Translations under genes and position numbers: made by a program
Part shown: positions 1 to 64,000 of the stretch, one piece after another
How the letters are laid out: each line of letters opens with the position of its first letter
Position numbering within the stretch: position 1 is the stretch's first letter
Assembly (NCBI GenBank): GCA_006538405.1
Contig: BJKQ01000003.1
Location: forward strand, 1,302,001-1,366,000
Direction of reading: 5' to 3'
Length of the DNA: 64,000 bases
DNA from: Hansfordia pulvinata
Taxonomy: Eukaryota > Ascomycota > Sordariomycetes > Xylariales
Notes under the pieces: model-generated
What the model saw: the letters and a program-made list of their open reading frames with translations, nothing else
Database searches by the model: none
What the model was told of the DNA's origin: nothing

Positions 1-1
1 G

Positions 2-2512
2 GCACTCCTCTTCGTGAGAGGAGCGGGCATTCTACGCATCGTCATGACAGATGTGGAGAGGTTTGCCACGGAGCAGCCCCCTGTGATCACTGCAAAGTCA
101 AAACTTGAGCAAGCAGTCTTCTTCGGAATCAAGGAGGACAACCCATTGACGTTTGAAGTCCGCCGTGAGCAACAGTTCACTGATTCGCAATACGGCGGTG
201 CTGCTCTGAGTGTTAGCTCCGACATCTTGACTTCTAGCGGTCCCCACCTGTCCTCCCTCGCCAGCCGCGTCGATGATAACATCCAGGAGCGTGTGCACTA
301 CCTTCAGAAGCTGATGGCCCATATCAAGGCCTCGGGTATCAAACTGAAGCGTGTCACCAAGTGGAAACTGCTCTGGAATGCTGAGAAGATGCACGTCGCC
401 AGTACAGTGTGGAGGAAGCATGAAGACTTCGTCAACTCACGCCCCGCCGAGTCACGCAAGAGCATCATTGCCGAGATTGTTGAGTACATCAGAGCGGAGG
501 AAAAATCCGAACCCAACACTCTCAAGGGCGAAGTTGACCAGCTGCGCCATTGGTTTCTGAAGGATGTCGACCGCATGGAATTGTTTATTGCCTGGGCGTA
601 CGAGGTCATCAAGCACAGCTCAAGGGCTGGTCTCGATTCTCCGGACATCGCCCGGCTCATCTATGAAGCCTCGGAGATCTACAACGATGGCATTCGTGAC
701 GCCTTTGGATTCCGCACTCAGAACCTTCGCCTTTATGGGCTCACTGACGATCGCCTGGAAAACGGCATTATCGCCGGCAACTACGAAGGCCTGCCTGAAC
801 CTTGGACCTGCTCTCCCCTGATTGCCAACAGCGCCAAGCGACACCTCGAACTGGCCTCGGAATCAATCAAGCAGCATCTGGTCGCCGTGGAGGAGGGCAA
901 GGCTGCGAGTGACAACGAATTTGCGTCGAAGATCCAAGCTATCCTCCCACCGCTGACCGAGGTTTACCTCAGCATCCTTCAAGAGCTTTCGAGGGCCTAC
1001 CTTGCTAGCGATGATGCCGAGAAGCTCGCAAGTGGGCGCACGTTTGCATCGGTATATGAGCAGGATCGCCACGACAAGGTGGTTTTGCTTGCCGATTCTG
1101 GCAACTGGGAGGCTGCCATCGAGATTGCCGAGCATCACAAATCCTTGCCCGCCCTCGCACAGATCATGATCCGGCACTGCCAGCTTATAAAGGCTCAGAG
1201 CCTCGTGCCCGGTATTACCAAAGCTCAAGCTGATCGGAACGATGCCAAATACGCCGCCCAGCAGCAGCAAATCAAGGGTTATATCATGACATACGGCAAG
1301 AAGTTTGCTTTCCCTTATTACGAGGGGGTGTATTCTCAACTGGGCGTGAATGTTCTCCTGGAGGACGAATTGGAAAGCAAGTACAAAACCATGTACTTGC
1401 GGACCAAGCCGCAATTGGCCAAGATCTCCTGGATCAACGACGTCGTCCAAGAGAAGGACATTGATCATGCAGCTGATACGCTCTTGAACCTTGGTCTGTC
1501 GCGCGAACAACAACTGTGGAACAAGAAAATCGAACTCAGTCTTGGAAAGCTGGCTCGTATGGCCGAGGCTTGCGAGCCGTCGCAGAACGCACTTTTCAGT
1601 GCAAAGAAGTCCGAAGTCAAGCCTGCGCAACCTGACGCTCGTTTGGTCGCCGTCGACAAAGAGCTTTCGACAATTGAGATCCAGCAAATGTTCTACTCCT
1701 TTCAGGTCCAGCCAATCATTCACACAGCCTTGGATGACGCGTCAGAGGAGAACCTGGTTCTTGAGGCCTTCGCGCTGAAACATCCCAAGAAGTACAAGAT
1801 CTTGAGCCAGATTTTTGAAGATGCCCTGCGCAGGTTGTTGAAGCACGAAGCTCTGGACACATTTGGTCTGATCGATCTCTTGACCCTGGTCACGTTGCCT
1901 GACGAGACCAAAACCCAGATGCCCGATCAGTTCCTTCTTGCTCTGCGGGTGGCATACAACGGCTTGGAAGGCGAAGAGCGATACCAAGCGGAGCGACTTG
2001 TGTGGAGGAGATGCTATCTTCGGGAGGATTGGACCAAGATCAACAACACGGTTCTGAAGAACGACTCGGACGTTACAGCCACCTTGAGTCACACGGACCT
2101 ATTCGGGACGTACTGTCAACTTTTCGCTGACCGTGAGTCTCCATTCCTTCGCAATGTCCTGCGTACCTCGATTCACAGAAATGCAGAACAATCCGGGACG
2201 GAGAACCTCCAGCGGGTCTTGCCCTCTGAGGCGGCCGGGGTTTTCACGGATACGCTGGACAGACGTTTCGAGAAGCTGGACAAGGGCTACAGAGAAAAGC
2301 TTTTCGAGGCGATGCGGTGGGAAGATGGCAACTTGGCTAAGCACCTTGAGAAGCATCGACTTGAGCAGTGGGCTCAGGAGGCACAGAAGCTTGCCGAGGG
2401 TTTCATCAAGAGTCAGCTCGATGCTGCGACTGCAGAGGGTGCCACTGTGGAAGCTTCAGGAACCTTCCGCAAGGCCAGAAAGGGATCTCGTGGGAGGAAG
2501 GCGTCACAATAG
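2..2512 (+). CDS. NUP133: Nucleoporin NUP133, C-terminal part (5' truncated by window edge)
   Basis: The reading frame is open from the first bases of the window to a TAG at 2510-2512, giving about 836 visible residues with no intron. The N-terminal beta-propeller expected of NUP133 must lie upstream of the window. The visible part is almost entirely alpha-helical, matching the Nup133/Nup155-type C-terminal (Nucleoporin_C) fold. By family knowledge NUP133 is a stem subunit of the Y-shaped (Nup84/Nup107) scaffold of the nuclear pore and contacts Nup84/Nup107 through its C-terminal helical domain. The protein ends in a basic tail rich in Arg and Lys. There is no true start here; the GTG at 14 is an internal codon. 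The next supported gene downstream is about 19 kb away. Identification rests on my recognition of the helical sequence, not on a search. Confidence 0.88.
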   Translation, partial: ALLFVRGAGILRIVMTDVERFATEQPPVITAKSKLEQAVFFGIKEDNPLTFEVRREQQFTDSQYGGAALSVSSDILTSSGPHLSSLASRVDDNIQERVHYLQKLMAHIKASGIKLKRVTKWKLLWNAEKMHVASTVWRKHEDFVNSRPAESRKSIIAEIVEYIRAEEKSEPNTLKGEVDQLRHWFLKDVDRMELFIAWAYEVIKHSSRAGLDSPDIARLIYEASEIYNDGIRDAFGFRTQNLRLYGLTDDRLENGIIAGNYEGLPEPWTCSPLIANSAKRHLELASESIKQHLVAVEEGKAASDNEFASKIQAILPPLTEVYLSILQELSRAYLASDDAEKLASGRTFASVYEQDRHDKVVLLADSGNWEAAIEIAEHHKSLPALAQIMIRHCQLIKAQSLVPGITKAQADRNDAKYAAQQQQIKGYIMTYGKKFAFPYYEGVYSQLGVNVLLEDELESKYKTMYLRTKPQLAKISWINDVVQEKDIDHAADTLLNLGLSREQQLWNKKIELSLGKLARMAEACEPSQNALFSAKKSEVKPAQPDARLVAVDKELSTIEIQQMFYSFQVQPIIHTALDDASEENLVLEAFALKHPKKYKILSQIFEDALRRLLKHEALDTFGLIDLLTLVTLPDETKTQMPDQFLLALRVAYNGLEGEERYQAERLVWRRCYLREDWTKINNTVLKNDSDVTATLSHTDLFGTYCQLFADRESPFLRNVLRTSIHRNAEQSGTENLQRVLPSEAAGVFTDTLDRRFEKLDKGYREKLFEAMRWEDGNLAKHLEKHRLEQWAQEAQKLAEGFIKSQLDAATAEGATVEASGTFRKARKGSRGRKASQ

Positions 2513-5237
2513 TCGGATCGCTCGAGTATTGAGGCTGTATAAGATGGGGACAAGGCGCAAGAGGTTATTCCATTAATACACATGAAACGGTAGGCGGTTA
2601 GGGAACAAGACATGGCTGTGCTGGAAGAAAGGCATAAGATACCTCCATTGCTTTCCCTCCGCTTTGTAATCTTATTTCTCAATCGACCTTGGAGAGTTCC
2701 ATTCTGGTAGTGAAGACTCTTGCCATGCCTATGCGTCCATCTGCCACTGCATCCGAGACTAACCACCGGCGCTCATACGGCTTTTAGATCTAACTCGAAA
2801 TCCACGGTTGCAGCGGTCAGCGGAACGGCAAGCGTCTCATCAACTCAACTGCCACAACGGGTCAGCAGCATAGTTCTCTGTATTTTGTTGATGCGATGGT
2901 ATTGCGCCAAGAGTGTTGGCAACAACAATGACAAGGAGATGGTACTCGTAGGGAGGGTACCCATGCAGCTATTCCCCAGCAGCGATTCAGACCTATCTTG
3001 CCAACCCCTTGAAGGCCGGGCCAGGGCTGAAGAATAATCGCGCTTGGTCGGCGGTCCATTTTCAATGAAACTCGGACTGTCGTGAAGTCGCACTGCGATA
3101 GACATCGTATCGAGTTCTGAGTGCCAGTTTTGAACGGCTGGCGACGACGCCCAGCTCGTTGCCTTGACCCGATGCTTCTTGCTACAGATTACCTGGCAGG
3201 AGTTTCTCTACGCGGGTGCTTGTCACTTCAGTCATACACAAACTCTCCGCCGCTGGGCCCAGGTGAGGTCGACATCGCTTGCCGTGTTCACGTACCCAAG
3301 CATAGCCGCCAGCTGTCTTAGGTCTACCAGCCCACCTCCTGCAAGGCGTCCACCTGGAGACGTCTTCCCCACGATGAAGCAAGCCCCCCGCCCCTCCTCG
3401 CGCGACTAAAAGACTCGTCGCGTTGAGGAGATGTTGTCTTGGCCCGCTCGCGGCAGACTATCCGACCTGCCGGCCGGGAGGGTGCACTGAGTCACGGTTC
3501 CTCTAGCCTCTCAATATACTTCGTAGGCTTCAAGGCCCCCCGGTCCCTGTCCTCGTTGAACCATTGTCGAGCTCCAATCAGCCTCGTGCCTTGGAGTGAG
3601 CGCCCCGGCCCGGCTGACAGGATCGTGCTTCAACCGCCCCCTCCCCCATGCTCCAAGGGAACTGAGGCCTTGTAACATTGGGGGCAGAGTGGCAAGGCAT
3701 ATTTCGTCTCTGGCCGGCCAGCCCGCCCGCCCTTTTCCAACCTCGAAGAAAGCCCCTGCCGTCGCCCGGAACGGGATCAATAACTCAGCAGTGTCCTGTC
3801 CACGAGACCAAAAGGAACACCGGAGCCGAGACTCCGTCTGCCGGTGGGGTCTCACCACCTTGACCCCATGCAAGACCGGGTATACTCGAAGCGAACCTGG
3901 CTACCTGACCTTGCTTGCGTGCTTACACAGGCGTGGGAAGCCCTTGCCTTCGCACTGCGCAACCCTCCCCCCCACTGGGATGCTGAGGGAGAATCAATCA
4001 CCTTGCATTTGATGCAGACGCCATCTCGTTGTTTCTTTGGAATGTGACCGGCACGTTTGGGGCGGGGGACGAGAATCCTGGCAGGCGGACCCGTTGACCC
4101 CCCCTTCCCAAGCGCGACTCCGCGTCGACCGGACAGAGAGACATGAACGCCACGCCACAAGAGAGAGACTCGAGTCGCCGCCGAAAGGGATCACTCGCCG
4201 CGGGACGTGCACTGCTGCGCGGTAAATCAGATTGGGGGAAGGCGGGGGCATCATCCTCTTCGCCCTCTTTTCTGCGCACTTCGTTGCCCAGAACAGCCGC
4301 CCCCACGATGCCACCATGACGCACAGGATATGGATGTCAGCACCGCTGCACCTCGCCTGGGGCCAGAGCTTAGCCGGGCTCGGAATACGATGAGCTGGCT
4401 TCCCCCCCTTTGATCGGCAGGCGACATAGGGCCGAGGAGGGGGCCCAAGCTGCCGCCCAGTCCGCGAAGCGTTGTGGGATTCAAGTCGGTACGCATTCTC
4501 GGGGAGCGCACTTCCGCAATGGGTTTCCCAAGACCCGTAGCCTATGCTGAGAGCCCCGTCACCATCGTCGTTGCCATCATCGTCGTTGGCGGAGGCGGCG
4601 GCGGCGGCGGGCGACAATGAGCGCTGACGATCCCAAGTCGAACCCGGCCAGTCTTGGCGGTGTACGAGCCGTGCCATTCTGGCGTGCGTGTGCGTGCGGC
4701 GCGCGCGCCTGTGAGCTGCGCAGCTTCCATATTATTTCGGGAGATGCCGAGCCTGGCGCTAATGACTTCGCCACGCCTCGGCAACACGACCAGGATTCGC
4801 GGCGGCTCCACTGGGCGCGCCTCACTGCCTGCGCCGGACCGGAGCCAAGCCAGAGAGCCGCGCTCGTTTGCTGTCAAGTGGCAGCTTAGGCGGCTTTAGC
4901 ACAGCCGTGCTCACTCCGGCTAGCCACCAACGATGCCCAGTCTTGGCAATTCAGAACAAGGCCTCGGCGGCCGGCGCGCGGGGGGCAGCGGTGGCGTGCG
5001 AGCCCAGCAGATCGACCAAGAAAAGAGCCAGTGTCGTGCCAATGCGAAGGAAGAAGCACAAGACCGGCCGGTGCCCTAGGGCTGGTAGCACAAGCGACAG
5101 ACGCGGCGTGGCGCTTAATCTCTAGCTGCTCATCGCAAGTCGCGCCCTTTTGTGCGAGCTCGCTCCCACCGGCAGAGCAAGGGCTTTGACGAGGCATGTA
5201 CGAGTATGGGCGCTGCTGGTCTTCACTGAGTCAGGAT

Positions 5238-5263
5238 CCGCCGCCGCCGCCGCCGCCGCCGCC
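5238..5263. repeat. (CCG)n microsatellite
   Basis: About 8.7 perfect CCG units in non-coding DNA. No convincing reading frame surrounds it, so it is annotated as a simple repeat and not as a polyproline or polyalanine coding tract. Confidence 0.95.
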
Positions 5264-6308
5264 TTGGTTTCCGCCCGACCGGGTCTGGGGTTGACGTGAC
5301 GGTGCTTCTGGCATACCCATCCCGCCAGTGCTCCTTCAGCGTAACCCCCTCTCCGCCGATGGGGTGATCAGGGGAGCCATTCCCGCGCACCAAGCGCCCG
5401 ATGAAAGGGGGCGAAGATTCTTGTTTCAAGCCCTGGTCCTTCGTCATAACAAGGCAGACCTCTTTCGCCGCGTTGCATTCTTGCTGCCATTATAGGACGC
5501 AGATGGCCACCAATAGTCGTCTGGGATCGCTGGAGGTCGACAGGCAGCTCCGCGGGGAGTACGAGTAGGTAGACGGCCTTTGTTGAACTCGGCTTGCCTC
5601 GTAAGCGACGAGGCGCGCTTGGCGGCATTTCCTCGGCCTGATCGAGACGCGAATCCATCCTTCGAAAATTTGATCGCATCGCCCAGGCTGCGACGCCTAC
5701 TCATGACCCTGCCAGGCGCTTGTGGCGGCAAACCGTAGGAAGAGCCGCGGTGCGTACTAGCGTATTAGACGCTGACGATCCTTTGCGGCCCCTTGGCCAC
5801 AGGCCACGGTCGTGGGTTCTTCATCTGCCCTGGTCCTTGCCAAATCCAAAGTCACAAGCTTCAACCTGGTTGAAGATTCCGGTTGCGGAACAAGCACGAA
5901 AGGGGACAGAGTACGAGTAACGGGTGAGATCCAAAGCCGCCGATGCCTTGGCAGGGCAATTCTTGGTTGGCGTCGGCCTGCCTGTGCACCGCTGGCTGTC
6001 CGTGTTACCTCGGCTCCAACCACATTGCCCCTCGCGCTTATTCCTATGCTACGGGTTGAAAGCTGCTTGCATTGCATACGAGGAGGCCGTGAATGTCGAT
6101 CGTGGAACGAATTGCTGCTTCTGTATGTGCCGTGGGCATTGAGCTTGGGCAATTATTAGAGTTAGTTGGGACCTAAAACTTAGCTGGCAACGTCGCGACC
6201 CAGCTGCTTAACGCGTGCTTCGGAGGTCTTAACCGGTTCTAGGCAGGCGACCCGAGGCGAAAGACAGAAAGGGGACAGAAAAACACGAGAAGCTTTGGCC
6301 CCTCACTT

Positions 6309-6323
6309 ACACACACACACACA

Positions 6324-6368
<45 letters not shown>

Positions 6369-6387
6369 TCTCTCTCTCTCTCTTTTT
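6309..6387. repeat. (AC)n followed by (TC)n pyrimidine tract
   Basis: Eight AC units (6309-6324) run straight into an almost pure CT tract reaching about 6387, interrupted only by short T or C runs. The pyrimidine strand is the + strand. Long mirror-symmetric polypurine/polypyrimidine tracts of this kind can form intramolecular triplexes, and alternating AC can form Z-DNA; both are general properties and not shown here. Confidence 0.95.
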
Positions 6388-9129
6388 CCGCCATGGCCAG
6401 GTAATGTCCGGGCTCGATGATAAAGGGAGTGCTTCTAGAGAAGGGGGAAGGCAGATCAAATTGTTGAATTGTTCGCCCCCTCAACTTTCGTGCGACTTGG
6501 GCTCCGCAGAGCCCCATAGCCGCCGACGCTGATGGCCCGCAGACCAGCCCCCTGGACCGTACGAATACGATTTGCCTACCCTTAGCGGAGTGAGAGCCGA
6601 AGTTGTGGACTGAACCAGGTCAAGGATGGCCGGTTTCCCTCGCGGAATGCTTTTCGGCGTGGGCGCAGCCCGGGGACGAGAGCGGAACGAAAGAGCTCGA
6701 GAGAATGGTGTCCACCGGGTCAAACCCTGAAAACGGGAGATGACAAACACAGTGTATGGTATGAGGCTGGGCGGGGATGGGGCGGGGGAGTGGGCGGGTG
6801 TTCGTAGGCGGGTCATGGCGGATCACCGCTGCGAGCATGCAGGGTGCCCAGGGTGTCGGGCGACAGGCAGTTCGCGGCAAAGAGCCCCACGGGGTGGCGA
6901 ATCACCAGGGCAGGGATTGGAAAGTGCGTGTGTGTGCTGTGCGCGAGCACTCGTGGCGCCATTGGCCAGCTCACGAGGCGTTGGCGTTGGATAAAGGCCG
7001 CGTTGGGCCAGATGTGGGTGAGGCTCTACTCGGTGGCCGTGCAATGCATGCCTTCCCCAGACCGATCCATGCCTCCATCACGAACTTTTGAGGCGGAGAT
7101 CAGGCGTCGTGATACGAAGAGGCACCGTACTCCTCCCATGGGTCACAGCTCTGTGAGAGGAAGGGGCGCGAAGAAGGGGGCTTGGAAGTCGAGTCTCTCG
7201 TGGTTGTCAAGTCTCGCCGGCGAGGCCACATGTGCGCTGGCACGAGAGCATTCTCACGACGATGGGAGGGGCAATACCGGGTGCTTGGGCGGCGAGACCG
7301 TGGGCACTGCGACATCTTCGGCGATGGTGCCATGGAGGGTAGGCGATGCGCTCGGTGGGCGTTTCCCGACGCAGGGCCGAGTCGAAGCGGCGGGGGGGCC
7401 CAAGGGCAGGCGACAGAACGGTCGGAGCTATCGTCGGATTTGACTGATTTCCGGCAGGCTTTTGGGCCGGGTGGGGCGGGGCGGGGCGGCGTCGGTGGCG
7501 GGAGCGAGGCGGCGGGCATCGAGTTGCAAGGTTGACGCCGGGCAGAGTCGTGATGGTGGCCACGAGGCAGCACAAACATCCAGGAATAGACACATGTAGT
7601 GCAGACCGACAGGTGACGGGAATGGACGAGAGATCAAACTGTTCCGTCTAATGCCTGCACACCGTACATACATTGGATGCATGCAGGTACCGGCCAGGTC
7701 CGCTCAGGTTAGGTACCTCATAATGTGCCTACCTACATGTACATGTAAGGGTCGCAGCCTTTCAGGCAACCGGAGATCCACGTAGTGCCGTTCGAGCTCA
7801 GTGGAGGGTCACAGCGACCAAAGGGTGGCCATTGCAGCGTAAAACTTCCAGTGCGGGCAGGAAGGAGGGGTTCTCATGCTCAGCGGTCTCCGCGCCTTCA
7901 CCATTTCGCCACCTTGATGCACTTCCGGCCTCAGGTATCGGCTGATGTCCGCCTGACAGGTGCGTTAGCTACCTCAAGTACCTAAGGCACCTCTACTATG
8001 TGGGAATGTGTCCGCTTCTGTCAGATGCAACATGGCTCGTGGAAGTGCCGAGGTGTCCAATGTTTGGATTCATCTCGTTCTGACTGTACGAGCACAGGTA
8101 ATACGTCTGGACTTCCAACGTGAGGGCGCTGCTGACCCAGCTACAACAAGATGACGCTACCATGGGCCAACCGTGAGCGGGAGACATCGCCAAGCCGGCA
8201 GTCCGGATGTGACGCTTACGAATGCGCTTATGGCACGGTCGCGATGTTGTTCTTCTGGCACGGGAGCGTTGGGTACTTCCTGAGAATGCAGTTATGAACT
8301 CCAGTCACTTACCTCAAGGTACCTAGATATGTATGTACCGCCCCGCTACAGGCTTGTACCGAGGGACACGACCCCGTACGCTACTTCCCCAGCCTGTACC
8401 TGTGCACCGGGCTGTGGTCTGCCTCAGGTGGTAGCTCCAGGGCTGGCGCTTTCAGCACACACGCACCAGGGAGTGATTAGGGCTCACCACGGCTGCGCAT
8501 CCATGCCCCCCTGGGCGACGGCCGCTTGCAACGCCCGGGGCTCTGATTGGGTACCGGGCCCCTGGTCCGGTAGATCTCACGCCATGCGCGCAGCCTCAGC
8601 TGGCCGGCGCAAGGATCAGCCCGGGCAAATCACAGCCCCGGCACGCGACCGCGCCCGCCGTGGCTGGCCGGGCTGCCAAGCGTGCGCGACGCAGGGCAAT
8701 CCACGAGTCCCTTAACCCCGTCTCTGGGTGCTGTCTGCAGCGCTCGAGCAGTAACGGCGCAGCAGTACGGCACAGCCGGTGGCCCCGGTCCGCCCCAGCG
8801 AGCGAGTGCGGGTGCGCCCTCCGGGGGGCAGAGCGGATGAACCATAGCCCCGCCTCCCGCCAATCACTCCCCAGAACCCGAGGCCCCGGCAGAACGGGGG
8901 TCTTTCAGGCACCGGGACGGGACGGGCTGAAGCTGGCCGGTTTAGACAGCCCCCTGGTGAAACATGAGGGCCAAAGCTTGCAACGACCTTTACCTACGAA
9001 GTAAAGATGCCTCTCGAGTGCGTCGTCCCATGGAACTTTCTTTCTCCCTCCTTTTAGTTTTGTCCCCCAATAGGGAGCGTCCCCTGTCTATAACGCGCGA
9101 ATCGGCGAATCGGAGCCCATCTACACCGC

Positions 9130-9151
9130 GGGGGGGAGGGGGGAGGGGGGG
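9130..9151 (+). repeat. G-rich run, G-quadruplex candidate
   Basis: Three runs of 6-7 G separated by single A residues. Long runs can be split, so this satisfies the usual four-run G-quadruplex pattern on the + strand. It lies in non-coding DNA. Confidence 0.8.
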
Positions 9152-12100
9152 ATCGCTGGCTGTCAAAGGCGGGCCGTAAGTTGATAGGTGCACAACCGCG
9201 ATTGTGAAAAATTCAAGCGCGAAGCGGCCAATCAGGACGGGGGTGGCCAAGGCACGGAAAACATCCATGGATGCTGGCATCCATTGCATGTACGAGCACC
9301 AGTACCCAGCCCATACCCTCGCAGCAAGCGTTGAGGAACTCCAGAGGCAGAGGGACGCGTGCTGCAGGACTGGGGCGCTAAGCCCGAGTCGGAATCAGCA
9401 TCGTACCTACCTGGTACCTACCTGACGAGTACAGGGCTTCCTTGAGAGGTCGGGGTTTTTTTGTATGTACTTCAACGAAGGTAGGTGGTGGCTAGGGTAC
9501 CTCACCTACACCTTGAGAGAGGGGGCAGTGCTGCGCTGTACCAGCAAGCCATACCTTAGGTATATGACCAACACCCGATGATGGCTGTCTGGAGGTGCTG
9601 TCACGGGCGGGCAATGGATGCCTTGCCACGACTATCTCCCGGGACCGGCTCGGTGTGTGAACTGTCTTGTTCGCCACGGCCTCACGGACTCGTTGCCCGT
9701 ACGCTTGACCCGAACTAGGTGGCTGGCCGACGAGCCCTGCACCGACAGACTGAGTGCAGACAGCGTGCCGACGAGCCAAAGGAGGGGGGACTGGCAACCT
9801 AGATGATGGTGACGGGCAACGTCCGTGCAGCCGCGCCCCTGGAGCCGAGCGCTGTCCCGGCCGACAAGATCGATCTCAGCAAACCAACAGGTGGGACCCC
9901 GCAGCGAGAAGGGAAGTACGTCCGTCAGAAGACGCGCGCGCCCCCGAAGGATCTGATCCCCGGGCTACCCACTGCGCTGGTCCGTGGCTCCGGAGATGCT
10001 GGTCCCAGCAAGCGCGCATAGGCTAGCTAAGCGCGGCTAATCAGCCCCGACAGACGCTGCGGTGGGCGGCGCCAGACCTGTCTGTGCCTGGCTGGCATAT
10101 GGGGCGAGCAGCGGCGGGGAGGGGTAGGAGACGGGTGGGTAGGGGGAGGGGGGGGGGCGTGTGCAAAGGCCTGGGCGAAGAGGCCCTGGATCAGTCGAGA
10201 CAGGGACAGCGACAGGGACTGGCAGAAGGGCGGAAAGACGACAAGACAACAATATGTCAGTAATGATAGGTAGGTATGTAGGTAGGTGAGTCCGGCGCGG
10301 AACGCACGTCTTGGCAAAGATTGACGCCGCGTCTCGGCAATGCACCTCGTTCTTGAACGCCCAGTCAGCTCTGGCTGGAGAGCAGAGCGGCCAAGAGGCG
10401 ACCTTCGCTGCGCCCAGGGTCTGCGCGTGACTTAGCCAGGTCTTGATACTTTAGAAAGGTAATATCTTATTTGTCTTTTCTTTTTTCTTTCTCTCAATGA
10501 AATAAGTCCCTGCGGTGTTGCAGAGGGAAACAATTTCAAAGCATCAAATATTGAAGTTGGGCTTGGCTGCCAATCACCGCGATGCACGGCCCTGCCGAGG
10601 CTCCGGCTACTGATTGTCCCTCCACTATCATGATTCGTAAGCCGGCATGCGTCTCGTCGGCGATCGAGGGTCCCGGAAGCGGGAGGGGAGGGGGGGCCAT
10701 CACGGCTCCCTGCGACTGACGCAATCGTCGACGATCCACGGCTCGTACTAACGGACAGCCCACGGCTTCCACGACAGAACCTTTGCGAGGCTGGCCGCAG
10801 TGGCGCACCGGCACTGGCTCTCAGCGACACATGGCTGCCGGAGCTGTCAGCTTTCTGCTGGATCGCGCGCTGACAGGCATTGTGACAAATCGCGGGCAGG
10901 AAGAGCGACTTCCGAGCCTCCCGCTGCATGGCCATGTCGACACGGTGGCCCCGCGCCGTTGTTGTGGTCCGGTGCGTCATGCCGGGAACTGCGGCACTCT
11001 GACAGGGAGCCTTCTTGCCTGGCGTCGTGCAGGTGGGCTATTCCCGGGGTGTCGCATCGGATTGGCCGCGGCCTAGGTATCGTGAGCTTTTTCTACTTGT
11101 TATTAGCCGTCCGTCCAAAGCGGACGGGGCACGGTTTCTAGCTCTGGCCACTGTGCGCGCGCCCGCGACCGCGCGAATCATGAGCTGTGGTCATCTTTAG
11201 CTTCATCTCATGATGTAGCTTGCCTTGTTCCCTCACCCAGCCAAGTGCGCAGAGCCAGGTAAGGAGGTACTTTGCGGTCAATGGTGTTGATATCATCTAC
11301 TATAATTATAGACGCGACCTGAAGACACAGATGCACCATCACGGGCACTTTATTAGCTGCCTGCATCAGGCATGGTGCGCACCCCGTAAGCTGCAGCGAA
11401 CGTGGCGCAGCACATCATAGCCCACGGTACAGGGGGGCATCGGGCAAGGGTGCGGCGGGCAGGCTTGTACCTGCGTGGCTGGCAGCGACGCCGCCTCCCG
11501 CCGGGGGTGCTTCTGCAAGCGTGGAGCCGATTTGCATCCCTTCGCGCCTGGAGCTGAGGCGATTGGGCCACGAGCGAGTTGATCGCAGTGGGAGGACAGT
11601 ACTCGTAATTCACTGGTGCAGGGTTCGAGGCACTCGCTGCTTGTCCCGAAACGCGGAATTCGGTTCGGCTGCACCCGGTGCCCACCGCAGGTTAGGTATC
11701 TACAGATGAGCGAGTACTCGTACCTTCCAGATGTACCACCTACAATTACACATCTAGAGGTAGGTACCTAAAGGAGGCAGGTATGAGTACCAGACACCAC
11801 CTGCAGGCACTTCTTCCAATGAAGTGCCTTTACATTAGGTGCCCCCAGCATGGTCGTACCGCGGCCAGACGCAGCACGGTTTTCTGCCCGTTTTGTGGCG
11901 CACATTGACAGGCCCTGGGCATCCATGAGATCAGGCCAACCAGGCCAGGTCAGGGTACGAGTAGGGCGTCGTCGAGCAAGGCTGACTTCTGCGGCAGGCG
12001 GACACGCGCGAGGCAGACTCACCTCCAGCCCTCGAGGCTCCGCTCCGCTCCCAGCCAGTCAATCCCATCACCACCCGTCTTTTCCACTAGTTAGACGAAA

Positions 12101-12794
12101 TGAGGTCATCCTCACCCATCTGCCGAGCCGGCATGGCCAGACCACTCACCACCCTGTCCGCATCCCATTTCGGAAGTCTGCTCGCACCGCCGCGTTGGTG
12201 GAGGAAAAGAAGGGGGGAGGGGGGGGACGTTGTTGAATAAGCGGCCTGCTTCGTCAGCAGGCCCGGTCTGATTAATGATGATATCTTCCATGCGGTTCTG
12301 TGCGTGGCGCCGAAGGTCTCATCTGAAGAAGAATGGAGGAAGAGGAGGAGGAGGGGGGATGGTGCAGCTGTGCGCTCGACGTTGCAACAGTGCTGCAATC
12401 CCCTGCCAGCTTGCGTAAGCAAACGAGGAGACGAGGAGCAGACAAGGCAAACCCAGATATTGTCCCACTGGCTCTTTCTTTGCTCACCCCCGATCCCCAC
12501 GTATTATTGATTGATAAAAAAACAAATGTCTCTCGGGCGTGGCTCCGTCATCGTCGTCATGGGCCCAGGAACGCTCGGGACGCAGCAGCAGTTGAGTGGG
12601 GGGAGCGGTGAGCCGGAACGGCGGGACACACAGCTACGAGTGCTTCGTGTACGCGGCGTACGAGTGGCCACAACCGACCGCGCAGTCGAAGGTCCACGAG
12701 TCCTCGTGCGAGTGGTTCCGTCTCCCGTCTTCTTTCTTTCCCAGGTACTCGTGGTCGCGCGAGCGAGTAGCCGGGGGGCGTGCGTCTATCGTGA

Positions 12795-12819
12795 GGGGGG
12801 GGGGGGGGGGGGGGGGGGG
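12795..12819 (+). repeat. 25-nt G homopolymer
   Basis: An uninterrupted run of 25 G, the longest homopolymer in the window, within non-coding DNA. The exact length of such a run is the least reliable base count in any assembly. Confidence 0.9.
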
Positions 12820-15180
12820 TCCTTCACAAGGAGCCCGACGCACGTAGTTGTGCCGTGCATCAGCAGCGCAGCGAGCCTGCTCGTGCCCATGCTTCTCGGT
12901 GAGCCGGACGCGTGCATTTGCTGTGTAATAACAATGCTCGTGGACGGGGTGTACAGAAAGCTGCACTGTCTGCTTGTCCGTACATGTAAACAAGGGAAGA
13001 GGGGCGCGGCGCACCCGTGCGAGGAGTCCCATTGCTCGGTTGCGACTCTTCCCCGAGCACATGCAACCACTTTTACTGAGAGATCACCGGCCCCAAGGAC
13101 AAGGCGCCCCAAGGAACAGGCGCACACACACTCTCTCTCTCATCGCTGCTATCTTTTCTGCCGGCCCTAGCCGCCAAGGCCAAAGGCCCGGGGCCGAGCA
13201 ACTCGAATGCCCCGCCGAGGGGGCGGAAGGACGCGAGCTGCGGGGGCGCGTTCCGTGGCACTTGAATCCCATCGCGATACAAAGACAGACAGACAGGCGG
13301 ACAAACAGACAGATACATACTCCGTGCTCGTGCTCGTACCTGGCAAGGGTCGGACCCCCGGGGGCGCCGCCGGGCCCCTTGTGCGCGCACACGTACCGGC
13401 GAGGGGACAGAGTCGATGAGCGGGAGGATTCACATGCTAGGAGTGTGTGGACTGGGGCGGCGAGGGGGGCGGCGGAGGAGGCGGCGGCGGCGGCAAGGGC
13501 TGCTGATGAGTAGGCGAGTGCAAGGCGGGAGGACAAGAGGAAGTGGGAGAGAGGGGGAAAAGTCTTGATGCCAACCATCTGCTGCCATAGCACAACGATG
13601 AAACTGACGATGAGTATCGCAGCCAAGGCTCGCCAAGGGGCCGCTTGCGAGTGGGCGAGAAAGGGAGCCAGAAGAGTCGAAGAGCAGTTGTTAGGTGCAA
13701 GGTCACTTATTAGCGTGGACCACACATCGCGCCGCACTGCCAAGGCCCACGATACTTCCCATCCCTCGGCGCAATCGCCTCGTCTTTCAACCTGGGCAGT
13801 AGGCTTGGAGGGGCCGCATTGGCATCTCGACTTATTCAGCGGCCGGCCAGCCCACACTCAACAGTCAACAGTACCGTTCGATGCCAAGAGCTTCCCCCCC
13901 TCCCCCCTGTTTGCGTAGTCCTTCTCAGTGTTTGTCTCTTTCCGCGCCCCTAGCTGCTGCGCACAACCCCACCTGAACTGGACAAAAAAGGGCACCAGTG
14001 GCGGCGGGGGGGAAGAGAGACATCGAATCCCACCAGAAGACCGACAGGGTCAGGCTGGCGGGCGGACGGGCGGCATACGATACAGACGGACGGACAGACT
14101 GTCTCTCCGCCTCTCCCATTGTCTTTCTTCTTCTTCTTTTCTCTGGCCAAGGCCCCAATTCCCAATGCCCAGGTCGCCCAGGCGCCGTGGCGAGCCAAGC
14201 TCAAACGACTGGCTGTCTCTCGACGTCCTGCACGATGCCTCTGCGCAGTGTGTTGCGAGCATCTGGCTCGGCGGCGTCTCCCCGGAGCCCCGTCAGCCTG
14301 GCAGCCCGCGAAGCCCGATGATTAGTAGGTGAGCCGTGCCGCGCCTAGCACAGGTCCGGTGCCGCCGCCTCCGTCGAAGCGAGGCGCCCAGAGATCCGAT
14401 CCGTCTCTTGCGCGGGACCTTCGCTGGCGGCTTCGAAGGCCCCTACCTCCGTGCTCCCCATCCCCCCCCCCTTCTCTCCGAGGTTATCCGCAGCTAGCGC
14501 CGTCGGCTTGTCACTCTCATCGCATTTCTCCCCTCGCGCGGCGTGCCGATCTCGTTGATTTGGGAGGATTGGCCTTAGGCATCTACTACGTGGTAGTTAA
14601 TAAGATGGGCCGGCCAAGCCATCGGAGAAACCAAGACTAGACGCCCCAACGCGGCAAGTCCAACAGTCTTAATCTTTTCACGTCTTTTTTTTGCTTCAGT
14701 CAGTTTCTCTGACAGGATGGAGAGCTACGAGTCCCTCGTACCCAGATAAATGATGAGCCACCTTTCACCGCGTAATGCGGTCCGTCGCGCGCGGCGGTGC
14801 GGCCCCCTCCGGTGGTGCAAGCCACGAGAAGAGCGAGAACAACAGAAAGAAGCAATTAAAATAGAGGCGGGAAGCTATTCCCATTTCCCATGACCACAGC
14901 CACCCCCAATTGGAGATCTCGTATAAGTCACGATAGGTTAGTAAGGTCGGTAAGGTAGGGTCGGGAACCCTACCACCTACCTACTACATAGGTACCTACC
15001 TACGTACCTTATTGAGACTGCCCGAGCTACGAGTACCTCTCGTGGATGTCGTCCCGCGAGAAAACCAGCGCACGCCTGGAGGACAGGCGACCAACACATC
15101 CACTCCCGCCGCCCGCCCGCCCGCCGAGCCTGGAGGTTGTCTTCGCGTTCCGTTCCCCAATGAATGGCGGGCGAGGGATC

Positions 15181-15204
15181 AACGCCGCCGCCGCCGCCGC
15201 CGCC
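15181..15204. repeat. (GCC)n microsatellite
   Basis: Roughly seven GCC units followed by an imperfect extension. The surrounding frame shows no other coding character. Confidence 0.85.
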
Positions 15205-15871
15205 TTCGCCCGCCGTACCTACCTTCGGTGTCTACCCTAATTCACCAACGCACCAACACCTCTAAAATAAGAAGACAAGATGGGCGGGCAAGACTTGGGT
15301 TTCTCGAGACCCGTCAAGACTGCGTGCACAGCCCCAGCCTTACGGAGCCAGGCTAGCTTGGATTGGGTACCTAAGCTGAAAATCTACGAGTGACGTCTTG
15401 GCCAAGCAAGCGCAGGTACGGGACTACTCGTACGAGTACACCGCACACGCATCCATATGGGAGGGGCCAACTCGTAGGACTCGCCGAGTTGTGAGCGCCA
15501 AACCCCCCTCCACCTGTCGCCTTAGCCACAACGCCAGGGACGGGACGGGAGACCCAGGGCGCGCGCCGGCGAGCTGGGCCAGCAAAGCCTGGCTGGCGTT
15601 CGAGTAGTAGGACAGGGGAGCATGAAGGGGAGGCTGCTGACTGGCTGATGGTTCGACCCAAGAATAGGACCCCCAGATCCGGAGTAGGTTAGGGTAATAC
15701 ATACATTGATACTCGTAGTGAAAGGTAGGCCAGGTTCGAGTCCTACCCAGGTGAAGCCCCTCTTCCACGAGCTGGTCCCTGCACAAGGCGCGAGAGGCCT
15801 CAAATGGTATCAAACCAGGACTATTTCGACACAGACTGCTGCACTTCGACCAAGGTTTAAAAAAAACAGGT

Positions 15872-15886
15872 GGGGGGGGGGGGGGG
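15872..15886 (+). repeat. 15-nt G homopolymer
   Basis: Pure G run just downstream of a short A run, in non-coding DNA between two clusters of the TACGAGTA octamer. Confidence 0.9.
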
Positions 15887-17492
15887 AGAGGTGGCAGGAC
15901 ATCACAGCAGCGCGCGGCCGGTCCGGGTGCGACGGACGGACGAACTGCGCCCGCCCCCTGGGCGCCGGTGAGCCGGATCTCTGCAGAAACTTGTCCGCTG
16001 CTCGCCCCAATTGGCTGCTGGCCGAGCCAGTACTGGCCCAATTGCATCGCCGGCGCGCGTCCGCTCCGGGCCATACCTCCAAATATAGACAGCGAGCGGT
16101 GTTGCGAAGCCTGTTCCGCACCCTCTGGGCGAGGATCCAGGTGCGCAAACAGCCCGAAGTGATTACATATGGAGTACGAGTAGTGCCCAGGGCAATTCTC
16201 GGAGGTAAGGTTGGCTACGAGTGGGCGTTAGCCTGGGTAGCTCGAAAAGAGCAGGTCCGCGGGCGATCTTTCGTATTCAACTCAGTCCTGCTTTGATGTG
16301 GTGCTCGTCTCGTACGAGTACACCTCAATGGACAACGCTACTGGGCATCTCTGCCTTGCTGGCAAGAAAAGACGACACCTGCTGTCTGTTCAGTGAGCGG
16401 CATAGCCTTGCGTAGCGCCACAAGGTAGGAGTTTGCGGAGTTTGCGGAGCATACTCGTACATGCCTCCCATGCGACAAGGGTTTTGGGAGAGACAACGGG
16501 GCTTTGCACGGTAGCTCACTGACGTCAAAAATAAATATCCCGAGAAGAAGAAAGAGGGGGCAAACCCACTCCCCGGGAGTCCGGACAGGAGCCCGTTCGC
16601 GGATGGCCGGCTACCAGGATCGTCGGGTACGAGTACATGTGGACAGACATGAGCTTTGGATACATACCTACATACCTTGCAGGTGTACGTACGTGCTCGA
16701 CGCCTTCACCACCGCCGCCTCCGATGGCACAGGTCATAGTGCCCACGAGAGTCGTCGATATGGGGTTAGCGATGTGGGCAGGCGGGTACGCGCAACCCAG
16801 GGAAAGATGCCAGAGCGGTTGGCGGCGCCACGTCGACGTGCGCCGCCGTCCGGCTCTGCGGTGGCCGGTCGAGAAAGCGTCCTGCAAGACCCGCGATAGC
16901 TCCCGATCCTCTGCAGCCTGTGTGGGCTAGAAAGTGGCGGGTGCCGGCTGTCTGGAGGCACGGCAACAAGCGAAGCGAGCCGCGCACCCACCCGCCAGAG
17001 GGAGGGACCCGGCTCTTGGCCGCGCCTAACGCCATGAGCCGAGCCCGAGGGGTGGCGAGTGAGCAGGAAAGTCTAACTCAAAAGCCTGCATTAGATACAG
17101 GCTACCTTAGAGATCCCTTGGGTTCGGGCCTCGGGCGGCCGAATGGGGGGAAGGGGGTCAAGGGAGCAAGGCGGGGGATCAGATGGCGGTGCTGGGTCGT
17201 CTTGACGTGTGGTCGCCGGGAGCGGGCGAATTGGGAGGAAAGGGTCCCCGGCGACGAGCCCGCCCACGATCGGTCGCCCGCTCGCTTGCAGCGTGCGTGA
17301 CATGACGACGACGACGACAACGGCGGCGGCGGCGGCGGCAGCGAGCTGCTTGGGTAGGTAGTCTTGGCGAGGGCTTACGGATTGTGGCATCCTGGGAGGT
17401 GAGCCGATGAGTCGCACGTGGGCAGGCCCCGGCGCCGCACAGCCGCGCAAGGCGCCAAGTTGCGCGTCTGCGTGCGTGTATTGGCGGCGGTA

Positions 17493-17527
17493 GTGGTGGT
17501 GGTGGTGGTGGTGGTGGTGGTGGTGGT
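17493..17527. repeat. (GTG)n microsatellite
   Basis: Nearly twelve perfect GTG units. It translates to poly-Val on + and poly-His on -, and this alone creates the long open frames seen here on both strands. Those frames are therefore not evidence of a gene. Confidence 0.95.
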
Positions 17528-17585
17528 TGTGACCGATCTGCATCGTGCAATCGGCGTCCTGCCTCCGGCCGGTCCGGCCCGCGGC

Positions 17586-17632
17586 TGCCTGACTGCCTGC
17601 TTGCCTGCCTGCCCGCCTGCCTGCCTGCCTGA
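17586..17632. repeat. Imperfect (GCCT)n tetranucleotide repeat
   Basis: A run of GCCT units with scattered substitutions (GACT, GCTT, GCCC), about 47 bp long, shortly downstream of the (GTG)n tract. The interruptions suggest an older repeat than the perfect ones nearby. Confidence 0.85.
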
Positions 17633-20554
17633 CCCCTCCGCATGGGCGCGTCCGGTGATTCCATTCCCTGTGTCGATTGCGCCCTGGGGGGGGTGACTGG
17701 CCTGCCATGGAACCCATGCATGCATCGCCCCGAGCGAGGAGTCATAGCGTCTCTCACATGATGGTGTGCGCGATGACTGCCGGGCAGCAACGCGTGCGTT
17801 CTGTAGAGTGAGGATGGATTTCTAATGCCGTCAATGGGAGCTTCTCACCATCGCACTCCCGCTCGCGTCAAGCGGTGTGGGAGCGGCCGAGACGAGCCGG
17901 CGGCGACAGGGGCATCATCGAGTACCTACTCGTAGATGGGCTTTCACGTTTCGAGGCTGAAGTCTCGCAACGTCAATGGACGGGGCCAAGTGATGAGTGC
18001 CGAGACCGCCCACGGCCTCAGATGTCCGTTATGTACCTCCTACGTCTACCACGGATGAGCGGCCTGTCAAGGTTCCCACCAACTTTGTCCGTCCAATGGA
18101 CTTTCATCGTCGGTCGCAGCACATGCAGCTCCCGCCGGACGTTGAGGGGCAGGTAGGTACTCTACACAAGGTAGGAACCTCCACTCGTATTGCAGGTGGT
18201 GATCCGGTGACTCTACCTACGGAAAGAGGCATCTTGAGCAAGGTACAATGGATGTATCTACCTTACCTACATTACCTTGAGGTACCTACACATCGGGCTA
18301 CCTCGTTTGCAGACTGGAAACACATTGAAATTGGATGTTTGAAGCGTTTGATTGACTGCATGCGTCGCGGTGATGCCTCGAAGGGCAATGGATAGTGACC
18401 AATGGCGGCTTGCAGCATTATTCGTAGATGCTGCCCTCTCACTGGCTCCGATTGCGAGCCTGTTCGCAAAGCGCACCCATGCATTCTACCAGGACCTGTT
18501 CGCGGGCGCGTCATTGGACGCTGCGCGACGCATATGCAGGGCAGGGCAGGGCGAGCGAGCCTGGAGCCCCCGGACCACGCCGGTCCATGGATGGCCCCCC
18601 AGACCCACGACGAAGGCCTGAAGCAACCTGGCCCGCGAGCGCCCCGGGCCACCTGAGATGATGCTCTCGTGGACCGGTTCATACATTAGGTACCTTGCGT
18701 ACCTGCTCCCAGGGGTTCGAGGCATCCAGGGCTGCCTGCCCGCCGGCCTGCACCCACCAGACCAATCCGGATTGCTCATAGGTCGCCGTCTCATGGATCG
18801 AGTCTTGATCGTCGTCCCATGTGCATCGCCGTTGAGCCACGCCCATGTCCTCCGGGATCACGTACATCGCGGTGCCGAGCCGGAAAGGCTGAGGCAGGCT
18901 GGCCGCAGCTGGGCATGGGTCCTCTCATCAGTCATTGAACCCGCCCACATCCCCAGGGCTGTACGAGTAGCTGCACGCTGGCCGGTGTGACTCTTTGTCC
19001 CATCCCGACCCCGACTCGGACCAAACGCGGGAGCAAGCACATGAAGGACATCGCATGCGTTTCGTCTGCCTCTCACACTCCGACCACGTCCGACCGGCCG
19101 AGAGGCCATGGGTGCCTGCGCGGAGGGGCACATGGCAATGCCTGTATGACTTTGCGCTCCGTCGTGGATCGCACCCGCACCGCAAATCCCGAGGGGCGCG
19201 GCAGGGGTGTGCTCGGGACCGCGCCGCATTCCCTGCTTGCCGTTGGACAGAGCCAGACATGGACGGCAACTGCCTGGTGCAATTCGGCCTCAAGCCGCGC
19301 ACGAGGTCCTGGCTCCATGCGTGTCAAGCAAGATCCACAGGTCCGAATGGATGTCGGGTACGAGTACTCACTCGTAGGCCTACCTAACCAGTAGACCCCT
19401 TTTCCAGCACTGCTTGCACGGCCTGTATTCCTCCCGTCGGCGACCGTTGCATACCCGCCCCTGGCTTCGCATGTCGTCTTGCTCGGACTCTCACACCTTC
19501 GGGCACCCGAGCAAGATCGGGGTCGGCCATCGCGGGCCAGTTTGGCGGGGACCCGGCGAGGACGAGGACGAACAAGCGCGAGGCAGATCGCCGCATCGCG
19601 CGCATCTCTGGGTCCCGCGCCTGGAAGGACTCGGGCTCCCCCCCACCCCACCCGCCGGCCAGGGCCCATCCCATTCATTGTCTTGTCCTGCGTGCCTCGA
19701 GAACGAGGGGCGCCAAGCATTCGCCTTGCAGGTGCTTGTTGCCCTCGTACGAGCGTTTGAACTGCCCTCACGAGGGCCCTGAGGTCCACAACAATTGCAT
19801 TAGCCCAGCCCTCCTGCGCTGCTCCCCGCGGCATTGAGGCACTGCTTCAAGCTGAGCTTGATCAAAGCCGCTCGCTCACCCAGGTAACAGGCACGCTGGA
19901 AGTACCTACTCTTTAACAGTGAGGGGGATACGCCCTCGGATCTGCAGCAGGTGGACAAATGTCCCATCTGGCTGGAGTTGATGGACACGGTAGGTACATT
20001 CAATGGCATGATGGACACCTGTACCTATATGTACATGTGCCTACATCGGTGTGTAGGCACGGTATGAATGTCTGGAGCTCTCTGGAAAGGGTGCCCGGGG
20101 GGTGCCAGTACCCAGTGCAGCTGGGCCTCTGCCAGGGCTTGAGGGCTGTCCTGCAGTCCTCCAGGACTACCGTCGTGACTTCCACCTCCATTGATGAAGC
20201 TGGAGGCGTCCCCAATGTACGAGCGATGATGGTTGATGGTACGTAAAGTAGGTAGTAGGCAGGACCTGCAATAGTGACACGGAGGGGTGGGCAGTGGCTA
20301 CCTAGGTACCTACCCTTGCCAGCCCACGGCAATTCAAGGTGTGTACTTGGGCCCAGGTATACCGGCGCAGGTCCCAGGCACGGCCTCTACCTCGTCCCAT
20401 GTCTTCCCCCCGTCCCTCCTTCTTCCGGGCCTCGCCCCATTGCTGATTTGATACCCTTCCGTGGCACTAACCTGGACGCGGCTGCGCCATTCCCAGGCCT
20501 ACCAGGGCTAGCAGCTAAGCCTGAGTTCCATGGCCCAGCTCTCCGGACCGCCCA

Positions 20555-20566
20555 CCCCCCCCCCCC
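20555..20566. repeat. 12-nt C homopolymer in C-rich stretch
   Basis: C-run followed by further C-rich sequence up to about 20577. It is one of the few long G/C runs in the left half with C on the + strand. Confidence 0.85.
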
Positions 20567-20860
20567 TCCCCCCCACCACCGATTGTTGCGACACGCCCAC
20601 CCGCTGAACACCACACGCCTCTCTGCCTTTCTCGTTGCCGTCCACTCCCACTTCACAGTCAGTCACAGTCTCTGTTTCCCTCACACGCTCTCTATCCGTA
20701 CATGTATGCAAGAGATGGCACGGCTCGGACTTAGTGTCCCAGATGCCAAGCTCCTGCCTGCGTACGAGCACCAGACTGTCGTCACTGCTACACCCCCCCT
20801 GCCGGTACCTCGCTCACTGGGTCCCCTTCTCGTCATGGCAAGTCCAGGCTCCCGTCCCCT

Positions 20861-21003
20861 TATAATAAGGCTGTGATGCCTGCACTCCCTGTCCGCCGCC
20901 TCGGGGGGGCTGCCCATCATCACTTACATACACACCTCACACCCTCCGCCCACGCTGCTCCTACCCTCTCACACCGTCCGGTCTGATGTTGGTCTCTATA
21001 TAT
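20861..21003 (+). promoter_or_regulatory. Putative core promoter of the small Cys/His-rich gene
   Basis: A TATAATAA sequence at 20861-20868 and a TATATAT at 20997-21003 are the only AT-rich elements in this GC-rich approach. After the second one the + strand becomes strongly pyrimidine-rich for about 230 bp (roughly 21004-21235). Filamentous fungi often place CT-rich tracts near transcription starts of well-expressed genes. The distance to the ATG at 21412 implies a 5' leader of about 400 nt, possibly with a leader intron since the ATG directly follows a CCCAG. This is inference from composition only. Confidence 0.4.
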
Positions 21004-21411
21004 CAACCTCCTCCCCCCCTCTCCGTGACTCAACCTCAAGCAAGTCTTCAGTCATCTCTCGACCTCACATCTCTATATCCGCTCGTCGTCTTACAACCCC
21101 CAGGCGCAACCCGTCCCGGCACTACCGCCGCTACCACACCAGCACCCCGTCCCGTCCAAGCTGGATACCTTCCAAAACCTCGCCTGCCTAGATTGCTTCT
21201 GCCGCGCTGCCCCCGTCAACGATCCTCTCCCCGGCGGCATTTTTTCAATCCCCATCCGGGCATCGACACGCGCTCTGCACACTACCGTGCCGGCCTACCA
21301 CTGTTGCCATTACCGCCGCCTCGTCTTGGACCACCCTGACGGCCCCGCTGCCCCCGCCCTCCGACAGCCACCGGCCTAGCCCAGCAGCGCAGCACTGCTT
21401 GCTTGCCCAGG

Positions 21412-21654
21412 ATGTGTTATCAGTTGGTCGAGGTCTTCTCGGTGTGTAGGTGTCTGTACTACCAGCACGCCGTCGATAGGTGTGCTGCCTACGGCCGACC
21501 CAACCACGGCGTCACCAAGAAGACGATATATGTTGGTTACGCCTGCTCCGAGCACTCGCAGACCGACAGCTACGGCTCTTATGCCGGTGGTCAGTCCTAC
21601 TCGGATTCGGGCTACTACAGCGGCCGCTCCGCGCACAGCTGCAAGTATCGGTGA
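21412..21654 (+). CDS. Small conserved Cys/His-rich fungal protein (80 aa)
   Basis: ATG at 21412, TGA at 21652-21654. The first 48 residues have the look of a conserved small domain: Cys2, Cys12, Cys14, His19, Cys24, His32, Cys45 and His48 are spaced like zinc ligands, with motifs MCYQLVE, CRCLYYQH and VGYAC between them. The tail (about 49-80) is Ser/Tyr/Gly-rich low complexity. I recognise this as a family widespread in filamentous ascomycetes and annotated only as hypothetical; no function is known to me. There is no signal peptide or membrane segment. An in-frame TTG at 21403 is not needed as a start because the family begins at MCYQ. The gene stands alone between two long gene-free stretches and has a long CT-rich leader. 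Zinc binding is my inference. Confidence 0.75.
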   Translation: MCYQLVEVFSVCRCLYYQHAVDRCAAYGRPNHGVTKKTIYVGYACSEHSQTDSYGSYAGGQSYSDSGYYSGRSAHSCKYR

Positions 21655-24600
21655 AGCATACTCTCACCAAACGGGCGCGGCGCTGTGTCTGCACCCCGCC
21701 AGCCGCCACTGCGCCCTTTCCGACTCGCTGGGTGGGAGTCGTACCTCTACTCATTTCGGTCGAGGGCTCTGCCTTGTGACCGGATGCCCTCTCAGCTGTC
21801 TTTGCTGCTTCATGGCCAGAGCAGATTCACGGCATCTTCTCTCCCACACACCTTTACCTGAGCAGCTTTCTACGGCACACTGCTCTACACCTACGATTCC
21901 ATGTCTTACGACTTTTACGACGTCACGATGCAAGGGAGGTTGCGCGAGGTGCGCTACGACTCGGTCTCGGCAGCTTTTCCCACAAAGCACGGGCTCATGT
22001 GGCACCAGGGCGCGCACACGAAATTCTGAGTGGCTTTTGCCTGGAGACGCCCCCGTGTGGGCCCGGCGCAATTACTTATTTCTTTCTACCACGAGCGAGA
22101 CCGACCCACGCATGCCGACAACCGCGACTTCACAACTTGCACAGCGCGGAGATTCCTGCAGCGATGGATGGTCCCTGGCGCCGCCTCGACCGACATGGAA
22201 GTCACAGCGGTCTCGCCCTCGGCGTGGTGGCGGCTCGAAGGATGTCATGCTGGAGAACAAAGCAAGGCACGCCTTCCAGTTGCCGCTGCAAAAAGCTTGC
22301 TTGAATCCTCTTGCCGCGTTGGTTCATTAGCACTGGTTTTGAATGAGAGATACCAGGCGTTTTTCGGGAATTGGGCGGGAAAATTTGGTTCGCTTCTCCT
22401 AATGGGACAGGGATTCTGCTTCTTCCCTCCTCCACTTGCGATTGCATTATTTTGGCCTGTACAATGTTCATTCTTCGTTTTTCCTTCTCCTTCTTTTTCT
22501 TCTTCTTCTTCTGGTTCTTCAATATCCCCTCGCACGGCCCGGATCTGAGACTCGGGCTTGCGTCTGTACACTACTTGTCCGGGTCGCGTGCTGCGCTGGG
22601 AGCAGCAATGTGCGGCCTGGGGCCTTTGCATGAGGGTTGGTGGCAGCAAATCTGGCATTATGCTGCGCAGGACTTGCGAATCGAATACCTAGGTTTGCCA
22701 CGGTTTCAGGATACGGAAAACCTTTGAGCTTCTTCCATCAATAGATTTGACATCTCTTGCACAATCGAAGCGCCGGTGACATGAGTGCACGCACCGTACT
22801 AGCGAAGCAGGAGGTCCACCAAGAGGCGCTGGCCTCGGCCCAGCGATGCCACGCATGTTCTGACGCATGCGGTGGGATGACACATGGACGGTGGGCAGAT
22901 GCAACTTGGGCGGCCCGCTGTGCATGGGAATGAGATGATGCCAAACAGCGCCGTCGCGGCAGTTGGGGGGGGGTTTGGATCTAGAACAATGCCGGGCTGG
23001 CCGGCTTGCTGCGTGGACGGCACAACCGCTCTGCATCCCGCGGGCCAGGACCAGATGCCGGCAAAGCGACCCGCAACATGGGACACCCGGCATCGGGACC
23101 CCTGTGATGGAGAAGCGAGGGAGGGGCTAGCCACGTTGCGACGTGGTTGGAGTACGTAACACAGCGACGAGAGGCGGGCGGCAGCTTCAGGACAGATCAG
23201 ACGATTCGATTCCGGCCGGAGCCGAGTGGTGGGCCGGCCGGGCTTGGAGGGGGTTTTGGATGGCGCCGGCGACGGCTCTGTTAGGTACGAGTTAGGGTCA
23301 ATACATGGAAACATGTGAGGCATGCAGGAGCTCGGTACAGGAAGGCACCGTAGGTGAGGTACATGAGGTGCCAGGCCTGTGCGTGTGCGTGTGCGCGTGC
23401 GTGTGCGTGTGAGGTCTGTGCCTGTAGTGTAGGTGCATGTATCATGAACCGAACGGGGGGTTTTTTTTTTTGGCGTGCTTGGGCTCATGTATTGTCCTGA
23501 AACCTGCAACATTACCGAGGAGAAGAGAACAAATGAAATGGAATAAAGAAAAGAAACAAACACGAAAGAAACAACAAAACAGCGCAGACAAGCAGAGAAC
23601 AGCTTCCCATATCGAAGCGTTTCGTCGACCACCCGAGGGGGGGCGCAAAATACATCCTGCTCAGTAATGCTCTACTCGTTAGTCTCTGCCCGGTGTGCAC
23701 AGCCGCATCCGAGGTACACAGGCGCGGAGCCGAGGAGGAGGGCGGCGGCGATGACGACGACGACGCCAAACCGAGCCCGGGTGTCCTGCTGCGCTGGCGT
23801 TTCATCTCAGCACGGCGCCGCGGATGACGAAACCTTTTAGGAGGGGAGGGGAGGCGGAGGCGGAAAACCGTCGACTCGAGGCTGGAATCGGAGGGAAGAG
23901 GGAGAGGGGGGAGGGGGGGGGGGCGCTATAGGCGCTTTGACACAAAATCATTGTGCGCCCGCTTCCGGGGCGTGCGGTACCGTACGCCGCGGGCGCTCGC
24001 ATCGAAAGAGGGGGATTAGGAAAAAGAAAAAAAGAAAAAAAAGACACGATAAAACAACGCAGCTGTTTCCCTCCTCTCTCCCCTCCTACCGCGGCTGTCG
24101 GGGCCGGTCCGCCTGGTGACACCCGGACCGCTGCCACGAATCGGAAAGGCGCGCCAGGGGGGAGAAGGGGGACACGATAGGTGAATGAGGATCTATCTAC
24201 GGCGGGGACGTCTGTTGAGGTCGTCTGCGTCCGAGGCCAGGAAACACCGGCCCCGTGGGGGGTTGCCGGGAACCGGGAATCGTCAAAGACGGCCAGCCCT
24301 TTTTCCTTCGCTTGCGGGGAACCTGCCAGACGCCATCCGAGCCATGTGCCGGGTCACGATGGCCGGCCAGGCTGTCTACTTACCTACGTGTACGTCGTCT
24401 GCTGTGTACGCCTAGGCTTGCCCCTTGCATGAGGAGGTAGTGGATGGTTGGTTGGTTGAGGGGGGGTACCATGCATGCATGCGCTGCCCATCGGATGGTG
24501 ACATTGGATGCGGTACGTTTCAAAGTACAAGCACGTCCATGTGTCAGTCGTTTTGTCTTTCGTTTCCTACGGCGTTGAGCGTGTTGCCCCTGAGCGGTCT

Positions 24601-25192
24601 TATGCTAGGGCTCTCGTCTGCCCCAGATCGCTCGGTTTCTCACGGGAGAGTGTCTGGATGTAGTCACACGAGGAAGCTCGACCGCTAGCCGGAGGGTCGG
24701 ACCCGATCTCCTCGCTTGGGGGGAGAAGGCCCAAGAGGGAGCATAGAGGCGAGCAACGACAACCGGGAACAAGGAGACCAAAGGGGGTTAAGGTAATAGA
24801 CGCAGGGGGGGGGCTCGATGGACAATAGCAGTGCCTGCAGCCCGCACATGTAGCCACGGCGTACCCGCTCTGGGCTGCGTCGTGTCTACTCGTACGGAGT
24901 ATGCGGGTGAGACGAGGCGCCGAGCTGAGGGTGGTGATGATGACGATGACTGTGACTAGAATGGCCCCGGGGGGGGGAGGAAGTCCAAAAATAAAACAGA
25001 AAGCGCATAGGAGAGGGGATCGTGTCCGTACCAGTGTAGACGTGTGTAGTCCTGGCCCATTAGTCACGACAGTGGAGGTGGTGGTATTGACTGGGGCGGG
25101 CGCAAAGCGCAAAGCCGGCCGGGCTTGGGGCTCAGACGAGAACCTTTGAACGCGAACCCCGGCCCGCGGCGGTCGTACTCGTAGGGGAGGGA

Positions 25193-25209
25193 GGGGGGGG
25201 GGGGGGGGG
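25193..25209 (+). repeat. 17-nt G homopolymer
   Basis: Pure G run ten bases after a copy of TACTCGTA (25176-25183), in non-coding DNA. Confidence 0.9.
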
Positions 25210-25846
25210 CCGGAGAGGGCGGAGTGGAGTTTGCGAGAGTGGCCGTGCAAAGAACCACTATACATACATGCATGTTTATTCTCTCTTGGTTGTTTGCCGG
25301 GGACTCTCGTAGGTGAGCGGACAAGCAGAGCGTCGACCAGCCTCGTTGGTGGGAGGAGGCTGGCGGGCGCTCGTAATCCCGTCGTTCTAGAAATACTCTA
25401 TCTCCGTGCCTACCCTGCTCCACCGGCTGGCGTGGCTTGCTTATGATCCCTGTACGCGAACTCACTCACTCACCGTCCGAGTGCGTGTGGAGATGGCGCG
25501 AGCGGGTTTGCACGAGTATAACAACGCCCTCAAGGAGGCGGGGCAGGCGTGTCTAATGCGCACCTACGATACCTAAACTATGCGGCGATGTCTCCGGTCG
25601 CGGTTGGCTTGGAGACGACATGTGTTGATATTTCGAGCATTGTATTGACTGGGGGCCTTCAATAGTCTGCAGGGGGAAGGACAATACCCATTGGATACCC
25701 GTACTGGGGCGGCCATGGCAGAAAGAGAATGATTAGAAAGGGGAAGAAAAAAAAGAAAAAGACGCTAAGCCGGGGCCTCTATAATTAGAAACAAGGCTGA
25801 CTGGCATCGCGACGCAGGGGACAGACAGACAGGACGACGGAGATCG

Positions 25847-25847
25847 A

Positions 25848-25894
<47 letters not shown>
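25847..25894. repeat. (ACGC)12 tetranucleotide array
   Basis: Twelve perfect ACGC units, 48 bp, the longest perfect tandem array in the window. It is strictly alternating purine-pyrimidine, so it is a strong candidate for Z-DNA formation and for length polymorphism between strains. Confidence 0.95.
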
Positions 25895-26566
25895 CCTCAA
25901 AGTTGGACGCAAGGCCTCGATTCATCATAGCCGCGCTCGGATCCTCTTCTTTTCTTCTCTCTTTCTTTCTTTCTTGCCTTCTCTCTTCTTACCGACTACC
26001 ATACTCGTATTGCCTCAAGCTCGCGGAACAGGGCTGAGCAGCTTGGCGTCGACCGGCGACGGCAACGGGACCGGCACCGGCGCCGTCTCCGTGTCATCAA
26101 CCCGTCGCTCCCCGGTGGATTAGGTTAGGGCGGTATTGTACCCGCAATCGTCTGTTCGTCAGCTAAGCGAAGCAGGCTAGTTAGTACGTGTAATATGGCA
26201 AAGACGGAAGGGGGGCCATCGCGCTCATCGATAATGGCTCATCAGATATTGCTTGCGCAGGTAGCATCGTGCCCTATAGTACTAGTACGAGTACTCGTAA
26301 TCAACGCAGCTGGGCATGATGGGCCATAGTGAAGACTGATGAGGATGAGAACCGGACTGCTTCAACGCTTGGCCGAGAGCTTCTGCCACAACAGCCGCGG
26401 CGCGAGCCCAAGCACCCACTTGCGCGAGCAGGCAGCACGACTACGAAAACTTAGGCTTATACTCGTATAGACACGGCACACACATACACGAGAGTCCTGG
26501 TTTGCCCCCGAGCAATCGCATTGCCCACCATGGCGTCTCTCCCGAATCCTCCAGGTCTCCCCACCC

Positions 26567-26586
26567 ACTGACTGACTGACTGACTG
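26567..26586. repeat. (CTGA)n tetranucleotide repeat
   Basis: About five CTGA/ACTG units followed by degenerate copies to roughly 26602. Non-coding. Confidence 0.85.
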
Positions 26587-28030
26587 GCTGGCCGACTGAC
26601 TGCAAGTGCATATCATCCCCCAACTATGCGTCTTGCATCCGTGACACCGCGCCTGGCAAGGCTCCACAGGGCTGAGAGGCGCGCTTCTGGGACCCTAAAT
26701 CGTGTCTCCGGTGCACTTTTACGAGATGCCAAAGCCGAGCAAACCGGTCAACAGGGAGTGCTTCCTGCGCGCCGCTGCCCACTCGAAGGTTCCGGGGGCC
26801 CTCAGCTGGCGTTCCTGACCCAGATAACACCAGGTAGCCATGGCCGTCTGCTGCGTGCGTGCGCGTGCGTGCGGCTGTGGCCTGGATGACGGCGGTGCGC
26901 GTGCGGACCCCGGGGCGGCGCCCGCCATTGGACAGCCCGGGTCGAGTCATCATCTTGCGGTCTGCCCTACTGGGCCTACCGCAACGTCACGAGCCATCTG
27001 CCTGGGCACCCGCCCAATGGCGTCCTCGCGTCTCCTGCTGCCGCGCTGGACGTGGAACGCTGCGTAGTGAGGCTTGCCGGGTCAGCAGGCGCCGGAAGAC
27101 CATCCTGTGAACGTCTCTGGCCGGTCTCCAGCACCGGTGAGCCGCCTCGGGGCTCGGCGTGACGTCTGGCGCGAGCACCCATCACTCATACATCCAAAGG
27201 TGCTTCAGCGTACATGCGTGTGCTTGTCGAGGATTGCCTGTGCCTCTGGGCAAGTCCTGGAAAGTCCTACTGCCTTTTTCGTGCTAGAGTGCATGCTCCT
27301 TCGGCCTCCTGGACTCTGGAAGTATTCGTAAGGTGTCTTCGCACCAGGGCCAAGCGAGCCCCGCCAGCAGCTCAACGTGCATTCTGACTCTGAGCGTCTC
27401 ATCGCTGATGCTAGCTCAAGATGTCTTTGAGCCTGTACTTGACAAGTCATCGCGACGTTATCTGAGCTTGAGAGCAACCTGCCTGGGCTTCCCCTCACAG
27501 GATGCGGCCAGCTGAAAATACGGTTCGCTCTGCTTTCCGCCCCCTCCGACGGCGTACTCGTAAGCAGAGAGCCGGCTCACGCGGTGTTGGCGGGAGAGGT
27601 AGCCGGGGCCGCCGACTTATCCTGGCTGCAACCCGAGCCCTCGGGCTCGTCAGGGTTGCACGGGCGTGAGATCCATGGGAATACCGCGGGCGGGTGTCTC
27701 TGCCTTCCCCTGTCTCGCCGCTGGTCCGACCGACCCCGCGTCGCACGCGGCACGTGGAGACCGCTGCCTGCAGCGGCCCCCAAGTTGTTACCAGTCCTGC
27801 CGTGGCTCTTCAGCTGGACAGGGCCAGGGCAGGAGATGGCCTGCGTGCCTGGGCCCGTCTCCCAGCCTGCCCGGGCTGGCAAACTCCCACCAAACAGTCG
27901 CAACAAGCATCTTCAGCTGGTCAACCCCGGCACACCCCCCTCCTCTGACGCTCCTGCCGCCTGCCCTGGTCAGGGCCACGAACCGTCGCTTGGGCGGCTA
28001 ATTGGCCGCCGGAAGGAGAAGGGAGCGACC

Positions 28031-28043
28031 GGGGGGGGGGGGG
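28031..28043 (+). repeat. 13-nt G homopolymer
   Basis: Pure G run in non-coding DNA about 1 kb upstream of the F-box gene. Confidence 0.85.
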
Positions 28044-29025
28044 TGGCCCTCCCCTGTTCACCCGCGTTGCGGCAGACAGGCATATTCCGAGAGGCGCCTC
28101 CAGTCAGTGCCCCATGACTGGGGCAGGATCCTTCGATGCTGCAGCGCTGCGCTTTTGGCAACTGCGCACGGGGATGCGGCGAGGTCATGCTCGTGATTGC
28201 GGTGCCAGCATGGAGACGATGAACACACGATCTTGGAGCAGCAGGCCGAGTCCGAGGCCTCTTGACTTCTTCCTCAGCCCCATGGGCCTAAGAGGAGTCA
28301 ATAGAGATGGAGAGCTGGAATCGTTTGAGGGGGGTCCGCCTTTTTCGCTTCTTTCTCGCCTCAACGGTGATCGGGGTCGGATGTCAGGCAAGGGATATGA
28401 TGATTGCTCGGCGGTTCGCAGCAGTGGACGCGAGGGAGGAATTAGGGATAGATGATGGATAGAGCCAATGTCCTCTCTACCACACAATGGCATGAGAGGC
28501 AAGCTACAGCTACCGGAAGCACATTGATGAGGTGAATGAATGACATCAGGTTTGATGCTGCAGCTGGGTACGTCGGGCATTTGCTTCCATGTGTCGAATG
28601 TGCGCCTCTGGTCAGTACATACAAACATGCAATGTGCAACATGAATCACCTTACCATTTCCACGTTATCAGAAGTCGAGATGAATCAGATATCGAGGGGT
28701 TATGCCTGTAAACATAGATTTATCGATGTATCCAGTCCCTGTCGAGTCGAATCTGCAACGGCAAAGCTGCGGAAAGAACTGCCTTGAGTATCCGTACCAC
28801 TGTACTCGCAGGTGCGCTGTGCGAGTAGGTGCCATCAGTGCCGCCTCAGCAGCTTCCATAGTGGTTTCCGTTCCGGGATTAGCGCGATTGAGCCCCGACG
28901 CGTTTGGTTCGCAGGTGTTCAGCAAACGACCGCGTCGGCGTATCGAGCCTCGACTCCACCAACAGCCGCAAGGCATCAGTTCGCCAAACCCAGTGCTCAG
29001 TTGGTATCGCGCCCGACCCGCCACG

Positions 29026-31042
29026 ATGGCGTCTTTGGAGCAGGGCAGGAGGCTGTACTCTTCCAAGCGCTATCCCGAGGCCATCACGGCCCTCGAGGCG
29101 GTTGTCAAGGCTTGCTCCTGCCGGATCCCCGTGCGGCAGAGCCCGTGTCTCTGCAAGGACCTCCTCGACGGCCTGGGCAACGGCCAGCTCAGAGACATGC
29201 TGAAGAAGCGCTGCATATGCTCGGCCAAGTCTGACAGGCGTTGCGAGAAGTCCGCACACTTCCAGGCCCTGGATGCCCTGGCAGCCGTGGCCGAGAAGGT
29301 CGAGGATGTGGAAAGGGGTCTCCTCGTCGCCCAGCAGATGGTCGAGATCCACCCCCGGGACCCCAAAGCCTATCTGCGCCTGGGCAAGGTCCTCAGGCTT
29401 AAAGGCCGCGCTGACCTGGCTCTTGCCGCCTACCAGCAAGGCCACGAGCTCGTTGTCAAGAAGGACCCGAAGCACGAAATGCTGCCGAAGCTGGAGGAGC
29501 AGCGGCTGAAGGTTAAGCGCCTCATCAGGACTGACCCTCTGCTGAAGCTCCCCTTTGAACTAGTTTGCATAATATTTCAAGACACTGACTTCCGTACCAT
29601 ATGGTGAGTCCGACGCCCCACCGGCCTGTCAAGAAGACTACAGCTCCGTGTTCTGACTCCCCGCCAGTCGTTGCCTCAGAATCTCCAAAACGTGGAAACT
29701 CCTGCTCACGTGCAGGGAAGCGGGAACGCTCTGGGGCTCGCAGGAATTCTCGAGCGCCCATCGCACCATGAAGGCCCCGCTCTCACCTGCAACATTGATG
29801 CGATATGCGGCTTTTGCCAATAAGCAAGTTTCCAGTGTCTGCATCCATGACTGCAAGCTCTTCGATATGAATTCGCACAAACTGTCACTCATACTCCAAA
29901 AGCCCCTGAAACACCTCAAGCTCCGCGGTTCCCTGAATATCATGGGCTGGGATGTGCGTGCCCAGAACTTGCCCGCCATGTCTTCGTGTCCCTCTTTGCG
30001 TTCGCTTTATATTGGGCCCGACGTCCATATACCAGCCGACCTGATAGACCGCCTTCTTCGATCTTCCCCGGATCTTGAGCAGTTGTCGCTCATGAATGTG
30101 AAAGACACAGAGGAGCTGCAATATCGGACGTTGCCACCGCTTGACAAACTGAAGGCTGTTGAAATTGCCGACAGACCTGACAGGCGGCGAATACATCCTA
30201 ACATCGAGCTCTCTGAAGCCGAGCAGGCTGAGCAGGTAAGCGTCATGCACGCGAGAGCCAAGTCGAGTACGCTGACGAAGCTATAGGACGAGACAAAACG
30301 CATCGCAAGAGTGCCTTGGCCTAACTCCGAGAGGCTATGGGTCGAGAACCTGGCTCACCCTGAGCGGCACTGGCCCAGCCTGAATTCAACCGTCAGGCAC
30401 CTGTGCGTCAGAAACAGCATGGCTCAAAATTCAAGCTCACGCTTATCCCTCGCACCTTCAATCGAAGAGGTCTTCCTGGAGAATGTGCCCATCTTGCCGA
30501 TTGCGCCTCAGATCCCAGGCATGGAGGACGATGCCCATTCTATGCTGCCTGAGCCTCAAAACCATGAGTTCCGTTGTTTTTGGTATCACGGACGCCAAGA
30601 TGAAAACGAATCGTTTTACGAGTACTTCTTGAAGAACTCGTTCGCCACAGAGACCATCGAGAAGCTCTTCCTGTCGCCATTTCCCTTTCATCTGTTGAAA
30701 CAGCAGGCAAAGCTGACCTGGCTCAGAGGGTCGAGCCTCAAGTTCCTAGGCCTGACAGGTCTCAATGTGGCAACGACTTTCGGCACTGGTCACTCAGACG
30801 ACATGCTCGCGGAGCTGGTGGAGCGCTTTCCCAATCTCGAAGTGGTCGACATTGACAAGGAAGTCGTGCAGTCCTCCACTCTTGGGAGGATCATCGAGAA
30901 AACCAACGTCAAGACCATTTACCACCGGTCGGGCCTGGTATTTGAAGACCTGCAGATCTGGGCCGCCAGCAAGCATGGTGCTCACGTCATCGACGCCTCG
31001 AGCCCGTCCCCGTTCCAGCACCCGACAGTCCCATCAACGTGA
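29026..31042 (+). CDS. TPR/F-box/LRR-like protein of the Pof3/Dia2 type (3 exons)
   Basis: Exons 29026-29603, 29668-30235 and 30287-31042 join in frame to 633 residues. Introns are 64 and 51 nt with GTGAGT and GTAAGC donors, CTGAC branch sites and CAG/TAG acceptors. Residues 1 to about 155 are TPR-like helices ending in a clear PKAYLRLGKVLRLKG repeat; an F-box (LPFELVCIIF) begins near 175 and crosses intron 1; the rest is Leu-rich, compatible with leucine-rich repeats. TPR, F-box, LRR is the order in fission yeast Pof3 and budding yeast Dia2, substrate receptors of SCF ubiquitin ligases acting in genome stability. Sordariomycetes carry several fast-evolving relatives, so this may be a paralogue and not the true orthologue. 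The start is placed where the TPR region begins; the frame is open upstream to 28702 but that extension looks non-coding. The N-terminal Cys-rich stretch (CSC, CLC, CICS near 26-67) is notable. Confidence 0.85.
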
Positions 31043-32035
31043 TCAAGCAGAAGCGCGGTGTCAAGAGGACGCGCGAAAGAATTGAGATCAACCGAAGTCA
31101 CGGCCCGGCATTCTGATAAGCAGACATCGGCGACTTCATCCACTTGCGCTGAGTCTGCAGCAAGGAGTGTGAATATCTTAGATAAAGCTGGGCGCTCCTT
31201 TTGGGTGCAATTCACGAGGGGCCATCGCCCCATCGCGACCCCTCGTCATAGAGGCCCCGTTGCGGAGTTTCAATCTTGATTCGGCTTCGGGTCAAAACTG
31301 CATGGACTGATGCAATTGTAGATGATACATAGTCCTTTAGTCGAGCTACTAGGGCATAGGGTCATATGCTATCAGTTTCATTGTTTCACATCGCGTCACT
31401 GGTGGTCAGTCGTGACCAGCTGCCACACGTCCGCATCTTGACCAGCACGGTGAAGCTTGCCGGGTGAAATGAGGGCGGTGCTCCTACGAGTACGGCGATC
31501 GCGCACATGCAGACGGAAATCGGGCCTGAGGGATGTCCTCGAATCGTCATCATAAACATGAGCAATGTCATTTAGAGAACGCCGGTATGAGCTATTATGA
31601 CATCATGCACCACGCAGCGTCCGTTTTCAGGTCCAAAATGTGCCGAGAACATTATGAGCAAAAAAGCATTCAGTCACGCTTTTTGTCTATCCATCCGCAT
31701 GCTGGTGCGATTCGTGATGATAGTGGGTACAGGTGCGTGAGATCATGTCGGTTCATGACGGATGAAAAAAAATATAACATCATCTGGTTCTTCAATGTGC
31801 TGTGGTCGTGCCTCATCCACCCGCCTCGAGACCGAGAATGCGGCGAGCCATCAGGGGCAGGGAAGCTATGATGGTTCCGCCACACCAGAGTAGATAGCGG
31901 GTGTCTATGTATAAGAGCCCTCAAGCGAGGGCTTGCTGGCACGCTGCGGTGTATAGTGTGAATCGTAAAACAAATACCCAAGTCGGACTCATCAATCAAC
32001 GCTCTCTGTCATTCCGAAAATGGCTCGGACTGTAC
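31043..32035. other. Convergent intergenic region, F-box gene to pom1
   Basis: Both neighbours end here, so this holds two 3' UTRs. A frame of 112 codons at 31533-31871 (+) has an ordinary amino-acid mix but no recognisable domain and I do not call it. One TACGAGTA copy lies at 31485-31492. Nothing else was seen. Confidence 0.5.
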
Positions 32036-35000
32036 TCATGCCCGTCGACTCATCGCGACGTTAGCCCCTGCAGAGGCCAGGTCTTGCTTGGCACTCACGC
32101 TTCGGCCAGCGACTCGGGGCAGACTGCTGCCATTTTGGGGGGCCGTAGAGCTGACGCTGATTCCCGTACTCGTGCGCTTGTTGATGGAGCCTGTTGTTGT
32201 TGCCGGGCCATTGATACCTGACGCTCGGCGCACAGCAGTTGCTGGCTTGTGGGGGCTGACAGCGCTGCTCTCGCGTGGGCGGATGGTTGGGACAGGCTTT
32301 GTACCCGCTGGCGGGTCAGGCAGAGGACGAGGGGTCGAGATCGTGTTATGACGCTTGATGGGCGATGACTCGCGCGTCCTGGGAACAGGAACAGATGTCT
32401 TCTGCCCGGTGATGAACTCGTGCTTGATTGCCTCCTCCGGTTTCAGTCGGCGGTCCGGGTCCCATCGAAGACAGCGACCGAGGAAGTCCAAGAAAACCTC
32501 GTCGTCGCACTTCAGGGCCTGTTGCAGCGTCTTGGACGATGGTCGGCGTCTCCTTCCCTTAGAAGATACCGTCAGGCGGGGTTTGCCCATCGAATCGAAG
32601 AATAGCTTCTTCCTGGTGCTCTTCTCAATCAAATGCTTCTCAGGCGGCCCAAAGATCTCCATGATGCATGCCAATTGCTCTTGCTCGTTCTCGCCAGGAA
32701 AGATAGGAACACCGGTGAGTAACTCAGCGAGGATGCAGCCCAGACTCCACATGTCGATGGGCAAGCCGTAGGTCATGCCCAGAATAACCTCGGGTGAACG
32801 GTAGAATCGGGATTGAATGTACGTGTAGACCTTCTCGTTCTCGAAACAACTCGACCCAAAATCGATGACTTTGATTTCGGAATGCATGGGATGGCGCAGA
32901 AGGATGTTCTCGGGTTTCAAGTCGCAATGGATGACCTTCTGTGTTTTCAGAAGGCACAGTGAGCTGAGCATTTGCTTCGTGAAGCGTCGAATCAGTTTCA
33001 GCGAGAAGCCGCGGAAGGCATTGGACTTGATGAATTCGTAGAGGTTCATGTCGAGCAATTCGGTTGAAATGCAAAGATGGCCGCGGAAGTAGAAGCTGTG
33101 TGTGAAGTTGACCATGCTGTGTTTGTTTTTGGGGTCCTGAGAGTCCACATTAGCAACACAGACAGAGAAAGGACACAGGCGGCAGCACTTACCCATTCGC
33201 GAAGCTTCTGCAGAATGTTGACCTCTACCAGAGCTTGCTGATGGAACCGCTTCTTGTTGCGGATGATCTTGACGGCAACCAGAACGCCAGACTTGTGATC
33301 AATGCACCTCACAACCTGACCGAAACTTCCCTTGCCGAGCAGGTCAACCACTTCGTAGCGATAGGCGAGGTGGTCCCCAATAACAATGTTGTAATCGCCG
33401 CGCTCGTCGTCATAGCCGAAATTGGGCAGTTTCGAGCTGACGTCACCAATAACCTTGCTGGCATTTTGTGTGCCGCAGAAGTAGATATCGCTGTAGTCGA
33501 CAATCTCGCCTCGCTCGTAGATGTTCAGCATGGCGATTCGGATGGCGCCCTGGGGGCCCACGCGCTCCTTGGGCGAGGCCCTCTTGTGAAGGGCATCCAG
33601 AGTTCTCGCAGCCAATTCCGTCTCTTTGCGCTTGGAAGCCAGCTTCTTCATCTCATCTTCGGCGGCATGATCGTCTTTGTCGAGTTCTGATGTATGGTAG
33701 GGATCCGACTTCTTGGTGACTGAAAGCATAGACTGGCGAGGGCGGAGAATCTTCTGGATCGACGAGCTGTGGGGCTGCGAAGAGGTTTCTATCATCGAGC
33801 TGTTGCCCACATCCTTCTTGGACGTCCATTGATCGTTCTTGTTGTCCCCGTTACCAATATTGAGGCTGGAACCCGACGTCTTCCTGCGACGAGACTCGAG
33901 GTACGACGAACTGGGCTTCGAGGTGTGACTTGGGCTCGGCGCTTTCATCGAGTTCAGATTCATCGAGGCCGAGACAGGGATTCGAGGCGGTGGCATGCTC
34001 TCCTGGCGAGCTTGCTGTTCCGCTGCCTTGTCAAATGAGGCATTTATGGCGTGATTACTGCTCTTCGAAGCGCTTCTCTTCCACGACAGACTCAACTTTC
34101 TGCGCAGGGAGCTCATCGAAGAGGGTGTCTGGGGAGGTTCGTCGCCATTTGCCGTGAGTGGGGGGGACTTGTCTGCAGGTTTGGTCAATTTCGGAGCCCG
34201 AGGGCCTGAAGGCTTTTGTTGCGGCCTGCTATCGGTGGTGGTATCAATGGCTATGGTCTGGTTCACGTCACCGGTCGTCTTCGACTTGCTGATATGCATG
34301 TCAAAGGAATCGCCGCCCTTTGGCGCAGAAGATGACAAGAACGGAGAGTGGCTGGGCTTTTGAGAAGTCGTCCTCGCCAGATTCTGGAGAGGTGACTCTG
34401 GTGAGCTGGTAGTATCAGGCGTGTGCTGGCTCTCGACACGACGGTGGTGAGAACTGTTGCTGCGCAGAATCTGCTTCTCGGGATCGACATTGTCTTTGCT
34501 CTTGGAGGAGAAAAACGAGCTCTTCGAAGCCGTCATCGGGGTGGTTGGAGTTTTCGAGGTGATTCGGGCAGGCGTTGGGCTGTTGTCCTGTCCTTGGTCT
34601 TGCAAAGCCGCGATCCTGGCGGCGGTCGGGATGCTCAGCGGGCCCAGGTTCAGAGGGGGAAGACTGAGGGGCTGCAGGCTCTTCCTGGAAGCTGCGCCAT
34701 TGGGCTTCTGCTCGGCATCGGACGGGGGAGCTCCCATGGTTTTCCTGGAGTTCTGCTTCCGAGCGCTGGGTTTGCGCTGGAGTTTAGTCACCGGCTCCAA
34801 TACTGGTGCATTGGAAAGGTTGCCCGTGGAGTTGCTGTTGACACTGCTGGTATCCAGCCCATGGGTGGACTTGCGTTTTTCAAGGAATGAGAGCTCGGCA
34901 GATGAGTCCTTGGGCGACTCGTACGCCTTGGGAATAGCTGGAACTGGCGGCACGTCCTCCTCTTCCTCAGCAGGGGGAGGGTTGTAGGCATTAGTTGTCT

Positions 35001-36504
35001 TCGGAGCCGGAAGTCGGGACGTGGGTCCTGCTTGGGGCATGCTTCGCTGCAAGGAGCCCGTCGAGGTCCGATGCGTGTTGAAGCTGGCGTTGGATGCCAC
35101 CGAAAGGCCCGAACTAAAGGACTTCCGATTATTCATGTCCGGAGAAGCCCTGGATGATGGAGGGGTTGACATTTTGCGAGGAATCATCGAGGGAGAGTGG
35201 GAACTCGATCGCAGCTCGGTTGGAAGCGGAGAGGGATTCGCCAACTGTTGCACGGGGGCAGGTAGAGGCTGCGGCGGGGCCATGGACATGCGCTTTGCTC
35301 TCTTTGTGTCTGTGGGGGAAATTGTTCTCGCCCCGAGTCCGGAAAATTGGGCACCTGGCAGAACAGAGGCTCTTTTGGCTGACGTAGGGGTGCCTTTGTT
35401 TTTGGGCGATTTCGGGAACATGTTTGACGTTCGGTTGTGGTCAGGCGTGAGGAGGACAGGATCGGTCGCCGCGGAGGGTAAGTTGGCCGATATTCTCGGA
35501 AGAGGCTGCACCGACCTGGCCTTTGCGGCTCTGGTGCTGGAGAAAGCCCTTGTGGTCGTGTCGGGGGCCGGGCCATTGCCGTTGAGGATATCCAGGGATG
35601 AGCGAACTGCGTCGCCATTTTGCTTGTCCTGCGCGTGGGATATGACGCTAGGCCGCCTCTTCTGACTAGTCCGGGCACCGTATTCGGCCTCTAGAACACC
35701 AGGGCCAACCGACTTTCTGGGTGGTTTGGCTATTTGACTGGACACATTGCTGTTGGACACGGGTGGGTAATGGCTTTGTCGGCGGCTGCGCATCGAGGAT
35801 GATGCTGTTGGGGCATCCGGGATTGCAGGGCCGCCACTGCCGTGAGAGGGAATGCTTGACGATTTACTCGAGGTGCTTGGTCTTCGCAAGATAGAACCGG
35901 AGCGCGAGGAGCGAGTGCCCAGGGTCGGTGTAGGATTCGGACGGACAGGAAGTGCGCGAGAATTGCCCTCGGCCTGGGACGGCTGAGGGGGTGGGGGCAT
36001 CATGATGTGATCGGGAGGTTTATCCTCGAGTATAGCGCCCTGACCAGTGGGAGAAGGGAATTGAGTCAGCTTGAAGTCGGTGGAAGCGGACTCGAGACTA
36101 CTCTGCAGGTCGTCGAAGCTGACCGAGGGCAGGAAGTCAAGAGAGCCAGATGGATTTGCTACACCAGAAGGGGCGCCATTCCGTCCGAAGGAGAAGAGGG
36201 AGTGGTTGTTGGATGAAGATGCATGAAGCATTGGGCCGTCTGTTGTGTCTTGAGAGGTGCCGGATGCAATCGAAGGGCGTTCTGAGGATGCGTTCTCAGG
36301 GGGACTGCAGCAAGCAGAGCTTATTAGTCATTTTGATCACGGTGCAGCAGCGGCAGGCGAGGTCCGGACTGTCTTGCGAGGCAGCGGACAACCAAAGCAG
36401 GCTAAGATAAAAACGCGTTAAAAAGGGGAGCGACAAACATACGATCCAGTGGGCGAGTCTGCAGCTGGTCTCGAGCCAGCAGGGAATTTCGGCTCCGTGA
36501 TCAT
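32036..36504 (-). CDS. pom1: Pom1/DYRK-family dual-specificity protein kinase (3 exons)
   Basis: Exons on the minus strand are 36504-36443, 36304-33193 and 33136-32036, joining in frame to 1424 residues. The introns are 138 nt (GTATGT, ACTAAT branch) and 56 nt (GTAAGT, GCTAAT branch). Residues 1 to about 900 are Ser/Thr/Pro/Lys-rich and disordered. A DYRK homology box (GDHLAYRYE) leads into the kinase domain at about 1002-1299. It has a glycine-rich loop GKGSFGQV, Lys1033 in VAVK, catalytic HCDLKPEN (Asp1130), DFG (1150-1152) and the YTYIQSR activation loop whose second Tyr (1164) is the DYRK autophosphorylation site. The family includes fission yeast Pom1, a cortical polarity kinase that times mitosis through Cdr2. 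All catalytic residues are present. The short first exon (MITEPKFP...) is my model: it joins in frame and gives good splice sites, but a start in exon 2 is possible. The C-terminal tail after 1299 is basic and disordered. Confidence 0.92.
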
Positions 36505-39500
36505 AGAGATGGATGGCGAGATGCAGGTGTGAAGCACCGAAGACTGAGCGGTGCCCTGTGCCGAAAGACGAGGGGCTGCTGCAGGCGCCCAATGACAGGA
36601 GCAATTGGAGGAGACGGACAATTGCAGTCGAATGCGGTCCGCTGGGTGCAGAAGGCTCGGCGATTGCCCAAACTTGCAAAACAAGCAGAGGAGAGAATGA
36701 ATGTGGCGCCGTTGAGACTATGGTGTCGCGGGTGTAGCAATCAAAAGCACCGCCAGGGGGACTGAAGACGTTCGGCTTATCGCTGTCGGTACGGCAGGAC
36801 CGCTGGCTTTCGGGGGGATCGAGGTGCGAGGCCCAGTCCGGTCAGGGAGCTGAGTGCGTCGACGACACTACCGCATGCCGAATGGAGTGGGCGCCGGGTG
36901 GACAGGAGATGCCGGGAGGTGACGGGGAGCAGAAACGAGGGCCGGCCGCGTAGAGGTGCGCGACGCGGGGGAGCGGTATGATGAAGGTGCGTGCCCGTGA
37001 TCCGGGGTCGGGGGGTTGGTGGTGAGGGAGAACCTGGCGCCGGCGCTGGGTGAAAGGTGGAGAGGAGGAAACAGATGTCGGGTATTCGTACTTTGATCGC
37101 AGGGGCGAGTTGGGGGTGGAGCGAGCCACCGGGCGATGGTGGCCTTGGAGAGTCCGTCGGTCGGGCAGGGAGCCTCGAGACTGCAGGCGACGTCGAGATG
37201 GGCGGAGGGCGCAGGCAGTCGGTTAGCAGGAGATATGCCAGAGGGCCAGCCTGAACCGCGAGAGGGCAGGCGTAGGCGTGGTCGTGAGGCGAGCCGGAGG
37301 AGAGCTTGCGGTCAGCAGCAGCTTGAGGGTGGAATTAGAGTTCAAGGCTGGACCCGTGAGCATGGACTGGGCGAGTACTCGTGACGGAAGGCGGGAGGAC
37401 AGGGAAGCTGAGGCCGGGTTGGTGGACTCGTAGCTGGGCGGGAGAGGGTGACTTTGGGGAAATTGCCATGGAAATGACGTTGGCGCGTGCGTGGGAAGAT
37501 GGCGAGCCAGCCAGTCAGTCAGTCAATCAGTCAGTCTCGTCGGCTGGTTGGTTCACCAGGGCACTGGCATTGAAGAAGACGACTGGAGGTGGATTGCATG
37601 TACTCGTGCCGGGGGGGCGACGATAGGTACGGGCGAATACTCGTATTGAGACTGGGCAGGACGGAACAGAGAAAAGACGGTCGTTCTGGACATGGAACTG
37701 GCTTGGGAAGGCGGGAGCGTATCCGTATCTACCCTCGCTCATCAGTACAGTACGGCGACGACACGGAGGGCCACCTCGAGAGGTCGGACCATTCAATGGC
37801 GACGGTGGTACGGGCTGCCTGTATCCGTCCCGTACCTGACTTGGCCACACGCGCGCGACCAGCACCAATTGTCGCAAACAGGTACACGTGGGCTCCCAGG
37901 ACAGGGGTTGCCATGCTCCAGTTCTTCAGGGTGCGCGACAAGCCCGGGAATTATCGTCGGGTCCCAGCCATCAAGCCCAACCACGGCACTTGAGCCGTCC
38001 ATGTGCAGGTACCGCTACACTCATTACCTGTACGAAATGGATGGACCTGGCCGCAAGATGCTCTCCCACATGTTGCTGTGCTTGCAGTCGCAGCTCGCTA
38101 GAGTTTTGAGCATCTCGAAGATTGGATGTCTTTCTCGTGCTTCATGTCCCCGAGCCTGGGCTCCAGCCAGGGACCGGGAGAGATGATACTGAAGAATCGC
38201 GAAAAACACTCGTACTTCTGCACGAGTCCAGCACGGTCGAGTGATCGCCCGTGGCTGGCGCGCATCACAGCTATCTAGAATCCTGAGGGCAAGGGTCCGT
38301 GAGTGGAGACTTGTGGACGACGTTGGGGGCAGAGTCGATGATTGGAGGGGTGGGGACCACGGCCACGACGTACGCCACCGTGTGCGTGCTCCCATGGCCC
38401 CTTCTTACGAGTACTCGTACTGCAACTGGGAAAATTTGGCATATCCATGCCACTGGTAGACTGTACTCGTACTTTGATGTCGAGTCCCCTCAAAGTGGTC
38501 GCATCCGGGCGGCATCTCTGGTTGTCCCGGTGAGTACATGTAATAAGGGGGCAAGCGAAGAATTGCGTGTCTCGGGAGGCTGGGTCTGTACGGAATACTC
38601 GTAGACAGTGGAGGACTGGTGTCTGTGGGGCGTTCGCCAGTACGAGTCGAACGTTCCGCCACTCATCAATGCCGATGGGGAGAACATATTCATGTAAAAG
38701 GAACTGAATCTACCACTCTTATCGCGCCGACATGAAGATTGAAGACTACCTAGGTAGTAAGGTAGGTAGTAGGTTTGACTCAAAGGTGCGAGTAAGTACT
38801 TATCGTCCAGCCTTCCAAGTCCACCTTCTGCTTCATGTTTGCCTATCGTACTTACCTCTTACTTAGGTGGTAGGTAAACGCGAGTCAAGAGTGCGAATTG
38901 CTGCCTTGGATTGACGGGAGTATCCACTGCATCGCTCAAGCACCTAGGAAAGGCTTGAGGGATGTTATGTCTGCACTGATTACCCAGGAAGTAGATGTTG
39001 ATACGACAACACGATGTCGATTCCCATGGGAACCTAACCACGAACACGGTCAAGTCTTCCGGTACATCACAGCATAGTGCCGTAGGCACCGCCTGACAAC
39101 GAAGGCTACTCGTGCATACCTACCTACCTTACTGTTATGTACCATTATGAACTCAATGAATGGCTATAAATAAACGATTGATGTTCGCAGGCCAGCTCCT
39201 GCCCCCTGCCTTCTTATGAATGCTTGGTAGCCCCAACATCAAAGGCAGATTCATGAGTGCGCTTGGTCCCGTCTCATCCTCCAGTCCCTGACTGACCTGC
39301 CAAAAGCCCCTTCGTCCCAACTTTCGGACTAATGAGCCATCAACCCCGGGGTCCAAGAACCGGGTGACCGACTCGCTCAATCGACTGGTATGAGCGAGTA
39401 CTGGCAATACCACTCGCCGCCGTCACTTTCCATTCAACCAACACCCACTTCAGCAGTCGATAGCCCGGCTTTCTTCCGCGCAGACTTGCGATAGCCGGGT

Positions 39501-42500
39501 CGCCTAATCCTTTCCGAGCCATCTATTGAGAACCGTCAGTCCAATCACATCAATCTCTGCCCGGCCGCGCCGGAGCCGTGGCAGCAAAGATACCTGCGCG
39601 TATGCTTATCCATGCGGTTTTGGGCCGGGCGCACAACCCCAATAGGGGTCGCCCCTCACTCACCAGCCCATTTGCGACGACCTCGGAGTGCTTGGCAGGT
39701 CGCCCGCCCTCATCGGGCCTGTTTGGCGAGGGTTTACTCGTAAGTGTCCGGGGGCTGGGCCGACCCACCCATGCCACCGCCCATCTCCATCCGCGGGATC
39801 AGATCACCCTGACGCCCTGCCCTGCCGACTTTTCACGAGTACCGCGCGCTACGACCACCCGCGACGCAACTCGGCCGCTATCAACTACGATTGCTGTCAT
39901 GAGTACCTGTTTCCCAGATCATGTTGGTACAAAAGACACAGGCTCGACCAGCTGACCGCCGGCAGAAGAGTGGGCGAGTAGCCAACCCCGTATGCCAGTG
40001 CTATTCCACGAACGCGAATGCCTACAACGGATATGTCTTCGGAGGATGGGTGGAACGTCTCAAGTCACGCTGACCCATTCTCCGCCCAGTATGTCGCGTC
40101 GAAGAAGGCTGGACAAGAGCGAGGAGCCTCGGTTCCCCTCCCATTGCCAGCGCGGTTCAGTCGGTTGCCGGTACACTTTTCAAGCTTCAGGGTCCGCTCC
40201 CAGGGGCGGACCCACCAGCACTCTCATGGCCTTGAGACTTGCGGGTTTATGCTCTTGGGGGGCTGTCCCGCTACTCGTACTCGTCACGATTGCGGACCGG
40301 GCCCGTGTGATCAAGGACCGCGTTAAGAGCCCGGCATGACCACGCGTCTGGTGCAGCCAGCGTCTAAGTTAGTCCCTGCGGCAGACGCGGCAGGGTCTTG
40401 TGGCTTGCGAAGAGCACAGAGTGTTCGTACAGATTTTTCTCTCGAGGTCCTCGTACGAGTACTCGCACCTAACGTGGGGACAGTCCGGCAGATGCTGGCT
40501 CCGAGTGAAACAAACGAAACGGCCGACCGTCGCCCGATCACCGTTCTGCTGGCCTCCATTCCCCCGTTTTTGGTGGGGCCACCGCCGGGCCGCAGCTGCA
40601 AAACGGATTCACGTCCGTCCGTCCGTCGCCAGCAACGAAGAGCTCGTGTGCGGCATGGCGACGTCCGGCGTGGCAGTTCAATCCAATGGCTTTGGGTACG
40701 AATAGCTGCGGGTACGGGTAAGCGTGGCGTTCCAGAAGGACATGTCCTCGTGCTGTTCGGCTTGATATCTTACGAGGGCTTTGCTCAACGGGCACTGATG
40801 AGACAATGAACCACGGTCTCGAGGGAAGGGGCGCCATCCCTTGTTTTCCAGCGGCGACTACTCGTACATCTCGTACTATCCGCGTTCGTGGCTGGACGCG
40901 CCAGTAGATGCAGGAACAGCCGCGGCGTATGCCTCCCCTGCAGGCCACCGACAGAGGCACGGTGCACAGGAAGCGTGTGGGCGACGTATGATTACTCGTG
41001 CTTGTCGGCTTCCGGTTGATGGGAACAGGGGCGTTTGTTTACTCGTGTGTCCTTCCGCCTACAATGGCATGGACTCGTAGACTGCTCGTGCTCGGCGCCT
41101 GAATAATAGATCGCTGGATCTCTTGCACAGTAGGTAGCAGCGTAGGTGGGGTCTCCGCCCGCTCGCGCCGTACCGCTACGACCGCATACTCGCACAAGTA
41201 CCTCCATGGATGTGGCGAGAAAAGAATGCCTGCCGCAGGCGCACCGCGCAGACGCAGCTAGAAACACGGGGGCATGGGGACCGCCGCGCAGGGCGTGATG
41301 AGGGCCTATCAAGAGTTGTTTACGTCCCCATCGTTGGTGCAGCAGCGGCGGCGGAGATGCAGCAGATGTGCAGCAGGCGATCTGGCCATTGATGACGCCG
41401 CAGCGTGCGTGCGAGGCCTGGGGCAACCAGGTGCCACGCAACGTCTCGATCGCGGCCGCCCATCCGCCCGAGGTTGCAGGGCCCGTGGGGTCCCGAGGGG
41501 ACAGGGGGGGCTTTAAGAGTATTCCGTAGATGGGTCTCGAGGAGGCCATGATCACGGACAGCCGAGTACTCTGTCGACGTCCCAGCTGTCGCGCGGGCGG
41601 TGCTCTCCTTCAGGGCTGCGAAGACACCCCCATACACCTATGTAGTGTGCACAGTAGCGATACAGTGTCTTGACGACAACTTGGTCCACACGTGACTGTC
41701 GACTCATGGTCTCCGCGCGCCCATTGAACGCCCCGCCTTATGTGCTGTAGACGGCGCGACAAGGTACCAATACTCGCGACACGGACGCTTCCCCTTCCAG
41801 GGCGGCGTTCATTACACACCTGATAGGTACGCGTACCCATAAGATACACTCCGGATATTGCTGGACGTTTGCGTGCTCGGCCAGCAAGATGCGACGCGAG
41901 CCGTCCCCGTCCCCGCCCCTGATCCTTAACCCTGCAGTGGACCTGCAGTGGCCCTGACATCCGTGCCTCCGTGCCTCCGTCGGACCCCAACTTGACTGCT
42001 TTTTTATCCTTTTTTTGCTTTTCCCACTGGCAAAAGTCTGATCGAGGGATTCCGTTCGTCTGCCTTTGTTCAAGCCGGAAAAGAGGGGATCTACGTTTCT
42101 GAAAGGGGCTTCGCCGTACTCGTAATGTTTCTTTGTCCGTCCCCCCACTCGTCTGCCCTCTTCCCCCTGCCACTCCATATGGACCATTGTTAAAGCAAAC
42201 CCTTTCATATTGGGGGGCAGGCACGCGAAACGACGTCGCTTGTACATGCAGAGTACAGGGTCATGACAGATGGGCCGCGCTAACTATCTACCTACCTACG
42301 CACCACGCTACGTACCTTATAAGGCACGAGTATGTTCGGTGGTTGAAGTCGACTCGTGGTATCCAAAACTCCCCCTTTAACAAAGAGTCAAGGTCCCCAC
42401 AACCCCTATTCCCCCCTCTCCGCTTTTCGCAGCGCAGCGCCCTGTCTGCATTAAGGCACACTCCGTGCTCATTCCGCGGGCGACCACGGCGCGCACACAT

Positions 42501-44436
42501 CGTCCCCTTTGCCGGATCGCGCCCCGCGGTTCGCCCCCCCCCTCGGCCGCCGCATGTGATGAGAGGCAGATCGCATCTCATCCGGCCGCCTCCCCGCCGG
42601 GGCGCCCACGCGCGCACCACACGCGCACCCGTCCGTGGGAGAGTAGACATTATTGCCTTAAGAGGTATGTAGGGATCCGAGGACTAACAACCGCGACGGT
42701 GGGCCTCCCGTCCCCGGCCCGCCTCCGTTTCGTCTCATCCCATCTCCTGTTCATGGTCTTCCACGGGTACGTATTGAGCGTGGGTATGATTCCTACATGT
42801 GTAGGTCACCAAAAGAATCCCTAAGCAAGGTAATGGATAAGTACAAGAGGTGCTGGCCGACGCCTTTGCAAGGGGAACCAAGGGCCGTCCCGCGCGCCCG
42901 CGCGTCCGCTGCCCGCTCGCCTGCTCCCTCTCCACCGCGGAGTGGCATGCGTCAGCTTGATCCTCGCGTGAGTGATACTCGTCTTTCAAAGGTCCTTTTC
43001 AAAGCGGGACCTCTCGTTCGGCCATTTCGCTCTCCCTCCCCCCTCCCCCTCCTCCCCACGCTCCCCTCGTCTTGTCTCACGCACCCGGGGTCTGGGCGCC
43101 CCACGGCCAACCTGGAGAAAAGGGCACGAGCCTTCAACGCGAGATAACTTTGCTGAGGAAAAGCACCCCGTTTCCCGCGGCCGCATATCTGGTGCGCGCG
43201 TTCGCCCGCCGTTGTACTCGTAGCACAACCCGGGTCCTCTTACTTGCAATTACCTTTGGACACGTCTTCGCCACGAGCCTGCGCGGTGGAGGGGCTGTGC
43301 TGATAGAGCAGGGCGACGCGCTACTTACCTTCCGGTCCTCCGTGCCGAGTCACGATGGGAGAGGCAGGGGACAAGTAGATAGTCGCAAGCAATTGATGCT
43401 TTGTGTTTCATGGCCGCTCATGATCACTTTTCCGGCATGGGTATCGTGTTGTGGGACGAGCCCGCGACAGCGACAAATCCATGCCTGGCCGTCTTCAGGT
43501 AGGGAACAGAATGACTTCGATTTTGCTCAAGTACTTTTACAATGCAGCTGAACCGATGCTTCTCCAACCCTTACCCATCTTGAAAAGCCCGTTCACACAT
43601 AGACACAGATATTATACACATAATAGACACAGTCGGGGCAATTATCGTCTCGCGCCAACTCGGAACAGGGCGGATCTCAAACAGCGCGCGGCGAAAGCAG
43701 AGCCAGCAGAGACCGCTTGTGGCAGCGCATTCGATGAGATGCAGTCACTGCCTTTTAGCAGTTCGCTTTGCCCTCACAGCCAGTCGCGCTCCGCGCTCTC
43801 CTCCTGCATGCCAGGGTAACGGCGAGAACAGCCCAGTCGTCTCATGCCGGTGTTTCTTGTGCAAGAGGCGTTCAAACTTTGAGAGGGTGGGACGGGGGGT
43901 CGAAGCTCGCTGATCGCAGGGTGCCGCTGGCAGAGCGCAGGACGGGAGCAGGCAGTCGAGTCGGACTGACCCGTACCCCCCTGCTCACTCTTCTAATAAA
44001 GCCCCCTCATGCATCTTCCCGGGCGTCGGGTAGCGCACTCCGCGCTTCTAAAATCAGATCGCGTGAGAAAAGGGCGGCTCGGGTCCTGCCCCTCCCCGCC
44101 CCCTCCCGATTTTCGTCTCTCGTGCCATATCGCGTGTTGGCACCCCGGATCTGTGCCACGCCCATCGCGGAACCGGGGTCCGCGCCGCGCCGCGAGGCGT
44201 CTCCTTTCCGCAGCGGGGCGCCTGCTCGAGGGCGAAGGGGTGGGCATGAGCAGTCGGGATGCAGAGTGGTGATTTCTTTCTCTTGTTGGGTGGCTGGCCG
44301 ATTTACTGATTGCGAGCCCTGATCGGATTGCCGGGGGTCTTGCCTCCCGCCTTAATCTTGGTGGTTCGGATCGGGGCGGGTCTGATCCCTTTCCCCCCCT
44401 CCTTTCGCGGGTGGATGGCGGCTCGGCCACGACGCC
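36505..44436. other. Gene-free stretch of about 8 kb upstream of pom1
   Basis: No supported gene. The part next to 36504 must hold the pom1 promoter and leader. Eleven copies of the TACGAGTA/TACTCGTA octamer occur between 37638 and 43222, including a 14-bp palindrome at 38406-38419. GGTA/TACC-step sequence clusters at 38745-38775, 39115-39132 and 42285-42320. A CAGT-type repeat lies at about 37508-37535, and short tandem duplications (CCTGCAGTGGA and CGTGCCTC units) at about 41931-41985. Open frames are short, Arg-rich and overlapping. Confidence 0.6.
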
Positions 44437-44727
44437 CTACATGAATAGCCGCCAGACGCCGAGCCAGGCCAGGCCCAGCGAGGTGACGGCGATACCGGCG
44501 TGGCGAGGCCCCATGCCGAAGCGGGAGCGGCTGGCGAGGATCTTTGCGCGCTGCAGCTCGAGCTGGCGGGTGCCCGAGACGTAGCTGTAGGCGGCGAGGC
44601 CCAGGAAGGCGCCGCCGCCCGTGATGCGGCAGGCGGCGCAGTCGTCGCCGCGGTCCTGCTTGAGCAGCTGGTGCAGGTCCTCGGGCTTCTCGAGCGTGCC
44701 GACGGAGGGCAGCTTGTCGTTGGCCAT
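44437..44727 (-). CDS. DUF4536/DMAC1-like small mitochondrial membrane protein (96 aa)
   Basis: Single exon, ATG at 44727-44725 and TAG at 44439-44437. The 96-residue product has a CxxC (Cys30, Cys33) directly before a first membrane segment (about 34-51, ITGGGAFLGLAAYSYVSG) and a second membrane segment at the C terminus (about 77-95). This layout, an acidic N-terminal helix then DxCxxC-TGG, matches the DUF4536 (distal membrane-arm assembly component 1-like) family, whose animal member helps assemble respiratory complex I in the inner mitochondrial membrane. The frame is open upstream to 44904, but the start is chosen at MANDKL, where the family begins; the extension is Pro/Thr-rich and probably leader. 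It is transcribed away from the + strand gene at 45595. Function is inferred from family only. Confidence 0.75.
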   Translation of the reverse strand: MANDKLPSVGTLEKPEDLHQLLKQDRGDDCAACRITGGGAFLGLAAYSYVSGTRQLELQRAKILASRSRFGMGPRHAGIAVTSLGLAWLGVWRLFM

Positions 44728-45594
44728 TGTCGGGTGGCGGTGGTAGCACGGCGGGGAAGGGGGATTCGGGCGCTCGTCCGCAGCCTTGGTTGTAAGGGTT
44801 TTCTCGGGGGTGGATTGGACAACGCGCGGGATGGCACTCTGGGGGGGAAGCGTTGGTGTGACAGATCGATCTTCTGGGGATGAAGCTGGAGAGATGCGGT
44901 CCAATACGAGTTGATCTTCTGATTATTTGCGGCCCGGGGTGTCACGCTGGAAGCAGGTTAGCGGCAGATGGCCCTGTGCGCCTCGCACGTGCAGCAGCAG
45001 CCCCGGAGGCGCCCCGGGCCCGGCGGCGCCCGCTGTGGCTCGCTGGGCGGCAGTGGCCCCTCCCGGCGCCAAGCCGCTGGGAGCTCGCCCGCGAAAGCCC
45101 CCTGTCGGCCTCGCTCCCAGTGCCCAGTGCCCGCCCGGGCAGAGGTGGCGGCTGACGGGGGTATGACAGCATCCCATGTCGCCTGTTCATCGGCTGCTCG
45201 GGGTATCACAAGCTCCTCACCACCACCACCACCACCACCACCACTACTGGAGATATCCGTCCACTCTCACGTCGCACACGACCGCAGCTTCTTTTTTCTC
45301 ATTCGCTCTCACCTCACCGCGGCTACGTCAGCACGCGCCCAGCATGATGCTGGACCCTGGATTTACTGATTGGCAACCTACTTTACGCGCTCACGCTGGG
45401 CACGCGTTCAGGTATAAAGGAGCAAGCCTCTCTCGGTCCCCTCCTCCCTTCTCCCGCGATGAACGAGCTCAGCACGCTGGAAGAACTAGCAAACTTAGCT
45501 ATTAAATCCTTCAAGACTCTTCACTTTCACGTCCTCTATTCCAACAAGAAGGAAAAAGGAAACCTTCACTACAGATCCCTACCACCCATCAACC
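44728..45594. promoter_or_regulatory. Divergent promoter region
   Basis: Shared upstream region of the DUF4536-like gene (-) and the gene at 45595 (+). On the + side there is an inverted CCAAT box (ATTGG, 45369-45373) and a TATAAA at 45413-45418, about 180 bp before the ATG, followed by a leader ending in CAACC before ATG, a good fungal start context. A (CAC)9 repeat occupies 45218-45244. The assignment as promoter is inferred from position and these motifs. Confidence 0.5.
45218..45244. repeat. (CAC)9 microsatellite
   Basis: Nine perfect CAC units in the divergent promoter, about 170 bp upstream of the TATAAA element. Confidence 0.9.
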
Positions 45595-46449
45595 ATGCCG
45601 TATGACTCCGGTCCAGCAGCCGACACCCTGTACCACTCACCCAACTGCAGGAGTTTCGGCTGCCCCGGCCACGTCGGCCGCCCCTACAGGAGCTCCGACC
45701 TGAGCGGGTCGGAGAGCGGGAGCCAGAGCCAAGCCCAGGAGCCCACCAAAGAGAGGCACTCGGTGGGCGCCGCGGACGCGCAGGCTGGGGGAACACCCCC
45801 CCGCACCCCACGGCCGCATGCCCACCACCCCCTGAGGCAGGCCGCCTCCAGCTCCTCCCCATCCCCCTCCCCCTCCCCAGAATCTTCCCACCCCGCGTCT
45901 CCCCCGAGAACAAGGCGAGACGCCATCATCACCGACCCGCCGGCCCCGCGCACCCCGTCGCGCCGTCGGCACCGCTTCCGCCTCATCCAGATGATGGGCG
46001 GCAGCCTGCCCCCCCGCCAAGCCGCCCTCCCAGCAACCCCGGAGACGCCGGAGAGCAGGGCAGGAGACGGCGGCGTCGGCGGCAAGAGCAGCAGGTGGGG
46101 CGACTTCTCCTCGCCCTTCGCGCCGAGGACGGCGCCCCCGGGCACCGTGAGGCGGCTCGAACTGCTCCCGGGGCTCGGGCTCGGGCTCGGGCCGGCACAG
46201 GGCCAGAAGCCGGAGGGCCTGGCGAGGAGGCGGAGCGCCGGCGCCGTGGCCATGGCGATCGCGCGCAGGCGGTATCAGTACCGCCGGTACCTGGCCTGTC
46301 ACGCGGGCAGCCCCGTGGCCGGGGCCAGGGGGACGGCGGCGGCGGCGGCGGCCGCTGCGGTCGATGGTTACCCGCGTGGTGGGGTCGAGGAGGGCGCGGC
46401 GGCAAAGTCGCCGCCGTTCGACTTTTCGAGCCCGTGGCCCTCGACGTGA
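45595..46449 (+). CDS. Unrecognised basic low-complexity protein (284 aa)
   Basis: ATG at 45595 in good context (leader ending CAACC), with an inverted CCAAT box and TATAAA at usual distances, which is the main reason for calling it. I do not recognise a family. The N-terminal 25 residues contain CRSFGCPGH, a possible half zinc site; the middle (about 50-120) is Ser/Pro/Thr-rich; two Arg-rich patches follow (RRRHRFR near 123-129 and RRRYQYRRY near 224-232); then an eight-Ala run from a GCG repeat. No signal peptide or membrane helix. The stop codon overlaps a GTGAGT donor-like sequence, so a 3' exon is possible; splicing to an AG at about 46512 would add only a dozen residues. It may be lineage-specific. 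Confidence 0.5.
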   Translation: MPYDSGPAADTLYHSPNCRSFGCPGHVGRPYRSSDLSGSESGSQSQAQEPTKERHSVGAADAQAGGTPPRTPRPHAHHPLRQAASSSSPSPSPSPESSHPASPPRTRRDAIITDPPAPRTPSRRRHRFRLIQMMGGSLPPRQAALPATPETPESRAGDGGVGGKSSRWGDFSSPFAPRTAPPGTVRRLELLPGLGLGLGPAQGQKPEGLARRRSAGAVAMAIARRRYQYRRYLACHAGSPVAGARGTAAAAAAAAVDGYPRGGVEEGAAAKSPPFDFSSPWPST

Positions 46450-46873
46450 GTACAAGAGCGGCCGTGGGGGCTGGGGATGGGGTCAGAGCTCCCCGGGTTG
46501 GAATGGCAGTGCAGGGCCGCCTCCTCTTTTCAGAAAAGGGAGACGGTCTCTTTGTAAACGGCCAGAGGCAGCATGGTGCAGATACTGCTAAGAGGTGGCC
46601 AAGGGGTAATGAGGTTGGGAGGTATATGGGAGGGACACGAATCACGATCAATGGCATCAGCGTAGCTTTTTTGAATCATTTAGCAGGTACATCTATCTAA
46701 GCACACATTCATGGGGAAACACAACAGTGGACAACTCATCAAACGCTTGGCTCTAGAAAGGCTCACATTCATGTCGTCAACCTTCGTGGAACTAACTGCT
46801 TGTAAATCATTCTCCCGCTGCGTATTGTCCCGAAATTCCACGGAAAGCGCGCCCACCCTCCAAGAAGACTGTC
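46450..46873. other. Convergent intergenic region
   Basis: Holds the 3' ends of the 284-aa gene (+) and fluG (-). No further gene or repeat was seen. Confidence 0.5.
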
Positions 46874-49584
46874 TTAGTATCGCTCCAGCAGGTATCGCCG
46901 CCGATCCTCGGCAGTCATACCCTCAAGCATGTCTGCCTCGCTCTGCTTGGATGTGAGGTACCTCTCAATAAAGTCTGGGTGCAGGAGCCCGCGCAACGTT
47001 TCGTCTTCCCGGAGCGCCTCGAGCGCTTCACGCAGGCCGGCTGGGAACAGCTGGGAGATCCCGAGAGCGGCGCGCTCATCGGGCGACAGGATGGCCGGGT
47101 CTTGGTCGCAATCGCCCCAGGGGCTCAGGGACTGGCGGGTGCGGATGCCCTCGGCGCCTGCAGCGAGAATGGCAGCGACAGCGAAGTAGGGGTTGGCCAG
47201 ACCGTCCATCACCTTGAGCTCCCAATGCCCGCCCTCGCACTTGCGCAGCGGCGCCTCCTTATTCTGCGTTCCCCAAGTCACCCACCGACCACCAGCCCAG
47301 CAGCTGTCGACCATGCGTTCGTAGCTTGCCGTGCTGGAGTAGGTGAAGGCTATAAGAGCGCGCATGTGCCGCAGGATGCCCGCGTAGAAGCTTCCCCATA
47401 CCTCGGGGCGATCGCCACCCGGGGACGACACGGACATGTGCATGTGCGCGGCTGTGCCGATGGCGTTGGCGAACGGCTTCGGGTGAAGCGTCATGCGGAA
47501 GCCCCGGCGCGAGGCCACACCCTCGATGATCTGCCGGGCCTGGATCAGCTCGTCGCAGGCCTCGAGCGGCGCCTTGGCGGCCAGCACCAGTTCGTACTGG
47601 CCGGGTGCCGCCTCTGGATGTACCACCTCGATATCGATGCCTGCCGCCTCGAGGCGGTCGTAAATCTCGTCCAGCGCGGTGTTGAAGGACCCTTCGCGTC
47701 CCCAATCGGCCAGCACGCGCGCCTGCGACCACGAGTGCCCATCGCTCGGCAGCGTATGGAACTTGTCTGGACTGCTGCTGTCGGTGTTCCTCCCCATGAT
47801 CATGAACTCGATCTCGAAGCCGATCAGGAAGGAAAGCCCATCGTTGTTCGCGGCCTTCTGGAGTGTACTCTCCAGCACGACGCGCGGATCGAGCGGTGAG
47901 GCGGCGCCGGTGTCGAAGTCTCGGAAGCTGCCCATGCATGTCACAGTTCCATCGGCCGGACCTACGCGCAGCGTGGCCCAGTCGGGGTGCACCTTGAAGT
48001 CGCCCACGGCTGTCACTCCGGGGATCGGCATGTCGGTCTGCAGAACTCCAAAGGCGACCTTGGGAACCGACACCGTGAAGGGTTTGCCCTGACTCAACAC
48101 CTTGCAGGCTTGCTTGACAGGCACCACCCGACATCTAACACTCGTGGTGTAGTCCACCCAGATGATCCGGAGCCACCTGCAGCCCAGAGCCTGCAGGTGG
48201 TTCATGGCGGCTTCGTTCGACCAAGCGCTCTCTGTCTTGGCTGCTGGTCTAATGGGCAGGACTGCCTGGGGTACCTCGGGCAAGTCGGCCTGTGTGTCGA
48301 GATCGTAGAGCTTCTTGGCGTTCGAGTACAGAACGTCCTGCACAAGCTGGACCGCCTGTGACAAGCTGACATCACGGTTCTGCACGAGTTCTGCCAGTAC
48401 CTGGGAGCTGGTAAGCATTGTGCCGACGAGAGGGAGGTGTGGCGTTTGCGACGTGAACTTACTGCCTTGAATGCGTCGCGGATTTGGGTGACGGCCAGTG
48501 CGTAGGTTTCGGGGAACCAGTGGCCGTCGGTGCTCCAGAGGATCTTGGACCAGGGGCAAAGCTCCAGCATCTCCTTGAGGAGTGTCTCCTGCCCCGGGCG
48601 GCTGATGCAGGGGAAAACCTCGCCTATATCGGCGTAGACGTTGGAGTACACCGTCGCCAGGTAGCCAGCTTCACGGGTCCAGGGGTAGCCAGCGTGCAGG
48701 ATTACGATGGGCACGGTGGGATACTCGGTGATGAAGGTTTGTAGGTGAGAGGGCGACGATTTGGTTAGGGTAATATCGCTGTCGCCGAGGCCCGTGTGGA
48801 ACTGGATGGGCTTCTTGTGTGTCGAGGCAGCGTCCTTGATCAGGCCTGCCGTCAAGTGCAGCAGCACGTGGATGAGCTGCGTGTGCTCGAGGCGCGCAAA
48901 GGCTTCACGCCCGTTGGCGTGGTTCCTAACCACGAGAGCCAGGTAGGCTGTGGCCGCCTCGGCATCGAGCTCATCCTGCGTGCAGACGTCTAGGCCTCCC
49001 CGGTAGCAGACAATGGACTTGAAGCCGACCACTTCGGGATCCGCAATGGCCTCTTTAATCTCTGAGGTGAAGTCCTCGACGATGCTGTCGTACAGGATGT
49101 CCGCAGAGAGCCTAGATTCGGGCGCCTTGGAGCAGTGACGAATGATGATCTCGGTTGCCAGGGCCTCGATCCGAACGATACGCTTGCACTTGCTGTTGGT
49201 GTACGCGTCGTGCCAGGAGTAGTTCTCGACGCGGTTGGCGCCGTCGAGGCCATCGTCGACCAGAATGGTCTCGATGCCCTGCAAGCACCTCCGGTTCCAC
49301 TCGTCTGGGGCCGAGCGGCGTTTCTCCTGGATGGCGGCCTCGACCGCGTCCCAGGTGGGCGTGCAGCCGAGCATCTGGGCGAGCTGGTGGGTAGCGCGGA
49401 TGTGAGCGAGGCTCGTCTTGGAAGACTCGAGGGCATCGCCGTTGGCCTCCGACGCCACAGAGAGAAGGGAAAGCCCGGCAGCGTGCGCCGGCTTCAGCAA
49501 CGGGTGGGCATGATGGTCGATAATGGGCGTTCTGTCGACGGCAGAGTCCAGCAGGTGCTTCAGATTGCTAGGAAGAGACGCCAT
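46874..49584 (-). CDS. fluG: FluG: amidohydrolase/glutamine synthetase-like fusion (2 exons)
   Basis: Minus-strand exons 49584-48463 and 48400-46874 join in phase across a 62-nt intron (GTAAGT...CCCAG) to 882 residues, close to Aspergillus FluG (about 865). Residues 1 to about 374 form a TIM-barrel amidohydrolase with the metal-binding HxH motif (His25, His27 in DHHAHP) and later the HTGLGDSD and HAGYPW motifs. Residues about 445-882 are a class I glutamine synthetase-like domain with the FEIE motif (Glu570, Glu572) and NAIGTAAHMHMSV. In Aspergillus nidulans FluG is a cytoplasmic protein needed to make the extracellular signal that starts conidiation; it is not a classical glutamine synthetase. 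The intron falls exactly at the junction between the two domains' linker and the first barrel. The frame is open upstream to 49800, but the chosen start gives the family N terminus. It may take part in sporulation here. Confidence 0.93.
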
Positions 49585-49838
49585 GTCGACGGGCCGAGTC
49601 CTGCCTTCACGAGCTATGGGTAGGGCGGTATAGGTGTGTAGTAGTCGTGTAGCCGGGTTCCTCGTTGGCCTAAGTTGGGCTAAGTAGGGCGGAAGCGCAC
49701 TCGTATATGAGGGGCACAGTACACAGCTTGCAAGGTCGCCGCGAGGGTCGGTCCTGACGGCTTTTGTTCGTGGGGTAGGACAGGGAAACGGTTCATCCAT
49801 CCAGTGGCGGCGGCTCGGGATCGTCGGTTGCTGCTGCA

Positions 49839-49840
<2 letters not shown>

Positions 49841-49875
<35 letters not shown>
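49841..49875. repeat. (TGC)n microsatellite in the fluG promoter
   Basis: About twelve TGC units, roughly 260 bp upstream of the fluG start codon. On the minus strand it reads as a CAG-type repeat and could be in the fluG leader. Confidence 0.9.
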
Positions 49876-49877
<2 letters not shown>

Positions 49878-50253
49878 TGATTGCTGACCGCCTCGCCTCT
49901 TGAGCGCAAGCAACAGGAATGGGGAGGGAGGAGTGGCGGGAGTGGGACCTCGAGAGGACCAGCTAAAAAGGCGAATGACTGACAGGGACAGGACAGCCAG
50001 AGCGATAGCTCTCCGCCCTGGACTCAGCCAGCAGCCAATAGTGGCCTATTCCTGGCATGGGATGGCATCGTGGGCGGGTGCTTGTGCATGACAACGAAGG
50101 CAAAGGGTACGAGAGGTAGAGTTGGGCCGGCGCCGGCGGCTAGCCTTCTGAGTAATGATCCGCCACGTCCCCCTGAAGTAGCAGGTCGACGGGTCCAGCT
50201 CAGCCCTGTAGAAGCGCCTCAGCTTTACCTGGATGGAACGGATGCGACGCCTG

Positions 50254-50268
50254 TACTCGTACGAGTAC
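50254..50268. repeat. Perfect palindrome made of two octamers
   Basis: TACTCGTA and TACGAGTA overlap head to head. With the flanking G and C the element is a 16-bp perfect palindrome (50253-50268). It is followed at once by CTAGG and a second ACTCGT. It lies about 670 bp upstream of the fluG start codon. Confidence 0.9.
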
Positions 50269-51407
50269 CTAGGTACTCGTCATGTCCACTACCTACGAGT
50301 CTGGTAGTCGTATCTCTAGATGGCCTCAGGTAGTACATCCGGTACATGCGCTCGGCCCAACTTGGCTGCTTTTAGCATGGCGTCCACTGTGGCAACCGGT
50401 GTCAAGTTTCTGATCGACAGGTCATTTGCTGGCTGCATGATCATCCATGGATCTGGCATACGCCGCCTGTTCCATGACCCGGCCACAGGAACTGCAGATG
50501 TACTCTTCGTACCTAAGACGGAAGAAGACATAAGACGTCTTGCCTCAAGGCACACTTGCCATCAGCCACCAGAAGTATGACTGCTGTCAACGTGAGGAAA
50601 CGTTTGCCAAAACCACACTTGCACTGTTCTCCCTGTCAAGTGGCCTTGTGCCTGGGTGTCGACAACACCAAGGTGAAGAGAGTTTGGAAGCCTATCGGGA
50701 CTTCGAGATAGCAGCTGCCAGGATCCGCCTACCAGGGTCAGATCTGACTAATATCCCTGGTATCAGATAGGCTCGCATGTCAGCCTCAAGCTTTGAGAGT
50801 CAGCACTTCTGTCAGACCATCTCCTGGATGCGAGTGCGACCACGACCCTATGGGAAAGGCGCGTGGGCTCCGTCCAGAGACTCGCATCGATGAATCAAGT
50901 CGGACAGCCTCGCGAGTCTCCTTCGCCTCGGCCGGGTCGCGTTTTCTTCTCAGCAAGCCTCATCGCGCGAGACCGTTCTGAGCGAGATTGCCCCCTTGGG
51001 TCAGGGCGGAACTATTCATGCCCCGCGCTGTTCCTTTCGAGGAAGCATCTCGTGTCTGCAAAATACCGTAGGAGCCATGACCTCAAAGCCATCAGGACTG
51101 GGTCCTGCCAGCGAAACTGTCGAATACGTTTCGGGTGTGGGAGCACCTCGCGGACTCCAAGCTGCCTCGTCCTGCCCTCCGGCCAACCCGGTGTGAATGA
51201 TTGCAATTTTACCAGGAAGTACCCGGACCTGAAAGCATCCATGGATGGGAACAGCTGTTAACAAGGGACCTCGCATTTCCTTGCCTCGGGCTGTCACGGG
51301 TTCCGTATCTAAAATCTACTCGCATGCACTGGATCATCCTTTGAGCCAGCTTACCATGGAAAGCCATCTTGGGCAGTAATAAGATGTTTTTCGGACCTGC
51401 TCGCAGC

Positions 51408-52330
51408 CTACCCGCTCTCCTCGGCCACCATCCGCAGCGCCCTCTCGTACTCCTCCACCTCGCGCGCCCCCACGAGCGTCACGTCCCTCTTGCGGCCCTC
51501 GACGCGCACGGTCGGCACGGCGTCGATGCCGTCCGCCCGGCTCCTGCGCAGCCGCGCGCGCGTCCTCGCCGCGCCCGCGCCGCCTGCCACCGCCTCGCGC
51601 GCGTCCGCGCCGCCACCCCGGCCTCCGCGCACGCCGCCAGCAGCGTCTCCGGGCTGGCCGGGTGCCCGCCCCGCTCGAGGTGCGCGCGGAACAGCGCGCC
51701 GGCGAGGCGCGACGCCGTGGCCGGCCCGTAGCGCTCCGCGGCGGCCGCCCGGCCCGCGTCCTCGCCCTCGCCCTCGTCCTCGTCCCGGTCGCCCTGGAAG
51801 TGCTGGATGACGCGGTGCGCGTCGAAGCTGTTGGCCACGACGGCGGCGGCAGCGGCGGCCCCGTTGTCGTCGTCGTCGCCAAGGAGGTCGAAGAAGTCGA
51901 TGCCCACGGCCTCGCCGTGCGGCCGGATCGCCCGCTCGAACGCCTCGAGGCGCGCCGCGTCGCCGCCGTGCTCCGCACCCGCCAGCCACGCCCGCCGGTC
52001 CTGCCCCTCCGCCGCCATGTCCGGGTGCAGCTGGAAGGGCTGGAAGCGCACCGTGAAGCGCGCCTTGCTCGCCAGGTCGGACAGGGCGAAGTTGGACAGC
52101 GCTTGGTCGAGTCTGTATGTGTGTGTGCGTGTATGCGGAAACGGGGAGTGGTTAGCCCCCTTGTCCCGGGTACTGTGCTTATCTGGATCAAACGTACCGC
52201 TTCTTGCCTATATATGTCCTGCGGTCTGGCTCAGCATTGTCGCGGTCTCGCAGAGGGGCGGAGCTTCAGGCGCATGCACTTACCAGGGACAGATGGTGTC
52301 CATCGTGAAGGTGATTGTAGACTCGTACAT
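51408..52330 (-). CDS. DsbA/FrnE-like thioredoxin-fold protein, apparent frameshift (3 exons)
   Basis: Minus-strand exons are 52330-52284, 52218-52198 (a 21-nt microexon) and 52112 onward; introns are 65 nt (GTAAGT) and 85 nt (GTACGT). The start MYEST leads to a CPWT active-site motif (Cys14) split by intron 1, then TYIGKKRLDQAL. The helical insertion and the NSFDAHRVIQHF and LAACAEAG motifs follow in one frame. Near 51605-51615 the homology jumps to the next frame, which carries the cis-Pro loop (GIDAVPTVRVEGR) and ends at a TAG at 51410-51408. Read without a shift, the protein ends at 51479 and lacks the cis-Pro loop. The shift lies in a GCG/CGC-rich stretch, so either a base error or a real lesion is possible. 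The family (FrnE, HCCA isomerase-like) has a DsbA fold; a single active-site Cys suggests a transferase or isomerase-like role, not disulfide exchange. Acidic and Ala runs (DDDDNGAAAAAA, DEDEGEGED) interrupt the domain. Confidence 0.78.
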
Positions 52331-52603
52331 CCTGGTGGAGACGCGGCCTGAGCCCGTAGTATGGTGAATCGATATGGTGGTTGTAGAGGAGGGAAAGCTG
52401 CTGGGTGGGTGAATTCATTGTAGCCGAGTCCGCCGCTTCACGTGCAACTAGTGCGGGGGCACTCCGCAGCGTGCTCGGGTCTCGGGTGCGTTCGCACCGG
52501 CTGTGTGGCCAGGTGCACGATCACAAGATAAGCCGTACACAAGATACATCACGGAATTCGTGGGCTGCTACCAGAACTTGGGGTATCATTCCAGGCTACA
52601 AGT

Positions 52604-53800
52604 CTAGTCAAACGTCGTCTTCTTGCCCTGCGGCTTGACGACAGCGCCGGTTAGGTACGAAGCGACCTCGGTGTCGCCATACGTCTTCTTCTTCTTCTGT
52701 TCCCGCGGCGCCGTCTCGGACGCAGCCTCGCCGCCGCCACCGGAGGGAGCGGGCCGGCCGCCCCGGGGCTGCTGCTGCTTCTTGTCCGGCCGGTCCTTGC
52801 CGAACCTCTTCTTATAGCGCAGCTGATCGTCCTCCGCGTAGTCGATCTTGAGCTCTCGCCCGTGCAGCCGGTTCACCCACCACTTCCTCAGCTTGAACTT
52901 CTTCGCGGGCGCCGCCGCCTTGGCGTCCTCGTCCTCCTCCTCGTCGTCCTTGGGATCCCGGAAGTCGTCCTCGGTCTCAATGTCCTCCTTGATCTTGACG
53001 AACCCCTTGACGGCCCACTCGGCGGCCTCGGCCTCCTTGAACTTGACCCAGCCGTACCCCTTGCATTTGCCGCTGTCCTCGAACGTCGCGACCTTGAGCC
53101 ACTCGATCTCACCGCACTTATCGAACTGAGCCCTGACGTCGTCTTCTGACGTCTGGAACGAGAGGTTGCCGACGTAGATCTTCTTGCTGGGGATGTGCTT
53201 GGGGCCGGCCGCGGCGGTCTGGGCAGAGGCGCCACGTGCGTTGTCGCTGGCGGCGGCGGGTGCGGCCTCTTTTTGCGGCCGGCCCTCGAAAGACTTGGCG
53301 TTCTTGATCAGGACTTTCCTGCCCTGCAGTTCGGTCTCGGTCAGCGCCATGGCGGCGATGGACGCGGCCTCGGTGTCAAAGTCGACGTATGCGAAGCCCT
53401 TGTTCTGCGGCTTGTTGTCCTCCATCTTGTGCAGCTTGCTGGGGGGCATGTTGACGCGGGTGATGTTCTGCTCCTTGATGGCCTCGCCGGAGCTGTCGAT
53501 GAACCACTGGAACAGCTCCGCCCTTTTCATGGTGAAGGGGAGGTTTCCTATCCAGATGCCGTGATCGGAGCGCTTCTTCTCCTTGCCGTCCTTGCCCTTG
53601 CCCGTGGGCACGCCTTCGTCTTCGGCCTCGTCATCGCTGCCTTTCTTGACGGGCAGCGACTTGCCCTTCTTGAGGAGACGTTTCGCTTTCTTCGAGGGCG
53701 GCTCTGGGAGGTTGAGGTCGACCTCGATCTCGTCGACCTGGGCTTTGCGCTTCTTGGAGTCGGCCGCCAGGGTCGGGCTGGCAGCTTCTTCGGCCGCCAT
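52604..53800 (-). CDS. NOP13: Nucleolar RNA-binding protein Nop13-like
   Basis: Single exon, ATG at 53800-53798, 398 residues, close to budding yeast Nop13 (about 400). A Lys-rich, acidic N terminus with nuclear-localisation-like clusters (SKKAKRLLKKGK, 36-47) precedes two RRM domains. RRM1 covers about 82-168, with RNP2 IWIGNLPF and RNP1 KGFAYVDF. RRM2 starts at about 208, with IYVGNLSF and KGYGWVKF, and carries an acidic insertion (DDEEEDEDAK). The tail is Lys/Arg/Gly/Gln-rich. Nop13 is a nucleolar protein of pre-ribosomal particles; its exact step is unclear. The upstream gene on the same strand begins about 1.9 kb away; the DsbA-like gene follows 274 bp downstream on the same strand. Nothing is broken. 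Confidence 0.9.
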   Translation of the reverse strand: MAAEEAASPTLAADSKKRKAQVDEIEVDLNLPEPPSKKAKRLLKKGKSLPVKKGSDDEAEDEGVPTGKGKDGKEKKRSDHGIWIGNLPFTMKRAELFQWFIDSSGEAIKEQNITRVNMPPSKLHKMEDNKPQNKGFAYVDFDTEAASIAAMALTETELQGRKVLIKNAKSFEGRPQKEAAPAAASDNARGASAQTAAAGPKHIPSKKIYVGNLSFQTSEDDVRAQFDKCGEIEWLKVATFEDSGKCKGYGWVKFKEAEAAEWAVKGFVKIKEDIETEDDFRDPKDDEEEDEDAKAAAPAKKFKLRKWWVNRLHGRELKIDYAEDDQLRYKKRFGKDRPDKKQQQPRGGRPAPSGGGGEAASETAPREQKKKKTYGDTEVASYLTGAVVKPQGKKTTFD

Positions 53801-54521
53801 TGCAGTGACGAGTGGTGCCGAAAGAATGCGCGGGAGATGTGTCGAATTTGCGATGTGAATTGGGTCAGACTAGCTAGCAGCGCAGTCTACGTTGGGGTAC
53901 GTTGGGGGTTGCGGTGAGAGTGAAGACGGGAAGTGGTCAGTAGGTAGGTATTCAAGTGGCATGATTGACGCCAGCCCGTTTCTGACGGCGACCCAAGTGC
54001 GACAGCAGCCGAGCGACTTTCCCAGGAAAAAAAATCCGGGGCTGATAAGATAGGCCGAATGCGTGTGTGCCAATCCGATTTATGCAACTATCCAGATGAC
54101 ACTGCGGGCACTCTGACGCACCAGACGGACTGTTGGTCCATGGCGACGGGCACTCTCTACTATCCGGACTGATACCATATTTGAACTCGGGGTTCTTGCA
54201 ATTGAAAACAGCGCCTGATGTATAGGTACTGAAGCCCATCAAACGTCTTGATGGGACATATCTCTGGCGATAGTCGAGGACCAGCAATGACCCCGCTGAC
54301 GCGTATCAGCTTTTAATTTAGTAGCCTTTGATTTCACTGGGCTGTCTGCTGTATAAGCAGTTCGCCGGCGACAGTGAACCGAATCGGCCTCGCAGAGCTG
54401 GAGTGCCTAATGTGCAAGCAAAGGTCTTTCGCACAAATTTCAACAAACTCCAGACCCTCCTCCCGGGGCCGGCGCGAGCCTGTGCATCTCTCCCACCCGT
54501 CTCCTCCCCCCACCAACCCGC
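53801..54521. promoter_or_regulatory. Promoter region of NOP13 and 3' end of the kinase gene
   Basis: About 720 bp between two minus-strand genes. No reading frame, repeat or clear TATA element was seen; an A-run occurs near 54028. Confidence 0.4.
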
Positions 54522-55679
54522 TCAAGCGCCGCTCCCCGCCGCCGCCGCCGGCTCCCGCCACGCCTCGTCCTCGAGGCTCCAGACGGTCTCGTCGGGCGCG
54601 ACGCGGGTGCCGACGATCTCCTCGCCGTTGACGAGGTCGTTCTCGTCGGCGCGGCGCCCCGCCTCCTCGGCGTCCCGCGCGATGCCTGCGCGCACGTGCC
54701 GGGCCACCAGGCGCCGCCGCGCCGTCTCGGGGCCGACCTCGACGAACCACCGCTGGTCCATCAGCGCCGCCGCGGCCCGCCACGGCTCCTTGTCCAGGAG
54801 GACGTAGTTTCCCTCGAACACGACGATGCGGTGCGTCGGCAGGACTGTTGAAGAGAGGGGAGGATGTCAGTATGCGTTGCATCTTCTTTTTTCGGCTTCT
54901 TCTTGGGGGAGGAACAAGGTAGAGGGAGGGTGGGGGAGCGGTCCTTTTTCTTTCTCTGTTCATGCAAATACGACCTACCCGGAATGTCATCCTCCTTGGG
55001 GTCCTTGACGGCGTGGTCGAAGCTGGGGGCGTGGATGGTGGCCGAGGCCGGGGTCAGGGGGACGCGCAGCTCGCGGACGAGGCGCAGGAAGGCCTCGCCG
55101 TCAAAGGTGAACTCGGCGCCGCGGCGGGCGTGCGCGTGCTGCGGGTCCGGCATGGCCGACAGCTGCGCGCGCGTCAGGTGGTAGCCGTCCATGGGCACGA
55201 AGGCCGCGACGGGCGGCGGCGGCGGCGGCGGCGTCGTCGTCGTCGTTGTGGGTTGGGATGCGGCGTCCGACCCTCCCGCCGCCGATGCCGCCGCCGCTAG
55301 ACTCGCTTCTGCTGCCGCGTGCCGCTCGTTCAGCGTCTTGGCGACGAGCTGGGACACGGTGGTTTTTCCTGCGGCGGGCCGTCAGCATCACGTGCTTCTG
55401 CGTGGTTGAAGAGGGGGAGCAGAGCTAGCCGCCAGGGAAAGGGGTTGTGATGAGAGGCCGTACCGGATCCGGGGATGCCGCCAATGGCAATCACTGGGTA
55501 GAGGCCGGCGAGTTAGTCCGGGCGTCTCGCTCTGTACGCGCACCATGTCGGGCGGGTGGACTGCTTGACCTACAGAGTCTTTGATCGGCGGGTGTTTTCT
55601 GGTAGAGGCCCCAGGCCTTGTCAATGAGCTTCGAGACCTGCTCGTCCATTGTTGGGAGCTGCTCGGGCATTGCGGGCAT
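54522..55679 (-). CDS. Uridine kinase-like P-loop kinase (4 exons)
   Basis: Minus-strand exons 55679-55574, 55493-55464, 55368-54979 and 54844-54522 join to 282 residues. Introns are 80 nt (perfect ACTAAC branch), 95 nt and 134 nt. The Walker A motif GIPGSGKT (Gly41 to Thr48) is assembled from exons 2 and 3. Downstream are PMDGYHL, a RRGAEFTFDGEAF motif and VVFEGNYVLLD, the signature set of the phosphoribulokinase/uridine kinase-like family that includes yeast Yfh7 and the fission yeast SPAC227.14 protein. These are cytoplasmic ATP-dependent kinases whose substrate (nucleoside or sugar) is mostly unproven. An Ala/Thr/Pro-rich insertion, with a run of six Thr and seven Pro, separates Walker A from the PMDGYH motif. 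The exon 2 donor is GTACGG, a weak match, but the reading frame across it is exact. Confidence 0.85.
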
Positions 55680-56923
55680 GGAGGTGTAGGTGTTGAGGGG
55701 GGTGTCGTATGACGTCGGACAGTGAGGGGGAGGAGGGGGTCAGTGGTGAGTGGTGAGTGCTGCTATGGGGGCCAACGGTGATTAACTCTTCAGCAGACCA
55801 CACAGACGCCAGCCGGGGCAAGAATGGGGCATGGAGTCGTGAGGTGTCCGACACGCGAACGCAGCATCACGGGATATCATGGAATATATGGCCCTGGCGC
55901 TCGAGGGCCGGCCGGAGGCAGGGTGCCTGGCGCTGGAGTGGCCCGTGGAGCCAACGGAGGACAGTCCTCCGTCGATGGTGGGGTCGGTCGCCCGCCCGCC
56001 CCTCCTGCGCCGCAGCCATTTCGCACCAATAACCCGGAAAAAGGGGACTTGAAGTGGCTGGCTGGCTGGCTGGGCACCACACGCCCGCGTTCCTGGCTGC
56101 GTGCGAGTCTCGCGACAACAATCCGTGGATGCAATCCTCTTCAACTCAGTTGTGCTGTCAAGCAGCTCCATAGCGGAGCTGCAGAAGACACACGTCCGTT
56201 GCCTCCCAGAAACTCTCTCTGGAGGGGCCCTGGGCGAGCGGGCGCTCATCTATCCACTTCCCGTCTCGGAGCCCCATTACGAGTACAGTGTATGTCTGCT
56301 GCTTTACTCTTCTAATTCCGTATGACTACCTACCCGGTACCTGTGGACGCGCACGCCTTGTTTGCCTAGAGCGGCAATTCAGGTCTTGATTCGGTCGCAG
56401 AGAATCAAGTTGTGAATATCTAGTGGCCGCAATGCTTGGTGCAAGCCCGAACCGAGAAAATGGCACGCCCAGCAGAGCCCCTCACCCGCCAATCCGGTCT
56501 GCCCCACCAGGCCCGGAAGTCTGCCTGGTGCAGATTCGCGACGGGAGCGAGCCGCACGCACTACAACGCCCGTCACCCAACGCAGATCAGCGACAGAGCA
56601 GAGGCACACGACCGCTCACAGCGCGCGACAAGCTGCTATCTGCCTGTCCGTCCTCTCTTTCACAAAACACCCACGGGAATACTCCGCAGCCGTCACTTGT
56701 CACTTGTTGGCTGTCTCTCCACCCACGCGCCGTCCGAGCTCCCCCCCCCCCCCCAAGTCCCGACGACTTCCCCCATTCCACGCCCAAAGAGCCATCATCG
56801 GGAACGGAGAGCAGAATCAACAAAGGAAACAGCGGCGAAGCGCGCATAACCCAACGCAAATCAAGCATAGAGCGGGACATCTCGCACTGACAAGCAAACG
56901 AATAAAGCGACTCCTCCGGCGCC
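55680..56923. promoter_or_regulatory. Divergent promoter region, kinase gene and 163-aa gene
   Basis: About 1.2 kb between divergent genes. Contains a 14-nt C homopolymer (56741-56754) and one TACGAGTA copy (56278-56285). No coding frame is convincing. Assigned as promoter from position only. Confidence 0.4.
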
Positions 56924-57636
56924 ATGAGCGGCAACGACGAGGCGGACCTGCTCGACGGGGGGCTCTTCGGCATCCAGCTGTCCGACTCGGAGGGCGAGGA
57001 CGGCAAGAAGGCGCCCAAGCCCGAGAAGGGGTACGCGCGCGACGCCCAGTCCGAGGAGGCCTTCCAGGCCGTGCGGCGCGAGTACCGGGTCAAGGTCGAG
57101 AACGGCGAGGTGGGTTGCGACAAATCTCTCTTTCACCGTCCCCTTTTCGTCTGCACATTATTGCCTTCTTGTCTTCTCTATCCCTTCAGCCACCTATTTC
57201 AACAGATTTTGTGGCTTGCGTTATGCGTTTTCTTGAAAAAAAAAAAAAGAGAGATGCGATAAGTAAGACCGAACCGACGGGACACAACGCACTGACAGCC
57301 TTTCGTTTTCATCTTTAAACCCCCACGCAGATCTGGAAGTCCATCGACATGCCGCGGCTCCTCGGCGGCGGCGACATCTCCAAGCCCGAGGCGCAGGCGC
57401 TGCTGCATGCCGTCGAGGAGCTCTTCTTCCTGCGAAGGTACGGCGAGGGCGCGCGGCTCGCGCGGACCCTGCTCGGAGCGGCGGCAGAGGAGGGCCAGGG
57501 CCAGGGCCAGGGTCAGGAAGGAGATGGACAACAGGGCGGCGCGCCGGGGCTCGACGACGACATGCGCGCCACGCTGCGGTACTACGAGAGCAGGTGCCGG
57601 GCGAGGGAGCGCGAGGGCGTTTTGAGTGCAGTATAG
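56924..57636 (+). CDS. Small conserved fungal protein of unknown function (163 aa, 2 exons)
   Basis: Exons 56924-57109 and 57331-57636 join in phase at GAG/ATC across a 221-nt intron (GTGGGT donor, CTGAC branch, CGCAG acceptor), the longest intron in the window; it contains an A-run. The N-terminal third is acidic (DLLDGGLFGIQLSDSEGED) and probably disordered. The junction region EAFQAVRREYRVKVENGEIW and the helical part SKPEAQALLHAVEELFFLRRY look conserved, like a TPR-type helical pair. A Gly/Gln-rich repeat (GQGQGQGQ) interrupts it, then a last helix LRYYESRCRARER. I recognise it as a fungal protein of unknown function and have no biochemical role for it. Convergent with the Ups2-like gene. 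Confidence 0.75.
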
Positions 57637-58234
57637 GCACCCCGAGACAAATGCATGACATGTAACAGGACACCTGAGCTCGAAGACTGAAGAACTCACA
57701 AGACTGAGCGCGCGCGTTTGTGCATGTGTATAATCATTGCAGTGTATTAATTTAGCTGCCATTCTATCGTGGAGAAGAGTCACCGTTGTCTACGTGTTGC
57801 AGACCTCGACCCGACGGGCGGCGGCGAATTCCATGTCTAAAGGTGGGAACCGCAACAGAGAAGAGTCGTGTATCGTCAGACAGTGCAACCAGGCCGAGCC
57901 ACCAAATCAAACCAAAAAACCATTCTTTTCTTGGGTATGCCCGAACTCCTTGCTGACTTTTTTTTACGCGCGGGCCCCACGCGGAAGATGAGATGGGAAA
58001 AAATGACAAAAAGATGCCCTCGAAAGGAGGGCACAGAATGAAGAACCCCAAGCAAGCTCACCCTTGAGCTTGCGACGCCGGAAAATGCTGCGAACCATCT
58101 ATTTTGCGCTGTTTGCGTTTCATCGTACAGGCCACTTGATGCTGGGCGGTGTAAGTCGAATGATTGTTGCTGAGATGTCGGGCTGGAATCCGAGCCGAGG
58201 CCAGATCCAGGGTGTCGAGTAATCGGAGCAACGT
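57637..58234. other. Convergent intergenic region
   Basis: About 600 bp holding the 3' ends of the 163-aa gene (+) and the Ups2-like gene (-). AT-richer than the neighbours with a T-run at about 57957-57964; no gene seen. Confidence 0.5.
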
Positions 58235-58813
58235 CTATGCGAGCATGCGTCTGCCGCCGCGCATCTTCTCCTTTTCGCGCTCTTCGGCGAATACGCGCCG
58301 GCTCATCTCCAGCACCAGCTCGAAGCCCTCCTGGCCCTTGGCGGCATTCTCCCTGAAGCGGGTGACGAGGGAGTCCTCGATGCTGTTCTTGATTCGCTGC
58401 CAGCCGCCGCACAGGGCCGTTATCCGGGCATCCTGCTGGAACTGGGTCTGGCCGGCGCTGAGCGGCTTGTAGATGACGGTCTCCTGCACGTTGACGAGGT
58501 TGGACCACGTGATGTTCTGGGAGACCATGGTGACGGTCTTCTCGGCGGGGTTGACGTAGGAAGTCTCGAAGACCTGGCTGGTCTCCATGCAGCCGCCCAT
58601 GAGCGACTTGAGCCAGTCGGGCGCGGCCTGCTTGCAGGTGATGAGGCGTTCCGTGCGGAGGATGCCGGTGGCAGGGTCAACGGACCGCCCGACCGTGTCG
58701 ACGGCGATAACGTGTGTCGACTTGTCGTTCCATGGGCAGTACTTGCGCCAGTTGGCGGTAGATACTTCTTCCCACGAGTAGTCGAAGGTGCACGTGTTGG
58801 AGAAGACCTTCAT
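58235..58813 (-). CDS. UPS2: Ups2-like PRELI/MSF1 mitochondrial lipid-transfer protein
   Basis: Single exon, ATG at 58813-58811, TAG at 58237-58235, 192 residues. The PRELI/MSF1 domain fills residues 1 to about 170, starting MKVFSNTCTFDYSWEEV, with STHVIAVDTV, TERLITCKQ and NITWSNLVNVQETVIY. These motifs match yeast Ups2 better than Ups1. Ups2 pairs with Mdm35 in the intermembrane space and carries phosphatidylserine to the inner membrane for conversion to phosphatidylethanolamine. No cleavable presequence is visible, which fits the family (import depends on Mdm35). The last 20 residues are a Lys/Arg/Glu-rich helix. It has no disrupting insertion and looks intact. Confidence 0.92.
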   Translation of the reverse strand: MKVFSNTCTFDYSWEEVSTANWRKYCPWNDKSTHVIAVDTVGRSVDPATGILRTERLITCKQAAPDWLKSLMGGCMETSQVFETSYVNPAEKTVTMVSQNITWSNLVNVQETVIYKPLSAGQTQFQQDARITALCGGWQRIKNSIEDSLVTRFRENAAKGQEGFELVLEMSRRVFAEEREKEKMRGGRRMLA

Positions 58814-61800
58814 CTTGGGCGGTAGGTTGACGAAGAGTCGGGGATGACAGTTGTCAATTCAGGAATCTCGAGCGTATCGGCGATGGCGATGGAATGCAGT
58901 CGAGATGGTTGAGCGATGGTGGTTCGGCTCGAGTCGAAGGCCGACCGGCTCACGTGCAGGTTTTTCTCTCGGCCGTCGAGGGTTGGCGACCAGGGTGCGC
59001 GTGAGATGAGGCAGGGCCAAAAAGACCAAAACAAAGCACAAGTGAGTCACAAAGGCTCGCGGCGGGTTGCAAGTCAATGCAATAACGCAGTCGAAGGCGG
59101 TTGTTGATATAACGAGGGCTGGATATGGCGTCGTGAAGCCAGGGATTGGAGTGCTGCGAGATGGGAGGTAGGGGCGAAGAGGAGATCAGCAAATGCGGAT
59201 CAATCATGCGCAGCGCCGTGTGTGCTTTTAACAAGAGCAGGGGAAAAAATCTATCACAGGCCTGGAATCCCCCTGGAGAGCCGTGCCAGTCCAGACGGTC
59301 GGCAATAAGCGGAGCCTGTGCGCGACTCCGCAGGGCCAAGCGTGGAGTATCCGGGTACTTCGCGCTGCCGGTACTCGTTACTCTCCGAAATGCTCTAGCT
59401 CATCACCCGTGTCAGCGTGAGCGCTCGCTTTCACATGTATCTTCCACACCTGTCCCGCCCGCGCTCGCAGTGCAGGGATACTTATATCACTCATAAGCGG
59501 AGGCCGCGCCCCCACCGGGAAAAGGAAGACTGCGACGCTGGACAGCGTCCGTCTCCGGCCATCTCCATCCCCATCTCTCGCAATACGAGACCGCGGAGGA
59601 GTCCCATTTCTCTCGAGTGGCGCGGACAACAGGGTCCATCGACCCTGTCGCAGTCGAGCTACCCGTACACAAGCACACAAGCTTGGGGACCCTCTAGCCA
59701 CCAGCTTACTCGTGCTCGTGCAGTCTTAGCTGCCGAAGGCCTACGACGCCTGGATGTTGTTCAAGTCGCGAATACCTGTTCGCCAGGCCGCCAGGTCGTA
59801 CCTTGAGCCCTCGTGCCGACTGCCCTCTACTGTCCCAAAGCTGCTAGAAGGGTCAGGAACAAGGCCGGGTCCGGGTTGGCAGTCGAAAAAAACACGGGTC
59901 CGCCATCTGCGCGAGTGACCCGCTTTACTCTATTTCACGCTCTGTGATTGGTGCTTGTGGACTGCTGCCACACCCGCGGCCAGACATCCCGCACCTTGTG
60001 TGCCCCGAATTCCTTGCGGGAAGACCGCAATCGGGGACTTTCCCCATCTGGGGAGCCACGGAGTGTGGCTCAGAGAAAAACCTTGACAGCCCGGGCACAA
60101 GACCGTCCCAAGCGGCGGCGCCCGCTCGCCCGCCAGCCCGAGGGAGGAAGGGCCAGGGCGCGAGAGGGCGAGGACGGGCCAGCCGTACCGACACTGGAGT
60201 GACTGGCCACATCTGCTTCGGAGATGCCGGAGTTTGTGCGAACAAAGCCACCTACCTCTATGTCTAGGAACGGGGACCTCACGAGTCTGGAGCTGCTTGA
60301 GGGTGCTTCACTCAGGCACGAGTACCTTGCTTGCTGGCCAACATCAGTGCACCTTTCATATGCATGAAGGTTGATAGCTACATGTATGCTTCAATGTGCC
60401 ATCGTGCCTCGGATCGTGCTATCAATGCACACATAGGTACATATACAGGTGCCTTATCGGCGTGGGCCCATGCGATGCCGGCTTCCAACCCGTCACCCGT
60501 AGCCGGGGACATCGATGCTGGAATGCGACTGCCCCGTGCGGGTGCCGGTGCTTGCCGGTGCCGAGACCGGTGCCGGTTTCTTCCCGCGGGTATGGGGACG
60601 AGTGCTCGCAGCTGCCACTTGGTGGGTACCAGGTACCTATGTACCTATTAACTGTGCGATCCATGCCACTGCAGAAAGCCCTCCTCACGCGACACACATT
60701 TCCGATCGGCAATTCGGTTTGCGCATACGGGCGGCGTGGGTGGGTCGGCTCTGTCTACTGCGTGCCTAGTCCGCCCTCTTCCGCCTTCCTTCTGGGCGGA
60801 GGACGCCACCGTGGGGTACGTGGTTGTGCGCAGACCCGCTCGCGCGCCGCTGCCCCGACTGGCCGGCGGCGATCAGGGCAAACATGCGGCAATCGATGAC
60901 TTCAACCGAGGCGCTGATCGTGGGTCCCGGTCGCCGTCGCGAACCTTCCACCAGGCATTTGGCACCTCAGCCTCCGTCACACCGGCCGGGATCCTTGGTC
61001 ATCATCATCATCATCATCATCATCATCAGTTCCAGTCCACTGCAAGGGGCGGCCAATTCCTTGTGTGGGCCGACAGCCTGACAGCTGGCCAACAAATGAG
61101 GTGACGAGTGCCTTATTCATATCGCTGATTCTGTGATCCTCGCCCTGCACTGCCGGCTTGGACTCTCTGGCCGAACACTCGTGCATACGCCCTTGCGGCC
61201 CCTTACTGCTGTCCAGGTCGATCAACACAAGCCATGAAGCTACCGCGCCCCAGCCAGGACTATCGTCGCTAGATTGATACGGCTCTGTGATACTCGGAAC
61301 AGTCGGCCAGCATGTCGATGGACTGAATGGAATGGAACCTTGGCGGCTTCACCAATCGCTGACATCGCAATCGGACCGACGGCACATGCCCGCAACCAGT
61401 CGTTTCGCTCTGCATCAACCGCCCTTCCTTACCTAAGGTATGAAATCAAGGGTGCCTTGTTTTTTTGATGTTATCGCCGAAACCGCCTAATGGCAGCAAC
61501 CACTATCCGTCCATCCGCCAACCCGCCCACCAAGTCAACCAATTGTTGTGCCCTCGACGCTGTCAGCCAGTGTCTCTTCCGATGCTTGCGCCGCAGAGTC
61601 CCGGACCCCTCTTTACACTCTGGATTCCCGTGACCAGCCCAAATGCCACTTTGCTGCTGTCTGTGATAGCTTACGGTTCGGTTGGTTCTTTACCGAGAAT
61701 ATCCTCTCCGTCACCTCCAACGCCACTCACCATGGCTTCTTTAACGCCTGCGCCGCCTAACCCAGGCTCCCTTTTCGTGCTATAGCTCGTACATCATCGT

Positions 61801-62189
61801 AAGCCTTCACTCGATTGCTACTAAAGACGAGTCACTCGCGCGTGCTGCTTGAAAGCAAGGCGAAGGCGGTCGAGCCGGAGAAAGCGACAGTTGCAGCGGT
61901 GAGCAGGGATGGACACATTACGCAGCACACACAGACGAAGCCACAATAAAATATTAGCAAAGGTGATTTGGAAGGGCGACTGCAAGGCGGGGGCATCAGG
62001 CACAGAGTGCGAGTCAAGATGATGAGGTGATTCCTGTGGGCTCCTGTCATAATCGATGTTGCGATCTGTTGCACTCACACGCCTTCTCTTCGCACACGAA
62101 CCTGTAATCGTTTGATTTCACACATGAGCAAACACCATCAGATGAGGGTCGTCCATGCCGTTCATGACTCCTTTGGAAGGCCGAAGCAT
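58814..62189. other. Gene-free stretch of about 3.4 kb
   Basis: Lies between the start of the Ups2-like gene and the 3' end of the dehydrogenase gene. No supported gene. It contains a (TCA)10 repeat and GGTA-step sequence near 60430-60650. A stop-free, Cys-containing frame at 61491-61760 is discussed under findings. Confidence 0.5.
60999..61028. repeat. (TCA)10 microsatellite
   Basis: Ten perfect TCA units in non-coding DNA. Depending on the frame it reads as Ile, Ser or His runs, which explains the overlapping open frames here. Confidence 0.95.
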
Positions 62190-63257
62190 CTACGTCAGGG
62201 TATATCCTCCGTCCACAATCAGGTCCGCCCCAGTCATGTAGTTGCATGCGTCCGACGCCAGGAACACGTAGATCTGGCAAGTCGGAAGTCAGCACAAGAA
62301 AGTCATCGTCGCGGGCCGTTATACAGGAAAATGAGAAGAGGGGGGGAAAGCACTACCCACCCCCTTGAGTTCCGAAGCGACAGCCATGCGCTTCGCGGGG
62401 ATCATGTCCATCCACTTATCGAACCGTTCTTTGGGCTGTCTGAACAGCACTATAGTGGTATTAGTGACTCTGGAAGAAAGAAGGGGTGACCAGAACGAAA
62501 GGAACCGGAATATCCCTCGACGGGCAGGGAGAGGCAGCGGGCCCCGGGACAAAAACTCACTCTCCGTCTCGATGAAGCCCGGCGAGACGCAGTTGACGCG
62601 GGCAAAGTCGACCCACTCGACGGCGAGGCTCTTGGCCAGGTGCACGGCGGCGGCCTTGGACGAGTTGTATGCGGCCTGGCGCTGGGGCACGTTGACGAGG
62701 GTGGCGCTGACGGACGCCGTCACGATCAGGCTGCCCGGGCGGCCACCGCCGCCGCCGCTGCCCTCCCCTCCTGACCCCTCCTCGACCTGCCGCTTGAAGA
62801 TGCGCCCCGCGGCCTGCGCCGTCCACATGACGCCGTCCAGGTTGACGCCGTTGTTGGCGCTCCACGCCTCCTCGTCGTACTCGAGGCTCGGGATGTCGGC
62901 GCACACACCCGCGTTGGCCACCACGACGTCCAGGCGCCCTTGCCCTCCGCTGCCGCTCCCCAGCTCGCTGGCGACCCGCTCCAGCGTCGCGGCGATGGCC
63001 CCGCGCGACCGCACGTCGCTCCGGTACGCGACGACGCGCCGCCCCGTGGCCGCGGCGACTGCGGCGGCGGCGGCCTCGGCGGCGTCGGGCGGCGTGGAGC
63101 TGTAGACGAGGGCGACGTCGGCGCCGGCCTCGGCCAGGCCGCGCGCGACCTCGAGCCCGATGCCCGAGGCGCCGCCTGTCACGGCCGCCGTCTTGCCCGC
63201 GAGCGAGAATTGCGGCAGGACGGGGGCGTCGGGGTTCTCGGCTTTGTACAGGGGCAT
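62190..63257 (-). CDS. Short-chain dehydrogenase/reductase, sorbose/mannitol dehydrogenase-like (3 exons)
   Basis: Minus-strand exons 63257-62561, 62449-62361 and 62273-62190 join to 289 residues; introns are 111 nt (GTGAGT, CTAAT branch, TATAG) and 87 nt (GTGGGT, CTGAC branch, CCAG). The Rossmann motif TGGASGIG (27-34), NAG (115-117), catalytic Ser184 and YNSSK (Tyr197, Lys201) are all present. The C terminus MTGADLIVDGGYTLT is the classical SDR end. The N terminus (PLYKAENPDAPVLPQFSLAGK) resembles fungal NADP-dependent mannitol dehydrogenases and L-sorbose reductases, so a sugar/polyol reductase in the cytosol is likely but the substrate is not set by sequence. A Gly/Ser run (about 161-173) from a GGC-type repeat interrupts the helix before the catalytic Ser. 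Confidence 0.9.
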
Positions 63258-64000
63258 CTTCTTTGCTCCTGTTTTTTTTTTCCTCCCTCGGATGTCTTAC
63301 TTTCCTAGTGGAGGGGGGGCTATTATTCACAACGGCGGGTTTGTTAGACCGTAGACTGAGAAAAGAAGGGAATTCTGGCTTTGCCTGGACCAGGGGAAAA
63401 AACGAGATGATAAGATGACGACGTGGTGGTCTGGAGAAACTCCATTGCCTTCCGTTCGTAATGGAGGGACTGCTCGACCTTTTCATCGCCGGCCAACGAC
63501 GCCTTACGCCTTATCTACGGCAATCTGCTATTCGCCCTCCTCAGCTCCCCATACCCCGCCATAACCCCTCCGCCCGTCCTGCCGACAATAAGACAGACAC
63601 ACGTCAAAAGATCGGCCGCCGCCGCGGTCGCTAAAGAGAAGAGGGCGCGGCCTCTGATGATCCCCCGAGCTTAGCCGCAGGCCCTCCCCCACCGGACGGG
63701 CGTATACGCGCACCAATCGGCTGCGCGCGGTGCTGGGGTCTACGATGCGTCGGGCAGTATTCGCGGCGGCGGCAGGCTAGATTTCTGTATGTGGAGGTTT
63801 CCTCGCCCTCCATCCGATTCTCCATCGTTGTCCCGCGGCGCTGGTCAAAAAATTTCAAAAAGACATACAACACCGGGGATTCGCTGGTCGTCACCGACCC
63901 AACTACTAATCCGGCCCTATCTGGCTTATCTATGGGAGAGCGGACGGGATCCCGAGTATTCCAGATGGTATGGTCGTATGTGATAAACGCGTGAATTACA
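63258..64000. other. Upstream region of the dehydrogenase gene to window end
   Basis: Promoter side of the minus-strand dehydrogenase gene; a run of A on the minus strand (T-run at about 63270-63280) sits just before the start codon. No other gene is supported; the last open frames lack any recognisable domain. Confidence 0.4.

What the first reader, a model, noticed from the sequence alone, without database searches (positions are those of the whole stretch)
2943..56285. An octamer, TACGAGTA/TACTCGTA, is repeated at least 41 times
I counted starts at 2943, 5199, 5560, 5912, 11600, 11715, 11956, 15028, 15425, 15431, 15710, 16175, 16313, 16452, 16628, 17927, 18962, 19359, 24887, 25176, 26002, 26286, 26292, 26460, 27555, 30617, 31485, 37638, 38406, 38412, 38464, 38596, 39735, 40272, 40454, 40859, 42117, 43215, 50254, 50260 and 56278. 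Chance predicts one or two in 64 kb. Only the copy at 30617 is in coding sequence. Near-copies with the core TACGAG (followed by TG, TC, CA or CG) are also common. The octamer is concentrated in the gene-poor stretches and nearly absent from the gene-dense right third. It is too short and too scattered for a transposon; candidates are a transcription-factor or chromatin-protein site, or a mutational product spread by slippage.
Basis: seen in the sequence. Interest (0 to 1): 0.75.

Follow-up and report, generated by a model that had tools for sequence, protein, structure and literature searches.

The report
19,000-copy DNA word in a fungus
One eight-letter DNA word occurs about 19,000 times in a Xylariales-like fungus, about 15 times more often than the same word read backwards and, in the parts sampled, almost only between genes; it looks like a shortened form of a word that a known regulator binds in Aspergillus, but what spreads or maintains it is not settled.

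Summary
In detail: all 41 copies are at the stated places (1.4 expected, order-3 model). It is genome-wide: 19,158 copies in 46.8 Mb against 1,309 for the word read backwards. In a 264-kb sample copies lie almost only in GC-normal non-coding DNA, avoid the 250 bp beside predicted genes and are densest in long gene-free intervals. Overlapping pairs are inverted 721 times and direct 95 times, against slippage. The word is GTAC-GA-GTAC, one base short of GTAC-GGA-GTAC, which Aspergillus fumigatus SomA binds (PMC7667024) and whose core is over-represented there (PMC12153272). That 9-base core, TACGGAGTA, is enriched here too (1,788 against 267), and a Som1/SomA gene is present. Best reading: a protein-recognised word, Som1 the leading candidate, multiplied through free intergenic DNA. 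A neutral or driven birth-and-decay process is a close rival: exact and one-mismatch copies are about 1:1. Whether promoters are favoured is undecided. Among listed papers none describes TACGAGTA as a fungal motif (20 of 301 listed, 10 of 89 listed).

The parts
2943..2950 (-). octamer copy
5199..5206 (+). octamer copy
5560..5567 (+). octamer copy
5912..5919 (+). octamer copy
11600..11607 (-). octamer copy
11715..11722 (-). octamer copy
11956..11963 (+). octamer copy
15028..15035 (+). octamer copy
15425..15438 (.). two octamers (15425 -, 15431 +) overlapping by TA: palindrome TACTCGTACGAGTA
15710..15717 (-). octamer copy
16175..16182 (+). octamer copy
16313..16320 (+). octamer copy
16452..16459 (-). 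octamer copy
16628..16635 (+). octamer copy
17927..17934 (-). octamer copy
18962..18969 (+). octamer copy
19359..19366 (+). octamer copy
24887..24901 (.). octamer (24887, -) overlapping by TA the 9-base form TACGGAGTA (24893): TACTCGTACGGAGTA
25176..25183 (-). octamer copy
26002..26009 (-). octamer copy
26286..26299 (.). two octamers (26286 +, 26292 -) overlapping by TA: palindrome TACGAGTACTCGTA
26460..26467 (-). octamer copy
27555..27562 (-). octamer copy
30617..30624 (+). octamer copy inside an open reading frame (reads Tyr-Glu-Tyr with the next base)
31485..31492 (+). octamer copy
37638..37645 (-). octamer copy
38406..38419 (.). two octamers (38406 +, 38412 -) overlapping by TA: palindrome TACGAGTACTCGTA
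38464..38471 (-). octamer copy
38596..38603 (-). octamer copy
39735..39742 (-). octamer copy
40272..40279 (-). octamer copy
40454..40461 (+). octamer copy
40859..40866 (-). octamer copy
42117..42124 (-). octamer copy
43215..43222 (-). octamer copy
50254..50267 (.). two octamers (50254 -, 50260 +) overlapping by TA: palindrome TACTCGTACGAGTA
56278..56285 (+). octamer copy
2478..28881 (.). GC-normal interval of 26.4 kb with no predicted exon in the gene map (one short exon, 21458-21631, under looser settings); holds 25 of the 41 copies
36139..44454 (.). second such interval of 8.3 kb with no predicted exon; holds 11 of the 41 copies

Best explanation
TACGAGTA (consensus GTAC-GA-GTAC) is a sequence-specific protein-recognition word. 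It is this fungus's one-base-shorter form of TACGGAGTA / GTACTCCGTAC, a word known from Aspergillus. The best single candidate for the protein is the LisH/LUFS regulator Som1 (SomA), possibly as a dimer, because the site is two GTAC half-sites. The protein would bind mostly well away from start codons. The word has multiplied to about 19,000 copies because free intergenic DNA can carry it. Selection would keep some copies, for example the cluster around a C2H2 regulator gene in L032; most of the rest would come and go with little effect. Shown here: genome-wide count, sampled location, specificity profile, inverted pairing, presence of both spacings and of a Som1 gene. Inferred: that Som1 or any protein binds it here, dimer binding, and selection on any copy.
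For: Same half-site layout in both words: GTACTC-GTAC here, GTACTC-C-GTAC for SomA, whose ChIP-seq motif (frequency 119/476) was supported by EMSA with a mutant probe (PMC7667024, passages seen; also EMSA on meaB, PMC10900910, passages). Upstream sites named there are distal (983, 1,048, 1,299 and 2,506 bp). The 9-base form is enriched here (1,788 against 267 reversed) and overlaps an octamer at 24887-24901. A gene whose relatives are named SOM1 or somA lies near G000:C18:154,500. Genome-wide neighbour counts are position-specific: three-word totals are 2,373 at the CpG C, 2,901 at the second G, 6,697 at the A after CG. Palindromic overlap pairs number 406 and 315 against 95 direct. The 9-base word is reported from A. 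fumigatus and, by the authors' account, other Eurotiomycetes, and is in a Ustilaginoidea ChIP motif list (PMC12153272, PMC8344781, passages), which points to a conserved recogniser. In intervals under 6 kb, 5'-5' ones hold 13 in 21.8 kb and 3'-3' ones 4 in 16.6 kb, a hint of 5' preference (P 0.14).
Against: 0 copies in 12.9 kb within 250 bp upstream of predicted starts. Over all 47 intervals 3'-3' ones are denser than 5'-5' ones (1.06 against 0.62 per kb), though two long 3'-3' intervals from octamer-rich stretches carry 41 of those 45 copies. Three 10-kb stretches with genes (L018, L019, L024) have none. 19,000 copies far exceed the 476 SomA regions used for its motif. A word this common can turn up in any ChIP motif list; the CGBP1 list has TACGGAGTA too. 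The Starship paper links the word instead to a predicted C6 zinc-cluster motif of A. nidulans. PMC7667024 also mentions two SomA sites in an open reading frame (passage cut off). No binding of Som1 to the 8-base form is known to me, and the spacer differs by one base. Earlier work ties SomA and Flo8 to TTTGC (PMC4631450, passages). The total size of the mismatch halo fits neutral decay.
Confidence: 0.42

Rival explanations
1. Birth and decay without host benefit: some process (biased gene conversion, meiotic drive of a break-suppressing word, or a templated repair event centred on GTAC) keeps making exact octamers in unconstrained DNA, and they then decay by ordinary mutation.
For: Copies scale with free intergenic length: 0 per kb in intervals under 0.8 kb (9 regions, 5.2 kb), 0.46 at 0.8-6 kb (33 regions, 66.7 kb), 1.19 above 6 kb (5 regions, 69.7 kb; 0.96 in the 3 of these outside the two stretches extended because octamer-rich). 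Excess of one-mismatch copies (150-163) about equals the 148 exact copies, near the 1.09 that I derive for a neutral steady state; two-mismatch excess is 99-166 with control spread 87-101. Transitions make up more than half of the one-mismatch excess (summed by hand). Overlapping pairs (816 in all) suggest repeated events at the same GTAC.
Against: The halo is uneven: three-word totals at the CpG C are 2,373 genome-wide against about 1,470 from the scaled order-3 model and 2,991 for the reversed pattern, far less than at the A after CG (6,697 against 1,610 and 4,155), although decay should reach the C at least as fast. No generator was seen in the sample. Inverted bias needs an added assumption. 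The related 9-base word recurs in distant classes.
Confidence: 0.31
2. A chromatin or genome-architecture site, or the site of another factor such as a C6 zinc-cluster protein, bound in long intergenic DNA and unrelated to Som1.
For: Distal placement, clustering (chi-square 116 on 48 df for 5-kb blocks), strand symmetry (9,574 against 9,584). PMC12153272 notes that the 9-base motif overlaps a predicted C6 zinc-cluster motif.
Against: No sharp spacing period: 36 pairs at 150-300 bp against about 22, nothing further. No architectural protein with this site appears in my calls.
Confidence: 0.17
3. Excision footprints of a TA-target transposon (TA-CGAG-TA; likewise TA-CATG-TA).
For: TA on both sides; TACATGTA is also about 14 times enriched in the non-coding sample; flanks G and C fit a GTAC target.
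Against: Only 7 repeat pairs in the 264-kb sample; only 8 DDE_1 transposase matches found genome-wide (a lower bound), none on C1-C3 where the sample lies (other transposase families not searched); inverted pairs outnumber direct ones.
Confidence: 0.04
4. Slippage-spread microsatellite of unit TACGAG.
For: 95 direct tandem overlaps exist.
Against: 721 inverted overlaps; Tandem Repeats Finder reports no such array in the window.
Confidence: 0.02

Closest known systems
SomA (Flo8/Som1) binding word GTACTCCGTAC of Aspergillus fumigatus (PMC7667024)
   Same: Two GTAC half-sites around a short TC-type spacer; upstream sites named in the paper are distal; a Som1 gene is present here.
   Different: Spacer TC instead of TCC; about 19,000 copies; densest in long gene-free intervals; binding not tested for the 8-base form.
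Over-represented CTACGGAGTA of A. fumigatus, target of the Starship Tardis (PMC12153272)
   Same: Genome-wide over-represented TACG(G)AGTA word; authors suggest a factor site; the 9-base form is enriched here too.
   Different: Here the 8-base form is more than ten times commoner (19,158 against 1,788); no Starship link was looked for.
Highly iterated short words of bacteria: HIP1 of cyanobacteria, DNA uptake words of Neisseria, Chi (recalled, no call)
   Same: Short exact word repeated every few kb or less, often in inverted pairs (uptake words).
   Different: Eukaryote; intergenic in the sample; no uptake, methylation or recombination role known.

Membership tests
SomA/Som1 binding site | sequence GTACTCCGTAC or its core TACTCCGTA | tested here: not met
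   The abundant word lacks one C (TACTCGTA); the exact 9-base core occurs 1,788 times genome-wide and once in the window.
SomA/Som1 binding site | a Som1/SomA protein in the genome | tested here: met
   L036 pieces joined: best hit 61% identity over 98% of the query; several relatives named SOM1 or somA; LisH itself below the Pfam cut-off (14.9 and 17.5 bits against 21.6).
SomA/Som1 binding site | bound by Som1 in vivo or in vitro | not testable with these tools
   Needs ChIP or EMSA.
Promoter transcription-factor site | concentrated upstream of start codons | tested here: inconclusive
   0 in 12.9 kb within 250 bp upstream; 250-1000 bp: 15 in 27.3 kb upstream, 7 in 23.0 kb downstream (P 0.21); beyond 1 kb 42 in 41.3 kb and 37 in 41.9 kb; 5'-5' against 3'-3' reverses with interval length. 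Gene model crude.
Microsatellite / slippage product | direct head-to-tail arrays | tested here: not met
   95 direct against 721 inverted overlaps.
Transposon or its footprint | a source element or longer conserved flanks | tested here: not met
   Flanks near background beyond one base each side; 7 repeat pairs in the sample; 8 DDE_1 matches, other families not searched.
Neutral decaying repeat | mismatch halo at every position | tested here: inconclusive
   Total halo fits but is small at the CpG C and at the second G.

The most novel reading that the evidence does not exclude
A eukaryotic counterpart of bacterial highly iterated words: a short exact word, read by a conserved fungal protein, that spreads through intergenic DNA by a biased process (conversion, drive or templated repair at GTAC) and whose preferred spacer has changed from TCC to TC between fungal classes.
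Probability: 0.3. Interest if true: 0.8.

Novelty: new variant of a known kind. Interest (0 to 1): 0.55.

Why it matters
A word with 19,000 exact copies and an inverted-pair grammar is a strong and cheap handle. It asks whether one conserved regulator has thousands of distal sites in filamentous fungi, or whether a hidden mutational or drive process writes a fixed word into intergenic DNA. Both can be tested by comparing genomes and by standard binding assays. It also warns that motif finding from fungal ChIP-seq may return this word simply because it is everywhere.

Tried and rejected
Slippage: rejected on direct and inverted overlap counts. Excision footprint: followed because of TA-CGAG-TA and TA-CATG-TA; judged unlikely for want of a source. 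RIP resistance of a word without CpA/TpG: 300 words of the same letters with CpG and no CpA/TpG average 3.0 copies in the non-coding sample against 120. A sharp spacing rule: not found. General palindrome excess: real but small (12-mers 86 against 50.5) and does not explain a non-palindromic octamer. Two-mismatch halo as arbiter: too noisy. Non-coding RNA genes: only a 5S rRNA above gathering score in the window. Comparison with related fungal DNA: the tool holds no relatives of this genome, so conservation could not be tested. Reversed-word controls contain CpA/TpG and run high for some patterns, so order-3 expectations are given beside them. I moved the odds slightly (best reading 0.40 to 0.42, birth-and-decay 0.33 to 0.31, another factor 0.16 to 0.17). 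The first gene-map script crashed and was rerun.
Full report
What was checked. All 41 positions are right and complete. The window is C3:1302001-1366000 of a 46.8-Mb, 63-contig genome. Its proteins are closest to Xylariales and relatives: a protein with a kinase domain is 67% identical to one of Xylariomycetidae sp. FL2044, a C2H2 protein 74% to Eutypa lata, Som1 61% to Monosporascus.

Size of the effect. Genome-wide there are 9,574 + 9,584 = 19,158 copies, one per 2.4 kb, against 671 + 638 = 1,309 of the reversed word. The working sample is 264 kb: the window, which was not chosen blind, and 20 stretches of 10 kb taken at round positions on C1 (9), C2 (8) and C3 (3). It holds 122 copies against 5.4 from an order-3 model. 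Among all 1,680 words of the same letters it has 120 copies in GC-normal non-coding DNA; the mean is 3.0 and the next are 31 and 23, both one-base shifts of it.

Where it lies. I made a simple three-periodic hidden Markov model of coding DNA; it is conservative and misses small exons. Predicted exons (72.0 kb) hold 1 copy, at an exon edge, and the rest (192.0 kb) 121. This is compositional: synonymous shuffles expect 0.3. Outside the sample one more coding copy was seen, in the Som1-like gene (L036:1516). Within 250 bp upstream of predicted genes there are 0 in 12.9 kb, within 250 bp downstream 1 in 12.7 kb; together 1 against about 16 expected at the mean non-coding rate (P about 2e-6). At 250-1000 bp the upstream side holds 15 in 27.3 kb and the downstream side 7 in 23.0 kb (P 0.21); beyond 1 kb 42 in 41.3 kb and 37 in 41.9 kb; 19 copies lie in 29.7 kb of stretches without a called gene. 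Of 119 copies with full flanks none sits in flanks of 10-30% GC, a class that makes up 97 of 1,654 non-coding windows. Blocks with under 10% coding hold 1.05 per GC-normal non-coding kb, blocks above 40% coding 0.47.

Intervals. Of 47 intergenic intervals that could be classed, 14 convergent ones hold 45 copies in 42.5 kb (1.06 per kb), 19 tandem 50 in 68.2 kb (0.73), 14 divergent 19 in 30.9 kb (0.62). The set includes four stretches (L030-L033) that I fetched because they flank two octamer-rich stretches (L013 with 16, L022 with 17), and the two long convergent intervals there carry 41 of the 45 convergent copies. Below 6 kb the order reverses: divergent 13 in 21.8 kb, tandem 14 in 33.4 kb, convergent 4 in 16.6 kb (divergent against convergent P 0.14). 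So a 5' preference is neither shown nor excluded. Long intervals are dense either way: the five above 6 kb hold 83 in 69.7 kb, and the three of them outside the extended stretches 42 in 43.8 kb. One 13.4-kb convergent interval with 23 copies lies 3' of a C2H2 regulator gene (L032:5503-6696; relatives include one named after fle1 and one named CAS5) and 3' of a gene with an SF3b1 domain; 12 further copies lie in the 5.5 kb upstream of the C2H2 gene. L013 shows no coding signal above the null, but small genes or non-coding RNAs may be hidden in such stretches.

Form. G precedes the octamer in 67 and C follows in 64 of 122; 35 have both, about what independence gives. Beyond that the flanks are near background. 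So the full word is GTAC-GA-GTAC. Overlapping pairs share a TA: TACGAGTACTCGTA 406 places, TACTCGTACGAGTA 315, direct TACGAGTACGAGTA 95. If orientation were random, direct would equal the sum of the other two. Four palindromic pairs are in the window. At 24887-24901 an octamer overlaps the 9-base form in the same way.

Neighbours. All words within one mismatch total 61,482, so one-mismatch words number 42,324 (reversed control 30,978 and 29,669). Scaling the order-3 expectation from the sample to the genome (x177) gives about 22,990, an excess of about 19,300, near the exact excess of about 18,200 (for the scaling). By position genome-wide: C of CpG 2,373 (reversed control 2,991; order-3 about 1,470), A after CG 6,697 (4,155; about 1,610; one of the three words is its own reverse complement and is counted twice throughout), second G 2,901 (2,766; about 1,650). 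The other five positions were counted in the sample only. There the one-mismatch excess is 150-163 for 148 exact copies and the two-mismatch excess 99-166 with a control spread of 87-101 (sample plus L030-L033). A neutral steady state would give about 1: 1.1: 1.1 (my derivation). Totals therefore suit neutral turnover, and the unevenness suits recognition. I cannot separate the two with one genome.

Related words. TACGGAGTA is enriched (1,788 against 267), TACATGTA about 14-fold in the non-coding sample, and a set based on TACC/GGTA occurs as short tetranucleotide runs. Papers, passages only: SomA motif GTACTCCGTAC, EMSA-tested (PMC7667024; PMC10900910); CTACGGAGTA above the 99.99th percentile of k-mers in Af293, target site of Tardis, conserved in other Eurotiomycetes by the authors' account and overlapping a predicted C6 zinc-cluster motif (PMC12153272); TACGGAGTA among six motifs of a Ustilaginoidea ChIP-seq (PMC8344781). 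SomA was tied to TTTGC in yeast promoter work (PMC4631450). PMC12430421 holds the string only in a primer. Text searches: TACGAGTA is in 301 papers, of which 20 were listed, none a fungal-motif paper by its title and abstract; a search with TACTCGTA and fungal terms listed 10 of 89, none holding the string. So absence from print is not shown.

Verdict. The feature is real, genome-wide and not slippage. It belongs beside the TACGGAGTA word as a one-base-shorter variant. I put protein recognition with Som1 as best candidate at 0.42, a neutral or driven birth-and-decay process at 0.31, a site of another protein at 0.17.

Noticed in passing
window 2478-28881; L013: Long GC-normal stretches (26 kb; 10 kb within a 12.5-kb interval) with little or no coding signal, although the genome also has AT-rich gene-free DNA (L017).
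   Followed up: partly
window 7734, 7740, 12981, 20699, 38535, 60379: TACATGTA (TAC-AT-GTA) is about 14 times over-represented in the non-coding sample: same half-sites, another spacer.
   Followed up: partly
window 20299, 38747, 50266, 11761, 14989, 20303: TACCTAGGTA / TAGGTACCTA palindromes and TACC/GGTA runs are strongly over-represented.
   Followed up: no
non-coding part of the 264-kb sample: Perfect palindromes of 12 bp number 86 against 50.5 expected.
   Followed up: no
window 63862-63981: 5S ribosomal RNA gene, minus strand.
   Followed up: no
L033:5036-6295: Gene with POLQ-type helicase domains near the octamer-rich interval.
   Followed up: no
L036:1516: An octamer lies inside the LisH-coding stretch of the Som1-like gene, reading Tyr-Glu-Tyr like the coding copy at window 30617.
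   Followed up: no
L017: A 10-kb stretch that is 99% AT-rich non-coding DNA with no octamer and with internal repeats, one pair 94% alike.
   Followed up: no
G000 contigs C23, C24, C29, C43: All 8 DDE_1 transposase matches found lie on contigs numbered 23 or higher.
   Followed up: no
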